From: Tachypleus tridentatus
Lineage: Eukaryota; Arthropoda; Merostomata; Xiphosura; Limulidae
Length of the DNA stretch: 64,000 nucleotides
Direction: 5' to 3'
Assembly: GCF_004210375.1 (NCBI RefSeq)
Contig: NC_134829.1
Coordinates: 30,582,034-30,646,033, forward strand
Shown here: positions 1 through 64,000 of the stretch, piece after piece
Position numbering within the stretch: the stretch's first letter is position 1
Layout of the letters: every line of letters begins with the position of its first letter
Made by a program: the position numbers and the translations under genes
The notes under the pieces: model-generated
Seen by the model: only the letters and a program-made list of their open reading frames with translations
Told to the model about the DNA's origin: nothing
The model's database searches: none

Positions 1-490
1 TGTTACTTAATGTTAAACTGACTTACAATCTCTAACATGCTTTATGCCAATTATTGCGGGAATAATACAGGTTACAGCCAAAACTTGATGAAATTTGAAA
101 CACGAAAAAACTTTTTTTTTTGTTCTATATCCATGACTCGTCACGTGATAACTCTAATTCAAGGGATTTTTACAACTTTCCAAACATGTTTGTGATATCA
201 TTTAACCTTCAATAAACACAGATAAACAAACACTAGATACTAAACTTACAATACTAACATTAGATATCATAAGTATAAGATAAATAATAATTCATTTTCT
301 AAAGTCAATTTTGATATTTTTGACTAGCACAACTATTTATATTGACGTCATTTCAACAGCATGAATCAAAATACGGATGTAAATACACTTCAGTAGACAT
401 TTTGTCTATTTTTCTTTTTTTTCTTTAAGTTTGGCTAGGGAACTTTACCGTACTTAACATAATCAATAAATGGATTTATAATGTTAATCT
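1..490. other. non-coding AT-rich DNA, probable CTH intron
   Basis: No exon-like or repeat-like signal is visible beyond homopolymer runs. A perfect CRE octamer TGACGTCA lies at 343-350, which may be chance. The stretch lies downstream of CTH exon 2 on the minus strand and is therefore probably intron 2 or beyond. Confidence 0.5.
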
Positions 491-631
491 ACGACATTCT
501 TTTACCAACGAATAGTGAGAGTGACCGTCACTTATAACGACCCCACGGCTGAAAGAGCAAGTATGTTTGGTATGACGGAGATTCAAACCAGCGACCCTCG
601 GATTGCCTTAGCCACCTGGCCATGCCGGGCC
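491..631 (-). mobile_element. tRNA-derived SINE, family 1, truncated
   Basis: On the minus strand it reads as the head and middle of the family-1 SINE: a tRNA-like promoter head with a B-box-like word, then the conserved segment that ends near the TTGGTAAAAGA word. The A/T-rich tail half is missing. It matches the full copies at 1056-1333 and 2188-2459. Confidence 0.85.
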
Positions 632-705
632 ATTTACTACATCTGAAACAGCAGAAAAGTAACAGAAAGGACTACACCAAATGAAATAAAAATTAACTAA
701 ATATT

Positions 706-808
706 ATGTCATTACCATGCACTGTTTCACTCTAGCACAGATCACGTGTTTTCAAGACGTATGTCATTACCATGCACTGTTTCACTCTAGCACAGATCAC
801 GTGTTTTC
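706..808. repeat. two-copy 55-bp direct repeat
   Basis: A 48-bp word starting ATGTCATTACCATGCACTG occurs at 706-753 and again, identical, at 761-808, separated by seven bases. Each copy contains a CACGTG E-box palindrome. The identity suggests a recent local duplication. Confidence 0.9.
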
Positions 809-1055
809 GAAACTTCCTTTGAATTTTATAAAACATCAAAGACCAGAATGTATTAGACTTTCCGGTTTAATTCTGATCCAGCATCAATACGGTTGGGTTT
901 TTAAAATACCTTCTCAAATAAGGTCGTGTTGTGTCATGATTTTTTTTTTCATTTCGGTGTGAAAAGGAACGTATCAGTTACATAACCTTCATTGGCAACG
1001 ATAAAAAAAGGCAGTATAGAACATGTAGTCTTTAGTAATGTATTCTGTTATATAA
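809..1055. other. non-coding DNA
   Basis: AT-rich sequence with no recognised feature. The only open frame crossing it starts inside the 55-bp duplication and has no protein-like composition. Confidence 0.5.
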
Positions 1056-1333
1056 GGCCTGGCATGGCCTAGCGCGTAAGGCGTGCGACTCGTAATCCGA
1101 GGGGCGTGGGTTCGCGCCCGCGTCGCGCCAAACATGCTCGCCCTCCCAGCCGTGGGGGCGTTATTATGTTACTATCAATCCCACTATTCGTTGGTAAAAG
1201 AGTAGCCCAAGAGTTGGCGGTGGGTGGTGATGACTAGCTGCTGTCCATCTAGTCTTACACTGCAAAATTAGGGACGGCTAGCACAGATAGCCCTCGAGTA
1301 GCTTTGTGCGAAATTCAAAAACAAACAAATAAA
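1056..1333 (+). mobile_element. full-length tRNA-derived SINE, family 1
   Basis: The head GGCCTGGCATGGCCTAGCGC carries an A-box-like word, followed by a B-box-like GGGTTCGCGCCC. Then come the conserved body (TTGGTAAAAGAGTAGCCC) and a tail ending AGCTTTGTGCGAAATTC plus an A-rich end. It is flanked by an 11-bp target-site duplication, CTGTTATATAA, at 1045-1055 and 1334-1344. The intact duplication shows LINE-type retrotransposition. Confidence 0.95.
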
Positions 1334-1344
1334 CTGTTATATAA

Positions 1345-2185
1345 TCCTTATTAAATAACTCATCGAGACATGTAATATCAATCATACTATATGGAAGTCG
1401 GTAGTTATATAGTTGAATATTTACAAATGAATTACTGAAATAACTCAGGTTGCTCAATGTTACAAATATGTTTAAAGAACTGAATAATATAAATCAAATA
1501 TTGATATTTTAGGCAATAACTGAAGCTACGTTGCGCATACGTCTAGTGTATTTTGCTTTTCAGAAAAGGAGCATTCAAACTAACGTAATATTAGATACAT
1601 GGCGGTGGCTGTGAGCCAAAGGATAGGTGAAAGACGGGTGATATAAATTGAAGTGTCGTAAGTTGCTAGAGGGCGATAACTAATGTTGTATATTTCATAA
1701 GCAGTCACTGTTGTGATATCGAATAAGATAATGAGTTAACTTTAATTATTAAAGCTTCAAATAGACATAGAAACAATAAACTATTATGTCTTCCACTTTA
1801 TCAAAATAAGTTTATCTGTATGTTAAGATGTCTTCACTAGAACCTGTTCTGCGAGCACCCGAGGGCGGCCTAACGATGTTGACAAACATCTTCACCAAGT
1901 TTAATCTCAGAAGGATATTTCCTTCTTCCTTTAATGTTTAAAAAGGTCCTGTTAACTTTTGCTTATTAGTGATTGGTACCTACCTCCAAACATGTCATCT
2001 GAGGAAAGAATGTGGTCCCCATTAGCGAGCAAACAGACCACGGCTGTAATGGCTGTCATTCCCGATGTAAAACAAAGAGCTATAAATAACGTAATCACAA
2101 TTGTTAATATATATATATATATTATGACCACATAATTTTTCCTTAAAGAAACACATAACTATCCATTCTGATTTTTTCATATAAA
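1345..2185. other. non-coding DNA, CTH intronic
   Basis: No coding or repeat family was recognised. A GC-richer patch near 1840-1930 attracted attention but shows no conserved protein in any frame. A short (AT)n run lies near 2108-2123. Confidence 0.45.
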
Positions 2186-2187
2186 TG

Positions 2188-2459
2188 ATTGTTTGTTTTG
2201 AAATTTCACTCAAAGCTAAAGAGCTACCTGCATTAACCGTCCCTAATTTAGCAGCGTAGGACTAGAGGGAAGGCAACTAGTCATCCCCACACATTGCCAA
2301 CTCTTGGACTACTCTTTTACCAACGAATGGTGGGATTGACCGTCACATTATAACGCTTCCACAGCTGAAAGGGCGAGCATGTTTGGTGCAACGGGGATTC
2401 GAACCCGCGACCCTTAGATTACGAGTCGAATACCTTAAACCACCTCACCATGCTGGGTC
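2188..2459 (-). mobile_element. full-length tRNA-derived SINE, family 1
   Basis: On the minus strand it reads from the tRNA-like head near 2459 to the AGCTTTGAGTGAAATTTC tail near 2200. Similar words (CATATAAATGATT at 2178-2190 and CATATATGATT at 2462-2472) look like a slightly decayed target-site duplication, so this copy is older than the one at 1056-1333. Confidence 0.9.
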
Positions 2460-2504
2460 TACATATATGATTCATCTGTTTATTTTTTTAATTTAGGTAA
2501 AACT

Positions 2505-2622
2505 AGACCCCTGGTCATACAGAGGTATATCTACGAAACTACAAAGTTCGAATCCGGGTTTTGATACCCGTGGTAGGCAGAACATAGCTCTTTGTGTAGC
2601 TTTGTACAAAACATAAAATGAA
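2505..2622 (+). mobile_element. tRNA-derived SINE, family 2
   Basis: It carries a B-box-like GTTCGAATCC, then GGTTTTGATACCCGTGGTAGGCAG and the tail TTTGTGTAGCTTTGTACAAA. The tail resembles family 1 only in the AGCTTTGTGC word. Related copies lie at 6928-7054 (plus) and 8566-8668 (minus). The head is diverged, so this is an old insertion. Confidence 0.75.
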
Positions 2623-3200
2623 ATATTTTTGTGTACACTTTTAAGTTATACTGTTGAGTTTTTTTTTAGATATATTTTAAAAGTGGTGTATTGACAACTA
2701 CGAGACTTTTTAAATAAATCTTGCTTTAATGAATTCTTTTTGCTATGGACGAATAATGTATTATTATTATTATTGTGTAAATCAAGAACATTGTTCCAAA
2801 GAGTGATTTTAGCCGCGGCTAAGCAACTCATTGAACGGCTTTGAGTGTGTGTGTGTTTTTTTTAAGTACTACTTTTTATCTCACAGTTCCTACTTATATT
2901 AGCCAGTTTCACTGTGTCGGTATTTGGGTATTGATGTTAAATACCCAGGAGGGTCAGGTACATTTGGCCTCTTCCTCCCTCCCGAACGATTATAGCGTCT
3001 GTCTTTAGGGGTTTTTTTGTGTTTTTTTTTATAGCTTTGGGCCAGAGTAAAAGTATAACATCATACTCAGGCCCATTTCAGGGCTCAGTCCATGCATGGA
3101 CGAACAAGAAGTGTGTTTTTTTCCTTTTATTATTTCTCTTGTGTTCTTTTTCTTCATTTTTTTTTTTTTTTTGTATTTTCATATATATATATATTTTTTG
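2623..3200. other. non-coding DNA before the LINE
   Basis: Contains a (TTA)n run near 2759-2774 and T-rich tracts near 3000-3035 and 3115-3180. A frame stays open from 3019 into the LINE only because the sequence is T-rich and encodes Phe/Ile/Leu runs. It is not protein-like. Confidence 0.5.
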
Positions 3201-4345
3201 TACGTTTTTGTACGAAAAGGACTCAGGGTCCTTTTCACCCGAAGCAGGAGTCCCGCAGGAAGGGGTTTTTAGCCCTATATTATTTATCATGTACGTGAGT
3301 AATATGCCTCTGTCGGACCTAAATTTTGGTTATGCATCACGGTTCGCTGACGATGTAGCAGTCTGGAAATGTGCCCCCACTCCGTCAATAGCAGCAACGA
3401 ACCTACAACCAGTCCTAAATAACATCGAAGAATACTGCCAGAAATACAGAATCAAAATCAATATTCCAAAAACCCAAGTCATATTATTCAGCAGACTGAA
3501 TAAGCTGAAAAAAGATCCACCAAAACTCTATATGAATGGATCACTTTTACTGACTGCTACTTCTGCTAAATTTCTAGGTCTAACCTATGATTCAAAATTA
3601 ACGTGGTTACCACATATTAAAAATATACTGATACGAATCTGGAAAAGAGCAAACTATGCAAGAAGTCTTTCAGGTAAAATCCAAGGAACATCACCAGACA
3701 ACATACTTAAAATCTACAAAACGTACATTAGACCAACAATAGAACATGCATCACCTGCCTGGATTAACATAGCACCCACACATGTACAGAAACTTCAACG
3801 TATACAAAATTCAGTACTAACTTCAGCATATAAAGTACCACGTAGCACCTCAACCACATTCATGCAAAAGTATGCAAATACAGACACAATATCTGAAAGA
3901 CTCTTGCATAATTCTCTAAAATATTTCAATAAGTATTGGCATAAAAATGACTTAATGTGTGATCTCGACAGATATCACGTACATGATGTAAATAGTCCTA
4001 AATACCTCTCCCCTTTTAACATATATTTAAGAAATGTAACACAAGCTGGCCACTATGCACTAGACACTTAGTCCTTGTTTCTTTTTTATTATTATTATTA
4101 TTATTTTTCTTCTTTTTTTAAATCATTATTATATTAGCCAATTTAGTATCTAATTACAGTTTTAAATTTAAGAGTTAAAATACTTTCGTTTGATGTATTT
4201 AATCACGTCCAGGTTCTTATAGATCAGGCATTTTATTTTGAGGGTAAACTGATAAGGTTCTGATGAGTAATAAAATCCAATCGGGCATGCGAGCGCCCCA
4301 TGCTTATTATTGTTGGGGCATATAAATATAACTAATAAAAAGGGA
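3201..4345 (+). mobile_element. 5'-truncated Jockey-like non-LTR retrotransposon (LINE)
   Basis: The C-terminal part of a LINE reverse transcriptase (about 3205-4071) is followed by an AT-rich 3' region. That region contains (TTA)n, a GC-richer word near 4287-4305 and an A-rich end near 4335-4345. Only the 3' quarter of a typical element is present, the usual outcome of aborted reverse transcription. It lies antisense inside CTH intron 2. No clear target-site duplication was found. Confidence 0.85.
3205..4071 (+). CDS. Jockey-like LINE reverse transcriptase, C-terminal part
   Basis: About 288 codons of non-LTR reverse transcriptase remain open. Visible blocks are AGVPQEGVFSPILFIMYVS (family form AGVPQG-S-LSP), the catalytic block RFADDVAVW with the paired aspartates, then INIPKTQVILFS, AKFLGLTYDSKLTW and the thumb/C-terminal YKTYIRPTIEHASPAW and LQRIQNSVL blocks typical of the Jockey and related clades. 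The stop codon is at 4069-4071. The palm N-terminus, the endonuclease and ORF1 are absent. The in-frame start near 3019 is an artefact of T-rich flanking DNA. The frame has no internal stop, so the insertion is probably young. It cannot move by itself. The clade call is from motif memory. Confidence 0.88.
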   Translation, partial: FLYEKDSGSFSPEAGVPQEGVFSPILFIMYVSNMPLSDLNFGYASRFADDVAVWKCAPTPSIAATNLQPVLNNIEEYCQKYRIKINIPKTQVILFSRLNKLKKDPPKLYMNGSLLLTATSAKFLGLTYDSKLTWLPHIKNILIRIWKRANYARSLSGKIQGTSPDNILKIYKTYIRPTIEHASPAWINIAPTHVQKLQRIQNSVLTSAYKVPRSTSTTFMQKYANTDTISERLLHNSLKYFNKYWHKNDLMCDLDRYHVHDVNSPKYLSPFNIYLRNVTQAGHYALDT

Positions 4346-4502
4346 AACAAAGGTTTCATAGATTAATTCACTCTAATTCTGCCTAAGAGAATTTCAAGCG
4401 ACCCGGCTTTTGAGGGTTCTCTATTGCTTAGAATTTAACTGTTTGGATTTCTGTCTGTTATAAATTACAAACACAGTCCACACACACATAGTTACAACGC
4501 AC
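4346..4502 (-). other. start of CTH intron 2
   Basis: Minus-strand sequence downstream of the exon 2 donor (GTGCGT at 4502-4497). No further CTH exon was found between here and position 1, so intron 2 is at least 4.5 kb. Confidence 0.6.
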
Positions 4503-4584
4503 CGTATTGCCCTTCTTCCAAAGCAGCTAATGTTCTTTCCAAGCAACTTCTTGTTGGATTCCCACAACGAGCATACAAATAATC
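4503..4584 (-). CDS. CTH: cystathionine gamma-lyase, coding exon 2
   Basis: The minus strand reads DYLYARCGNPTRSCLERTLA and continues to EEGQY, with one extra base of the next codon. This aligns with the FEYSRSGNPTRNCLEKAVAA segment of animal CTH. The Tyr and Arg of YAR correspond to the residues (Tyr60 and Arg62 in human CTH) that hold the PLP phosphate across the subunit interface. GNPTR is a signature of the Cys/Met metabolism PLP-enzyme family. The acceptor is CTATTAG just upstream (4585-4591). The donor is probably GTGCGT at 4502-4497, giving an 82-bp exon of phase 0 to 1. A GTAACT donor slightly downstream is a weaker alternative. Exon 1 ends in phase 0, so the reading frame joins cleanly. 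No stop interrupts it. Confidence 0.9.
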
Positions 4585-4591
4585 CTAATAG

Positions 4592-5007
4592 TAGATAAAA
4601 CACATCCTTTAAATATATAAACAGTGGCAAAACGCAAATAAATGTTATTTCAAAGCATACCAATTAAATCTAAATTAAGCAACAAGTTCGATTCATTCGA
4701 ACAATCACTACTAACTGAAACATGATTAATATAGTAAGGAAGTTCAAATGTTTTATGTATATTCCTTTATGTTTTTACGTAAAGGTCTTTGGGAATGACT
4801 TTCACACTTTACATCAAACTATTTTGCTTTGCTTCATATCTAGTGAGCCTTGAAATATTGTTGTTTTATTTAAAATTTGATTTTTTTAGATCTAGCAATT
4901 AAAGTATGAAAATGAAAACCATTCTTAGGCCTACTAAACGTTTTATCTTCTCCATCTTATGTTGTTCGAACAATCGTTTTATTCACATTACCGGTAGGTT
5001 TCATGTG
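4592..5007 (-). other. CTH intron 1, plain part
   Basis: AT-rich intron sequence between exon 2 and the 45-bp minisatellite. No feature recognised. Confidence 0.5.
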
Positions 5008-5272
5008 TGAAATTGGCTTTCTCAGGTCAGTGTCCTAGTTCAAATGTTGTGTGTAGTTGGCTTCATCAGGTCAGTGTCTTAGTTCAAGTTGTTGTGTGAA
5101 GTTGGCTTTCTCAGGTCAGTGTCCTAAATCAAATGTTGTGTGAAGTTGGCTTCATCAGGTCAGTGTCTTAGTTCAAGTTGTTGTGTGAAGTTGGCTTCAT
5201 CAAGGCAGTGTCCTAGTTCAAGTTGTTGTGTGAAGTTGGCTTCATCAGGTCGGTGTCTTAGTTCAAGTTCTA
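5008..5272. repeat. 45-bp minisatellite, six units
   Basis: Six tandem units of about 45 bp have the core GTTGGCTTCATCAGGTCAGT followed by GTCTTAGTTCAAGTTGTTGT. Two subtypes (CTTTCTC and CTTCATC) alternate in the first four units, suggesting an earlier two-unit period. The period is a multiple of three, so open frames persist through it on both strands, but no gene is implied. It lies within CTH intron 1. Confidence 0.93.
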
Positions 5273-5750
5273 GTACACTTTTCTCGATTTCTCCCACACC
5301 ATTAACACATAAATATTTACTTCTTAGCGTAGAATTTGATTTAATCAAATTGTTTAATTCTGTCGAATAGCTGCGTGAGTAACAATTTACACAATTTGTG
5401 CTTGAGAAACGATTTCATTTACGACACACACACATCTATAGATATAATTCCAGTGGAAGTGATATTAACATCCAGTTTTCAAGTCGACCAGAAAGAAATT
5501 GGGAAACTGAGTGAGTTACAAAGGGGTGCCATTTTCAGTATTGAAATGACACACCCCAATAAAAAGTATTCAGATAAATGACTCTATATTTTAACAAAAA
5601 ACACACTTTACCGAAAAAGAATCAAAACCTCACCTATCAATAATGTTTAGCCACATAGTTTCGGAGTTAAGGTGGTTGGCTGAAGGGCGTTCCATTTGCA
5701 CAAAATAATAGAAGTAATCACATTCAGACAGCACCATCATAAGTTACTTC
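5273..5750. other. CTH intron 1, non-coding
   Basis: Between the two minisatellites there is no recognised repeat or exon. A 68-codon open frame at 5375-5581 has no recognisable domain. Confidence 0.45.
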
Positions 5751-6005
5751 AATGACGTGAAAATATGACTTTGTGTCATACTGTTGTACAGAACAAAACC
5801 ATCAATGACGTGAAAATCTGACTTTACGTGTCTTACTGTTGTACAGAACAAAACCATCAATGACGTGAAAATCTGACTTTACGTGTCTTACTGTTGTACA
5901 GAACAAAACCATCAATGACGTGAAAATCTGACTTTACGTGTCTTACTGTTGTGCAAAAGAACACACTTAATGACGTGAAAATCTTTTCTTCACGTGTTTT
6001 CCTTT
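5751..6005. repeat. 55-bp minisatellite with CRE-like words
   Basis: Units begin at about 5751, 5804, 5859, 5914 and 5969. Each has the form AATGACGTGAAAATCTGACT then TTACGTGTCTTACTGTTGTA and CAGAACAAAACCATC. Every unit contains TGACGTGA, one base from the CRE palindrome, and most contain a facing TTTACGTG. The last unit forms a 7-bp inverted repeat ACGTGAA/TTCACGT. It lies in CTH intron 1, 0.6-1 kb downstream of exon 1. Confidence 0.93.
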
Positions 6006-6551
6006 CGTGATTCTTTTATGTGTAATTTTTAATTTTCTATTAATAGTAAAAGTTTTGACACAATCGAAACTCATTTTTCTGAAGACACGTTTTATAACCA
6101 CCCTAGTTTCTACCAGAAAAAGAAAAGTTGAAATCAACATAAAGCTATAGAGAATTAGAGTTTTAAAAGTTTTCTTTCTTAATTATTCATTGTATTATGC
6201 TTTGATTTAGTTTGATAGCTTAGGATTTTGCGGTTTAAGCTGTTTTATATTGGTCTGAAAAACCCTAATCGGATATTATTTTGTTTGGTTGATGATTACA
6301 GGTGTACACGTACATGGTGGCTGGATTCTCTAACAGAAAAGTGTTGTATTTAGTTACATCATCGACACAACTATTCATCAATATGTTATCAAATAAACAA
6401 CGCCAAAACGAGAAGTGGTTATTGCAGCACTACCTGCGTGATAAGGATCTTTATCGCTTAGTCATAAATACATTATCTATGTGTGTGTGTATATATATAA
6501 ATTAAGAGACATATAATGACTTAAAATGACATTTTATCGATAGTGTTTTAA
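6006..6551. other. CTH intron 1, start
   Basis: Plain AT-rich intron with a short (TG)n/(TA)n run near 6480-6498. No other feature is seen. Confidence 0.5.
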
Positions 6552-6557
6552 ACTTAC

Positions 6558-6719
6558 CATAGGTTCATTTTCTTTACAAACAAACGTAACTGATGTTACA
6601 ATGGGTGCGACTAAAGCTCGTGACCTCCACTCTGTTGGATCATGACCTGCGTGAATTGCCTTTGTTGCTAGCCGTGTGTCCGATAAAAACTTCTTCATAT
6701 TTGCATCCTTACTAAACAT
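6558..6719 (-). CDS. CTH: cystathionine gamma-lyase, coding exon 1
   Basis: CTH uses PLP to cleave cystathionine to cysteine, 2-oxobutyrate and ammonia. It is the last step of transsulfuration and also a source of hydrogen sulfide in the cytosol. Fifty-four codons run from ATG at 6719 and include LATKAIHAGHDPTEWRSRA then LVAPIVTSVTF. This aligns with the FATQAIHVGQDPEQWTSRAV-VPPISLSTTF region near the N-terminus of animal CTH. The exon ends ...NEPM followed by a perfect donor GTAAGT (6557-6552), phase 0, and joins exon 2 about 2.0 kb to the left. A second in-frame Met eight codons in could be an alternative start. The first Met was chosen because no upstream ATG continues the frame. The active-site lysine exon lies outside the window. 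Confidence 0.92.
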
Positions 6720-6925
6720 TTTAACTGGTCAGTATGTTAAGTTAACACGTTAACCGGTAAGCGTTGTTGTTAAACCGACGTTTCACAATTTTACTAACTC
6801 AACTGACTAAACATTGAAAATGCACGAATATAAGATAACACGATGCCTATATATGAACTAATTTGGAGCGCAGGAAATTACAACATGAAAACGTTATTAT
6901 CTGATATAAGCACAATGCCCCACCC
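6720..6925 (-). promoter_or_regulatory. putative CTH 5' UTR and promoter region
   Basis: Sequence immediately upstream of the CTH start codon on the minus strand. A TATA-like word (TTCATATATAGGC on the minus strand, around 6847-6859) lies about 130 bp from the ATG. This is position-based inference; no initiator or transcript evidence is visible. Confidence 0.3.
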
Positions 6926-6927
6926 CA

Positions 6928-7054
6928 CCCCAGTAGGACAGTGGTATGTCAGCGGACATATACTACTAAAATTCGGGTTTCGATACCTGCGGTGAGCAGA
7001 GCACAGATAGCCCTCTGTGTAGCTTTGTGCATAACAACAATTAAGCAAATAAAT
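6928..7054 (+). mobile_element. tRNA-derived SINE, family 2
   Basis: Begins near CCAGTAGGACAGTGGTATGT, has a B-box-like GGGTTTCGATACC, then AGCAGAGCACAGATAGCCCT and the tail TGTGTAGCTTTGTGC plus an A-rich end. Same family as 2505-2622. Confidence 0.85.
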
Positions 7055-7620
7055 ACAAACACAGTTTCAACCGACTTGCAAGGTATTGGTTTAATTTTGT
7101 GCTTTGAAACATCCAAGATATCAGCTCCCATACGAAATCCATAGTTACTGAAATAAGCAACAATTTAATAAGAACACCCAACGATAATTATTCTTCCAGA
7201 GCAAGAGAGGTTCAGTTCGTCCTCTGGATTGATTCTTAAAGTTATGAAGTGTTGAAATTGAAAACAAAAAGCGTTATATTTGTCACTTTCTGTAGGTAAT
7301 GTAGACCTATTATGTTAAAAATCACATTTTAATTTCGGTGGGCACAACAAAGATAACTTATAGCGTTGTGCTTAACAAAACAAACTAACCTATATTTGTT
7401 TAATAAATGTGATAATTATCAATAACCTCTGATCAAAAGTAAGATATCTAATTACATAATTTATGAATTAATGAAGATATTTTAACCAAATGACTAGAAA
7501 TATATTACGTCATAAAACAGTACACAGAACTATAATCCACAATGATTAGAATGCTTTACTTAAACCATTAGATAACTACCTTACTATTAACAGTACCTAT
7601 TCTGCAATCTCAGTTATAGT
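7055..7620. other. non-coding DNA with a possible SINE tail fragment
   Basis: A weak family-2 tail-like fragment is seen near 7335-7390 (GGTGGGCACAACAAAGATA, then GTTGTGCTTAACAAAACAAA). Nothing else is recognised. Confidence 0.45.
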
Positions 7621-7865
7621 AAGCTGGATGTGGTCATATGGTTAGCAATCGACTACTGTGAACCCGAAGGTTAGTGGTTCGAGACCCCTCGTCGCGAAAA
7701 AGACTCAGAGCTCTTAGAGCCGTGAGTATGCTGTAAGAGTGACGGTCTAATCTCACTATTCGATGAGATTAAAACAGCCACAAAATAGTGGTGAGTGCTG
7801 CTGTTTAGCTGATTCTCTGGTTTATCAGTTCGAAATTGTTTAGTTTTGCGCTACAAACAAACCCA
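7621..7865 (+). mobile_element. tRNA-derived SINE, family 3
   Basis: A tRNA-like head (TGGTCATATGGTTAGCAATC, B-box-like GGTTCGAGACCCC) is fused to a body resembling family 1: GTGACGGTCTAATCTCACTA aligns with GTGACGGTCAATCCCACTAT. The end GTTTTGCGCTACAAACAAAC resembles the family-1 tail. The head differs from family 1, so this looks like head exchange on a shared body. Confidence 0.75.
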
Positions 7866-7902
7866 ACAATATCTGAATATTATATACCCCTTTGTTAAAC
7901 TC

Positions 7903-7980
7903 AAGATGACCAAAGAAGGTTAAAACGTTGTTCTCTACTTTATTTTAACAATAGTTTTAATATCCATAATAGCCGTCTTG
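7903..7980 (+). repeat. conserved 75-bp repeat tail, copy 1
   Basis: Contains AAGATGACCAAAGAAGGTTA, AAACGTTGTTCT, TTTTAATATCCATAATAGCC. The same order of words occurs at 18821-18900 and 36473-36545, and in copy B of each. It probably marks the 3' end of a dispersed retroelement family (Penelope-like or LINE). The family is not established. Confidence 0.7.
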
Positions 7981-8565
7981 AGATACAAAATCCCAATATC
8001 TTATAAGTTTCACCAAGTTTAAGAGATTTGCCATTTCTAAAGTCCATGAACTAAGCTCACAATGCAACATTTTCTTCATAAACGCAAAATTAATAATGTT
8101 TATAAAAGTAACAAATAATAATATTCACGAGACAAGTTTAAGAAAACGGAGTACTTGCCAAACACATGCAATCGTACAGCTGTTTGCTGCTATGTTTTGA
8201 CATTCATTCCACCAAGTGATCATAAACAAAGTTATTTATTGTAACAACTACTCGACACAGTATTTTGTACACGTATTCTTATAACGACAGTATTTGTGTT
8301 TTGGTTTTTCTTATATGTCACAGCAGATATGTTTATGCGTATGTGCGTCAGTCTTGGCAGAGAAAACTACAGTATACATGACTAAAATAAAATTATTTTC
8401 TTCGTTAAGTCATTAAAATACATTTTTTTTCATAACTGTTAAGGTTTATTTGTAAATAAATTTTGAAGTTTGTTATTGTAGATTAGAAAGTATCAGGGTC
8501 TTTTTCAATTAAAGACATACGGTTAACATTTTGAAAGAGGTCAACAGGACACCAGATTGTTTTAT
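7981..8565. other. non-coding DNA
   Basis: AT-rich, with no exon or repeat recognised. Confidence 0.5.
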
Positions 8566-8668
8566 TTATTTGTTTGCCGTTAAGCACAAAGATACACAAC
8601 AGGCTAACAGTGTTGTTTCTACTAGAGGTCTCAAAACTCGGCTTTTAGCGTTATAAGTCCGAGAGTTG
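8566..8668 (-). mobile_element. tRNA-derived SINE, family 2, decayed
   Basis: On the minus strand it reads from a tRNA-like head (GGACTTATAACGCTAAAAGC) to the tail GTGTATCTTTGTGCTTAACG. It is strongly diverged from the copies at 2505 and 6928. Confidence 0.7.
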
Positions 8669-11600
8669 ATATTAAATATCTCTTCTGTATTTCTTCCTTG
8701 TTTAACTTTTACTATTCATTTACCCCCTGAAAGAAAAATGCTTCATTGTTTCCTGACTATCGACATTAAGACAAACTGTTACTACTGTCTCTTTAGTAAG
8801 CTATTGTAACGTAGTCAAACTTTACAATTATTTTCATTTAGAGTCTGTCATATTTTAGCAGCTCCTGACCTACTAGGTTTAATATATTTTAAAATGTTTA
8901 ATCACAAGCTGAGGCATCCGTCCAACGTCTAAGGATATAAGGATTGAACTAATAAATGAAATGAAAAAAAAATATGTGCGTAACTCATTACACATGTAAT
9001 TTATTTCACAACTACATTATTTCATACAAACATTAATCTACGTTACAGAAATGGTGTTACAATTATTTTACTTTATTCTACTTTATTACTTTTTCTAATC
9101 CCTCTTTAAAGCCTCGACGTTTGTTGATACTCTGAGTGCTTCTTGATAGACGTGGGTTAAAAATAAATATATTTCTTGGTGACCGTATTCTTTAACACCA
9201 AACATAGAACTGACCATGTGTAAAACAAGGATTTTTTTAATGTAGCTTTTCGTGTTAAGGGTCTGACCTTGTGAGCTGATTGCCATTTTCTTCTGGCAAA
9301 AATGTGAATGTTTGACATTTTTAATGAAAAAAAACAACAGAAATTTTCCAAGAAAAACTTAAAAAATGTCAAGAAGAAAACTCAATATAATTATTTCTTA
9401 AATAAAATTGGCTCCAAAGCTGTAGAATCATTAACTAAACAAATTTATCTTTGCTATTGTAGTGATACAAGTTCGATAAGGTCAGATACTAATTACCTTG
9501 TGACATACTGCTTAGTCCAATGTATCATCCTGCGAGGTTGATTCAGAGACCACAAAGTAGGTCGTGAACAAACAAAAACAATTGTTTTTTGTTTGTTTTT
9601 TACTTCTATGAATATAGATATGTAAAGTGGTATAGGAGGACATATATGTGCATAGCTTTGTGTATACTGGAACACGTCAGAATGTGGTCATTGATGTGAT
9701 TCATAAATGACTGTGAATTTTAAATGGCAATAAATGGATATGCATTTCATATGTGAGTTCTTTTTAGATGTAGATTTGTTACATATATATATGAATGTAT
9801 TTTTTTTCATTGAAATAATGTGCCAGAAATATAAACTAGTTTGATCTAGATTATGCAAGATCATGAGACAGTTCAAAGGGACATTAGATAATTCAGTTAA
9901 TTGAGGTAACCCTTCATCTAAAAGAGAGAAAAAATTTAAAGTATTAAAACCAAACTAAATGTATCCAGTCATATTCCAACACCTACTTAACAAAAATTAT
10001 GAACAAAATCAAATTTAGCAATACAAACTACTTTATCAGGTAAACCATTCCACTAGGTGGTATACCTCTGGCTGAAAAATTATATATTTTGCTGAGCAAC
10101 GAGTCTTATCTACAACGTTCACACTTTTTCTTCCTAATATATAGTATTTGAGTTTTAATTTATGTTCTTTCATGTGATTGTTTTGTCACCTGTAATTCTT
10201 CTTTCCTAGAGATAGAACAAGTCCAAAACTTAACATCTTTCTGCCTATATATATATATATATATATGTACCTGTAATTCTTTTTATATTAGCCTATATAT
10301 ATATATATATATATGTATTATTCTAAGTAGTAACCTTTCTCTGAACTTTTCAAACTTCTTTATCTTTTCTGTAGTACATGAACTAAACCTGTTGACAATT
10401 TTCCAAATGAAGCTTGATGATAGTTATATATACAACTACCACCATATTTTTTAATTAGAATAGAAAAGGGACTTTTAGGATTTAATTTCCATAAATAGAT
10501 TCCAGAATTTTATTTGTTTTTGCACAACTAAATATTTAGCTTAAGATTTCAAGCAGTGCTCAATGTTAATGGTTGTCAGATTGCCAAAGAAGAATGAAAA
10601 TTTGCTTGGGATAACTGAATTTACTTATGTATTTCAATCATAAGTGTAAATAAAATCATCAATGTAATATTCGTTCTTATTAATAATAAGTTAAATAAAT
10701 CTATCCAGAGCAAAATTTACAAAGAATAAGCTTCAATTTGTTATTTTCATTGTTGAGGCATTATGTATTTACTTCTGTATTGGCTCCGTTTTCTACAAGG
10801 TAGTATACGTTAGGGGCATTATAAAAATATGCAGTTTTAGTTTTTGGGAACATATTGCACAATTTTGTTTTAACCAATTATTTGTATTCTTCACACCTTG
10901 TGATGAGTTCACAATATGGCTAACTGATCACACACTTCTATGAACTTGCTGCTTTAGTATTTTTAAAATACAATGAATTGAATGGTTTAGAACAAAAATA
11001 TAAATCAGAAATTCTTGAAAGCAAGAAATATGAGGAGAGGTTGGAAAAGTGTTTATTGAGACTTGTAAAGATAAACATTATTAATTTAATGTTTACAGTT
11101 AATATTGTAGGAGTTGAACTAAAGTAGTTTTTGATGTTACTAACTAAACATTCATATACTTTGTAACTAGAAACATTCTCTTGTCGGTTTTAGCACAATC
11201 CTCATGCAAAGGCTCATTAAGTTATCTATTTGCTTTTGAAAACTTGTGCTGTATTAAAGAATCAGTAAAGGAAGAACAAAATTCTAAGTTGTTGAGTGGC
11301 CAAGTACATTTTAAATTTATAACCTTCAGGAAACTGAGAACAAGTTTCAAGTAAATGAAATTTACCTCCCATTTGCCTGAATGGACAAGTGCATTCTCAC
11401 ATAAATGTTAAATCCTGTAAGACTTTTATAAGAAAACACATCTATGTTCTTCCATCCACCATTGACATGGTTTTCTCACATAAAAGATATTATAGTACTT
11501 CAAAAATTTACATACACCATTGTACAGTTTTTTGTATTAACTTATTTTATAATGAGGCCTAATCACTAAGACATTCAAGGCTCTTTTAAATAATAAAAAA

Positions 11601-12165
11601 TTATGCTAAATACAATTTTTACTACCTTCTTAGAATTCTCACTGACTGGAGATACAATTGTTCAAAAACTATCCATACTTATGATTCTAAACAGGGAAGT
11701 GCTTATGTATTATCAGTCACAGCCTTCTGTTATTAAGCCAATTTCTTATTCATTTTGTGACTTTTTTCTTATCTCTTTTGTGAGCAAACAATCTGTGTAT
11801 TAATTCTACATGAAATGTATATAGATGCATATTAACATCTTGCAAAACTTGGAAACTATAAGGAAATCTATTATATCATAGTATAACAACAATGCAAAAC
11901 TAGCTGCTGTCAAAATCGGTTGATTTCCTGAAATGTCATTAGTGTACAAAATAAGGTTTTGTTGGTTTCAGTTATCAGTTATAGAACATTTCATGTAGTT
12001 TAATCATTTTTAACTTAGATATATGGTATACACTAATACCATTTATGGTAAATATGCTCATGAGTAGTTTCAAACATAAGTATATGCAAACTTCTAATGA
12101 AACAAGCTTATCCATAAGAACTGGGTGTTTAATTGATAAAAGTAATTATCTGTGAGCATCCAGTG
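8669..12165. other. gene-less AT-rich DNA
   Basis: Scanned on both strands. Open frames at 9095-9337 (minus) and 11603-11803 (plus) have no recognisable domain and no convincing splice context. Two (TA)n runs at about 10246-10266 and 10295-10314 sit in a small repeated context (CCTATATAT...GTACCTGTAATTCTT). A minus-strand stretch near 10020-10130 faintly recalls a LINE 3' end, but too weakly to call. Confidence 0.45.
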
Positions 12166-13233
12166 ACAGATCTGTTACAATGTTCTTTTGTTATCTATTA
12201 ATTTAGGATATTAGTGATGAATAAAGGTCAATAAATTAAAACCAATAAAACAACTATAATTTCTTCCCTAAGACTGGTTGGTTTAAAACGAACAAACAAT
12301 TACTTGTACATATTTATTACCTAACTTTTATGTTTGAAAAATGTGGTCAGGTTATACACAAATTTACCTCCATTAAACTCTAATACCACACTCAACTATA
12401 TTTCAATGAATTTCTGTCTGAGCTGAGAGGAAAATCTTTATAGCACGTGTAATAAACGTCATGAATACACAGTACTAATAAGAGCTACTTTTCGACTGGA
12501 AATAAAAATAAAGAATATACTTGAAAGTTTGAAAACCACTCAAAACATCATAAAACAATCTTTTTTTGCTACTCGAAATATTAATGTACACATCACTGTA
12601 ATTCCCGAAGAAGTAATTTTGTTTCATATTTATGTGAAATAAAAATGCCTACCATACTGTAATGAAAGTGACAGTAGGGCATTTGGTATCCATTTCATTA
12701 AAAAGTTTTCTACTGTTTTCATTTTCAACCACAGAATTATTATGAAATATAAAATATAGAATATTTGAAATATAACTCTGTAAGATATAATGCTAAGCAG
12801 TGTATCGATGTATACTGCAATGCTATTACACTAAAAAGATGGACAGTCTCTTGTGTTGTTTCAATGCCAGTGTTGTTACATTTTTTATCTGATATTGTGG
12901 TATTTTCAGCTAAAACCATTTCTCCAAAAAAGTAAATCAGCTAGGCCCTCTATATAATACGAAGTTTGGCAAGATATATTGCAAAGTAATACTGAGTAAC
13001 TTTACAGAAAACTGAGTTTGTCCTACAAAATAAACTAAATACAATATTTAATATACACTGAAATAACTTTTATTCGTACAATACAAAATAACTGTGTGAG
13101 TGTGTAAAGTTCTGTTTTTGAAATGATGGATAGTTGCTTTTATTGAAGAGATGGATAGATCAGGCTGGTTACATTCTCTCAAGAATTAGTTCCAGGTTGA
13201 CCATATGACTAAATATAATATTCCAGAATGACT
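12166..13233. other. non-coding left part of copy A
   Basis: AT-rich, no coding signal. Its value is as an unambiguous aligned stretch with 40611-41680, about 99% identical by eye. Confidence 0.6.
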
Positions 13234-16200
13234 GAGCTGAATATGTAACATAAAATTACCCAGAGTTCCCAGTGTTACCCATTTGATTGGTTATTCCCAT
13301 TAAAAAGTAAAGGTTGTAATTTTGAGACATCCTGATCTTAGCTGAATATGTAACATAAATTACCCACAGTTCCCAGTGTTACCCATTTGATTGGTTATTC
13401 CCATTAAAAAGTAAAGGTTGTAATTTTGAGACTTCTTGATCTTAGCTGAATATTAACATAAAATTACCCACAGTTCCCAGTGTTACCCATTTGATTGGTT
13501 ATTCCCATTAAAAAGTAAAGGTTGTAATCTTGAGACATCCTGATCTTAGATGAATATTAACATAAAATTACCCAGAGTTCCTAGTGTTACCCATTTGATT
13601 AATTATTCCTATTTAAAAGTAAAGGAGGCTGTAACCTTGAGACATCCTGATCTTAGCTGAATATGTAACATAAATTACCCACAGTTCCCAGTGTTACCCA
13701 TTTGATTGGTTATTCCCATTAAAAAGTAAAGGTTGTAATTTTGAGACATCTTGATCTTAGCTGAATATTAACATAAAATTACCTACAGTTCCCAGTGTTA
13801 CCCATTTCATTGGTTATTCCCATTAAAAAGTAAAGGTTGTAATTTTGAGACATCCTGATCTTAGATGAATATGTAACATAAATTACCCACAGTTCCCAGT
13901 GTTACCCATTTGATTGGTTATTCCCATTAAAAAGTAAAGGTTGTAATCTTGAGACATCCTGATCTTAGATGAATATGTAACATATAATTACCCAGAGTTC
14001 CTAGTGTTACCCATTTGATTGGTTATTCCCATTAAAAAGTAAAGGTTGTAATTTTGAGACATCTTGATCTTAGCTGAATATTAACATAAAATTACCCACA
14101 GTTCCCAGTGTTACCCATTTGATTGGTTATTCCCATTAAAAAGTAAAGGTTGTAATTTTGAGACATCTTGATCTTAGCTGAATATTAACATAAAATTACC
14201 CACAGTTCCCAGTGTTACTCATTTGATTAATTATTCCTAATTAAAAGTAAAGGAGGCTGTAACCTTGAGACATCCTGATCTTAGATGAATATGTAACATA
14301 AATTACCCACAGTTCCCAGTGTTACCCATTTGATTGGTTATTCCCATTAAAAAGTAAAGGTTGTAATTTTGAGACATCTTGATCTTAGCTGAATATTAAC
14401 ATAAAATTACCCACAGTTCCCAGTGTTACCCATTTGATTGGTTATTCCCATTAAAAAGTAAAGGTTGTAATCTTGAGACATCCTGATCTTAGATGAATAT
14501 TAACATAAAATTACCCAGAGTTCCTAGTGTTACCCATTTGATTAATTATTCCTATTTAAAAGTAAAGGAGGCTGTAACCTTGAGACATCCTGATCTTAGC
14601 TGAATATGTAACATAAATTACCCAGAGTTCCCAGTGTTACCCATTTGATTGGTTATTCCCATTAAAAAGTAAAGGTTGTAATCTTGAGACATCCTGATCT
14701 AAGCTGAATATGTAACATAAATTACCCAGAGTTCCCAGTGTTACCCATTTGATTGGTTATTCCCATTAAACAGTAAAGGTTGTAATTTTGAGACATCCTG
14801 ATCTTAGATGAATATGTAACATAAATTACCCACAGTTCCCAGTGTTACCCATTTGATTGGTTATTCCCATTAAAAAGTAAAGGTTGTAATTTTGAGACAT
14901 CCTGATCTTAGCTGAATATGTAACATAAATTACCCACAGTTCCCAGTGTTACCCATTTGATTGGTTATTCCCATTAAACAGTAAAGGTTGTAATTTTGAG
15001 ACATCCTGATCTTAGATGAATATGTAACATAAATTACCCACAGTTCCCAGTGTTACCCATTTGATTGGTTATTCCCATTAAAAAGTAAAGGTTGTAATTT
15101 TGAGACATTCTGATCTTAGCTGAATATGTAACATAAATTACCCACAGTTCCCAGTGTTACCCATTTGATTGGTTATTCCCATTAAAAAGTAAAGGTTGTA
15201 ATTTTGAGACATTCTGATCTTAGCTGAATATGTAACATAAATTACCCACAGTTCCCAGTGTTACCCATTTGATTGGTTATTCCCATTAAACAGTAAAGGT
15301 TGTAATCTTGAGACATCCTGATCTTAGATGAATATGTAACATATAATTACCCAGAGTTCCTAGTGTTACCCATTTGATTAATTATTCCTATTTAAAAGTA
15401 AAGGAGGCTGTAACCTTGAGACATCCTGATTTTAGCTGAATATGTAACATAAATTACCCAGAGTTCCCAGTGTTACCCATTTGATTGGTTATTCCCATTA
15501 AAAAGTAAAGGTTGTAATCTTGAGTCATCCTGATCTTAGATGAATATTAACATAAAATTACCCAGAGTTCCTAGTGTTACCCATTTGATTAATTATTCCT
15601 ATTTAAAAGTAAAGGAGGCTGTAACCTTGAGACATCCTGATCTTAGCTGAATATGTAACATAAATTACCCAGAGTTCCCAGTGTTACCCATTTGATTGGT
15701 TATTCCCATTAAAAAGTAAAGGTTGTAATCTTGAGACATCCTGATCTTAGATGAATATGTAACATAAATTACCCACAGTTTTCAGTGTTACCCATTTGAT
15801 TGGTTATTCCCATTAAAAAGTAAAGGTTGTAATTTTGAGACATTCTGATCTTAGCTGAATATGTAACATAAATTACCCTCAGTTCCCAGTGTTACCCATT
15901 TGATTGGTTATTCCCATTAAAAAGTAAAGGTTGTAATTTTGAGACATTCTGATCTTAGCTGAATATGTAACATAAATTACCCACAGTTCCCAGTGTTACC
16001 CATTTGATTGGTTATTCCCATTAAAAAGTAAAGCTTGTAATCTTGAGACATCCTGATCTTAGATGAATATGTAACATATAATTACCCAGAGTTCCTAGTG
16101 TTACCCATTTGATTAATTATTCCAATTTAAAAGTAAAGGAGGCTGTAACCTTGAGACATCCTGATTTTAGCTGAATATGTAACATAAATTACCCAGAGTT

Positions 16201-18700
16201 CCCAGTGTTACCCATTTGATTGGTTATTCCCATTAAAAAGTAAAGGTTGTAATCTTGAGACATCCTGATCTCAGATGAATATTAACATAAAATTACCCAG
16301 AGTTCCTAGTGTTACCCATTTGATTAATTATTCCTATTTAAAAGTAAAGGAGGCTGTAACCTTGAGACATCCTGATCTTAGCTGAATATGTAACATAAAT
16401 TACCCAGAGTTCCCAGTGTTACCCATTTGATTGGTTATTCCCATTAAAAAGTAAAGGTTGTAATCTTGAGACATCCTGACCTTAGATGAATATGTAACAT
16501 ATAATTACCCAGAGTTCCTAGTGTTACCCATTTGATTGGTTATTCATATTTAAATGTAAAGGAGGCTGTAATCTTGAGACATCCTGATCTTAGCTGAATA
16601 TGTAACATAAATTACCCAGAGTTCCCAGTGTTACCCATTTGATTGGTTATTCCCATTAAACAGTAAAGGTTGTAATTTTGAGACATCCTGATCTTAGATG
16701 AATATGTAACATAAATTACCCACAGTTCCCAGTGTTACCCATTTGATTGGTTATTCCCATTAAAAAGTAAAGGTTGTAATTTTGAGACATTCTGATCTTA
16801 GCTGAATATGTAACATAAATTACCCACAGTTCCCAGTGTTACCCATTTGATTGGTTATTCCCATTAAACAGTAAAGGTTGTAATCTTGAGACATCCTGAT
16901 CTTAGCTGAATATGTAACATAAATTACCCAGAGTTCCCAGTGTTACCCATTTGATTGGTTATTCCCATTAAACAGTAAAGGTTGTAATTTTGAGACATCC
17001 TGATCTTAGATGAATATGTAACATAAATTACCCACAGTTCCCAGTGTTACCCATTTGATTGGTTATTCCCATTAAAAAGTAAAGGTTGTAATTTTGAGAC
17101 ATTCTGATCTTAGCTGAATATGTAACATAAATTACCCACAGTTCCCAGTGTTACCCATTTGATTGGTTATTCCCATTAAAAAGTAAAGGTTGTAATTTTG
17201 AGACATTCTGATCTTAGCTGAATATGTAACATAAATTACCCACAGTTCCCAGTGTTACCCATTTGATTGGTTATTCCCATTAAAAAGTAAAGGTTGTAAT
17301 CTTGAGACATCCTGATCTTAGATGAATATGTAACATATAATTACCCAGAGTTCCTAGTGTTACCCATTTGATTAATTATTCCTATTTAAAAGTAAAGGAG
17401 GCTGTAACCTTGAGACATCCTGATTTTAGCTGAATATGTAACATAAATTACCCAGAGTTCCCAGTGTGACCCATTTGATTGGTTATTCCCATTAAAAAGT
17501 AAAGGTTGTAATCTTGAGACATCCTGATCTTAGATGAATATTAACATAAAATTACCCAGAGTTCCTAGTGTTACCCATTTGATTAATTATTCCTATTTAA
17601 AAGTAAAGGAGGCTGTAACGTTGAGACATCCTGATCTTAGCTGAATATGTAACATAAATTACCCAGGGTTCCCAGTGTTACCCATTTGATTGGTTATTCC
17701 CATTAAAAAGTAAAGGTTGTAATCTTGAGACATCCTGATCTTAGATGAATATGTAACATATAATTACCCAGAGTTCCTAGTGTTACCCATTTGATTGGTT
17801 ATTCACATTTAAAAGTAAAGGAGGCTGTAATCTTGAGACATCCTGATCTTAGCTGAATATGTAACATAAATTACCCAGAGTTCCCAGTGTTACCCATTTG
17901 ATTGGTTATTCCCATTAAACAGTAAAGGTTGTAATCTTGAGACATCTTGATCTTAGCTGAATATTAACATAAAATTACCCACAGTTCCCAGTGTTACCCA
18001 TTTGATTGGTTATTCCCATTAAAAAGTAAAGGTTGTAATCTTGAGATATCCTGATCTTAGATGAATATTAACATAAAATTACCCAGAGTTCCTAGTGTTA
18101 CCCATTTGATTAATTATTCCTATTTAAAAGTAAAGGAGGCTGTAACTTTGAGACATCCTGATCTTAGCTGAATATGTAACATAAATTACCCAGAGTTCCC
18201 AGTGTTACCCATTTGATTGGTTATTCCCATTAAAAAGTAAAGGTTGTAATCTTGAGACATCCTGATCTTAGATGAATATGTAACATATAATTACCCAGAG
18301 TTCCTAGTGTTACCCATTTGATTGGTTATTCATATTTAAAAGTAAAGGAGGCTGTAATCTTGAGACATCCTGATCTTAGCTGAATATGTAACATAAATTA
18401 CCCAGAGTTTCCAGTGTTACCCATTTGATTGGTTATTCCCATTAAAAAGTAAAGGTTGTAATCTTGAGACATCCTGATCTTAGCTGAATATGTAACATAA
18501 AATTGCCCAGAGTTCCCAGTGTTACCCATTTGATTGGTTATTCCCATTAAAAAGTAAAGGTTGTAATCTTGATACATCCTGATCTTAGCTGAATATGTAA
18601 CATAAAATTACCCAGAGTTCCCAGTGTTACCCATTTGATTGGTTATTCCCATTAAAAAGTAAAGGTTGTAATCTTGAGACATCTTGATCTTAGCTGAATA
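13234..18700. repeat. 104-bp satellite array, about 52 units (copy A)
   Basis: Each unit runs TTAGCTGAATATGTAACATA, AATTACCCACAGTTCCCAGT, GTTACCCATTTGATTGGTTA, TTCCCATTAAAAAGTAAAGG, TTGTAATTTTGAGACATCCT, GATC. Two main unit types exist: one with GGTTGTAAT, and one with ATTAATTATTCCTATTTAAA then GGAGGCTGTAA. Multi-unit blocks recur. The rare word CCTGATTTTAGCTG appears near 15426, 16161 and 17421, spacings of about 735 and 1260 bp, or roughly 7 and 12 units. Each main-type unit has an inverted CCAAT word (ATTGG). No open frame runs through it. Confidence 0.98.
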
Positions 18701-20289
18701 CTCAACAGCCATACCATCCATATATTTTGAAGGATGCATAAGAAGAAAAGTAGGCAGGATTAAAACAACTTAATGTTCTTCTTGTCCACATGTCATGTGA
18801 AAACTGCATGTTTTCATGCCTAAAGATGACCTTAGAAGGTCAAAACATTGTTTTGTAGTTTATTTTAATCAAAGTTTTAATATCCATACCAGCTGTCTGG
18901 ATAACACATTTTTACTTCAAGTGGGTTTCTCATCATCACAAATTTACCCAAATTCGAAGTGCATTTTATATTTCAATGCTAGCAGCATGGAGTTTTATAT
19001 GTTTTATCACTACCACTAAGACATTTTGTTAAATTCTGTGCTGCTATCAAGAAATATTTTATGTTGCAACACTAAGAACAAACACCATATCATGAGTTGT
19101 ACGTGTAAGTTATATTGGAACTGGTATGATGAAGTTTTATATTTTGATACTTATAATGTCATGGTGTATTTGGTTTAACTATCAGTTTAAGTTCTTCAAT
19201 TTTATCAACTCTGTTGTGTTAAAACTCAATTATTCCCGACTTACCCTCTTTTTTTACCTTTGTTTTCAACTGCACTGGAATCATCGTTAGCAGCACTACA
19301 GCACTGAAAACAGTAATTCTTCCAACACCATAACAAAGTGTATTTTTGTAGAACCAAGTGCAGTTATTACACATCAGTCTAAAAGATTAAACATAGGAAA
19401 ATTATAACGTATCTTATTAATTCACATAAACAAAGAAACACAACAAGCCTTCACTATCCCAAAATCTCTAAGATTTGTTAGGGAGACACCAACCATTCTA
19501 ACCTTACATATTTCTTTGATTCTCATTATCATATATGATCAAAATATACATATTGAAACATGAAAACTCATATCTAAAATAATTTTATTTTACAAATCAT
19601 GAACAATTCCATTAAAATATTTTTTGTGCAATGTAAATACACCAACAAGTGACATAAACATTCCCACAAGGATCTAATCATTTAAAGTGTAAAAGTTTTC
19701 ATAAGAATATCATCTTGTGTAACACAATGACAAATGTATATCATTTAATCTGGGAGGTTCATTCATTTTACCCGCTTCAAATAAACTTGAATTATTGTAA
19801 GGATTACTCTTATTGAGTGGGTACTTTCTGAGTGTTTACATAATAGAAGAATGCAATGTTCATTCCACTTAATGATAAGAAAGGCATTTTATATTTCCAA
19901 CTGTAAGTTTTAAATTTCTACAACATAGTTATACATCACAGACTAACTTCACAAATAATGCTAAAAAGTCATTACTTGCTAATATCTAATGCATCTACAA
20001 TACTTTTCATATCTCTGTTAGTTCACTAAAAACAAACTGAAACTTTACACTTCCCAGTTGACTATATCTCTCATGATCACAATAGTTTACCTTAGGTCTG
20101 GATCAACTTTATGCTTTGTTCTACTTTAGGTTAGATGTTTTAATTATCTTGCACTTCCATTCTTTTAACATTGGAAGTTTAACATCTAGTGGTATGTCAT
20201 GTATTGCACAAGGATTTCTTGATCTCGTATAATAATAATAAAAATTAAAAAACTGTTCAAATCTAAAGATAGTCTAACATTACATGTGT
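18701..20289. other. non-coding DNA with one conserved repeat tail
   Basis: Apart from the tail-like repeat at 18821-18900, the stretch is AT-rich without coding signal. It aligns with 42215-43809. Confidence 0.5.
18821..18900 (+). repeat. conserved 75-bp repeat tail, copy 2 (A)
   Basis: Words TAAAGATGACCTTAGAAGGT, CAAAACATTGTT and TTTTAATATCCATACCAGCT match copies at 7903-7980 and 36473-36545. The duplicate in copy B is at 42335-42414. Confidence 0.75.
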
Positions 20290-20730
20290 TTCTGAATGAA
20301 GTCTATTCCTAATATGTATCCTTCCTCAATGTCAATCATCATTACATCAATTTGTGTGGAGAAGTTTCCCACAGTGAGAATGACCCCCACTTTCCTCTTG
20401 TTGGAACCTCATGCATGTCAGAACCGATACAAGCAGTTTCCCAACCTTCATTATCAGAGAAGATCAAATAATGGCAACTGTTGAACCAGTATTAATCAAG
20501 ATATTTTGAGAATTTCCATAAATTAATCCATTAATTTGGGAACTGGTTTCTTTAGATAACAAATTTCTTAATTTAATTACAACAAATGGAATTTTCTTGA
20601 CTGACTTTCACTTTTTGAGTTCAGCTAATTTCTGTTGCCAAAGGTCTGATTAGCTCTCCTTTTCCTTTGGTGTGGAGAGTTTCTGTGGTTCATTCTTAGG
20701 GTATCATCTCATGGGTTTATTATCATACTA
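20290..20730 (-). mobile_element. Ty3/Gypsy protease-region relic (copy A)
   Basis: The minus strand shows recognisable remains of a retroelement aspartic-protease region: a TGSTVAII word matching the D-T-G-[SA] active-site motif region, and further along a LGIDF-like word. It is broken, with several breaks, short, and surrounded by no visible LTRs. It predates the segment duplication because copy B carries it at 43810-44250. Confidence 0.6.
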
Positions 20731-21569
20731 ATAGATGCTGTTGAAACAATTCAGTGGTAATTTCCATAAAATTAGTGAGGAATGAATATAAAATGGGCAT
20801 TTAATCTAATCCTTTGGAATAGTGTACAAGCTGTGATGGTGTACAAGCTGTGAAATTCTCTTCCAAAAATAAATACTTTTATTCTTATTGGTGTTTTTCA
20901 CTGCCCATTCAGTACAGGTTAACGGATTAATGTTAATATTGATATGAAATATTAAGGAATTGCAAAAAAAATTAATAATTTTCTTGTAATGTACCTTTGA
21001 AAATAAACAATTTAATACACTTTTTATTTCTACATGTAACAGTTCAGGAGATACAGAATATGATAGACAGATATATAAACACACACTTGGCTGTTAGATA
21101 CAAAGATATTGGTCTGTCACAGTTTCATCAGTATTGTCCATGATTTTAATATAAAAAATGGCAGTTTATTCTTAAGTTGCAAATAAAATGATACAAAAAA
21201 TGTAATTTGCCCTTCTTATTAATACAAGAAAATATATAGTAAGTGATCAATCACTTAAATCATTTATTCTACCTACCTTTATATAAAATGTACGAGATAT
21301 CAAATTTAGATGTAAATGTGTAATTGTCACTTTTCCTATTTTTTATATATTTAAGAAGTAGAGGAATTCGATGGTTATTCATCCAAGATCAGATTAGAAA
21401 GTTATGATATTATAAACAAGTAAGAATATGGAGCACTACATTGTGAATCAATTAAAACATGAAATATTATTATGGCAAAAGTCAAGGAAAGATGGAAAAT
21501 TGTTATTTATAACAAGAAACAACATAATGAAAACAGTAAGCACAATACTTGCAAGGTAAGTTGCTAATT

Positions 21570-21660
21570 GCCAGCCTCAGATGATAGAGAAGTTGGGAAG
21601 TAATCTAAGTTCGAATCCCTGTCACACAAAACATGCTCGCCCTCTCAGCATGTGCACGTT
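21570..21660 (+). mobile_element. tRNA-derived SINE fragment (copy A)
   Basis: B-box-like AAGTTCGAATCCCTGTCAC is followed by AAACATGCTCGCCCTCTCAG, the family-1 head-to-body junction. The rest of the body is absent. The matching fragment in copy B is at 45085-45178. Confidence 0.7.
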
Positions 21661-21779
21661 TTACTGACATCACAACAGTTTAAGTTTCAACATTAAATGT
21701 TCCTTATGTAACGCCATTTTAGTGTCTTTCAGGAATATAAGGATTATAATTTCTACTATAATACGGAGGCTATTTTAAA

Positions 21780-22385
21780 ATGATCAGCGTCACTATGTCT
21801 GGTCATGCTCTATCTGACGACTGTGCATATTGATAATAGCCTTCTGATGTGGTATACATTGCAAAATACTCAATCATACGGCAATCATTTCCAAAGTTCA
21901 CTGGTCCCACTTCCAGGTTTTCCATAAGTTATACAGTGAATGTAGATTATGGTTTTCCAGCACCTGCTTCAGCAGTGTGATTATACAAAACCCCTTGTGT
22001 GCTGACTTTACCAACATGTCTTTGTATGGAACATGTGAACACCCATCCCAGCTGCTTTAAGGTATGATACAGTTGAAGGAGTAAGTCGTAGAAGTAACTT
22101 CTGCATATGCGATTTCTGTCACTTTTCTAAATGGAGATCATTCTTGAATATGGTGTGTACTGTTATTTTTGACATTTGTTATAGGACTTTGCTTTCCATG
22201 GATGGTTTATATTTGTTCCATGTTTCTTTTTGAATGGTCCTGGTGCTCCAAGTTCATAAATATTCCTTTGTTTTCGAAAGGCGCAGAGTGCATGTTCTTG
22301 TCATGGAAGTTGTAAATACCAGACCTGAACACATCTTTGTCATCTGAATGTATCAATATTTTCGCTTGCAACATATGTTAACTAA
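21780..22385 (-). pseudogene. unrecognised decayed coding relic (copy A)
   Basis: About 600 bp of minus-strand sequence has protein-like composition, GC-richer than its surroundings, but is broken several times. I do not recognise the family. Because a virus-like origin cannot be excluded it is treated as a fossil. Copy B (45297-45890) carries the same relic with one longer open stretch. Confidence 0.4.
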
Positions 22386-22626
22386 AAGATTATAGTTTAG
22401 ATGGCATCACACTACCTACGAAAAGGCAAAAAAAAAAAAGCCAAAATACATTTGCAATTGATGTTGTTGTACTGCGATTTCACATTGGTTGTGGTACTCA
22501 CGTGATATTCTGATTTGTATATTCAAAATAAACTTAATATAACTCAACACTCTGTTTACTAATTTTCTGTACTATACTGTATGATATTTTCTGAGCCATA
22601 CTAAAGTTGTTTATTACAAGAAGAAT

Positions 22627-22900
22627 TGGTTTTGGTTTGTTCTGAATTTCACGCACAGCTACTCAAGGGCTATCTGCACTAGTCGCCCATAATTTAACAG
22701 TGTACGGCTAGAGGGAAGGCAGCTAGTCATCATCACCCACCGTGAACTCTTGGACTACTCTTTTACCAACGAATGGTGGGATTGGCCGTTACATTATAAC
22801 GCTCCCACGGCTGAAAGGGCGAGCATATTTGGTGCGACGAGGATTCAAACCCGCGACCCTCAGATTACGAGTCGACTGCCTTATCCACCTGGCCATGCTA
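22627..22900 (-). mobile_element. tRNA-derived SINE, family 1 (copy A)
   Basis: A nearly full-length reverse copy: head near 22900 (TGGCCAGGTGGATAAGGCAG on the minus strand), body with TTGGTAAAAGAGTAGTCC, tail ending GAAATTCAGAACAAACC. It is present in copy B at 46143-46415, so it predates the duplication. Confidence 0.93.
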
Positions 22901-24100
22901 TGTAATTGAGTATAAGATTGTAGAGGGCGTGTTTAGATGTTGGGTTGTATTTATTAATGTTGGTATAAAGGTATTCCTTTGTATTGGGTTATCTTGGGCT
23001 TGAGTTCAGATTACAATATTTCATTGATATCAAACTAACAATTTGGAAGAACAATTGTTATTTCTTTAGAATCCTTCAGTTCGTTATACACATTTACAAG
23101 TTTGAATTTTTTTCCGTTTTTATTGTTTATTATCAAGTAATTTACAAGAATTACTACTTTTTTGATTATTTAAACTTAATAACTTTTAAAAAGTATTCAC
23201 TTTCTTGGTCCTTCGTGATTTTCTTGTATTGAACTTCCTGTCGTCAATAGCTTTAAGTTATCTCATTTTTTTCTGTTCTTGTTTTCCTTGTGGTTTAGAT
23301 TCCAGACATGATTTTTTTGGTCGATTAATTTTTCTTGGTGCTAATTTTAAAACAACTTAAGCTTGAGATTTCGAAAACATTGAGAAAAACTAAAATTAAT
23401 AATAATTATCAAACTGTAGTACAATAGAAAAAAATCGTTATACAAAAGTCAAATCGCGGAAAGAATTAAAGCTCCGCATACAGGTACTGAATGGTTAAAA
23501 GCAGGATTGTAACTGATTTGGCTTTGATAAGAAATGACACTGCACACACGACTGGGGTCAGTTGTTGATTTTTGGTATGACAATGAATTTATGTTGCAAG
23601 TTATTCAAAGTAAAGATGATTTTGAAAAGTAACGTTGTTCGTGGTCGCCTGGGCTTGTCAGATACTCATCAAAAACAAAATAATATTTTATTTCAAAGTG
23701 GAGTTGTCTAGTAAAATATTATTTATAGAAACGTAAAGAACAACATAGGTAAAGACAACACTGCCAAGCCGCTGTTAGGTTTCCACACTGTAAGTAACCG
23801 GTTTGACTGCATCGTGGTTGAGTAAAAGGTTCAAGGATAAAGGCATCAGACTACATCAAGATAACTGTAAATCTTATACATGTGAGTGAGCAAAATATGT
23901 AGTAACGACTCACTGAAGGACTTCATTTTCTTCAAACAATGACTTAGTGTCATTCTGAACTTGTTAGATAATTATAAAATAATTAAATAAAAGAGATATT
24001 AATTTAATAGTTAGCATAAAGAATCACCAAAAGAATTTTAAGACGATTTCAAAAGATACTGAAGCTACAAAAGGCTACTAGTACATCGTGAAAATACTAA
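22901..24100. other. non-coding DNA
   Basis: An 82-codon open frame at 22984-23232, rich in Phe, Tyr and Ile, is conserved in copy B (46500-46748), but only because the DNA was duplicated. It has no domain. Nothing else is seen. Confidence 0.5.
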
Positions 24101-25215
24101 GCTGTAACGTGTGTGATAAGTTGTTCAACTTGTCACAGTGACTAACATGGCACACATTGATACTGACTGTAATGTATGTGATAAGTTGTTTAACTTGTCA
24201 CAGTGACTAAGATGGTCCACATTGATACTGACTGTAATGTATGTGATAAGTTGTTTAACTTGTCACAGTGACTAACATGGCACACATTGATACTGACTGT
24301 AATGTATGTGATAAGTTGTTTAACTTGTCACAGTGACTAAGATGGTCCACATTGATACTGACTGTAATGTATGTGATAAGTTGTTTAACTTGTCACAGTG
24401 ACTAAGATGGTCCACATTAATACTGACTGTAACGTATGTGATAAGTTGTTTAACTTGTCACAGTGACTAACATGGCACACATTGATACTGACTGTAATGT
24501 ATGTGATAAGTTATTTAACTTGTCACAGTGACTAACAATGGCACACATTGATACTGACTGTATTGCATGTGATAAGTTGTTTGACTTGTCACAGTGACTA
24601 ACACACATTGATACTGACTGTAATGTATGTGATAAGTTGTTTAACTTGTCACAGTGACTAACATGGCACACATTGATACTGATTGTAATGTATGTGATAA
24701 GTTGTTTAACTTGTCACAGTGACTAACATGGCACACATTGATACTGATTGTAATGTATGTGATAAGTTGTTTAACTTGTCACAGTGACTAACAATGGCAC
24801 ACATTGATACTGATTGTAATGTATGTGATAAGTTATTTAACTTGTCACAGTGACTAACAATGGCACACATTGATACTGACTGTATTGCATGTGATAAGTT
24901 GTTTGACTTGTCACAGTGACTAACATGGCACACATTGATACTAATTGTAATGTATGTGATAAGTTGTTTAACTTGTCACAGTGACTAACATGGCACACAT
25001 TGATACTGATTGTAATGTATGTGATAAGTTGTTTAACTTGTCACAGTGACTAACATGGCACACATTGATACTGACTGTAATGTATGTGATAGGTTGTTTA
25101 ACTTGTCAGAGTGACTAACATGGCACACATTAATACTGATTGTAATGTATGTGATAAGTTGTTTAACTTGTCACAGTGACTAACATGGCACACATTGATA
25201 CTGACTGTAATGCAT
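24101..25215. repeat. 65-bp hairpin satellite, about 17 units (copy A)
   Basis: The unit is TAATGTATGTGATAAGTTGT, TTAACTTGTCACAGTGACTA, ACATGGCACACATTGATACT, GACTG. GTGATAAGTT and AACTTGTCAC face each other across a GTTT loop, making a 10-bp stem with one T/G pair that would be a G-U wobble in RNA. The overlapping word GTCACAGTGAC is itself a near-perfect palindrome. Minor types carry AAGATGGTCCACATT or AACAATGGC. Decayed units continue to about 25395 (AGTAGGTTATAACCTTTTAA, GCAGTGAATTGTTTAACTTT), the expected pattern at an array edge. Confidence 0.97.
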
Positions 25216-25395
25216 ATGATGATTTGTCTAGCTTACTATAATATCTAACATTATAAAGATTTTGGTTGTACAGTAGGTTATAACCTTTTAACTTGTTACA
25301 ATGCTTAACATCTTATAGAAAGTTTTTATTGCAATGTATGCAGTGAATTGTTTAACTTTTTATGATAATTAAATTATGTACGAGATTGTTATTGT

Positions 25396-27423
25396 AACGT
25401 GCGAAAGAAAATAAATCTGTTATATATGTGTAATCATTAGACTGTTGGTCCACTTTGTAATGTCGAATAATAAATTAGGCACAATGTCATAATATTATTC
25501 ACATACCTAAATTAATTTAAGCCACTATATAACGACTTAGATTACTGAAAAACCCTATAATTCTTATATAGACATCACTATTATAGGAGGTCTAACTGCT
25601 CGTCTGTGGTTCGCCTGACCCAAGTTGTGCTGATGTGCCCTAAACGGGAAAAAATGTAGTTCCCACCAAAGGGTGCGGGCAGTCGATGAATGCATTAGTT
25701 CTCAATGTTACAAATGATATTTTCGATTTTACCATCAGTGAAAAAGAGATGGAAATCTTCAATGTGCGTGTACAATAACTAATCAGTTATTCTGCTGTAT
25801 AATATTGAATAATAAATTAGGTGCAATATTGCTCACACACCTAAATTAAATATATTCAATCCAAAAAGACTGTAAAACAAAAAACAAAATTGCAGTGTTA
25901 TTGTATAAATTCTGGTTGTATTTAATTATTTAGTTTTCTTTGGTAACTAACATTTTATAGGTAGATTTTGACGTATTTTATGTGGAGGTTATATCCAGTT
26001 TAATGAACCTCATTTTTCTATGTTATTTATTCAAAAACGAGCGTGGGTTAGGCTCGCGATAAAGCTTTGGATTTTGTACCTGGAAAACAGATTAACTTGG
26101 TACACACAATACGACAGAATTTCTCCTACAGCGGAAGATGTGTTTGTATTATAAGAGTGATAATTAACCGCTAATTATAGGTATTTTAATAATAGTGTTC
26201 TGCTTATTGGTTTTTCCTTTGATAAGCTATTCAAAGTTAAATGTATTTTTAAGTGTCCATTTTTTAACTGAAAAACGTTAAAAAACTTTCTCCCCTAAGT
26301 ATGATTTATAGTTCCTAAAAATATATCTACTGAAAAACTTATGACAAACGTCTAGCAGTCAAACAAACTGTAGGGTTTTCCTTCCGTTGACTTTTTTCTG
26401 TAGTAATATTTTAGTTGCTAACTATTTACCATCCATTCTAAAAATACAAATATGAAACCAATCAACGAAACATCTTCCTATGAATGTAAACTTTTATTAT
26501 AATATGACATTATAGAAAGAAGTGCAAAGCAAATATAGGGAGCTTGATTAAAATGGTGATCTTTAACCATTGTGTGAACTCCTTTACATGGATCTCACCA
26601 TGTCCACAATTATATGTTTTTATAAATATACCCCTAATTATCGCGCACAGATTTAACTTTGTAATTTATCACTCATTTAAAACTTAACACTACCACCACT
26701 CACACCATTTGAATGTTATAAAACAGTCAAAGATGCACACCTGTTGTGTGATGAAACTTTCAAGGACTTTTCTTGCAGAAATATTAGTTGATTTGTGACT
26801 AATACATTTCACACATCCTACCGTAATCATCTGCACGTGGTGCAAACTAAACGTGACGGGAAAGCAGTATCACTCTATATATTCCGCAAAACGGAAGTAA
26901 GGGGAACACATGAAGATGTTCACACAATTTCATATGCAGTTATTTTCATTGACAAATGCAATTTACCCCTACCCTTTCAGTTATTGACAACAACGTCTTG
27001 GCTGTTGCGTAAAACGATTGCTTCCCAAAAAATATATAACAAATAAAAGACCTCCATTTAAAGAACATTTGGTTAAATTCTGTGTTCAAACCGTACAAGT
27101 AAGTTCATTGCACCTTATTTACAATAAATCGGGATATTTCAAATGAATATTTTCTAAACGCAAATTATTGCCCTTAATTGTCTTATTCCATAAATAACTA
27201 TTTCCGTTTCATTAACTTTATGTTTTTAGTACCCAGTTTTATTGTCATTGAAGAAATTTTTGAGCCGTGTTTGATTTTAATTATACCATTTCTCAACATC
27301 CAAACGCAATGTTATGATGTTCTCTAGGAGAAATGCTAATCAAGTATTAAACTTGTACAAATGAAGGTTTAAAATCGAATTTCAAAAGTTATTTATGTGT
27401 TACGTGTTTGTGTGAGGATAAAA
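25396..27423. other. non-coding DNA
   Basis: The sequence is AT-rich apart from a GC-richer patch near 25600-25690. The 83-codon frame at 26795-27046 shows no domain, and copy B has a different frame there. No features are called. Confidence 0.5.
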
Positions 27424-27515
27424 CTAGAGTGGGCTTATCTGTTGTGTCAACCGCAGAGAATCGAACTCCGGATTTTGTTGTTGTAAGACCATAGACTTAT
27501 CACTATCCTGCAAGA
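27424..27515 (-). mobile_element. tRNA-derived SINE fragment, family 2-like (copy A)
   Basis: The minus strand has a tRNA-like head: CAGGATAGTGATAAGTCTAT, CTTACAACAACAAAATCCGG, B-box-like AGTTCGATTCTC, then ACACAACAGATAAGCCCAC. It is present in copy B at 50905-50998. Confidence 0.7.
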
Positions 27516-27832
27516 GAACATTTCTATTGTGCATAGTTGAATAAAATAATGACAAAATTATAAAAGTAAAAGCAACCATCTGTTATTACAAATCACTCAA
27601 CTTTGAGTATTCTGTGGATAAAAAAAAATAACAAAAACGTTTAGAACAGCTGATTTATTGATTGAACATTGTTTTGAGGTTAAATTAAATATCACAATGT
27701 GTGAACTTCTTTTCCAAGTAATAATTACCTTTTGAAGATTAAAAGATTAAAATAAATTCCATACACACACAAAAGAATAAATAGAAAACAAAATCATTCT
27801 TTATTAAACATTTTGTTACACACTTTATAATT

Positions 27833-29483
27833 ACACAACTACGTGATCGAGAAAAGTCATACTAATTTAAATAACTATTTCATCTATAAACAGACTTTAG
27901 GTTTATCAGCCTCCTCCTCCCCTCACAGCTGATCCTTTCCTCTCCTACTTTTGAAGTGAATATGTTGACGAAATTTGATTTTTTATGTTTTCTTTTGTCT
28001 TACCACAATTATCTATATTTACGGGTTTTTTAAATAAGTTTTCTACATGATCGAGAAAAGTCATACTAATTTAAATAACTATTTAATCTATAAACATACT
28101 TTAGGTTTATCAGCCTCCTCCTCCCCTCATAGCTGATCCTTTCCTCTCCTACTTTTGAACTGAATATGTTTACGAAATTTGATTTTTTATGTTTTCATTT
28201 GTCTTACCACAATTATCTATATTTACGGGTTTTTTTTAAAATAAGTTTTCTACATGATCGAGAAAAGTCATACTAATTTAAATAACTATTTAATCTATAA
28301 ACATATTTTAGGTTTATCAGCCTCCTCCTCCCCTCATAGCTGATCCTTTCCTCTCCTACTTTTGAACTGAATATGTTGACGAAATTTGATTTTTTATGTT
28401 TTCATTTGTCTTACCACAATTATCTATATTTACGGTTTTTTTTTTAAAATAAGTTTTCTACATGATCGAGAAAAGTCATACTAATTTAAATAACTATTTA
28501 ATCTATAAACATACTTTAGGTTTATCAGCCTCCTCCTCCCCTCATAGCTGATCCTTTCCTCTCCTACTTTTGAACTGAATATGTTTACGAAATTTGATTT
28601 TTATGTTTTCATTTGTCTTACCACAATTATCTATATTTACGGGTTTTTTAAAAATAAGTTTTCTACATGATTGAGAAAAGTCATACTAATTTAAATAACT
28701 ATTTAATCTATAAACATACTTTAGGTTTATCAGCCTCCTCCTCCCCTCATAGCTGATCCTTTCCTCTCCTACTTTTGAACTGAATATGTTTACGAAATTT
28801 GATTTTTTATGTTTTCATTTGTCTTACCACAATTATCTATATTTACGGGTTTTTTAAATAAGTTTTCTACATGATCGAGAAAAGTCATACTAATTTAAAT
28901 AACTATTTAATCTATAAACATACTTTAGGTTTATCAGCCTCCTCCTCCCCTCATAGCTGATCCTTTCCTTTCCTACTTTTGAACTGAATATGTTTACGAA
29001 ATTTGATTTTTTATGTTTTCATTTGTCTTACCACAATTATCTATATTTACGGGTTTTTTAAAAATAAGTTTTCTACATGATCGAGAAAAGTCATACTAAT
29101 TTAAATAACTATTTAATCTATAAACATACTTTAGGTTTATCAGCCTCCTCCTCCCCTCATAGCTGATCCTTTCCTCTCCTACTTTTGAAGTGAATATGTT
29201 TACGAAATTTGATTGTTTATGTTTTCATTTGTCTTACCACAATTATCTATATTTACGGGTTTTTTTTAAAATAAGTTTTCTACATGATCGAGAAAAGTCA
29301 TACTAATTTAAATAACTATTTAATCTATAAACATACTTTAGGTTTATCAGCCTCCTCCTCCCCTCATAGCTGATCCTTTCCTCTCCTACTTTTGAACTGA
29401 ATATGTTGACGAAATTTGATTTTTTATGTTTTCATTTGTCTTACCACAATTATCTATATTCTACGGTTTTTTTAAAATAAGTT
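27833..29483. repeat. 205-bp satellite array, 8 units (copy A)
   Basis: Units start near GATCGAG words at 27845, 28049, 28256, 28464, 28669, 28873, 29079 and 29286 (period 204-208 bp). Each has AAAAGTCATACTAATTTAAA, a pyrimidine-rich tract CAGCCTCCTCCTCCCCTCAT, then GATCCTTTCCTCTCCTACTT, and ends in a variable T/A homopolymer run after TTTACGG. Homopolymer length accounts for most of the period variation. Confidence 0.97.
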
Positions 29484-29503
29484 TTTTTTACGTGCGTAAA
29501 AAA
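29484..29503. repeat. perfect palindrome at the 205-bp array edge (A)
   Basis: TTTTTTACG and CGTAAAAAA are separated by TG. It lies exactly where the last satellite unit stops. The same palindrome ends the array in copy B (53580-53599). Confidence 0.85.
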
Positions 29504-29698
29504 TTTGACAACTCACACAAAGGCAAAACGGTCTTTATTTTTCATAAGCAAATTATATATTTAACACAAAAGTCATATGCAATGATACTTTAGAAACCGA
29601 CTGGAACAAACCTGTCAACCACCTTGAACACGTTTGTATAAAGCTCAAGACACTCAAAACCACTTCAATGAAAAAACGCCAAAAATCAATGTTTCAAG

Positions 29699-29920
29699 AC
29701 CGGAAAGAAGACCTTGGTTCTCATACCAACAGACAACAATAAACTATGCCTGCTGTGGAAAGGACTTTTTCATGTGCAGAAAGTAGCCAACAGAATGGAT
29801 TATGAGGTGAAAGTGTATGGAAAACCCAGATATAACATGCCAATCTCTTTAAAAGGTACTTCAAGAGGAAAGAAAACATGGCGGGTGTAGCTATCGAGGC
29901 ACTGTTGGATATGTCTCGTG
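29699..29920 (+). mobile_element. Ty3/Gypsy integrase C-terminal relic (copy A)
   Basis: The plus strand shows about 60 codons resembling the GPY/F module at the C-terminus of Ty3/Gypsy integrases: words such as LVLIPTDNNKLCLLWKG and VANRMDYEV fit the family pattern. It is a broken fragment with at least two breaks, and no LTR is visible. The copy B counterpart is at 53794-54016, so it is older than the duplication. Confidence 0.75.
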
Positions 29921-30299
29921 TATTTTTTTAAATAAAGAATCACAAGAATGATAACTTTAATGACGATTAAGAAATACTAGACCTAAGACTACTGGAAAGA
30001 AATGAGACAAGGAATCAAACATAAATGAAGAACTGGCTTGTTTTATATTGTGCAAGCAGAGAGACAGTAATAGCAGGTTTACTTATGTAACTGCTTGAGA
30101 ATCATCTGAGGTGTAGTTCAATTGTGATGCATTGACCTTATTCTAATATTCAGAGTGTTTTTCGAAGCTCCAACTGAGTATTGTTAAAGATTACCTAATA
30201 GTTTGTAGAAAAAGAAAATATAGGTGCTCAGCTAAGAAATTTATACATGGACATATGAACAACTGGTTACTGTATGAAGACAAATCACTGAAAATGAAA

Positions 30300-30740
30300 A
30301 TAAAACAAAGTTAGTGAAATATATATTTAGTGTGCTTCTAAATTTAACCATAACTAATATGTAGTGAAGATTATTCAATTGTTATAATGAAAGAAAATAA
30401 ATACTGTGTATAATAGAAAAGAGAAAAATAATTTCTTCAAATGGAGTTCTACAGTAATCAAACTCGCCTGTGTGAAATGTTTCACAAAATATAATTATTT
30501 AAATCTTTGAATATATCTGTAGTTGCCCATATGGTAGTGTAGGTGAAGTTATCACTGACTATTATAATGACAGAGATTAATTTTATTTTTTAGTCAAATG
30601 GTGTTCTAAACTAAATTGACTAGCCTGTGTGGAATTTAACGAAAACAAATATTTAAAGCCTGCAATACAACGGAGATCGAAAATGTAAAACAATTGTATA
30701 GACATTTTAATTGTTTTGAACACTATTTTAAATAAGTGGA
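30300..30740. repeat. decayed ~157-bp tandem repeat (copy A)
   Basis: Two or three diverged units carry TCAAATGG-GTTCTA then GCCTGTGTG-AA and ATTTAAA-C about 157 bp apart (CCTGTGTG at 30467 and 30624). The same words in the same order recur in the unique spacer at 39430-39830. The copy B equivalent is at 54396-54840. Confidence 0.65.
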
Positions 30741-30959
30741 TTGTATTGTCAGTTTATTGTTGAAATTTGTAGCCAACAGTTCATATACACCTATTGTGAA
30801 AAATCGCGACCGATGTAAAACGTGACCATCGTTAGCCAGCTGAGATTACACAGTTGTATATGATCGTGAAAGACAAACAGCAGAAGTGGGCCTATACATG
30901 CATAACTGTTGTTGTGGTTAGACAGAATGTAGAGATTACCATTATGCCATATTTATTTT

Positions 30960-31480
30960 GATAAATGGATGGAGAAGGATTAGCAACTTCATCTTTACTT
31001 AAAGATGGTGAACTACGAAGATTTGTTAAATAACAAGTAGTAGTAGGAAAAGAAAGAAAATAAGAGTATGGAAAGAATGGAACACAACGTGAAATCACCT
31101 ACATATCACAACAAAGGTGGAACAACGAATGAAAATGGATACAGGACCAACCAATCCAACCTGCCCAAATTTTATGAAGAATGATAACATGGATGCTTTC
31201 CTGGAAGGACACGAAATATTCGTCCAAATTAGAAACTGGGATAAAGGTGGCTGTACAATCTGTCTCAGCCCATTTCTCACGTAAAAGGATTTTAAATATA
31301 TCTAGGTATGACGTCAGAAAATACCATGGACTATGAGAAGTCACATGTGATGTTAATAAAACACAATGAACTCACCGACGAAGGAACTCACAAGAAATTC
31401 AATCTAAACACTGGAGAAACTATACTTCACTTTGTGACACGTTGTTGGCGATACTTCACAAGATCACCACATATATCTTA
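30960..31480 (+). mobile_element. Ty3/Gypsy gag-like relic (copy A)
   Basis: Plus-strand remains of a gag-like region: words NMDAFLEG, NWDKGG and LSPFLT match the capsid-region pattern of a Gypsy group whose gag resembles SCAN-type domains. It is broken, with several breaks. The equivalent in copy B is at 55057-55577. It lies 1 kb after the integrase relic, so the pieces are either from neighbouring insertions or from a collapsed tandem element. Confidence 0.6.
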
Positions 31481-34103
31481 AATTATTTATTCAATTGTAA
31501 ATGTTTTAATCATTACTACCACAATCTTCCTTTAAGGTAAGTGGTCGAAAAGTGGATCTTATTTATATAGTAATACACTTAAAATATTTTTATTGTACGG
31601 AGAATAATTCAGCTTTTTATCCCATGGCTATTTATCGTAAATTATAGCGCACTTGACATTTCACTCTAATTTCATCATTAAATGTTCGTTTATAATTAAG
31701 TCATTGCACAGTAATCCCTGTTATCGTCACGATTCAATATTGTGAATTGTTCACACACGAAATATTTTATCCTATTCTTATAAATTACAGCTTTCACCTA
31801 CAGTAAATTCATAACTTATTGTTATTATTTCCGGATTTTAACTCATGAACACATCGTATGGTCGTTTTCTCTCACTGATACAATTATAACACCACTTTTA
31901 GCGAACTTACGAAAAAGTAATTGATTCTACGTGTATCATTACAAGATCACTGATAATCTCTTATTACAGTAAATGTTATTCATTGTTATCATTATACACA
32001 TACAATACAATGTTAATTTGAAGTGAAGCATTTGCTTTTTGAAAACATTGAAGTGAATTATTTTCAGTGCGAAAATAGAATATTTTACAACCAATTATAA
32101 CAAACCCTTTCCTAAGTCACTATTTTAGTTTTCTTTCTTGTCATAGCTACCTATATTAAACTTATCGTATAGTAAATATTTCACCTTACTTGTTCACTCT
32201 GCGTCCAGTGAATTGGTGGCACTGCAAATATACCGTGTTTCTCCGAAAATAAGACAGGGCTTATATTAATTTTCACTCCAAAATATGACACTAGGGCTTA
32301 TTTTCGAGGGGTGTCTTGTCTTATTTTGATATATTAAAAAAATGAAGTTACAAAGTAAAAATTATAAGACCTCTAAATAAATAGAAATTACGAAAAACAT
32401 TCAGAAACTCATTAACAGGAATTTATTCAAAAACTATCATATCGTCATCCTCTGGAATGTCTTGCAAATCATCTGTTTTTAAAATTCCTGTTGAGTTTTC
32501 ACTTAACTCAATTTCTTGTAGAATTTTATATAATAATAAACTATTATTAAACTAACTGATTAATACTTAAACTAATTAACTAACTATTAAACTAATTAAT
32601 AAATTATTATTTTTTTATTTCTTTCCTGTTCCTGCCACTCTTAACTAGGGCTTATTTTATGGGTAGGTCTTGTTATCGGAGAAACACGGTATTAACATAA
32701 TACCGATTTCTACCATAACCGATACTATTGACAGCATAGAAGATGTTTCACGTGATGTTTTCATTATATATTTACCAATACTTATATTAACTAACTATTA
32801 AACTAATTAATAAATTAATTTTTTTTTATTTCTTTCCTCTTCCTGCCACTCTTAACTAGGGCTTATTTTAAGGGTAGGGCTTATATTAAAACTATCCCCA
32901 AAAATCACACTAGGTCTTATTCTATGGGTAGGTCTTATTATCGGAGAAACACGGTATTAATATAAACCGATTTCTACCATAACCGATACTATTGACAGCA
33001 TAGAAGATGTTTCACGTGATGTTTTCATTATATATTTACCAATACTGAAATCGTTTCAAAGTAAATGTTTACCTTAATAGTTTATTTTAAAATTATATCT
33101 AATTAACTCACTGCACAACAAATGTTTCCTTTTTATCCTTAAACATTTAATTATAATAAACTCATGAGACACTGCAGTAAACCTTTTCAAAATGTTATCA
33201 TTATAATTTTCCTTTCAGCGAGATTATATCACAGTAAATATTTTACCAATTAAATGTTCCAATATGTTATTTTTTTCCAATTTCTCTTTTCATCATATAG
33301 TAAGCATTACTTTACAGTTATAAAAGCTATTTATAATGAAATTATCAAACTGATTCAATTCATTGGTATCTCGGTGTGTTTAGTTGTTGCTAACTTATTT
33401 CAAAATATTTCTCTCGTTGTTGTCAATATACAATTTCGTAAAACCGAATAATCCAAATATTTCACCTTATATCATAATTACTTCTATTCACAACACCGAA
33501 AATGTCTCTTCATTTGAAAGTGAGCCTCATGGTTACTGTTATCCACTTAATTATAATACTTAACATATTGCTAATTCTTTACCTCAACGTTATTCGTATA
33601 ATTTATATATCACAAGTTCGTCACACAGTAAATGTTTAAACTTGCTTTCTCGTTATCATTACTTAATTAATGGATTTCATAATCTTTAATTAGCTCGTAG
33701 TTAAAATATCGGGCAAAAAGGGTTTCATCTCATTGTCTATCTAATATTCAGTTCTAATGACAAAATCGCAAAGTTAGATACATTTAATTATAAAATACTC
33801 TTAAATGCTTTTCATTATTCTGACCATTTTGAAATTACTTCGAGAAATCTTTTCGCACCAAATGTTTAACATGACTACTATTACAATTTTAACTTAGATT
33901 GAAATACTTAGTAAACAATTATCTTTAAACTCTCTGTTATGTTTAACGTCACTATTACATTATTTACAAGTACATTCCACTGCCATGTTCTTTTATTCTT
34001 ATCATTCAAGGATACTTATAGCATATATAGTAAACCAATTTTCCTTCTTAATGTAATTGTGATTAAATTTAATCAAATGATCCCGCATTAAAATACTGTT
34101 TTG
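31481..34103. other. AT-rich region of decayed short repeats plus a MITE
   Basis: Words like CACAGTAAATGTTT or ATAGTAAATATTTCACCTTA, followed by GTTATCATTATAATT, recur at irregular spacing (near 31493, 31709, 31793, 31967, 32168, 33060, 33232, 33298, 33631, 33857 and 34030). This looks like an old satellite or an AT-rich element decayed beyond recognition. It is interrupted by the MITE at 32231-32955. No coding signal. Confidence 0.45.
32231..32955. mobile_element. TIR-bearing MITE with partial internal duplication (A)
   Basis: The left end ACCGTGTTTCTCCGAAAATA and right end TATCGGAGAAACACGGT are inverted repeats, flanked by TA. Near both ends the words AGGGCTTATTTT and GGGCTTATATTAA recur as direct repeats. 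A right end occurs twice, at 32690 and 32955, because a block of about 210-260 bp including 90 bp of flank (32691-32781 and 32956-33046) is tandemly repeated. No transposase is visible. It is present in copy B at 56291-57012. Confidence 0.85.
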
Positions 34104-34117
34104 ATTATTATTTATTA
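34104..34117. other. empty SINE target site in copy A
   Basis: The word ATTATTATTTATTA is present once here. In copy B the same word is doubled around the SINE at 58171-58442. The 19-bp word with ACAAAT recurs about 86 bp downstream (34190-34209) in copy A only. Confidence 0.9.
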
Positions 34118-34748
34118 CAAATCGTTGCAATGTGTTTAGCGTCAATGTTTCCATGTCTCTTTTCTTAATAGAAAACATCAATTATTATTTATTACAAATT
34201 TAAATCAAAGATTTTACGTTATTCACCTATTATCATACAAGCACCATGGATTTTCATCAATATCTATAAAGTTAATGTTAGACCAACAGCAGAGTAGACA
34301 TTTAACCAGCCACCTTTTTACAATTGGAAGAATACTTATGACGAACATATGAAGTCTTTGAAAAGACCATATTAAAAGGATTTTATTCTAAGAATTCCAA
34401 TTTAAAACCCGATCTTCACAGTAGTTTCGTTTTTCGCAGTGATTTCGCCAAAGAGAAAAAGTGATTAACATTTACTCCTCTTCCAGAAATTACTACAACA
34501 TGAAAGTGAAGCTCATTACAACTACTGCAACAAATACATAATTAGCACGAGTGTTTTCTTAAATCTTCCCCACACTAAACTTTTGAAATAAAAAAAAAAC
34601 CAACAGATGATAAAACTAACATCACATATTACTATCCGGATGTTTACTCAAAAATTTACGTTTATCATAACAATAAATTTAGAGTTATCCTATTTGCATC
34701 TACACGATAATTCTTCAGCGCTATTTTTTTTTAATAAGAATATGAAAT

Positions 34749-35350
34749 TACAGTATACCCTCACCTGTTCGCGGGTTAGGCTCTTAACCCTATCGCACCT
34801 TATGCCGGTATAACGTCATAAAGTGAATGCTAGGTAAACCGGGTTTTTGTAGGTCATAGAGACTAAAAGCGCTTTTCGAGGGTATGTCTGTATTTACTCT
34901 CTCAAGCAGTTTTATCGAACAATTATTACCGAATTGTACTGTACTGTATTATTATTACCTGAACTGTGCGTACTGTATTTATCTGTCAAAGTTTGCCTTT
35001 AAATTTGTTCCACTTTCTGTCAATTCTTATTCATGTGTTGTCCGCATAGAAAATGGCTTTACGATACAGTATGGGTAACTATACTATGCGGTGTTACTGT
35101 CCTCCTGTACCTACGTTTCTTTTTGATTAAAATATTGTTGCAGTACAAAATTAAAATGTGTTTACATTATCATTACTACATTATTACTGTATTAATGAGT
35201 AAGAGTGTCTTTAGAAAGTGACTGGGAAGCATTCAGTACCGTATATAATCTCATACATAGAAGTTTTAAAACTGCATCCAATATTCGCTGTTTTTCGCTA
35301 TTTCTTTTTTTTCGTTCTTTAACCCCCCCAAATAGCGAGGGAATATTGTA
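34749..35350. mobile_element. pogo/Tigger-like MITE, about 600 bp (copy A)
   Basis: Ends TA-CAGTATACCCTC and GAGGGAATATTG-TA are inverted repeats with a TA target duplication. Inward, the left has GCGGGTTAGGCTCTTAACCC and the right GTTCTTTAACCCCCC. TA duplication and a CAG-type start fit Tc1/mariner superfamily pogo elements. Short open frames inside have no transposase motif, so it is non-autonomous. Copy B: 59072-59699. Confidence 0.75.
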
Positions 35351-36472
35351 TATCAAACTGATATTTCACCAGTGTTATCTTAAAATTTCCCATTCATCGT
35401 TGCCGTTACGACGCCTCTGGTTGTTCTTCTAATCTCCGTAGTTCTCCTCTACCTTCCGTTCAAAATCCGCTTTAGTGTCGTTCTAACGTACTTTTCAGAA
35501 CACTCTCAAGTTGCCAACTACGTCACGAGGCACGAAAAAACGCCTTAAATAGCACTCATGGGCCTTTTCACTGTATTCTAGTGCAACAAATAGAGAATAT
35601 AGCTCTCATATTCTGACGCAAAGTTTTAACTTTCAGATCTTTATTAAGCACCAAACGTATTTAAGAGTAATAAACATTTGTTTTTATAAAAGGTTAAAGG
35701 AAAATTGTGTAACATGCTTAACGAAAAGTCAAAAGAACATTCTAGAAATTTTGCGGAAGTGCACAACCATATAACACCTATTATGTAACCTTTATATTGC
35801 GATATAATATCCCGTAGCGTCATCTAGTATCTCGAATATTGTTTTCAATAACAAAAAGAAATATCCTGATGCATTACAGCCCCATCTATCAGAAAGAATA
35901 TTATTTATAAAAAATATAAAAGGAAAATCCTGAAGTATTAACAAAGTTTAAGTTTTCCCGATATACAAGTCCAAACTATTTAAAAGTTGTATTTTAAACA
36001 ATTTAAAGTTATAATCAAATATATTAAAATCTAGTTGATTGTAAACTTGTTTAGACCTTGCCCTACGTGTTCAAAATTACGGACAAAGCTATTTCAAATA
36101 TTTGATGAATTTAAAATTATAACCAAAACTCAATCAACGAGAAAATAAACATATTTTTAAATTTAAGTTTACTCGATAAAATCGGAAAAAAGCAATATTA
36201 CTTGTGTGTTTATTTCGGAAATATAGCTCATTATGACAAAATCACACAAAGTTCACACTTCTACGTTAGAAGTGCTTGTAATAATTCACCATATGACTAT
36301 ACAAACAAATCCACAACTCGCAATGATTTCAAAATATATTCTTTTTCAGTACAAGTACATTTAGTATTTCTTTCCATTCGTACATTTTGTTTTACATATT
36401 AAACCATGTATTGTTCTTCTTGATGACAGAAAACCAACTTGAAACAAAATGTATCTCGGAATGGTTAACTTG
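35351..36472. other. non-coding DNA
   Basis: AT-rich, closely matching copy B (59700-60830). A 66-codon frame at 36202-36402 is without a domain. Confidence 0.5.
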
Positions 36473-36545
36473 AAAATGTCCTTAAAAGATTGAAACGTTG
36501 TTCTATGCTTTATTAATAAAAATGTTAAAACGCATACCAGCCATG
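36473..36545 (+). repeat. conserved 75-bp repeat tail, copy 3 (A)
   Basis: Words AAAAGATTGAAACGTTGTTC, ATTAATAAAAATGTTAAAAC and GCATACCAGCC match the order seen at 7903-7980 and 18821-18900. Copy B has it at 60831-60897. Confidence 0.7.
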
Positions 36546-37114
36546 TTTTGTTTCTTTTATAATCTGTTATGGTATATACTTACCTGCAAAACATGTTAGC
36601 ATACATCGTAACATGAAAGTGAATAAAACAGGTCAGCAATTAGGTTCACTTTGTTTAGTGTAATTATTTCTTTTTTAAAATACATTCAAGCAATGAACAC
36701 TATCAAGAAATCAGAGCTAATTTCGCGTACTCGTTCTGCTCCTTTTTAAGGCCATATTCATGTAGGTTATTATGGTACCGTTAATGCAAAAATACACTAT
36801 CGTTCGATCTGATTTTGTGAACTTCTCACACAGTTCAAGGTCTATTTCGCCATTTCACATATATTCTAATTTAAAATCAAATCATTTACATGTATATACA
36901 CGCTTTTAATGTTGTCATAATAGATGAAAAACAATATTAAGTTACAGCGGTCTGGTAATAAATATATATATAAAATAAACAATGAACTGTAGTAATAATT
37001 TCATTAAGTAAAATTTGTATCCATAATTTTTATGCAAAAATCCAAAATAACAACCACCTTTATATGTATGTTTCATTATAGTTACCGGTCCAGGTTGTCA
37101 TACGGACATGTTTA

Positions 37115-37383
37115 TGGTTTGTTTCCTTTGTAATTTCGCGTAAAGCTACACGAAGGCTATTTGCGTTAGTCGTCTCTAATTTAGCGGTATAAGACTGCGG
37201 AAAGCTGCTAGTCATCTCCACCCACCGCCAACTGTTGGGTTACTCTTTTACCAACGAATAGTGGGATTGGGCGTCACATTATAACGCCCCCACGGCTGAA
37301 ACGCCAGCACGTTTAGTATGACGGAGATTCGAACCCACGACCCTCAGATTACGAGTCGAACGCCTTAACCCACCTGACAATGC
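37115..37383 (-). mobile_element. tRNA-derived SINE at the right edge of copy A
   Basis: A full-length family-1 SINE, with its head near 37383 and tail near 37120. The duplication boundary (37294) falls inside its body. In copy B only the tail-side part (61456-61633) is present. Confidence 0.93.
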
Positions 37384-37926
37384 TAGGCCGCCTACATATT
37401 TAATGCTACACATCCCACAAGGGCGCACGCACTCAGCTTCCTACCCTTATTTGATTTTTCTACAATTTTTCACGACGACTGACAAGATTAACATCGGCGT
37501 TTGGATTTTGTTCGATAAATGGGATATTTCCAACGCATTTGGGTATTACTACCACATACATTATCCGTTATGACAATAAGTTGACAACCTGGACCGCTAC
37601 AACAAATGCGATATTTAATTCATTGTTGTTTTATGGTGCTGATTTAATGGGTTATTAGCAATTACTGTAAAATTTGTTCATATTTATAGGTAGAAATGAC
37701 TGAGGATATTATTGTCATTTGTGCAATATTTCTGAAGTTCACATAATATCAATAACTTGGTGTTAAAAACAAAATGTGAAATCAATCTTTATTGCTAAAT
37801 ATAATGTGGACAGTTTTAATACTAATTAACTTTTTCATGTGTTGGTACAATAGTTGTACAGAAGGTCTAATAGAAGTTATAAACTTATCTAATTTCGTGC
37901 AGAGAAGTCGCTTGCATCGGCATAAG
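37384..37926 (+). other. intron upstream of the ena EVH1 exon
   Basis: Unique sequence between copy A and the ena exon. No exon 1 of ena is recognisable here. A 62-codon minus frame at 37782-37970 overlaps the exon antisense and is a shadow. Confidence 0.5.
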
Positions 37927-38066
37927 CTTCTGTGATGATTTACGATGACCTGAATGAACGATGGATTCACAGTGGTTCATCGAGTGGTCTTTCTAAAGTC
38001 CATATCTACAATCATGTTGCCAATAATGCATTCAGGGTGGTGGGAAGAAAACTACAAGACCATGAA
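37927..38066 (+). CDS. ena: Ena/VASP protein, EVH1 domain exon
   Basis: Ena/VASP proteins bind FPPPP motifs through their N-terminal EVH1 domain and drive actin filament elongation at leading edges and focal adhesions. This 140-bp exon encodes the first half of EVH1: SVMIYDDLNERWIHSG, SSGLSKVHIYNHVANN, AFRVVGRKLQDHE. It aligns without gaps to Drosophila Ena and human ENAH. The Tyr of IYDD and the Trp of ERW correspond to the ligand-binding aromatics Tyr16 and Trp23 of Mena. The acceptor is ATAAG before 37927, entering in phase 1. The donor is GTATGT at 38067, phase 0, at the same LQDH(E/Q)/VVIN junction where family exons meet. His replaces the usual Pro of KWVP. The polypyrimidine tract is weak. 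No neighbouring ena exon was found, so flanking introns are large. Confidence 0.95.
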
Positions 38067-39429
38067 GTATGTATACATTTATACGAGTTGATATTTTCAA
38101 AATAATTTTTAGTTTTCTTTTATGTTTCTTAATGTTTGATCTCATTTCTGACCCAGGAGAAAACAGGCTTATTGAGCATATGTGTGAGGACGTTATTCTA
38201 ATCTTTGGAAGACCCTCGACCTGAGCCGTGTATGGTAGCTCTAAATGTAGAATGTACGTTGGACCTTGTCCTTTTATATAATCTCGTGCGCATTACTGAT
38301 ATATCCAACATAACATATGTCATAGTACTTACTTCAAAAGATTAAATTTGATATTTTGAATGTGGAAAAGACCTATCTACAGTCAATTTGATTTTTTATC
38401 AACCATTTAGGTTCATTGGTTTCTGATGGCTTGCCAGATTTTGAAACTATTTTAAAACTGCATCACAAAACATTTTTCGAGATTCTGCATTTTGTTACAA
38501 ATGGTGTAAGTAAGTTTTGGACATTTACATATTCCACTGAAGTTTGTTTTTGAGCATTTTTCTAGGTAATTAATAATATTATCTGAATAGATTATTTATT
38601 AAAATCTCCACCGAGTATTTGGTGATGTGGATGGCACAACACGAGTCGAAAAACCAAGTTGTGTTAATTAGAAAATTGCATAGATGTGAAACATTTCTTT
38701 ATTAAAATGTCCTGATAGAATTTAAATTAACCTATGATTAGTACTGTTATTGTATTAAACAAATGTTGATAACTATTTCAGTACAGTTTAAACTAATTAA
38801 ATTTGCTGTTTTGAAAACGTATATTTTCAGTTTTTGTTTCAATGTGCTATACTGCTGCTAATTTATTCAATGTAAAATGAGTGTATTTTATCATGCTTAT
38901 TTGAAATGGTAATAAACTGGACATATGTTCTGTGGTACAAATTATGTTAGGTATGTTATATAACCCATGGTATTGGCAACATTTTAAAACTACAATAGAT
39001 TTGAGTGACAGTTATTATTGTGTTATGCACATATTGTGTATCTATCTCTCCTGTATATGTGTGTGTGTGTGGATTGCAAATATAAGTATGTATGTATTGT
39101 TACAAGATATATTTTTTAAAGCTCTAAGTTTAGAATAAGGGACTTTGAGAAATAACTGAACACAAAGATGAGATTACAAATACAAGTGGACAATGAAACA
39201 ACAATGAGATGGAATGTTTATTTTTTTTAACCAATAGAATGAGTCATTCTGCATGTTAACATTTTGGATCTGTGTTACATATTGAGTTGATTTTTACATT
39301 GGGATGGTGTAGATAACATCAAGGCCTACAACAACTTATAAAGTGTAAAAACCTATAAAGAAACTTTAAAGAAGAAATAAAACTGATTTGTTGTTGTTAC
39401 ATAGACTGGGAATGGAATTATTTTACCAT
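38067..39429 (+). other. ena intron, plain part
   Basis: AT-rich intron. The expected next exon (the VVINC...FHQWRD half of EVH1) was sought on the plus strand and not seen. A short (GT)n run lies near 39059-39070. Confidence 0.5.
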
Positions 39430-39830
39430 ATTATTAAAAGTTATCTTTGTTTTTGCAAATTTATCACAGTGTATTGTGATAATAGATTAGAAAAAAAATA
39501 ATTTGTTTTGCCCACTGTCTTTTAAACTATTTAACTACACTGTAGACTTTGACAAAAATATCCAACTGTTTAAAGCTCTGGATACAAGTGTGGTGACTAA
39601 TCAAACTGTATTGTGATAACAGAGTAGGAGAAATAATTTGTCATATTGTGTTCTAAATGTAAATGAACCAGACTGTGTGGATTTTGACAACAACAAAAAA
39701 CAGTTAGCTAAAACTCTGGATACAACTATGATAACCAACAATGTAATAAAGATTTGTATACATGTTTGATTTGTTTCAAATATATTACTGTAGAACAGCA
39801 GGCTGTGTGCTGTTTGATTTTGCTGAAATT
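39430..39830. repeat. decayed ~132-bp tandem repeat in the ena intron
   Basis: Three diverged units carry GTATTGTGATAA, GTGTTCTAAA, GACTGTGTGGATTTTGACAA and AAAACTCTGGATAC, with phase points near 39537, 39671 and 39801. They share words with the repeat at 30300-30740 (GTGTTCTAAA then GCCTGTGTGGAATTTAACGA). Confidence 0.65.
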
Positions 39831-39957
39831 TATCGCCAACAATCGCATACATTTAAAATACAGAATTCAGCTCACACATGCATAAAACCTGACAGTGTTA
39901 CTGTACAGTTTCACATTTACTGGATGGTTAATTGTCACAACCAGATTATTGCATTTA

Positions 39958-40190
39958 TAATATATCAACAGATTGTAGAATCAATCAGTGGTCAAATAAT
40001 GTGTTGTTCCAATGGAGAGAGTAATTTTGCAGGCAGATATACCAACAGATTGTAGAATCAATCAGTAGTCAAATAATGTGTTGTTGTTCCAATGGAGAGA
40101 GTAATTTTGCAGGCAGATACATCAACAGATTTTAGAATCAATCAGTGGTCAAATAATGTTGTTGTTCCAATGGAGAGAGTAATTTTGCAT
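39958..40190. repeat. 77-80 bp tandem repeat, three units
   Basis: The unit is CAACAGATTGTAGAATCAAT, CAGTGGTCAAATAATGTGTT, GTTCCAATGGAGAGAGTAAT, TTTGCAGGCAGATA. Starts are near 39966, 40043 and 40123. (GTT)n length causes the period change. It lies in the ena intron, outside the duplicated segment. Confidence 0.92.
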
Positions 40191-40610
40191 AGAACATAGA
40201 GTATGTGAGCCATTCTGATGCTCATTAGATTTACTTGATTAATCATTCCAATACATCATTTGATTCTGTGTTAATAGTTAACATATATATACATACACAG
40301 CCTCTTACCTCTGATTTCTTTTCTGCCATTTTATTGTTATGAAAGTTGTTGTAGAAACATGATCAGGTTAAAAACCAGTCACCATTTGAACAACAAGTGA
40401 CAACTGTAATTTGTTTATGAAAACAAACTTTTAAATAACAAGCTACAGACCAAGTTTTTCAAGTCCACTGAAGTTGAAACTTAAACTTTACGTTCTTCAC
40501 AAGTTCGAAGTAGTGGATCTTTTTCACTTTGGTTCTCATATCCATAAGGTTTGTCAGGGTTGTCACCGTGAGACTATCTGAAAGGCTGTAAAAAAAAAAA
40601 GAGAAAAAAT
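40191..40610. other. end of the unique spacer
   Basis: No coding signal. An A-rich run at about 40590-40609 immediately precedes the start of copy B at 40611. Confidence 0.5.
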
Positions 40611-41680
40611 ACAGATCTGTTACAATGTTCTTTTTGTTATCTATTAATTTAGGATATTAGTGATGAATAAAGGTCAATAAATTAAAACCAATAAAACAAC
40701 TATAATTTCTTCCCTAAGACTGGTTGGTTTAAAACGAACAAACAATTACTTGTACATATTTATTACCTAACTTTTATGTTTGAAAAATGTGGTCAGGTTA
40801 TACACAAATTTACCTCCATTAAACTCTAATACCACACTCAACTATATTTCAATGAATTTCTGTCTGAGCTGAGAGGAAAATCTTTATAGCACGTGTAATA
40901 AACGTCATGAATACACAGTACTAATAAGAGCTACTTTTCGACTGGAAATAAAAATAAAGAATATACTTGAAAGTTTGAAAACCACTCAAAACATCATAAA
41001 ACAATCTTTTTTTGCTACTCGAAATATTAATGTACACATCACTGTAATTCCCGAAGAAGTAATTTTGTTTCATATTTATGTGAAATAAAAATGCCTACCA
41101 TACTGTAATGAAAGTGACAGTAGGGCATTTGGTATCCATTTCATTAAAAAGTTTTCTACTGTTTTCATTTTCAACCACAGAATTATTATGAAATATAAAA
41201 CATAGAATATTTGAAATATAACACTGTAAGATGTAATGCTAAGCAAAGTGTATCGATGTATACTGCAATGCTATTACACTAAAAAGATGGACAGTCTCTT
41301 GTGTTGTTTCAATGCCAGTGTTGTTACATTTTTTATCTGATATTGTGGTATTTTCAGCTAAAACCATTTCTCCAAAAAAGTAAATCAGCTAGGCCCTCTA
41401 TATAATACGAAGTTTGGCAAGATATATTGCAAAGTAATACTGAGTGCCTTTACAGAAAACTGAGTTTGTCCTACAAAATAAACTAAATACAATATTTAAT
41501 ATACACTGAAATAACTTTTATTCGTACAATACAAAATAACTGTGTGCGTGTGTAAAGTTCTGTTTTTGAAATGATGGATAGTTGCTTTTATTGAAGAGAT
41601 GGATAGATCAGTCTGGTTACATTCTCTCAAGAATTAGTTCCAGGTTGACCATATGACTAAATATAATATTCCAGAATGAC
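40611..41680. other. non-coding left part of copy B
   Basis: Matches 12166-13233 with about nine differences. No coding signal. Confidence 0.6.
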
Positions 41681-42214
41681 TGAGCTGAATATGTAACATA
41701 AAATTACCCAGAGTTCCCAGTGTTACCCATTTGATTGGTTATTCCCATTAAAAAGTAAAGGTTGTAATTTTGAGACATCCTGATCTTAGCTGAATATGTA
41801 ACATAAATTACCCACAGTTCCCAGTGTTACCCATTTGATTGGTTATTCCCATTAAAAAGTAAAGGTTGTAATTTTGAGACATCCTGATCTTAGCTGAATA
41901 TGTAACATAAATTACCCAGAGTTTCCAGTGTTACCCATTTGATTGGTTATTCCCATTAAAAAGTAAAGGTTGTAATCTTGAGACATCCTGATCTTAGCTG
42001 AATATGTAACATAAAATTGCCCAGAGTTCCCAGTGTTACCCATTTGATTGGTTATTCCCATTAAAAAGTAAAGGTTGTAATCTTGAGACATCCTGATCTT
42101 AGCTGAATATGTAACATAAAATTACCCAGAGTTCCCAGTGTTACCCATTTGATTGGTTATTCCCATTAAAAAGTAAAGGTTGTAATCTTGAGACATCCTG
42201 ATCTTAGCTGAATA
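41681..42214. repeat. 104-bp satellite array, 5 units (copy B)
   Basis: The first two units match the first two of the copy A array. The last three match the last three, including the rare words GAGTTTCCAGTG and AAATTGCCCAG. The interior 47 units of copy A have no counterpart. Confidence 0.97.
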
Positions 42215-43809
42215 CTCAACAGCCATACCATCCATATATTTTGAAGGATGCATAAGAAGAAAAGTAGGTAGGATTAAAACAACTTAATGTTCTTCTTGTC
42301 CACATGTCATGTGAAAACTGCATGTTTTCATGCCTAAAGATGACCTTAGAAGGTCAAAACATTGTTTTGTAGTTTATTTTAATCAAAGTTTTAATATCCA
42401 TACCAGCTGTCTGGATAACACATTTTTTACTTCAAGTGGGTTTCTCATCATCACAAATTTACCCAAATTCGAAGTGCATTTTATATTTCAATGCTAGCAG
42501 CATGGAGTTTTTATATGTTTTATCACTACCACTGAGACATTTTTGTTAAATTCTGTGCTGCTATCAAGAAATATTTTATGTTGCAACACTAAGAACAAAC
42601 ACCATATCATGAGTTGTACGTGTAAGTTATATTGTAACTGGTATGATGAATTTTTATATTTTGATACTTATAATGTCATGGTGTATTTGGTTTAACTATC
42701 AGTTTAAGTTCTTCAATTTTATCAACTCTGTTGTGTTAAAACTCAATTATTCCCGACTTACCCTCTTTTTTTACCTTTGTTTTCAACTGCACTGGAATCA
42801 TCGTTAGCAGCACTACAGCACTGAAAACAGTAATTCCTCCAACACCATAACAAAGTGTATTTTTATAGAACCAAGTGCAGTTATTACACATCAGTCTAAA
42901 AGATTTAACATAGGAAAATTATAACGTATCTTATTAATTCACATAAACAAAGAAACACAACAAGCCTTCACTATCCCAAAAGCTCTAAGATTTGTTAGAG
43001 AGACACCAACCATTCTAACCTTACATATTTCTTTGATTCTCATTATCATATATGATCAAAATATACATATTGAAACATGAAAACTCATATCTAAAATAAT
43101 TTTATTTTACAAATCATGAACAATTCCATTAAAATATTTTTTTGTGCAATGTAAATACACCAACAAGTGACATAAACATTCCCACAAGGATCTAATCATT
43201 TAAAGTGTAAAAGTTTTCATAAGAATATCATCTTGTGTAACACAATGACAAATGTATATCATTTAATCTGGGAGGTTCATTCATTTTACCCGCTTCAAAT
43301 AAACTTGAATTATTGTAAGGATTACTCTTATTGAGTGGGTACTTTCTGAGTGTTTACATAATAGAAGAATGCAATGTTCATTCCACTTAATGATAAGAAA
43401 GGCATTTTATATTTCCAACTGTAAGTTTTAAATTTCTACAACATAGTTATACATCACAGACTAACTTCACAAATAATGCTAAAAAAGTCATTACTTGCTA
43501 ATATCTGATGCATCTACAATACTTTTCATATCTCTGTTAGTTCACTAAAAACAAACTGAAACTTTACACTTCCCAGTTGACTATATCTCTCATGATCACA
43601 ATAGTTTACCTTAGGTCTGGATCAACTTTATGCTTTGTTCTACTTTGGGTTGGATGTTTTAATTATCTTGCACTTCCATTCTTTTTAACATTGGAAGTTT
43701 AACATCTAGTGGTATGTCATGTATTGCACAAGGATTTCTTGATCTCGTATAATAATAATAAAAATTAAAAAACTGTTCAAATCTAAAGATAGTCTAACAT
43801 TACATGTGT
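42215..43809. other. non-coding DNA with one conserved repeat tail (copy B)
   Basis: Counterpart of 18701-20289. It carries the conserved 75-bp tail at 42335-42414 and otherwise nothing recognised. Confidence 0.5.
42335..42414 (+). repeat. conserved 75-bp repeat tail, copy 2 (B)
   Basis: Duplicate of 18821-18900, identical over the core words. Confidence 0.75.
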
Positions 43810-44250
43810 TTCTGAATGAAGTCTATTCCTAATATGTATCCTTCCTCAATGTCAATCATCATTACATCAATTTGTGTGGAGAAGTTTCCCACAGTGAGAA
43901 TGACCCCCACTTTCCTCTTGTTGGAACCTCATGCATGTCAGAACCGATACAAGCAGTTTCCCAACCTTCATTATCAGAGAAGATCAAATAATGGCAACTG
44001 TTGAACCAGTATTAATCAAGATATTTTGAGAATTTCCATAAATTAATCCATTAATTTGGGAACTGGTTTCTTTAGATAACAAATTTCTTAATTTAATTAC
44101 AACAAATGGAATTTTCTTGACTGACTTTCACTTTTTTGAGTTCAGCTAATTTCTGTTGCCAAAGGTCTGATTAGCTCTCCTTTTCCTTTGGTGTGGAGAG
44201 TTTCTGTGGTTCATTCTTAGGGTATCATCTCATGGGTTTATTATCATACT
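43810..44250 (-). mobile_element. Ty3/Gypsy protease-region relic (copy B)
   Basis: Counterpart of 20290-20730: the same fossil protease-region remains, broken several times, carried along by the segment duplication. Confidence 0.6.
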
Positions 44251-45084
44251 AATAGATGCTGTTGAAACAATTCAGTGGTAATTTCCATAAAATTAGTGAG
44301 GAATGAATATAAAATGGGCATTTAATCTAATCCTTTGGAATAGTGTACAAGCTGTGATGGTGTACAAGCTGTGAAATTCTCTTCCAAAATAAATACTTTT
44401 ATTCTTATTGGTGTTTTCACTGCCCATTCAGTACAGGTTAACGGATTAATGTTAATATTGATATGAAATATTAAGGAATTGCAAAAAAATTAATAATTTT
44501 CTTGTAATGTACCTTTGAAAATAAACAATTTAATACACTTTTATTTCTACATGTAACAGTTCAGGAGATACAGAATATGATAGACAGATATATAAACACA
44601 CACTTGGCTGTTAGATACAAAGATATTGGTCTGTCACAGTTTCATCAGTATTGTCCATGATTTTAATATAAAAAATGGCAGTTTATTCTTAAGTTGCAAA
44701 TAAAATGATACAAAAAATGTAATTTGCCCTTCTTATTAATACAAGAAAATATATAGTAAGTGATCAATCACTTAAATCATTTATTCTACCTACCTTTATA
44801 TAAAATGTACGAGATATCAAATTTAGGTGTAAATGTGTAATTGTCACTTTTCCTATTTTTTATATATTTAGGAAGTAGAGGAATTCGATGGTTATTCATC
44901 CAAGATCAGATTAGAAAGTTATGATATTATAAACAAGTAAGAATATGGAGCACTACATTGTGAATCAATTAAAACATGAAATATTATTATGGCAAAAGTC
45001 AAGGAAAGATGGAAAATTGTTATTTATAACAAGAAACAACATAATGAAAACAGTAAGCACAATACTTGCAAGGTAAGTTGCTAA

Positions 45085-45178
45085 TTGCCAGCCTCAGATG
45101 ATAGAGAAGTTGGGAAGTAATCTAAGTTCGAATCCCTGTCACACAAAACATGCTTGCCCTCTCAGCATGTGCACGTTT
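45085..45178 (+). mobile_element. tRNA-derived SINE fragment (copy B)
   Basis: Counterpart of 21570-21660, with the same truncation point after the head-to-body junction. Confidence 0.7.
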
Positions 45179-45296
45179 TACTGACATCACAACAGTTTAA
45201 GTTTCAACATTAAATGTTCCTTATGTAACGCCATTTTAGTGTCTTTCCGGAATATAAGGATTATAATTTCTGCTATAATACGGAGGCTATTTTAAA

Positions 45297-45890
45297 ATGA
45301 TCAGCGTCACTATGTCTGGTCATGCTCTATCTGACGACTGTGCATATTGATAATAGCCTTCTGATGTGGTATACATTGCAAAATACTCAATCATACGGCA
45401 ATCATTTCCAAAGTTCACTGGTCCCACTTCCAGGTTTTCCATAAGTTATACAGTGAATGTAGATTATGGTTTTCCAGCACCTGCTTCAGCAGTGTGATTA
45501 TACAAAACCCCTTGTGTGCTGACTTTACCAACATGTCTTTGTATGGAACATGTGAACACCCATCCCAGCTGCTTTAAGGTATGATACAGTTGAAGGAGTA
45601 AGTCCTAGAAGTAACTTCTGCATATGCGATTTCTGTCACTTTTCTAAATGGAGATCATTCTTGAATATGGTGTGTACTGTTATTTTTGACATTTGTTATA
45701 AGACTTTGCTTTCCATGGATGGTTAATATTTGTTCCATGTTTCTTTTTGAATGGTCCTGGTGCTCCAAGTTCATAAATATTCCTTTGTTTTCGAAAGGCG
45801 CCGAGTGCATGTTCTTGTCATGGAAGTTGTAAATACCAGACCTGAACACATCTTTGTCATCTGAATGTATCAATATTTTCGCCTGCAACA
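45297..45890 (-). pseudogene. unrecognised decayed coding relic (copy B)
   Basis: Counterpart of 21780-22385. An open stretch of 78 codons (45655-45891, minus) has varied, protein-like composition without low complexity, rich in His, Asn and Lys. The remainder is broken. The family is unknown. A virus-like origin is possible, so it is described only as a fossil. Confidence 0.4.
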
Positions 45891-46142
45891 TATGCTAACT
45901 AAAAGATTATAGTTTAGATGGCATCACACTACCTACGAAAAGGCAAAAAAAAAATGCCAAAATACATTTGCAATTGATGTTGTTGTACTGCGATTTCACA
46001 TTGGTTGTGGTACTCACGTGATATTCTGATTTGTATATTCAAAATAAACTTAATATAACTCAACACTCTGTTTACTAATTTTCTGTACTATACTGTATGA
46101 TATTTTCTGAGCCATACTAAAGTTGTTTATTACAAGAAGAAT

Positions 46143-46415
46143 TGGTTTTGGTTTGTTCTGAATTTCACGCACAGCTACTCAAGGGCTATCTGCACTAGTC
46201 GCCCATAATTTAACAGTGTACGGCTAGAGGGAAGGCAGCTAGTCATCATCACCCACCGTGAACTCTTGGACTACTCTTTTACCAACGAATGGTGGGATTG
46301 GCCGTTACATTATAACGCTCCCACGGCTGAAAGGGCGAGCATATTTGGTGCGACGGGGATTCAAACCCGCGACCCTCAGATTACGAGTCGAGTGCCTTAT
46401 CCACCTGGCCATGCT
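46143..46415 (-). mobile_element. tRNA-derived SINE, family 1 (copy B)
   Basis: Counterpart of 22627-22900, nearly identical. Confidence 0.93.
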
Positions 46416-47600
46416 ATGTAATTGAGTATAAGATTGTAGAGGGCGTGTTTAGATGTTGGGTTGTATTTATTAATGTTGGTATAAAGGTATTCCTTTGTAT
46501 TGGGTTATCTTGGGCTTGAGTTCAGATTACAATATTTCATTGATATCAAACTAACAATTTGGAAGAACAATTGTTATTTCTTTAGAATCCTTCAGTTCGT
46601 TATACACATTTACAAGTTTGAATTTTTTTCCGTTTTTATTGTTTATTATCAAGTAATTTACAAGAATTACTACTTTTTTGATTATTTAAACTTAATAACT
46701 TTTAAAAAGTATTCACTTTCTTGGTCCTTCGTGGTTTTCTTGTATTGAACTTCCTGTCGTCAATAGCTTTAAGTTATCTCATTTTTTTCTGTTCTTGTTT
46801 TCCTTGTGGTTTAGATTCCAGACATGATTTTTTTGGTCGATTAATTTTTCTTGGTGCTAATTTTAAAACAACTTAAGCTTGAGATTTCGAAAACATTGAG
46901 AAAAACTAAAATTAATAATAATTATCAAACTGTAGTACAATAGAAAAAAAATCGTTATACAAAAGTCAAATCGCGGAAAGAATTAAAGCTCCGCATACAG
47001 GTACTGAATGGTTAAAAGCAGGATTGTAACTGATTTGGCTTTGATAAGAAATGATACTGCACACACGACTGGGGTTAGTTGTTGATTTTTGGTATGACAA
47101 TGAATTTATGTTGCAAGTTATTCAAAGTAAAGATGATTTTGAAAAGTAACGTTGTTCGTGGTCGCCTGGGCTTGTCAGATACTTATCAAAAACAAAATAA
47201 TATTTTATTTCAAAGTGGAGTTGTCTAGTAAAATATTATTTATAGAAACGTAAAGAACAACATAGGTAAAGACAACGCTGCCAAACAACTGTTAGGTTTC
47301 CACACTGTAAGTAACCGGTTTGACTGCATCGTGGTTGAGTAAAAGGTTCAAGGATAAAGGCATCAGACTACATCAAGATAACTGTAAATCTTATACATGT
47401 GAGTGAGCAAAAATATGTAGTAACGACTCACTGAAGGACTTCATTTTCTTCAAACAATGACTTAGTGTCATTCTGAACTTGTTAGATAATTATAAAATAA
47501 TTAAATAAAAGAGATATTAATTTAATAGTTAGCATAAAGAATCACCAAAAGAATTTTAAGACGATTTCAAAAGATACTGAAGCTACAAAGGCTACTACAT
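46416..47600. other. non-coding DNA (copy B)
   Basis: Counterpart of 22901-24100. Short substitutions only; no coding signal. Confidence 0.5.
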
Positions 47601-48690
47601 CGTGTACATCGTGTGTGATAAGTTGAAAATACTAAGCTGTACTGACGTGTGTGATAAGTTGTTTAACTTGTCACAGTGACTAACAATGGCACACATTGAT
47701 ACTGACTGTAATGTATGTGATAAGTTGTTTAACTTGTCACAGTGACTAAGATGGTCCACATTGATACTGACTGTAATGTATGTGATAAGTTGTTTAACTT
47801 GTCACAGTGACTAACATGGCACACATTGATACTGACTGTAATGTATGTGATAAGTTGTTTAACTTGTCACAGTGACTAAGATGGTCCACATTGATACTGA
47901 CTGTAATGTATGTGATAAGTTGTTTAACTTGTCACAGTGACTAAGATGGTCCACATTAATACTGACTGTAACGTATGTGATAAGTTGTTTAACTTGTCAC
48001 AGTGACTAACATGGCACACATTGATACTGACTGTAATGTATGTGATAAGTTGTTTAACTTGTCACAGTGACTAACAATGGCACACATTGATACTGACTGT
48101 AATGTATGTGATAAGTTGTTTGACTTGTCACAGTGACTAACATGGCACACATTGATACTGACTGTAATGTATGTGATAAGTTGTTTAACTTGTCACAGTG
48201 ACTAACATGGCACACATTGATACTGATTGTAATGTATGTGATAAGTTATTTAACTTGTCACAGTGACTAACAATGGCACACATTGATACTGACTGTATTG
48301 CATGTGATAAGTTGTTTGACTTGTCACAGTGACTAACATGGCACACATTGATACTGGATTGTACTGTAATGTATGTGATAAGTTGTTTAACTTGTCACAG
48401 TGACTAACATGGCACACATTGATACTAATTGTAATGTATGTGATAAGTTGTTTAACTTGTCACAGTGACTAACATGGCACACATTGATACTGATTGTAAT
48501 GTATGTGATAAGTTGTTTAACTTGTCACAGTGACTAACATGGCACACATTGATACTGACTGTAATGTATGTGATAGGTTGTTTAACTTGTCAGAGTGACT
48601 AACATGGCACACATTAATACTGATTGTAATGTATGTGATAAGTTGTTTAACTTGTCACAGTGACTAACATGGCACACATTGATACTGACT
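47601..48690. repeat. 65-bp hairpin satellite, about 16 units (copy B)
   Basis: Same unit as 24101-25215. The array start differs: a displaced GTGTGATAAGTTG word sits at 47602-47614 beside a short repeated ACATCGTGT, suggesting local rearrangement. One unit near 48355 carries an extra GTACT. Decayed units continue to about 48880. Confidence 0.96.
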
Positions 48691-48880
48691 GTAATGCATA
48701 TGATGATTTGTCTAGCTTACTATAATATCTAACATTATAAAGATTTTGGTTGTACAGTAGGTTATAACCTTTTAACTTGTTACAATGCTTAACATCTTAT
48801 AGAAAGTTTTTATTGCAATGTATGCAGTGAATTGTTTAACTTTTTATGATAATTAAATTATGTACGAGATTGTTATTGTA

Positions 48881-50904
48881 ACGTGCGAAAGAAAATAAAT
48901 CTGTTATATATGTGTAATCATTAGACTGTTGGTCCACTTTGTAATGTCGAATAATAAATTAGGCACAATGTCATAATATTATTCACATACCTAAATTAAT
49001 TTAAGCCACTATATAACGACTTAGATTACTGAAAAACCCTATAATTCTTATATAGACATCACTATTATAGGAGGTCTAACTGCTCGTCTGTGGTTCGCCT
49101 GACCCAAGTTGTGCTGATGTGCCCTAAACGGGAAAAAATGTAGTTCCCACCAAAGGGTGCGGGCAGTCGATGAATGCATTAGTTCTCAATGTTACAAATG
49201 ATATTTTCGATTTTACCATCAGTGAAAAAGAGATGGAAATCTTCAATGTGCGTGTACAATAACTAATCAGTTATTCTGCTGTATAATATTGAATAATAAA
49301 TTAGGTGCAATATTGCTCACACACCTAAATTAAATATATTCAATCCAAAAAGACTGTAAAACAAAAAACAAAATTGCAGTGTTATTGTATAAATTCTGGT
49401 TGTATTTAATTATTTAGTTTTCTTTGGTAACTAACATTTTATAGGTAGATTTTGACGTATTTTATGTGGAGGTTATATCCAGTTTAATGAACCTCATTTT
49501 TCTATGTTATTTATTCAAATACGAGCGTGGGTTAGGCTCGCGATAAAGCTTTGGATTTTGTACCTGGAAAACAGATTAACTTGGTACACACAATACGACA
49601 GAATTTCTCCTACAGCGGAAGATGTGTTTGTATTATAAGAGTGATAATTAACCGCTAATTATAGGTATTTTAATAATAGTGTTCTGCTTATTGGTTTTTC
49701 CTTTGATAAGCTATTCAAAGTTAAATGTATTTTTAAGTGTCCATTTTTTAACTGAAAAACGTTAAAAAACTTTCTCCCCTAAGTATGATTTATAGTTCCT
49801 AAAAATATATCTACTGAAAAACTTATGACAAACGTCTAGCAGTCAAACAAACTGTAGGGTTTTCCTTCCGTTGACTTTTTTCTGTAGTAATATTTTAGTT
49901 GCTAACTATTTACCATCCATTCTAAAAATACAAATATGAAACCAATCAACGAAACATCTTCCTATGAATGTAAACTTTTATTATAATATGACATTATAGA
50001 AAGAAGTGCAAAGCAAATATAGGGAGCTTGATTAAAATGGTGATCTTTAACCATTGTGTGAACTCCTTTACATGGATCTCACCATGTCCACAATTATATG
50101 TTTTTATAAATATACCCCTAATTATCGCGCACAGATTTAACTTTGTAATTTATCACTCATTTAAAACTTAACACTACCACCACTCACACCATTTGAATGT
50201 TATAAAACAGTCAAAGATGCACACCTGTTGTGTGATGAAACTTTCAAGGACTTTTCTTGCAGAAATATTAGTTGATTTGTGACTAATACATTTCACACAT
50301 CCTACCGTAATCATCTGCACGTGGTGCAAACTAAACGTGACGGGAAAGCAGTATCACTCTATATATTCCGCAAAACGGAAGTAAAGGGGAACACATGAAG
50401 ATGTTCACACAATTTCATATGCAGTTATTTTCATTGACAAATGCAATTTACCCCTACCCTTTCAGTTATTGACAACAACGTCTTGGCTGTTGCGTAAAAC
50501 AATTGCTTCCCAAAAAATATATAACAAATAAAAGACCTCCATTTAAAGAACATTTGGTTAAATTCTGTGTTCAAACCGTACAAGTAAGTTCATTGCACCT
50601 TATTTACAATAAATCGGGATATTTCAAATGAATATTTTCTAAACGCAAATTATTGCCCTTAATTGTCTTATTCCATAAATAACTATTTCCGTTTCATTAA
50701 CTTTATGTTTTTAGTACCCAGTTTTATTGTCATTGAAGAAATTTTTGAGCCGTGTTTGATTTTAATTATACCATTTCTCAACATCCAAACGCAATGTTAT
50801 GATGTTCTCTAGGAGAAATGCTAATCAAGTATTAAACTTGTACAAATGAAGGTTTAAAATCGAATTTCAAAAGTTATTTATGTGTTACGTGTTTGTGTGA
50901 GGAT
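48881..50904. other. non-coding DNA (copy B)
   Basis: Counterpart of 25396-27423, with no coding signal. Confidence 0.5.
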
Positions 50905-50998
50905 AAAACTAGAGTGGGCTTATCTGTTGTGTCAACCGCAGAGAATCGAACTCCGGATTTTGTTGTTGTAAGACCATAGACTTATCACTATCCTGCAA
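50905..50998 (-). mobile_element. tRNA-derived SINE fragment, family 2-like (copy B)
   Basis: Counterpart of 27424-27515. Confidence 0.7.
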
Positions 50999-51320
50999 GA
51001 GAACATTTCTATTGTGCATAGTTGAATAAAATAATGACAAAAATTATAAAAGTAAAAGCAACCATCTGTTATTACAAATCACTCAACTTTGAGTATTCTG
51101 TGGATAAAAATAAAATAACAAAAAGGTTTAGAACAGCTGATTTATTGATTGAACATTGTTTTGAGGTTAAATTAAATATCACAATGTGTGAACTTCTTTT
51201 CCAAGTAATAATTACCTTTTGAAGATTAAAAGATTAAAATAAATTCCATACACACACAAAAGAATAAATAGAAAACAAAATCATTCTTTATTAAACATTT
51301 TGTTACACACTTTATAATTA

Positions 51321-53579
51321 CACAACTACGTGATCGAGAAAAGTCATACTAATTTAAATAACTATTTCATCTATAAACAGACTTTAGGTTTATCAGCCTC
51401 CTCCTCCCCTCACAGCTGATCCTTTCCTCTCCTACTTTTGAAGTGAATATGTTGACGAAATTTGATTTTTTATGTTTTCTTTTGTCTTACCACAATTATC
51501 TATATTTACGGGTTTTTTTAAATAAGTTTTCTACATGATCGAGAAAAGTCATACTAATTTAAATAACTATTTAATCTATAAACATACTTTAGGTTTATCA
51601 GCCTCCTCCTCCCCTCATAGCTGATCCTTTCCTCTCCTACTTTTGAACTGAATATGTTTACGAAATTTGATTTTTTATGTTTTATTTGTCTTACCACAAT
51701 TATCTATATTTTACGGGTTTTTTTTAAATAAGTTTTCTACATGATCGAGAAAAGTCATACTAATTTAAATAACTATTTAATCTATAAAGATACTTTAGGT
51801 TTATCAGCCTCCTCCTCCCCTCATAGCTGATCCTTTCCTCTCCTACTTTTGAACTGAATATGTTGACGAAATTTGATTTTTTATGTTTTCATTTGTCTTA
51901 CCACAATTATCTATATTTACGGTTTTTTTTTTAAATAAGTTTTCTACATGATCGAGAAAATTCATACTAATTTAAATAACTATTTAATCTATAAAGATAC
52001 TTTAGGTTTATCAGCCTCCTCCTCCCCTCATAGCTGATCCTTTTCTCTCCTACTTTTGAACTGAATATGCTTACGAAATTTGATTTTTTATGTTTTCATT
52101 TGCCTTACCACAATTATCTATATTTACGGGTTTTTTAAAAATAAGTTTTCTACATGATCGAGAAAAGTCATACTAATTTAAATAACTATTTAATCTATAA
52201 ACATACTTTAGGTTTATCAGCCTCCTCCTCCCCTCATAGCTGATCCTTTCCTCTCCTACTTTTGAACTGAATATGTTTACGAAATTTGATTTTTTATGTT
52301 TTCTTTTGTCTTACCACAATTATCTATATTTACGGTTTTTTTTAAATAAGTTTTCTACATGATCGAGAAAAGTCATACTAATTTAAATAACTATTTAATC
52401 TGTAAACATACTTTAGGTTTATCAGCCTCCTCCTCCCCTCATAGCTGATCCTTTCCTCTCCTACTTTTGAACTGAATATGTTTACGAAATTTGATTTTTT
52501 ATGTTTTCATTTGTCTTACCACAATTATCTATATTTACGGTTTTTTTTAAATAAGTTTTCTACATGATCGAGAAAAGTCATACTAATTTAAATAACTATT
52601 TAATCTATAAACATACTTTAGGTTTATCAGCCTCCTCCTCCCCTCATAGCTGATCCTTTTCTCTCCTACTTTTGAACTGAATATGTTTACGAAATTTGAT
52701 TTTTTATGTTTTCATTTGTCTTACCACAATTATCTATATTTACGGGTTTTTTAAAAATAAGTTTTCTACATGATCGAGAAAAGTCATACTAATTTAAATA
52801 ACTATTTAATCTATAAACATACTTTAGGTTTATCAGCCTCCTCCTCCCCTCATAGCTGATCCTTTCCTCTCCTACTTTTGAACTGAATATGTTTACGAAA
52901 TTTGATTTTTTTATTTGTCTTACCACAATTATCTATATTTACGGGTTTTTTTAAAAATAAGTTTTCTACATGATCGAGAAAAGTCATACTAATTTAAATA
53001 ACTATTTAATCTATAAACATACTTTAGGTTTATCAGCCTCCTCCTCCCCTCATAGCTGATCCTTTCCTCTCCTACTTTTGAACTGAATATGTTTACGAAA
53101 TTTGATTTTTTATGTTTTCATTTGTCTTACCACAATTATCTATATTTACGGGTTTTTTAAAAATAAGTTTTCTACATGATCGAGAAAAGTCATACTAATT
53201 TAAATAACTATTTAATCTATAAACATACTTTAGGTTTATCAGCCTCCTCCTCCCCTCATAGCTGATCCTTTCCTCTCCTACTTTTGAACTGAATATGTTT
53301 ACGAAATTTGATTTTTTATGTTTTCATTTGTCTTACCACAATTATCTATATTTACGGGTTTTTAAAATAAGTTTTCTACATGATCGAGAAAAGTCATACT
53401 AATTTAAATAACTATTTAATCTATAAACATACTTTAGGTTTATCAGCCTCCTCCTCCCCTTATAGCTGATCCTTTCCTCTCCTACTTTTGAACTGAATAT
53501 GTTTACGAAATTTGATTTTTTATGTTTTCATTTGTTTACCACAATTATCTATATTTTAGGGGTTTTTTTTAAATAAGTT
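51321..53579. repeat. 205-bp satellite array, 11 units (copy B)
   Basis: GATCGAG phase points lie at 51332, 51537, 51743, 51950, 52156, 52361, 52566, 52772, 52972, 53178 and 53382. Three more units than copy A. One unit is about 200 bp because part of the TTTATGTTTTCATTTG word is missing. The first unit (ACGTGATCGAG, ATTTCATC) matches the first unit of copy A. Confidence 0.97.
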
Positions 53580-53599
53580 TTTTTTACGTGCGTAAAAAA
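53580..53599. repeat. perfect palindrome at the 205-bp array edge (B)
   Basis: Same TTTTTTACG-TG-CGTAAAAAA palindrome as 29484-29503. Confidence 0.85.
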
Positions 53600-53793
53600 T
53601 TTGACAACTCACACAAAGGCAAAACGATCTTTATTTTTCATAAGCAAATTATATATTTAACACAAAAGTCATATGCAATGATACTTTAGAAACCGACTGG
53701 AACAAACCTGTCAACCACCTTGAACACGTTTGTATAAAGCTCAAGACACTCAAAACCACTTCAATGAAAAAACGCCAAAAATCAATGTTTCAA

Positions 53794-54016
53794 GACCGGA
53801 AAGAAGACCTTGGTTCTCATACCAACAGACAACAATAAACTATGCCTGCTGTGGAAAGGACTTTTTCATGTGCAGAAAGTAGCCAACAGAATGGATTATG
53901 AGGTGAAAGTGTATGGAAAACCCAGATATAACATGCCAATCTCTTTAAAAGGTACTTCAAGAGGAAAGAAAACATGGCGGGTGTAGCTATCGAGGCACTG
54001 TTGGATATGTCTCGTG
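53794..54016 (+). mobile_element. Ty3/Gypsy integrase C-terminal relic (copy B)
   Basis: Counterpart of 29699-29920, a GPY/F-like fossil fragment, broken. Confidence 0.75.
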
Positions 54017-54395
54017 TATTTTTTTAAATAAAGAATCACAAGAATGATAACTTTAATGACGATTAAGAAATACTAGACCTAAGACTACTGGAAAGAAATG
54101 AGACAAGGAATCAAACATAAATGAAGAACTGGCTTGTTTTATACTGTGCAAGCAGAGAGACAGTAATAGCAGGTTTACTTATGTAACTGCTTGAGAATCA
54201 TCTGAGGTGTAGTTCAATTGTGATGCATTGACCTTATTCTAATATTCAGAGTGTTTTTCGAAGCTCCAACTGAGTATTGTTAAAGATTACCTAATAGTTT
54301 GTAGAAAAAGAAAATATCGGTGCTCAGCTAAGAAATTTATACATGGACATATGAACAACTGGTTACTGTATGAAGAATATCACCGAAAATGAAAA

Positions 54396-54840
54396 TAAAA
54401 CAAAGTTGGCGAAATATATATTTAGTGTGCTTCTAAATTTAACCATAACTAATATGTAGTGAAGATTATTCAATTGTTATAATGAAAGAAAATAAATACT
54501 GTATTAATAGAAAAGAGAAAAATAATTTCTTCAAATGGAGTTCTACAGTAATCAAACTCGCCTGTGTGAATTATTTCACAAAATATAATTATTTAAATCT
54601 TTGAATATATCTGTAGTTGCCCATATGGTAGTGTAGGTGAAGTTATCACTGACTATTATAATGACAGAGATCAGTTTTATTTTTAGTCAAATGGTGTTCT
54701 AAACTAAATTGACTAGCCTGTGTGGAATTTAACGAAAACAAATATTTAAAGCCTGCAATACAACGGAGATCGAAAAATGTAAAAACAATTGTATAGATAT
54801 TTTAATTGTTTTGAACACTTTATTTTAAATAAGTGGATTA
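54396..54840. repeat. decayed ~157-bp tandem repeat (copy B)
   Basis: Counterpart of 30300-30740. Small indels only. Confidence 0.65.
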
Positions 54841-55056
54841 TATTGTCAGTTTATTGTTGAAATTTGTAGCCAACAGTTCATATACACCTATTGTGAAAAA
54901 TCGCGACCGATGTAAAACGTGACCATCGTTAGCCAGCTGAGATTACACAGTTGTATATGATCGTGAAAGACAAACAGCAGAAGTGGGCCTATACATGCAT
55001 AACTGTTGTTGTGGTTAGACAGAGTGTAGAGATTACCATTATGCCATATTTATTTT

Positions 55057-55577
55057 GATAAATGGATGGAGAAGGATTAGCAACTTCATCTTTACTTAAA
55101 GATGGTGAACTACGAAGATTTGTTAAATAACAAGTAGTAGTAGGAAAAGAAAGAAAATAAGAGAATGGAAAGAATGGAACACAACGTGAAATCACCTACA
55201 TATCACAACAAAGGTGGAACAACGAATGAAAATGGATACAGGACTAACCAATCCAACCTGCCCAAATTTTATGAAGAATTATAACATGGATGCTTTCCTG
55301 GAAGGACACGAAATATTCGTCCAAATTAGAAACTGGGATAAGGGTGGCTGTACAATCTGTCTCAGCCCATTTCTCACGTAAAAAGGCCTTTAAATATATC
55401 TAGGTATGACGTCAGAAAATACCATGGACTATGATAAGTTACATGTGATGTTAATAAAACACAATGAACTCACCGACGAAGGAACTCACAAGAAATTCAA
55501 TCTAAACACTGGAGAAACTATACTTCACTTTGGGACACGTTGTTGGCGATACTTCACAAGATCACCACATATATCTT
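55057..55577 (+). mobile_element. Ty3/Gypsy gag-like relic (copy B)
   Basis: Counterpart of 30960-31480, a broken fossil with several breaks. Confidence 0.6.
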
Positions 55578-58156
55578 AAATTATTTATTCAATTGTAAAT
55601 GTTTTATATCATTACTACCACAATCTTCCTTTAAGGTAAGTGGTCGAAAAGTGGATCTTATTTATATAGTAATACACTTAAAATATTTTTATTGTACGGA
55701 GAATAATTCAGCTTTTTATCCCATGGCTATTTATCGTAAATTATAGCGCACTTGACATTTCACTCTAAATTCATCATTAAATGTTCGTTTATAATTAAGT
55801 CATTGCACAGTAATCCCTGTTATCGTCACGATTCAATATTGTGAATTGTTCACACATGAAATATTTTATCCTATTCTTATAAATTACAGCTTTCACCTAC
55901 AGTAAATTCCTAACTTATTGTTATTATTTCCGGATTTTAACTCGTGAACACCACTTTTAGCGAACTTACGAAAAAGTAATTGATTCTACGTGTATCATTA
56001 CAAGATCACTGATAATCTCTTATTACAGTAAATGTTATTCATTGTTATCATTATACACATACAATACAATGTTAATTTGAAGTGAAGCATTTGCTTTTTG
56101 AAAACATTGAAGTGAATTATTTTCAGAGCGAAAATTGAATATTTTACAATCAATTATAACAAACCCTTTCCTAAGTCACTATTTTAGTTTTCTTTCTTGT
56201 CATAGCTACCTGTATTAAACTTATCGTATAGTAAATATTTCACCTTACTTGTTCACTCTGCGTCCAGTGAATTGGTGGCACTGCAAATATACAGTGTTTC
56301 TCCGAAAATAAGACAGGGCTTATATTAATTTTCACTCCAAAATATGACATTAGGGCTTATTTTCGAGGGGTGTCTTGTCTTATTTTGATATATTAAAAAA
56401 ATGAAGTTACAAAGTAAAAATTATAAGACCTCTAAATAAATAGAAATTACGAAAAACATTCAGAAACTCATTAACAGGAATTTATTCAAAAACTATCATA
56501 TCGTCATCCTCTGGAATGTCTTGCAAATCATCTGTTTTTAAAATTCCTGTTGAGTTTTCACTTAACTCAATTTCTTGTAGAATTTTATATAATAATAAAC
56601 TATTATTAAACTAACTGATTAATACTTAAACTAATTAACTAACTATTAAACTAATTAATAAATTATTTTTTTTTATTTCTTTCCTGTTCCTGCCACTCTT
56701 AACTAGGGCTTATTTTAAGGGTAGGTCTTGTTATCGGAGAAACACGGTATTAACATAATACCGATTTCTACCATAACCGATACTATTGACAGCATAGAAG
56801 ATGTTTCACGTGATGTTTTCATTATATATTTACCAATACTTATATTAACTAACTATTAAACTAATTAATAAATTAATTTTTTTTATTTCTTTCCTCTTCC
56901 TGCCACTCTTAACTAGGGCTTATTTTAAGGGTAGGGCTTATATTAAAACTATCCCCAAAAATCACACTAGGTCTTATTCTATGGGTAGGTCTTATTATCG
57001 GAGAAATACGGTATTAATATAAACCGATTTCTACCATAACCGATACTATTGACAGCATAGAAGATGTTTCACGTGATGTTTTCATTATATATTTACCAAT
57101 ACTTAAATCGTTTCAAAGTAAATGTTTACCTTAATAGTTTATTTTAAAATTATATCTAATTAACTCACTGCACAACAAATGTTTCCTTTTTATCCTTAAA
57201 CATTTAATTATAATAAACTCATGAGACACTGCAGTAAACCTTTTCAAAATGTTATCATTATAATTTTCCTTTCAGCGAGATTATATCACAGTAATTATTT
57301 TACCAATTAAATGTTCCAATATGTTATTTTTTTTCAATTTCTCTTTCCATCATATAGTAAGCATCACTTTACCGTTATAAAAAGCTATTTATAATGAAAT
57401 TATCAAAAAGTGATTCAATTCATTGGTATCTCGATGTGTTTAGTTGTTGCCAACTTATTTCAAAATATTTATCTCGTTGTTGTCAATATACAATTTCGTG
57501 AAACAGAATAACCCACCTTATATCATAATTACTTCTATTCGCAACACCGAAAATGTCTCTTCATTTGAAAGTGAGCCTCATGGTTCCTGTTATCCACTTA
57601 ATTATAATACTTAACATATTGCTAATTCTTTACCTCAACGTTATTCGTATAATTTATATATCACAAGTTTGTCACACAGTAAATGTTTAAACTTGCTTTC
57701 TCGTTATCATTACTTAATTAATGGATTTCATAATCTTTAATTAGCTCGTAGTTAAAATATCGGGCAAAAAGGGTTTCATCTCATTGTTATTATCTAATAT
57801 TCAGTTCTAATGACAAAATCGCAAAGTTAGATACATTTAATTATAAAATACTCTTAAATGCTTTTCATTATTCTGACCATTTTGAAATTACTTCGAGAAA
57901 TCGTTTCGCACCAAATGTTTAACATGACTACTATTACAATTTTAACTTAGATTGAAATACTTAGTAAACAATTATCTTTAAACTTTCTGTTATGTTTAAC
58001 GTCACTATTACATTATTTACAAGTACATTCCACTGCCATGTTCTTTTATTCTTATCATTCAAGGATACTTATAGCATATATAGTAAACCAATTTTCCTTC
58101 TTAATGTAATTGTGATTAAATTTAATCAAATGATCCCACATTAAAATACTGTTTTG
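55578..58156. other. AT-rich decayed repeats plus MITE (copy B)
   Basis: Counterpart of 31481-34103. Near 55950 copy B lacks about 42 bp present in copy A at about 31847-31890. The gap is bounded by AACAC in both sides of copy A, a microhomology deletion signature. Confidence 0.5.
56291..57012. mobile_element. TIR-bearing MITE with partial duplication (copy B)
   Basis: Counterpart of 32231-32955, with right ends at 56749 and 57012. The internal duplication is present here too, so it predates the segment duplication. Confidence 0.85.
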
Positions 58157-58170
58157 ATTATTATTTATTA

Positions 58171-58442
58171 TGGCCCAGCGCGTAAGGCGTACGACTCGTA
58201 ATCCAAGGGTCGCGGGTTCGTGCCCGCGTCGCGCTAAACATGCTCGCCCTCTCAGCCGTGGGGGTGTATATGTGACGGTCAATCCCACTATTCGTTGGTA
58301 AAAGAGTAGCCCAAGAGTTGGCGGTGGGTGGTGATCACTAGCTGCCTTCCCTCTAGTCTTACACTGCTAAATTAGGGACGGCTAGCACAGATAGCCCTCG
58401 AGTAGCTTTGTGCGAAATTCCAAAACAAAACAAACCAAAACA
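58171..58442 (+). mobile_element. young SINE insertion present only in copy B
   Basis: A full family-1 SINE: head TGGCCCAGCGCGTAAGGCGT, B-box-like GCGGGTTCGTGCCCGC, body with TTGGTAAAAGAGTAGCCC, tail AGCTTTGTGCGAAATTCC and an A-rich end. It is bounded by the perfect 14-bp duplication ATTATTATTTATTA at 58157-58170 and 58443-58456. Copy A keeps the single unfilled site at 34104-34117. This insertion happened after the two copies separated. Confidence 0.98.
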
Positions 58443-59071
58443 ATTATTATTTATTACAAATCGTTGCAATGTGTTTAGCGTCAATGTTTCCATGCCACTT
58501 TTCTTGATAAAAAAACTTCTAAATAAAAAAGTTTACGTTATTCACCTATTATCATACAAGCACCATGAATTTTCATCAATATCTATAAAGTTAATGTAAG
58601 ACCAACAGCAGAGTAGACATTTAACCCGCCACCTTTTTACAATTGGAAGAATACTTATGACGAACATATGAAGTCTTTGAAAAGACCATATTAAAAGGAT
58701 TTTATTCTAAGAATTCCAATTTAAAACCCGATCTTCACAGTAGTTTCGTTTTTTCGCAGTGATTTCGCCAAAGAGAAAAAGTGATTAACATTTACTCCTC
58801 TTCCAGAAATTACTACAACATGAAAGTGAAGCTCATTACAACTACTGCAACAAATACATAATTAGCACGAGTGTTTTTCTTAAATCTTCCCCACACTAAA
58901 CTTTTTGAAATAAAAAAAAAAACCAACAGATGATAAAACTAACATCACATATTACTATCCGGATGTTTACTCAAAAATTTACGTTTATCATAACAATAAA
59001 TTTAGAGTTATCCTATTTGCATCTACACGATAATTCTTCAGCGCTATTTTTTTTTAATAAGAATATGAAAT

Positions 59072-59699
59072 TACAGTATACCCTCACCTGTTCGCGGGTT
59101 AGGCTCTTAACCCTATCGCACCTTATGCCGGTATAACGGGATAGCGTCATAAACGCGAATGCTCGGTAAACCGGGTTTTTGTAGGTCATAGAGACTAAAA
59201 GCGCTTTTCGAGGGTATGTCTGTATTTACTCTCTCAAGCAGTTTTATCGATTGCCGTTTTTATCGAACAATTATTACTGAATTGTACTGTACTGTATTAT
59301 TATTATCTGAACTGTGCGTACTATATTTATCTGTCAAAGTTACCCTTTAAATTTGTTCCACTTTCTGTCAATTATTATTCATGTGTTGTCCGCATAGAAA
59401 ATGGCTTTACGATACAGTAATACAGTATGGGTAACTATACTATGCGGTGTTACTGTCCTCCTGTACTTACGTTTCTTTTTGATTAAAATATTGTTGCAGT
59501 ACAAAATTAAAATGTGTTTACATTATCATTACTACTGTATTAATGAGTAAGAGTGTATTTAGAAAGTGACTGGGAAGCATTCAGTACCGTATATAATCTC
59601 ATACATAGAAGTTTTAAAACTGCATCCAATATTCGCTGTTTTTCGCTATTTCTTTTTTTTTCGTTCTTTAACCCCCCCAAATAGCGAGGGAATATTGTA
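59072..59699. mobile_element. pogo/Tigger-like MITE (copy B)
   Basis: Counterpart of 34749-35350, slightly longer. It has small tandem duplications near 59137-59150 (ACGGGATAGCGTC) and 59245-59262 (TATCGATTGCCGTTT). Confidence 0.75.
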
Positions 59700-61455
59700 T
59701 ATCAAACTGATATTTCACCAGTGTTATCTTAAAATTTCCCATTCATCGTTGCCGTTACGACGCCTCTGGTTGTTCTTCTAATCTCCGTAGTTCTCCTCTA
59801 CCTTCCGTTCAAAATCCGCTTTAGTGTCGTTCTAACGTACTTTTCAGAACACTCTCAAGTTGCCAACTACGTCACGAGGCACGAAAAAACGCCTTAAATA
59901 GCACTCATGGGCCTTTTCACTGTATTCTAGTGCAACAAATAGAGAATATAGCTCTCATATTCTGACGCAAAGTTTTAACTTTCAGATCTTTATTAAGCAC
60001 CAAACGTATTTAAGAGTAATAAACATTTGTTTTTATAAAAGGTTAAAGGAAAATTGTGTAACATGCTTAACGAAAAGTCAAAAGAACATTCTAGAAATTT
60101 TGCGGAAGTGCACAACCATATAACACCTATTATGTGACCTTTATATTGCGATATAATATCCCGTAGCGTCATCTAGTATCTCGAATATTGTTTTCAATAA
60201 CAAAAAGAAATATCCTGATGCATTACAGCCCCATCTATCAGAAAGAATATTATTTATAAAAATATAAAAAGGAAAATCCTGAAGTATTAACAAAGTTTAA
60301 GTTTTCCCGATATACAAGTCCAAACTATTTAAAGTTGTCTTTTAAACAATTTAAAGTTATAATCAAATATATTAAAATCTAGTTGATTGTAAACTTGTTT
60401 AGACCTTGCCCTACGTGTTCGAAATTACGAACAAAGCTATTTCAAATATTTGATGAATTTAAAAATTATAACCAAAACTCAATCAACGAGAAAATAAACA
60501 TATTTTTTAAATGTAAGTTTACTCGATAAAATCGGAAAAAAGCAATATTACTTGTGTGTTTATTTCGGAAATATAGCTCATTATGACAAAAATCACACAA
60601 AGTTCACACTTCTACGTTAGAAGTGCTTGTAATAATTCACCATATGACAATACAAACAAATCCACAACTCGCAATGATTTCAAAATATATTCTTTTTCAG
60701 TACAAGTACATTTAGTATTTCTTTCCCTTCGTACATTTTGTTTTACATATTAAACCATGTATTGTTCTTCTTGATGACAGAAAACCCACTTGAAACAAAA
60801 ATGTATCTCGGAATGGTTAACTTGAAAATGTCCTTAAAAGATTGAAACGTTGTTCTATGCTTTATTAATAAAAATGTTAAAACGCATACCAGCCATGTTT
60901 TGTTTGTTTTATAATCTGTTATAGTATATACTTACCTGCAAAAACATGTTAGCATACATCGTAACATGAAAGTGAATAAAACAGGTCAGCAATTAGTTTC
61001 ACTTTGTTTAGTGTAATTATTTATTTTTTTAAAAATACATTCAAGCAATGAACACTATCTAGAAATAAGAGCTAATTTCGCGTACTCGTTCTGCTCCTTT
61101 TTAAGGCCATATTCATGTAGGTTATTATGGTACCGTTAATGCAAAAATACACTGTCGTTCGATCTGATTTTGTGAACTTCTCACACAGTTCAAGGTCTAT
61201 TTCGCCATTTCACATATATTCTAATTTAAAATCAAATCATTTACATGTATATACACGCTTTTAATGTTGTCATAATAGATGAAAAACAATATTAAGTTAC
61301 AGCGATCTGGTAATAAATATATATATAAAATAAACAATGAACAAAGTAAAATTTGTATCCATAATTTTTATGCAAAAATCCAAAATAACAACCACCTTTA
61401 TATGTATGTCTCATTATAGTTACCGGTCCAGGTTGTCATACGGACATGTTTATGG
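59700..61455. other. non-coding DNA (copy B)
   Basis: Counterpart of 35351-37114, including the conserved repeat tail at 60831-60897. About 17 bp present in copy A near 36986-37010 are missing near 61340. Confidence 0.5.
60831..60897 (+). repeat. conserved 75-bp repeat tail, copy 3 (B)
   Basis: Duplicate of 36473-36545. Confidence 0.7.
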
Positions 61456-61633
61456 TTTGTTTCCTTTGTAATTTCGCGTAAAGCTACACGAAGGCTATTT
61501 GCGTTAGTTGTCCCTAATTTAGCGGTATAAGACTAGACGGAAAGCTGCTAGTCATCTCCAACCACCGCCAACTGTTGGGCTACTCTTTTACCAACGAATA
61601 GTGGGATTGACCGTAGCATTATTCACCCCCACG
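61456..61633 (-). mobile_element. truncated SINE at the right edge of copy B
   Basis: The tail and body match 37115-37294. Past CACCCCCACG the sequence departs completely from the SINE, so the tRNA-like head is missing. Confidence 0.9.
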
Positions 61634-64000
61634 TGTATACCATGTCTAGCGCGACGCTGATAAAACTGCAGTAGCAACATTGATTACTTCACATTAAATT
61701 CAACACTACCTGACTAGAGCACTTGTACATTATTCGTAGGTTATAATCGATTCTCTTAGTTACATATCTATGAATGCATAATGCTAAAATGACCCTGCTC
61801 AGAACTGATATGTTTAGAGATCTGTAGTCGGGAATCACATCTGAGCACTAAATGGGGTATCACTGTACTTTTATAATCTGTTGTTTCAGATTACATTGTT
61901 CCTTCATCAGATGGAAATGTTATGACAGAAAGAATGACAAATTGCTTATTTGGATCTGCATGTGTTTTGATAAATATTTATATGAAACTGTTACAAGTGC
62001 TGAGATCAAACTGTAAAATAATTAATGATTTTTAATTTTGAATAACATTCTTTTTCTTGTTATGAAAATGGCTTACTGAATAATATATTAACCCTTTTGC
62101 AATGGGTCAAAGGCCACGTCATTGTGTTTATTGATTTGCATTCAAATTTTTTTTTTTGATTTACATTAGTAAGTTTGGAATAAAATTGTAGATTATAATT
62201 CAAACTTTAGTATTATATACGAGTTAATTTCTTAATTTAAAAATACATTTCAAAATAACACACTTAAATATAGATTGTATTAAATTATGTGGTATGTTGA
62301 ATGCAGTACTGTTCAAAATTAGACGTTTGTGATGTCAAAATATTAAGTCTATAGTTTTGTACAAATTGGGAACTCAAATTAGTAATATCAACAACTTAGA
62401 ATGTAAAATCAAACCTCTTATCTGTTTATGTTCCTGAGGTATGGTGTATATACTGAATCAAACATGATGGTCCCATTAACCTCTTTCCATATACACTTAC
62501 TTCAATGTATGACATGTGAATCAACATCTTACAATGTCCCCCTAAAGGTCTCCTTACCTATTTTAACCTGTGAAATATTTACCACATTCTTTTGAATCAA
62601 GATTACATGACAGGTAGGTTGTGTCTTTTAATCTGCTTAAAGTTTTATATTTTTAAAAATCAAAATACATCTTAGTTATTATTAATAATGAATTATTATA
62701 GGATTCTATGGTATCAGTATAGTTATTTATGAAGTTTTTGTTTATTCAACTGTGTGTGTGTATACACACACACACACACACACCCCAAAAAAAAAAAAAA
62801 AAAGGAAAAATGTTGATATCCTGCAATGTAGAAAGGCTTACCAACTGAGTTCAAATGCCGTAGTGAGAAGAAATAATTGTTTGCTTCACTTCTGGATTTA
62901 TTGTTCTATATTTTGAGAAGAATAAGTTTTTAATAATTTATTTTATAAAAAGTAATCTATATACATGTATATAATGTGTAATAATTGAGATGTGACCATA
63001 TATTACAAAATACTAGTGCACTAAGGAAGACTAAAGGTCAGTTTCCCATTATTGGATATGGGACATAAGTACACGAGCACTGGGTCAAGTTATGCAACAT
63101 ATAGTGTTATGAGACTTAAGCTACTTGGACTAAACATCTGTATTTTGGTGTTATTATATGTAGTCATTGAAAAAACACAACTTATATTTGTTTCCTAATT
63201 TTTTATGATGGTTACGAGATTGGTCAAATTACAGACCCCACATTGTTAGAGTATAGAGAATAATATAAAATATGAAGTTTTACTGAAAAAACATTTGAAA
63301 TATCTTGAAATGTATTTAGTAGATTTTAAAGATTTTACAAATAATATTTGAAATTTCTGGATGATTAATAGTTTTTTTTTAATCATTGTATGAAATCACT
63401 TAGTTCTTAGACTAAAGTAAAAGACTCAATATTTTCACAAGCAAATCTTTATTAAAATATTTCATTAAAAATCAGATATTATTTGTACAAAATATTTGCA
63501 ATCTTTACTAAAAGTCACCTATAATTTGTAAAAATAAGATACATGTGCTGTGTAAAAAGCTATAGTGCAAATATGTAGATTAACTTGTGTATATTATACC
63601 AAGTACATCACAAAAGGGTTAATATATTCATATCATTTTTGTTCACCACGAAACACTGAAATAACATAAGTATTTATGTAAATTGATAAGTTTGGTTACC
63701 TTTGCATATTTGAAGCCTAAATCCTTGAGCAAATCCTTCATCATAGTTGTAATTAGTATGAATATTAATCACAACTATTACTTCAGACTGTAGTACTCAC
63801 TTATCCACAGAACAAACAGCTGGTATACTACTACCAGAACTTTTATGTACATGCACAAAATTACTGAATGAGCTCTTACCCCATCACTTACTAAAATGGA
63901 TTATGCTTGAATGTGTTGCTAAGTTACATCAAACCATTTAGTGGGTTGTTGGATAAATTTTAAATTGAAATATCACATATGTATTGTCTAATAAGAATAA
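61634..64000. other. unique AT-rich right flank, possible ena intron
   Basis: No exon, SINE or satellite was recognised. Searched by eye for the second EVH1 exon of ena without success. If the assembly order is right and ena continues to the right, this is still intron. Confidence 0.5.
62751..62803. repeat. (TG)n-TATA-(CA)n microsatellite and poly-A
   Basis: TGTGTGTGTGTA followed by TACACACACACA forms a long self-complementary run, then a few C and an A run of about 18. Confidence 0.95.

Follow-up and report, generated by a model that had tools for sequence, protein, structure and literature searches.

A probable recent, mosaic segmental-duplication block carrying a pseudogenised ena fragment in the horseshoe crab Tachypleus tridentatus

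The window, by which we mean the whole stretch of 64,000 nucleotides analysed on contig NC_134829.1 of Tachypleus tridentatus (C5; other contigs are named likewise), contains two copies of a long block in the same orientation. Copy A (12166..37294, + strand) has a length of 25,129 bp and copy B (40611..61633, + strand) of 21,023 bp. MAFFT aligned the two over 20,021 columns that were 99.03% identical, with 194 mismatches and 73 gap events which mainly reflect satellite copy number. The A/B alignments made by megablast within the window reached 7,055 and 5,334 bp with 98% identity, far beyond chance. The first-pass annotation had described direct copies about 98-99% alike with sharp edges, and both the likeness and the edges were recovered by these alignments. 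With 99.03% identity over 20 kb, the pair falls within the definition of a segmental duplication (at least 1 kb, at least 90% identity, more than one site). No N bases were found within the window.

Both copies are rich in tandem arrays whose sizes differ. A 104-bp satellite was observed in 52.1 copies in A (13235..18700, + strand) and in about 5.1 copies in B (41683-42214), and this difference forms the largest A-B gap of 4,934 bp. A 65-bp array has 17.6 copies in A (24094..25234, + strand) and 16.3 in B (47650-48718), while a 206/207-bp array has 8 copies in A (27839..29485, + strand) and 11 in B (51326-53581). No stop-to-stop frame of at least 110 aa was found in A, in B or in the spacer between them, and a search of the window with Rfam (gathering thresholds) and ARAGORN found nothing. 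The block that carries the ena piece has no evident coding function. The sole stop-to-stop frame of at least 110 aa in the window, at 2941-4071, is a reverse-transcriptase remnant.

The spacer is 3,316 bp long, and within the window megablast gave no long match between it and either copy. Its left part contains exon 2 of the EVH1 domain of ena (about 37903..38066, + strand), identified by matches to the Mena/ENAH EVH1 domain (PDB 1evh; 44 aa, E 9e-17) and to Pfam WH1. The 44 codons of the EVH1 core can still be read in frame, and AG/GT sites resembling splice sites are retained; an in-frame TAA lies at 37923-37925 and was shared, among 13 translated exon copies, with the C6:10.84 Mb copy only. 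Whole-genome searches gave no match on C5 to WH1 exon 3, an absence that rests on a profile search, or to VASP_tetra. Because of the in-frame stop and because exon 3 was not found here, the ena piece is, as read from its sequence, a pseudogene fragment. The proposal that the duplication sits inside a large intron of an ena gene was therefore not borne out. Neither was the idea that satellites were inserted around a conserved exon, since the exon carries a stop and the satellites belong to the duplicated block itself.

The likely donor of the ena fragment is a gene at C6:5.02-5.05 Mb in which exon 2, exon 3 and the tetramerisation exon (VASP_tetra) are all present; WH1 exon 3 and VASP_tetra were matched together there and at C1:154.2, C4:43.2 and C4:73.8 Mb. 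Homology to this gene begins at 37756, the end of a fusion point (37748..37756, + strand, with about 7 bp of unassigned sequence) between the non-ena block and the ena fragment, and no counterpart of A's 3' part was found at the C6:5.02 Mb gene. The same parental start base was observed in all five copies compared directly with the gene. Since the alignments of eight other copies cross the same fusion point, the ena fragment apparently joined the block once. This fragment, intron and EVH1 exon 2 together, spans 37756..39454 (+ strand). It has no substitution relative to C6:10.84 Mb over 1,693 sites, compared with 95.8% identity to the C6:5.02 Mb gene.

Judged by alignment, A, the spacer and B are all parts of one family of segmental duplications whose multiple copies are spread over several contigs. 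Searches with the spacer, with A and with the left and right flanks each gave about 7-13 close copies, and family pieces occur at 90-100% identity on C2, C5, C6, C9, C13 and C19. The spacer does hold the ena EVH1 exon over 3.3 kb as first described, but it is not unrelated sequence, as both halves are native to the same duplicated family: the left part (37295-39454) follows A in other copies and the right part (39455..40610, + strand) precedes A in other copies. The right part includes an 80-bp tandem array (39960-40189) of 2.9 copies, compared with about 5.7 kb at C6:10.81 Mb. The right flank of A and the left flank of B are thus the family's native neighbours elsewhere. Aligned copies give the order A end, 37295-39454, Y and R once at C6:9.41 Mb and twice at C9:34.7 Mb, where R corresponds to the right flank of B, which is also family sequence and lies natively further downstream. 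At C6:10.81-10.86 Mb the same family forms a tandem of two units, and here the sequence of window 39455-42221 resumes 7,451 bp after the counterpart of 39454.

Copy A is itself a mosaic of at least three juxtaposed sub-blocks with different copy partners. Sub-block 1 (about 12166-27838) and sub-block 2 (about 29486-34100) each have their own set of partners, and sub-block 3 (about 34412-37748) extends beyond A on the right; all three lie on the + strand. The start of A has copies on C2, C5, C6, C9, C13 and C19, 29600-31465 has further matches at C6:133-146 Mb and at C19:61 Mb, and 37062-37294 is present at no fewer than 28 places outside the window.

Three junctions (J1-J3) bound these pieces, and each has only 0-1 bp of homology or filler. 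J1 (12164..12166) joins A to block L (1..12164), whose searched part (10100-12165) has nine other close copies at 94-98%, all on C1 at 72.3-76.1 Mb. It has no microhomology and one unassigned base; the nine C1 copies end and 13 A-start copies (one of them B) begin at this point, and none of the 22 spans it. J2 (39454..39455) has 1 bp of microhomology, its two ends standing 7,451 bp apart at C6:10.84 Mb, and was spanned by none of 21 other close copies (9 on the left side, 12 on the right). At J3 (61634..61667) B is cut inside a SINE-like repeat, which was seen at neither J1 nor J2, and a 34-bp filler follows. None of 36 close matches (29 on the left side, one being A, and 7 on the right) spans J3, while C9:162.6 and C9:163.4 Mb match the repeat and 26 bp of the filler at 84%. 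Beyond it lies block R (61668..64000, + strand), which matches sequence downstream of EVH1 exon 3 in the C6 gene (5.0324 Mb) and has 6 further close copies of its first 393 bp. J1, J2 and J3 were each found in the window and nowhere else, and are therefore to be taken as provisional.

The ancestry of A changes along its length. Site patterns among A, B and the C6 copy at 12166-27838 were 110 for AB, 17 for AC and 27 for BC, whereas at 34110-37294 they were 17, 50 and 8, respectively. The 5' half of A is therefore closest to B and the 3' half groups with the copy at C6:10.81-10.86 Mb and not with B. The intervening block at 29486-31840 takes no clear side, with 98.64% identity to B and 98.77% to C6. 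Over 36980-39454 the window and C6:10.84 Mb agree without a single mismatch; they differ by eleven small indels, mostly in homopolymers, which suggest a noisy-read consensus and an assembly that need not be of high accuracy.

The window probably represents a real and recent mosaic segmental-duplication block that carries a dead ena fragment. The first-pass annotation had left a choice between a real duplication and an assembly artefact in which two haplotypes were set one after the other. The A-B divergence of 0.97% is indeed close to the heterozygosity of 0.65% published for T. tridentatus (PMC6390705), the copies are closely spaced in one orientation, the 5' half of A is nearest to B, as expected of an allele, and J1-J3 were found nowhere else. 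However, alleles should share their flanks, whereas A has L and the sequence from 37295 onwards and B has 39455-40610 and R. Neither a contained copy lacking its own flanks nor a contig-end overlap was observed; the copies lie on the same contig with four different flanks, and the interval between them is family sequence in two native halves, neither gap nor unique. Within-contig duplications are also described as rarely being haplotype errors (PMC2864568), and the unit recurs as a tandem at C6:10.81 Mb. Because the flanks of A and B differ and the 3' half of A resembles a copy on another contig more than it does B, we consider haplotypes in series quite unlikely, and a real duplication is favoured. 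Misjoining of C1, C5 and C6 pieces at one or more of J1-J3 in a real multicopy family is unlikely as well, although the restriction of all three junctions to the window, the mismatch-free tract, which looks as though reads from C6 had been placed here, and the indels that resemble consensus noise speak for it. In overlap-based assembly, wrong joins need long shared sequence. The junctions offer 0-1 bp or filler, the window has no N, and three misjoins within 50 kb would be required if all junctions were wrong.

The remaining alternatives concern the nature of the unit itself. Its dispersal on several contigs with one constant fusion point, the abundance of tandem arrays in its blocks and the retention of introns would suit a large non-autonomous mobile element with a captured ena fragment, moving by transposition, an account compatible with parts of the duplication account. 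The copies are variable and partial in extent, however, with sub-blocks that differ in their partners, and together with the lack of long frames in A, the spacer and B this makes it very improbable. It is hardly credible that the exon belongs to a functional ena gene with an intron expanded by tandem duplication: the intact core and splice-like sites would fit, but the TAA lies upstream of the core in the same exon, neither exon 3 nor VASP_tetra was matched on C5 whereas both were at four other loci, and homology to the C6:5.02 Mb gene is absent before 37756.

For the favoured recent duplication, we infer the following order of events. A satellite-rich block (M), which lacks long open frames, would have fused once to an ena intron-exon stretch, and the M-ena unit would then have spread at the DNA level, together with its introns, both within chromosomes and from one to another. 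In one copy-group a tandem of unit, ena piece and unit may have arisen. The window would carry a relative of the tandem that today occupies C6:10.81-10.86 Mb, altered by three further events of end joining, or possibly template switching. At J1 the left side of A would have been joined to a C1-type block, at J2 the 7.45 kb separating the ena piece from the unit that follows would have been lost, and at J3 B would have lost its own ena piece through a break inside the SINE-like repeat. Afterwards, ectopic gene conversion may have homogenised parts of A with B and other parts with C6.

A stretch of the functional CHEK2 gene has reportedly been copied to other sites while the donor gene survives, which resembles the ena fragment. 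Unlike the CHEK2 duplicon (PMC2566985), the horseshoe crab fragment rides on a larger non-gene block. The LCR16a core duplicons of primates, as described in PMC7419210, likewise form mosaics of juxtaposed duplicons with partial gene copies and spread as DNA with exon-intron structure kept. In that study 9 of 14 boundaries lie at a SINE (AluS); here one of three window junctions, J3, lies in a SINE-like repeat. The LCR16a core is transcribed and positively selected; the shared block here is satellite-rich without long frames, and the ena piece of the window reads as a pseudogene. False split-haplotype duplications (PMC2864568) are similarly near-identical, close and in one orientation, with divergence near heterozygosity; A and B differ from them in lying in one contig without N, in their unshared flanks, in the multicopy family elsewhere and in the grouping of A's 3' part with a copy on another contig. 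Titles and opening lines of abstracts on segmental or interchromosomal duplication in horseshoe crabs, a set that leaves most subscription journals outside its scope, contained no such family, and nothing relevant was found for 'haplotype-resolved' Tachypleus. Among the matches listed for EVH1, the papers concerned this domain, and Enabled, as studied in organisms other than horseshoe crabs.

When an assembly shows near-identical copies in tandem, this alone does not make them a haplotype artefact. The effect of the block would be to scatter a dead ena fragment and to offer a substrate for unequal exchange. The family suggests that recent segmental duplication also yields near-identical partial gene copies on several chromosomes, and dead fragments can therefore inflate the number of copies counted for gene families such as ena. 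The 2.5 kb tract without substitution between C5 and C6 suggests ectopic gene conversion between non-homologous chromosomes. We tentatively raise the possibility that horseshoe crabs harbour a still-active system resembling core duplicons, in which a satellite-rich, frame-poor block might seed interchromosomal duplication, take up gene fragments and be kept alike across non-homologous chromosomes by such conversion.

The direct copies A (12166-37294) and B (40611-61633) align end to end at 99.03% identity over 20,021 columns (194 mismatches and 73 gap events), which bears out the near-identical pair described in the first-pass annotation, where the edges of both copies were also correctly placed. 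Their difference in length comes mainly from a 104-bp satellite with 52.1 copies in A and about 5.1 in B. The exon in the spacer (37295-40610) had been named EVH1, and its matches to solved Mena structures (E 9e-17) and to Pfam WH1 agree with this. The spacer had also been called unrelated sequence, which does not hold. On three other copies in the assembly, whose contigs are written here as C1, C2 and so on with C5 carrying the window, the end of A is followed by 37295-39454, a stretch Y of 3.5-4.4 kb and then the block that begins at 61668 in the window (C6:9.41, C9:34.71 and C9:34.79 Mb). The locus at C6:10.81 Mb runs through 39455-40610, A, 37295-39454, 7,451 bp, 39455-40610 again and then the beginning of a second A; the 7,451 bp starts with Y (1-3435) and ends with what lies ahead of 39455 elsewhere in the family. 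In the spacer, therefore, the sequence that natively follows A meets, at 39454/39455, the sequence that natively precedes B. By its order of blocks, the C6 arrangement repeats in tandem the unit seen in the window. An 80-bp array that is short in the window (2.9 copies, 39960-40189) occupies about 5.7 kb at C6:10.8148-10.8205 Mb. The C9 copies at 34.7 Mb lie in a large palindrome-like inverted repeat (34712809-34735181 and 34772891-34795253) with arms of about 22 kb that are 99.1-99.2% identical and about 38 kb apart, with one ena fragment per arm and one A-type piece in the centre.

Site patterns, with the satellite arrays left out, were compared among the two copies and the first of the C6:10.81 Mb units. 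In 12166-27838, 110 sites group A with B, 17 A with C6 and 27 B with C6, so that the 5' half of A is nearest to B, as would fit alleles or conversion. The corresponding counts are 32, 51 and 6 in 29486-34100 and 17, 50 and 8 in 34110-37294. With C6:9.42 Mb as outgroup, the shared-derived sites of 33290-37294 unite A with C6 at 26 positions, A with B at 2 and B with C6 at 3, which are adjacent. The stretch 36980-39454 has no mismatch to C6:10.84 Mb and 11 small indels, mostly in homopolymers; the ena fragment is equal to that copy at 1,693 of 1,693 sites, against 95.8-97.9% for the other eight pairs involving the window. To the right of 39454/39455, the left flank and start of B (39455-41682) are 99.6% identical to the second C6 unit and 97.3% to the first. 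The window and C6:10.81-10.86 Mb thus have the tandem in common on both sides of the spacer, less 7.45 kb in the window, a pattern not expected if A and B were simply alleles. As to the choice between a real duplication and two haplotypes placed in series, this common tandem and the grouping of A with C6 make a real duplication most likely. The 11 indels without substitution (37027-39420) resemble the consensus error of noisy long reads.

The three junctions of the window count against a real duplication, as each was found only in the window among the matches listed. The junction of the left block (1-12164) with A at 12164/12165 was spanned by none of the 22 close family matches listed, that at 39454/39455 by none of 21 and that between B and the right block (61633/61668) by none of 36 from the best 40 of 5,203 candidates. 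Microhomology is absent from the first and amounts to 1 bp at the second, while the third breaks within a SINE-like repeat followed by a 34-bp filler; at the fusion of the satellite-rich non-ena block to the ena fragment, about 7 bp were assigned to neither side. Joints of this kind are compatible with end joining or template switching, and differ from those that an assembler could produce from a shared overlap. Weaker matches (84%) at C9:162.6 and 163.4 Mb carry the same SINE-like repeat and 26 bp of the filler (window 61634-61659) and are a possible template-switch source.

The window is homologous to the ena gene at C6:5.02 Mb from 37756 onward. Direct comparison of four other copies (C2:90.99, C5:32.31, C6:17.80 and C9:28.49 Mb) with that gene gave the same parental start base in all of them, and at least eight other copies, these four included, align with the window across 37756, where the match to C6:5.02 Mb starts. 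Beyond 37748 (37765 for C13), the non-ena copies on C2, C13 and C19 no longer match the window and have sequence of their own. The constant fusion point and common start base are best explained by a single fusion before the family spread. WH1 exon 3 was found within the family at C6:5.03, C6:17.80, C6:24.11, C2:90.99, C6:10.84 and C6:9.43 Mb, and the VASP tetramerisation region at four places (C6:5.05, C4:43.2, C1:154.2 and C4:73.8 Mb). The gene at C6:5.02-5.05 Mb, having both, is therefore the likely donor. Neither feature had a match on C5 in the whole-genome search. Exon 2 of the window translates as SLASA*ASVMIYDD, with an in-frame stop common only to C6:10.84 Mb among 13 exon copies translated; in the three C9 family copies it is the splice acceptor stretch that is apparently missing. 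The placement of the duplication inside a large ena intron was dropped in view of this stop and of the lack of exon-3 and tetramerisation matches on C5. Four divergent ena loci (C1, two on C4, and C9:158.3 Mb) would fit the whole-genome duplications known from the literature.

The genome searched comprises 2.167 Gb in 205 contigs, with the window at C5:30582034-30646033. Coagulogen, a family known only from horseshoe crabs, has matches in this genome but in none of the 14 control genomes; one exon match equals PDB 1AOC, a T. tridentatus protein, at 48 of 48 residues, and the other at 48 of 51, the three differences being among its first five residues, close to an exon edge. Copy counts of the duplicated families are lower bounds because only the best candidates of each search were scored. 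Searching with 1 kb of the spacer gave at least six more copies of nearly full length and several that are split or shorter (C2, C5, C6 and C9), along with 845 bp matched at the gene of C6:5.02 Mb. At least nine full-length copies besides itself, B among them, were found for a 1.5 kb piece of A and at least 13, again with B, for the start of A (C2, C5, C6, C9, C13 and C19). For the 393 bp directly to the right of the filler there are at least seven other close copies (C2, C5, C6 and C9) with an identical start base in each. Outside the window, the last 234 bp of B recur at 90% or more at no fewer than 28 sites, of which 16 are on C6, and this piece (37062-37294 and 61400-61633) may be an independent element. 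The 2 kb immediately to the left of A are a separate family with at least nine other close copies, among the matches listed all at C1:72-76 Mb; this second duplicated family (10100-12164 in the window; C1:72.3-76.1 Mb) adjoins A on C5. The left block also holds a 376-aa stop-to-stop frame (2941-4071) that matches reverse transcriptase (PF00078, E 1e-8) and is probably what remains of a LINE.

At the neutral rate of another species, Carcinoscorpius (1.37e-9 per site per year, as given in PMC7210998), the divergence of A and B corresponds roughly to 3.5 million years, that of the ena fragment from the donor gene (4.2%) to about 15 million years and the zero-mismatch tract with C6 to well below 1 million years, all of which are lower limits because of gene conversion. 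The window most likely holds a segmental duplication of mosaic build that carries a pseudogene fragment, an ordinary kind of object in a rich form.
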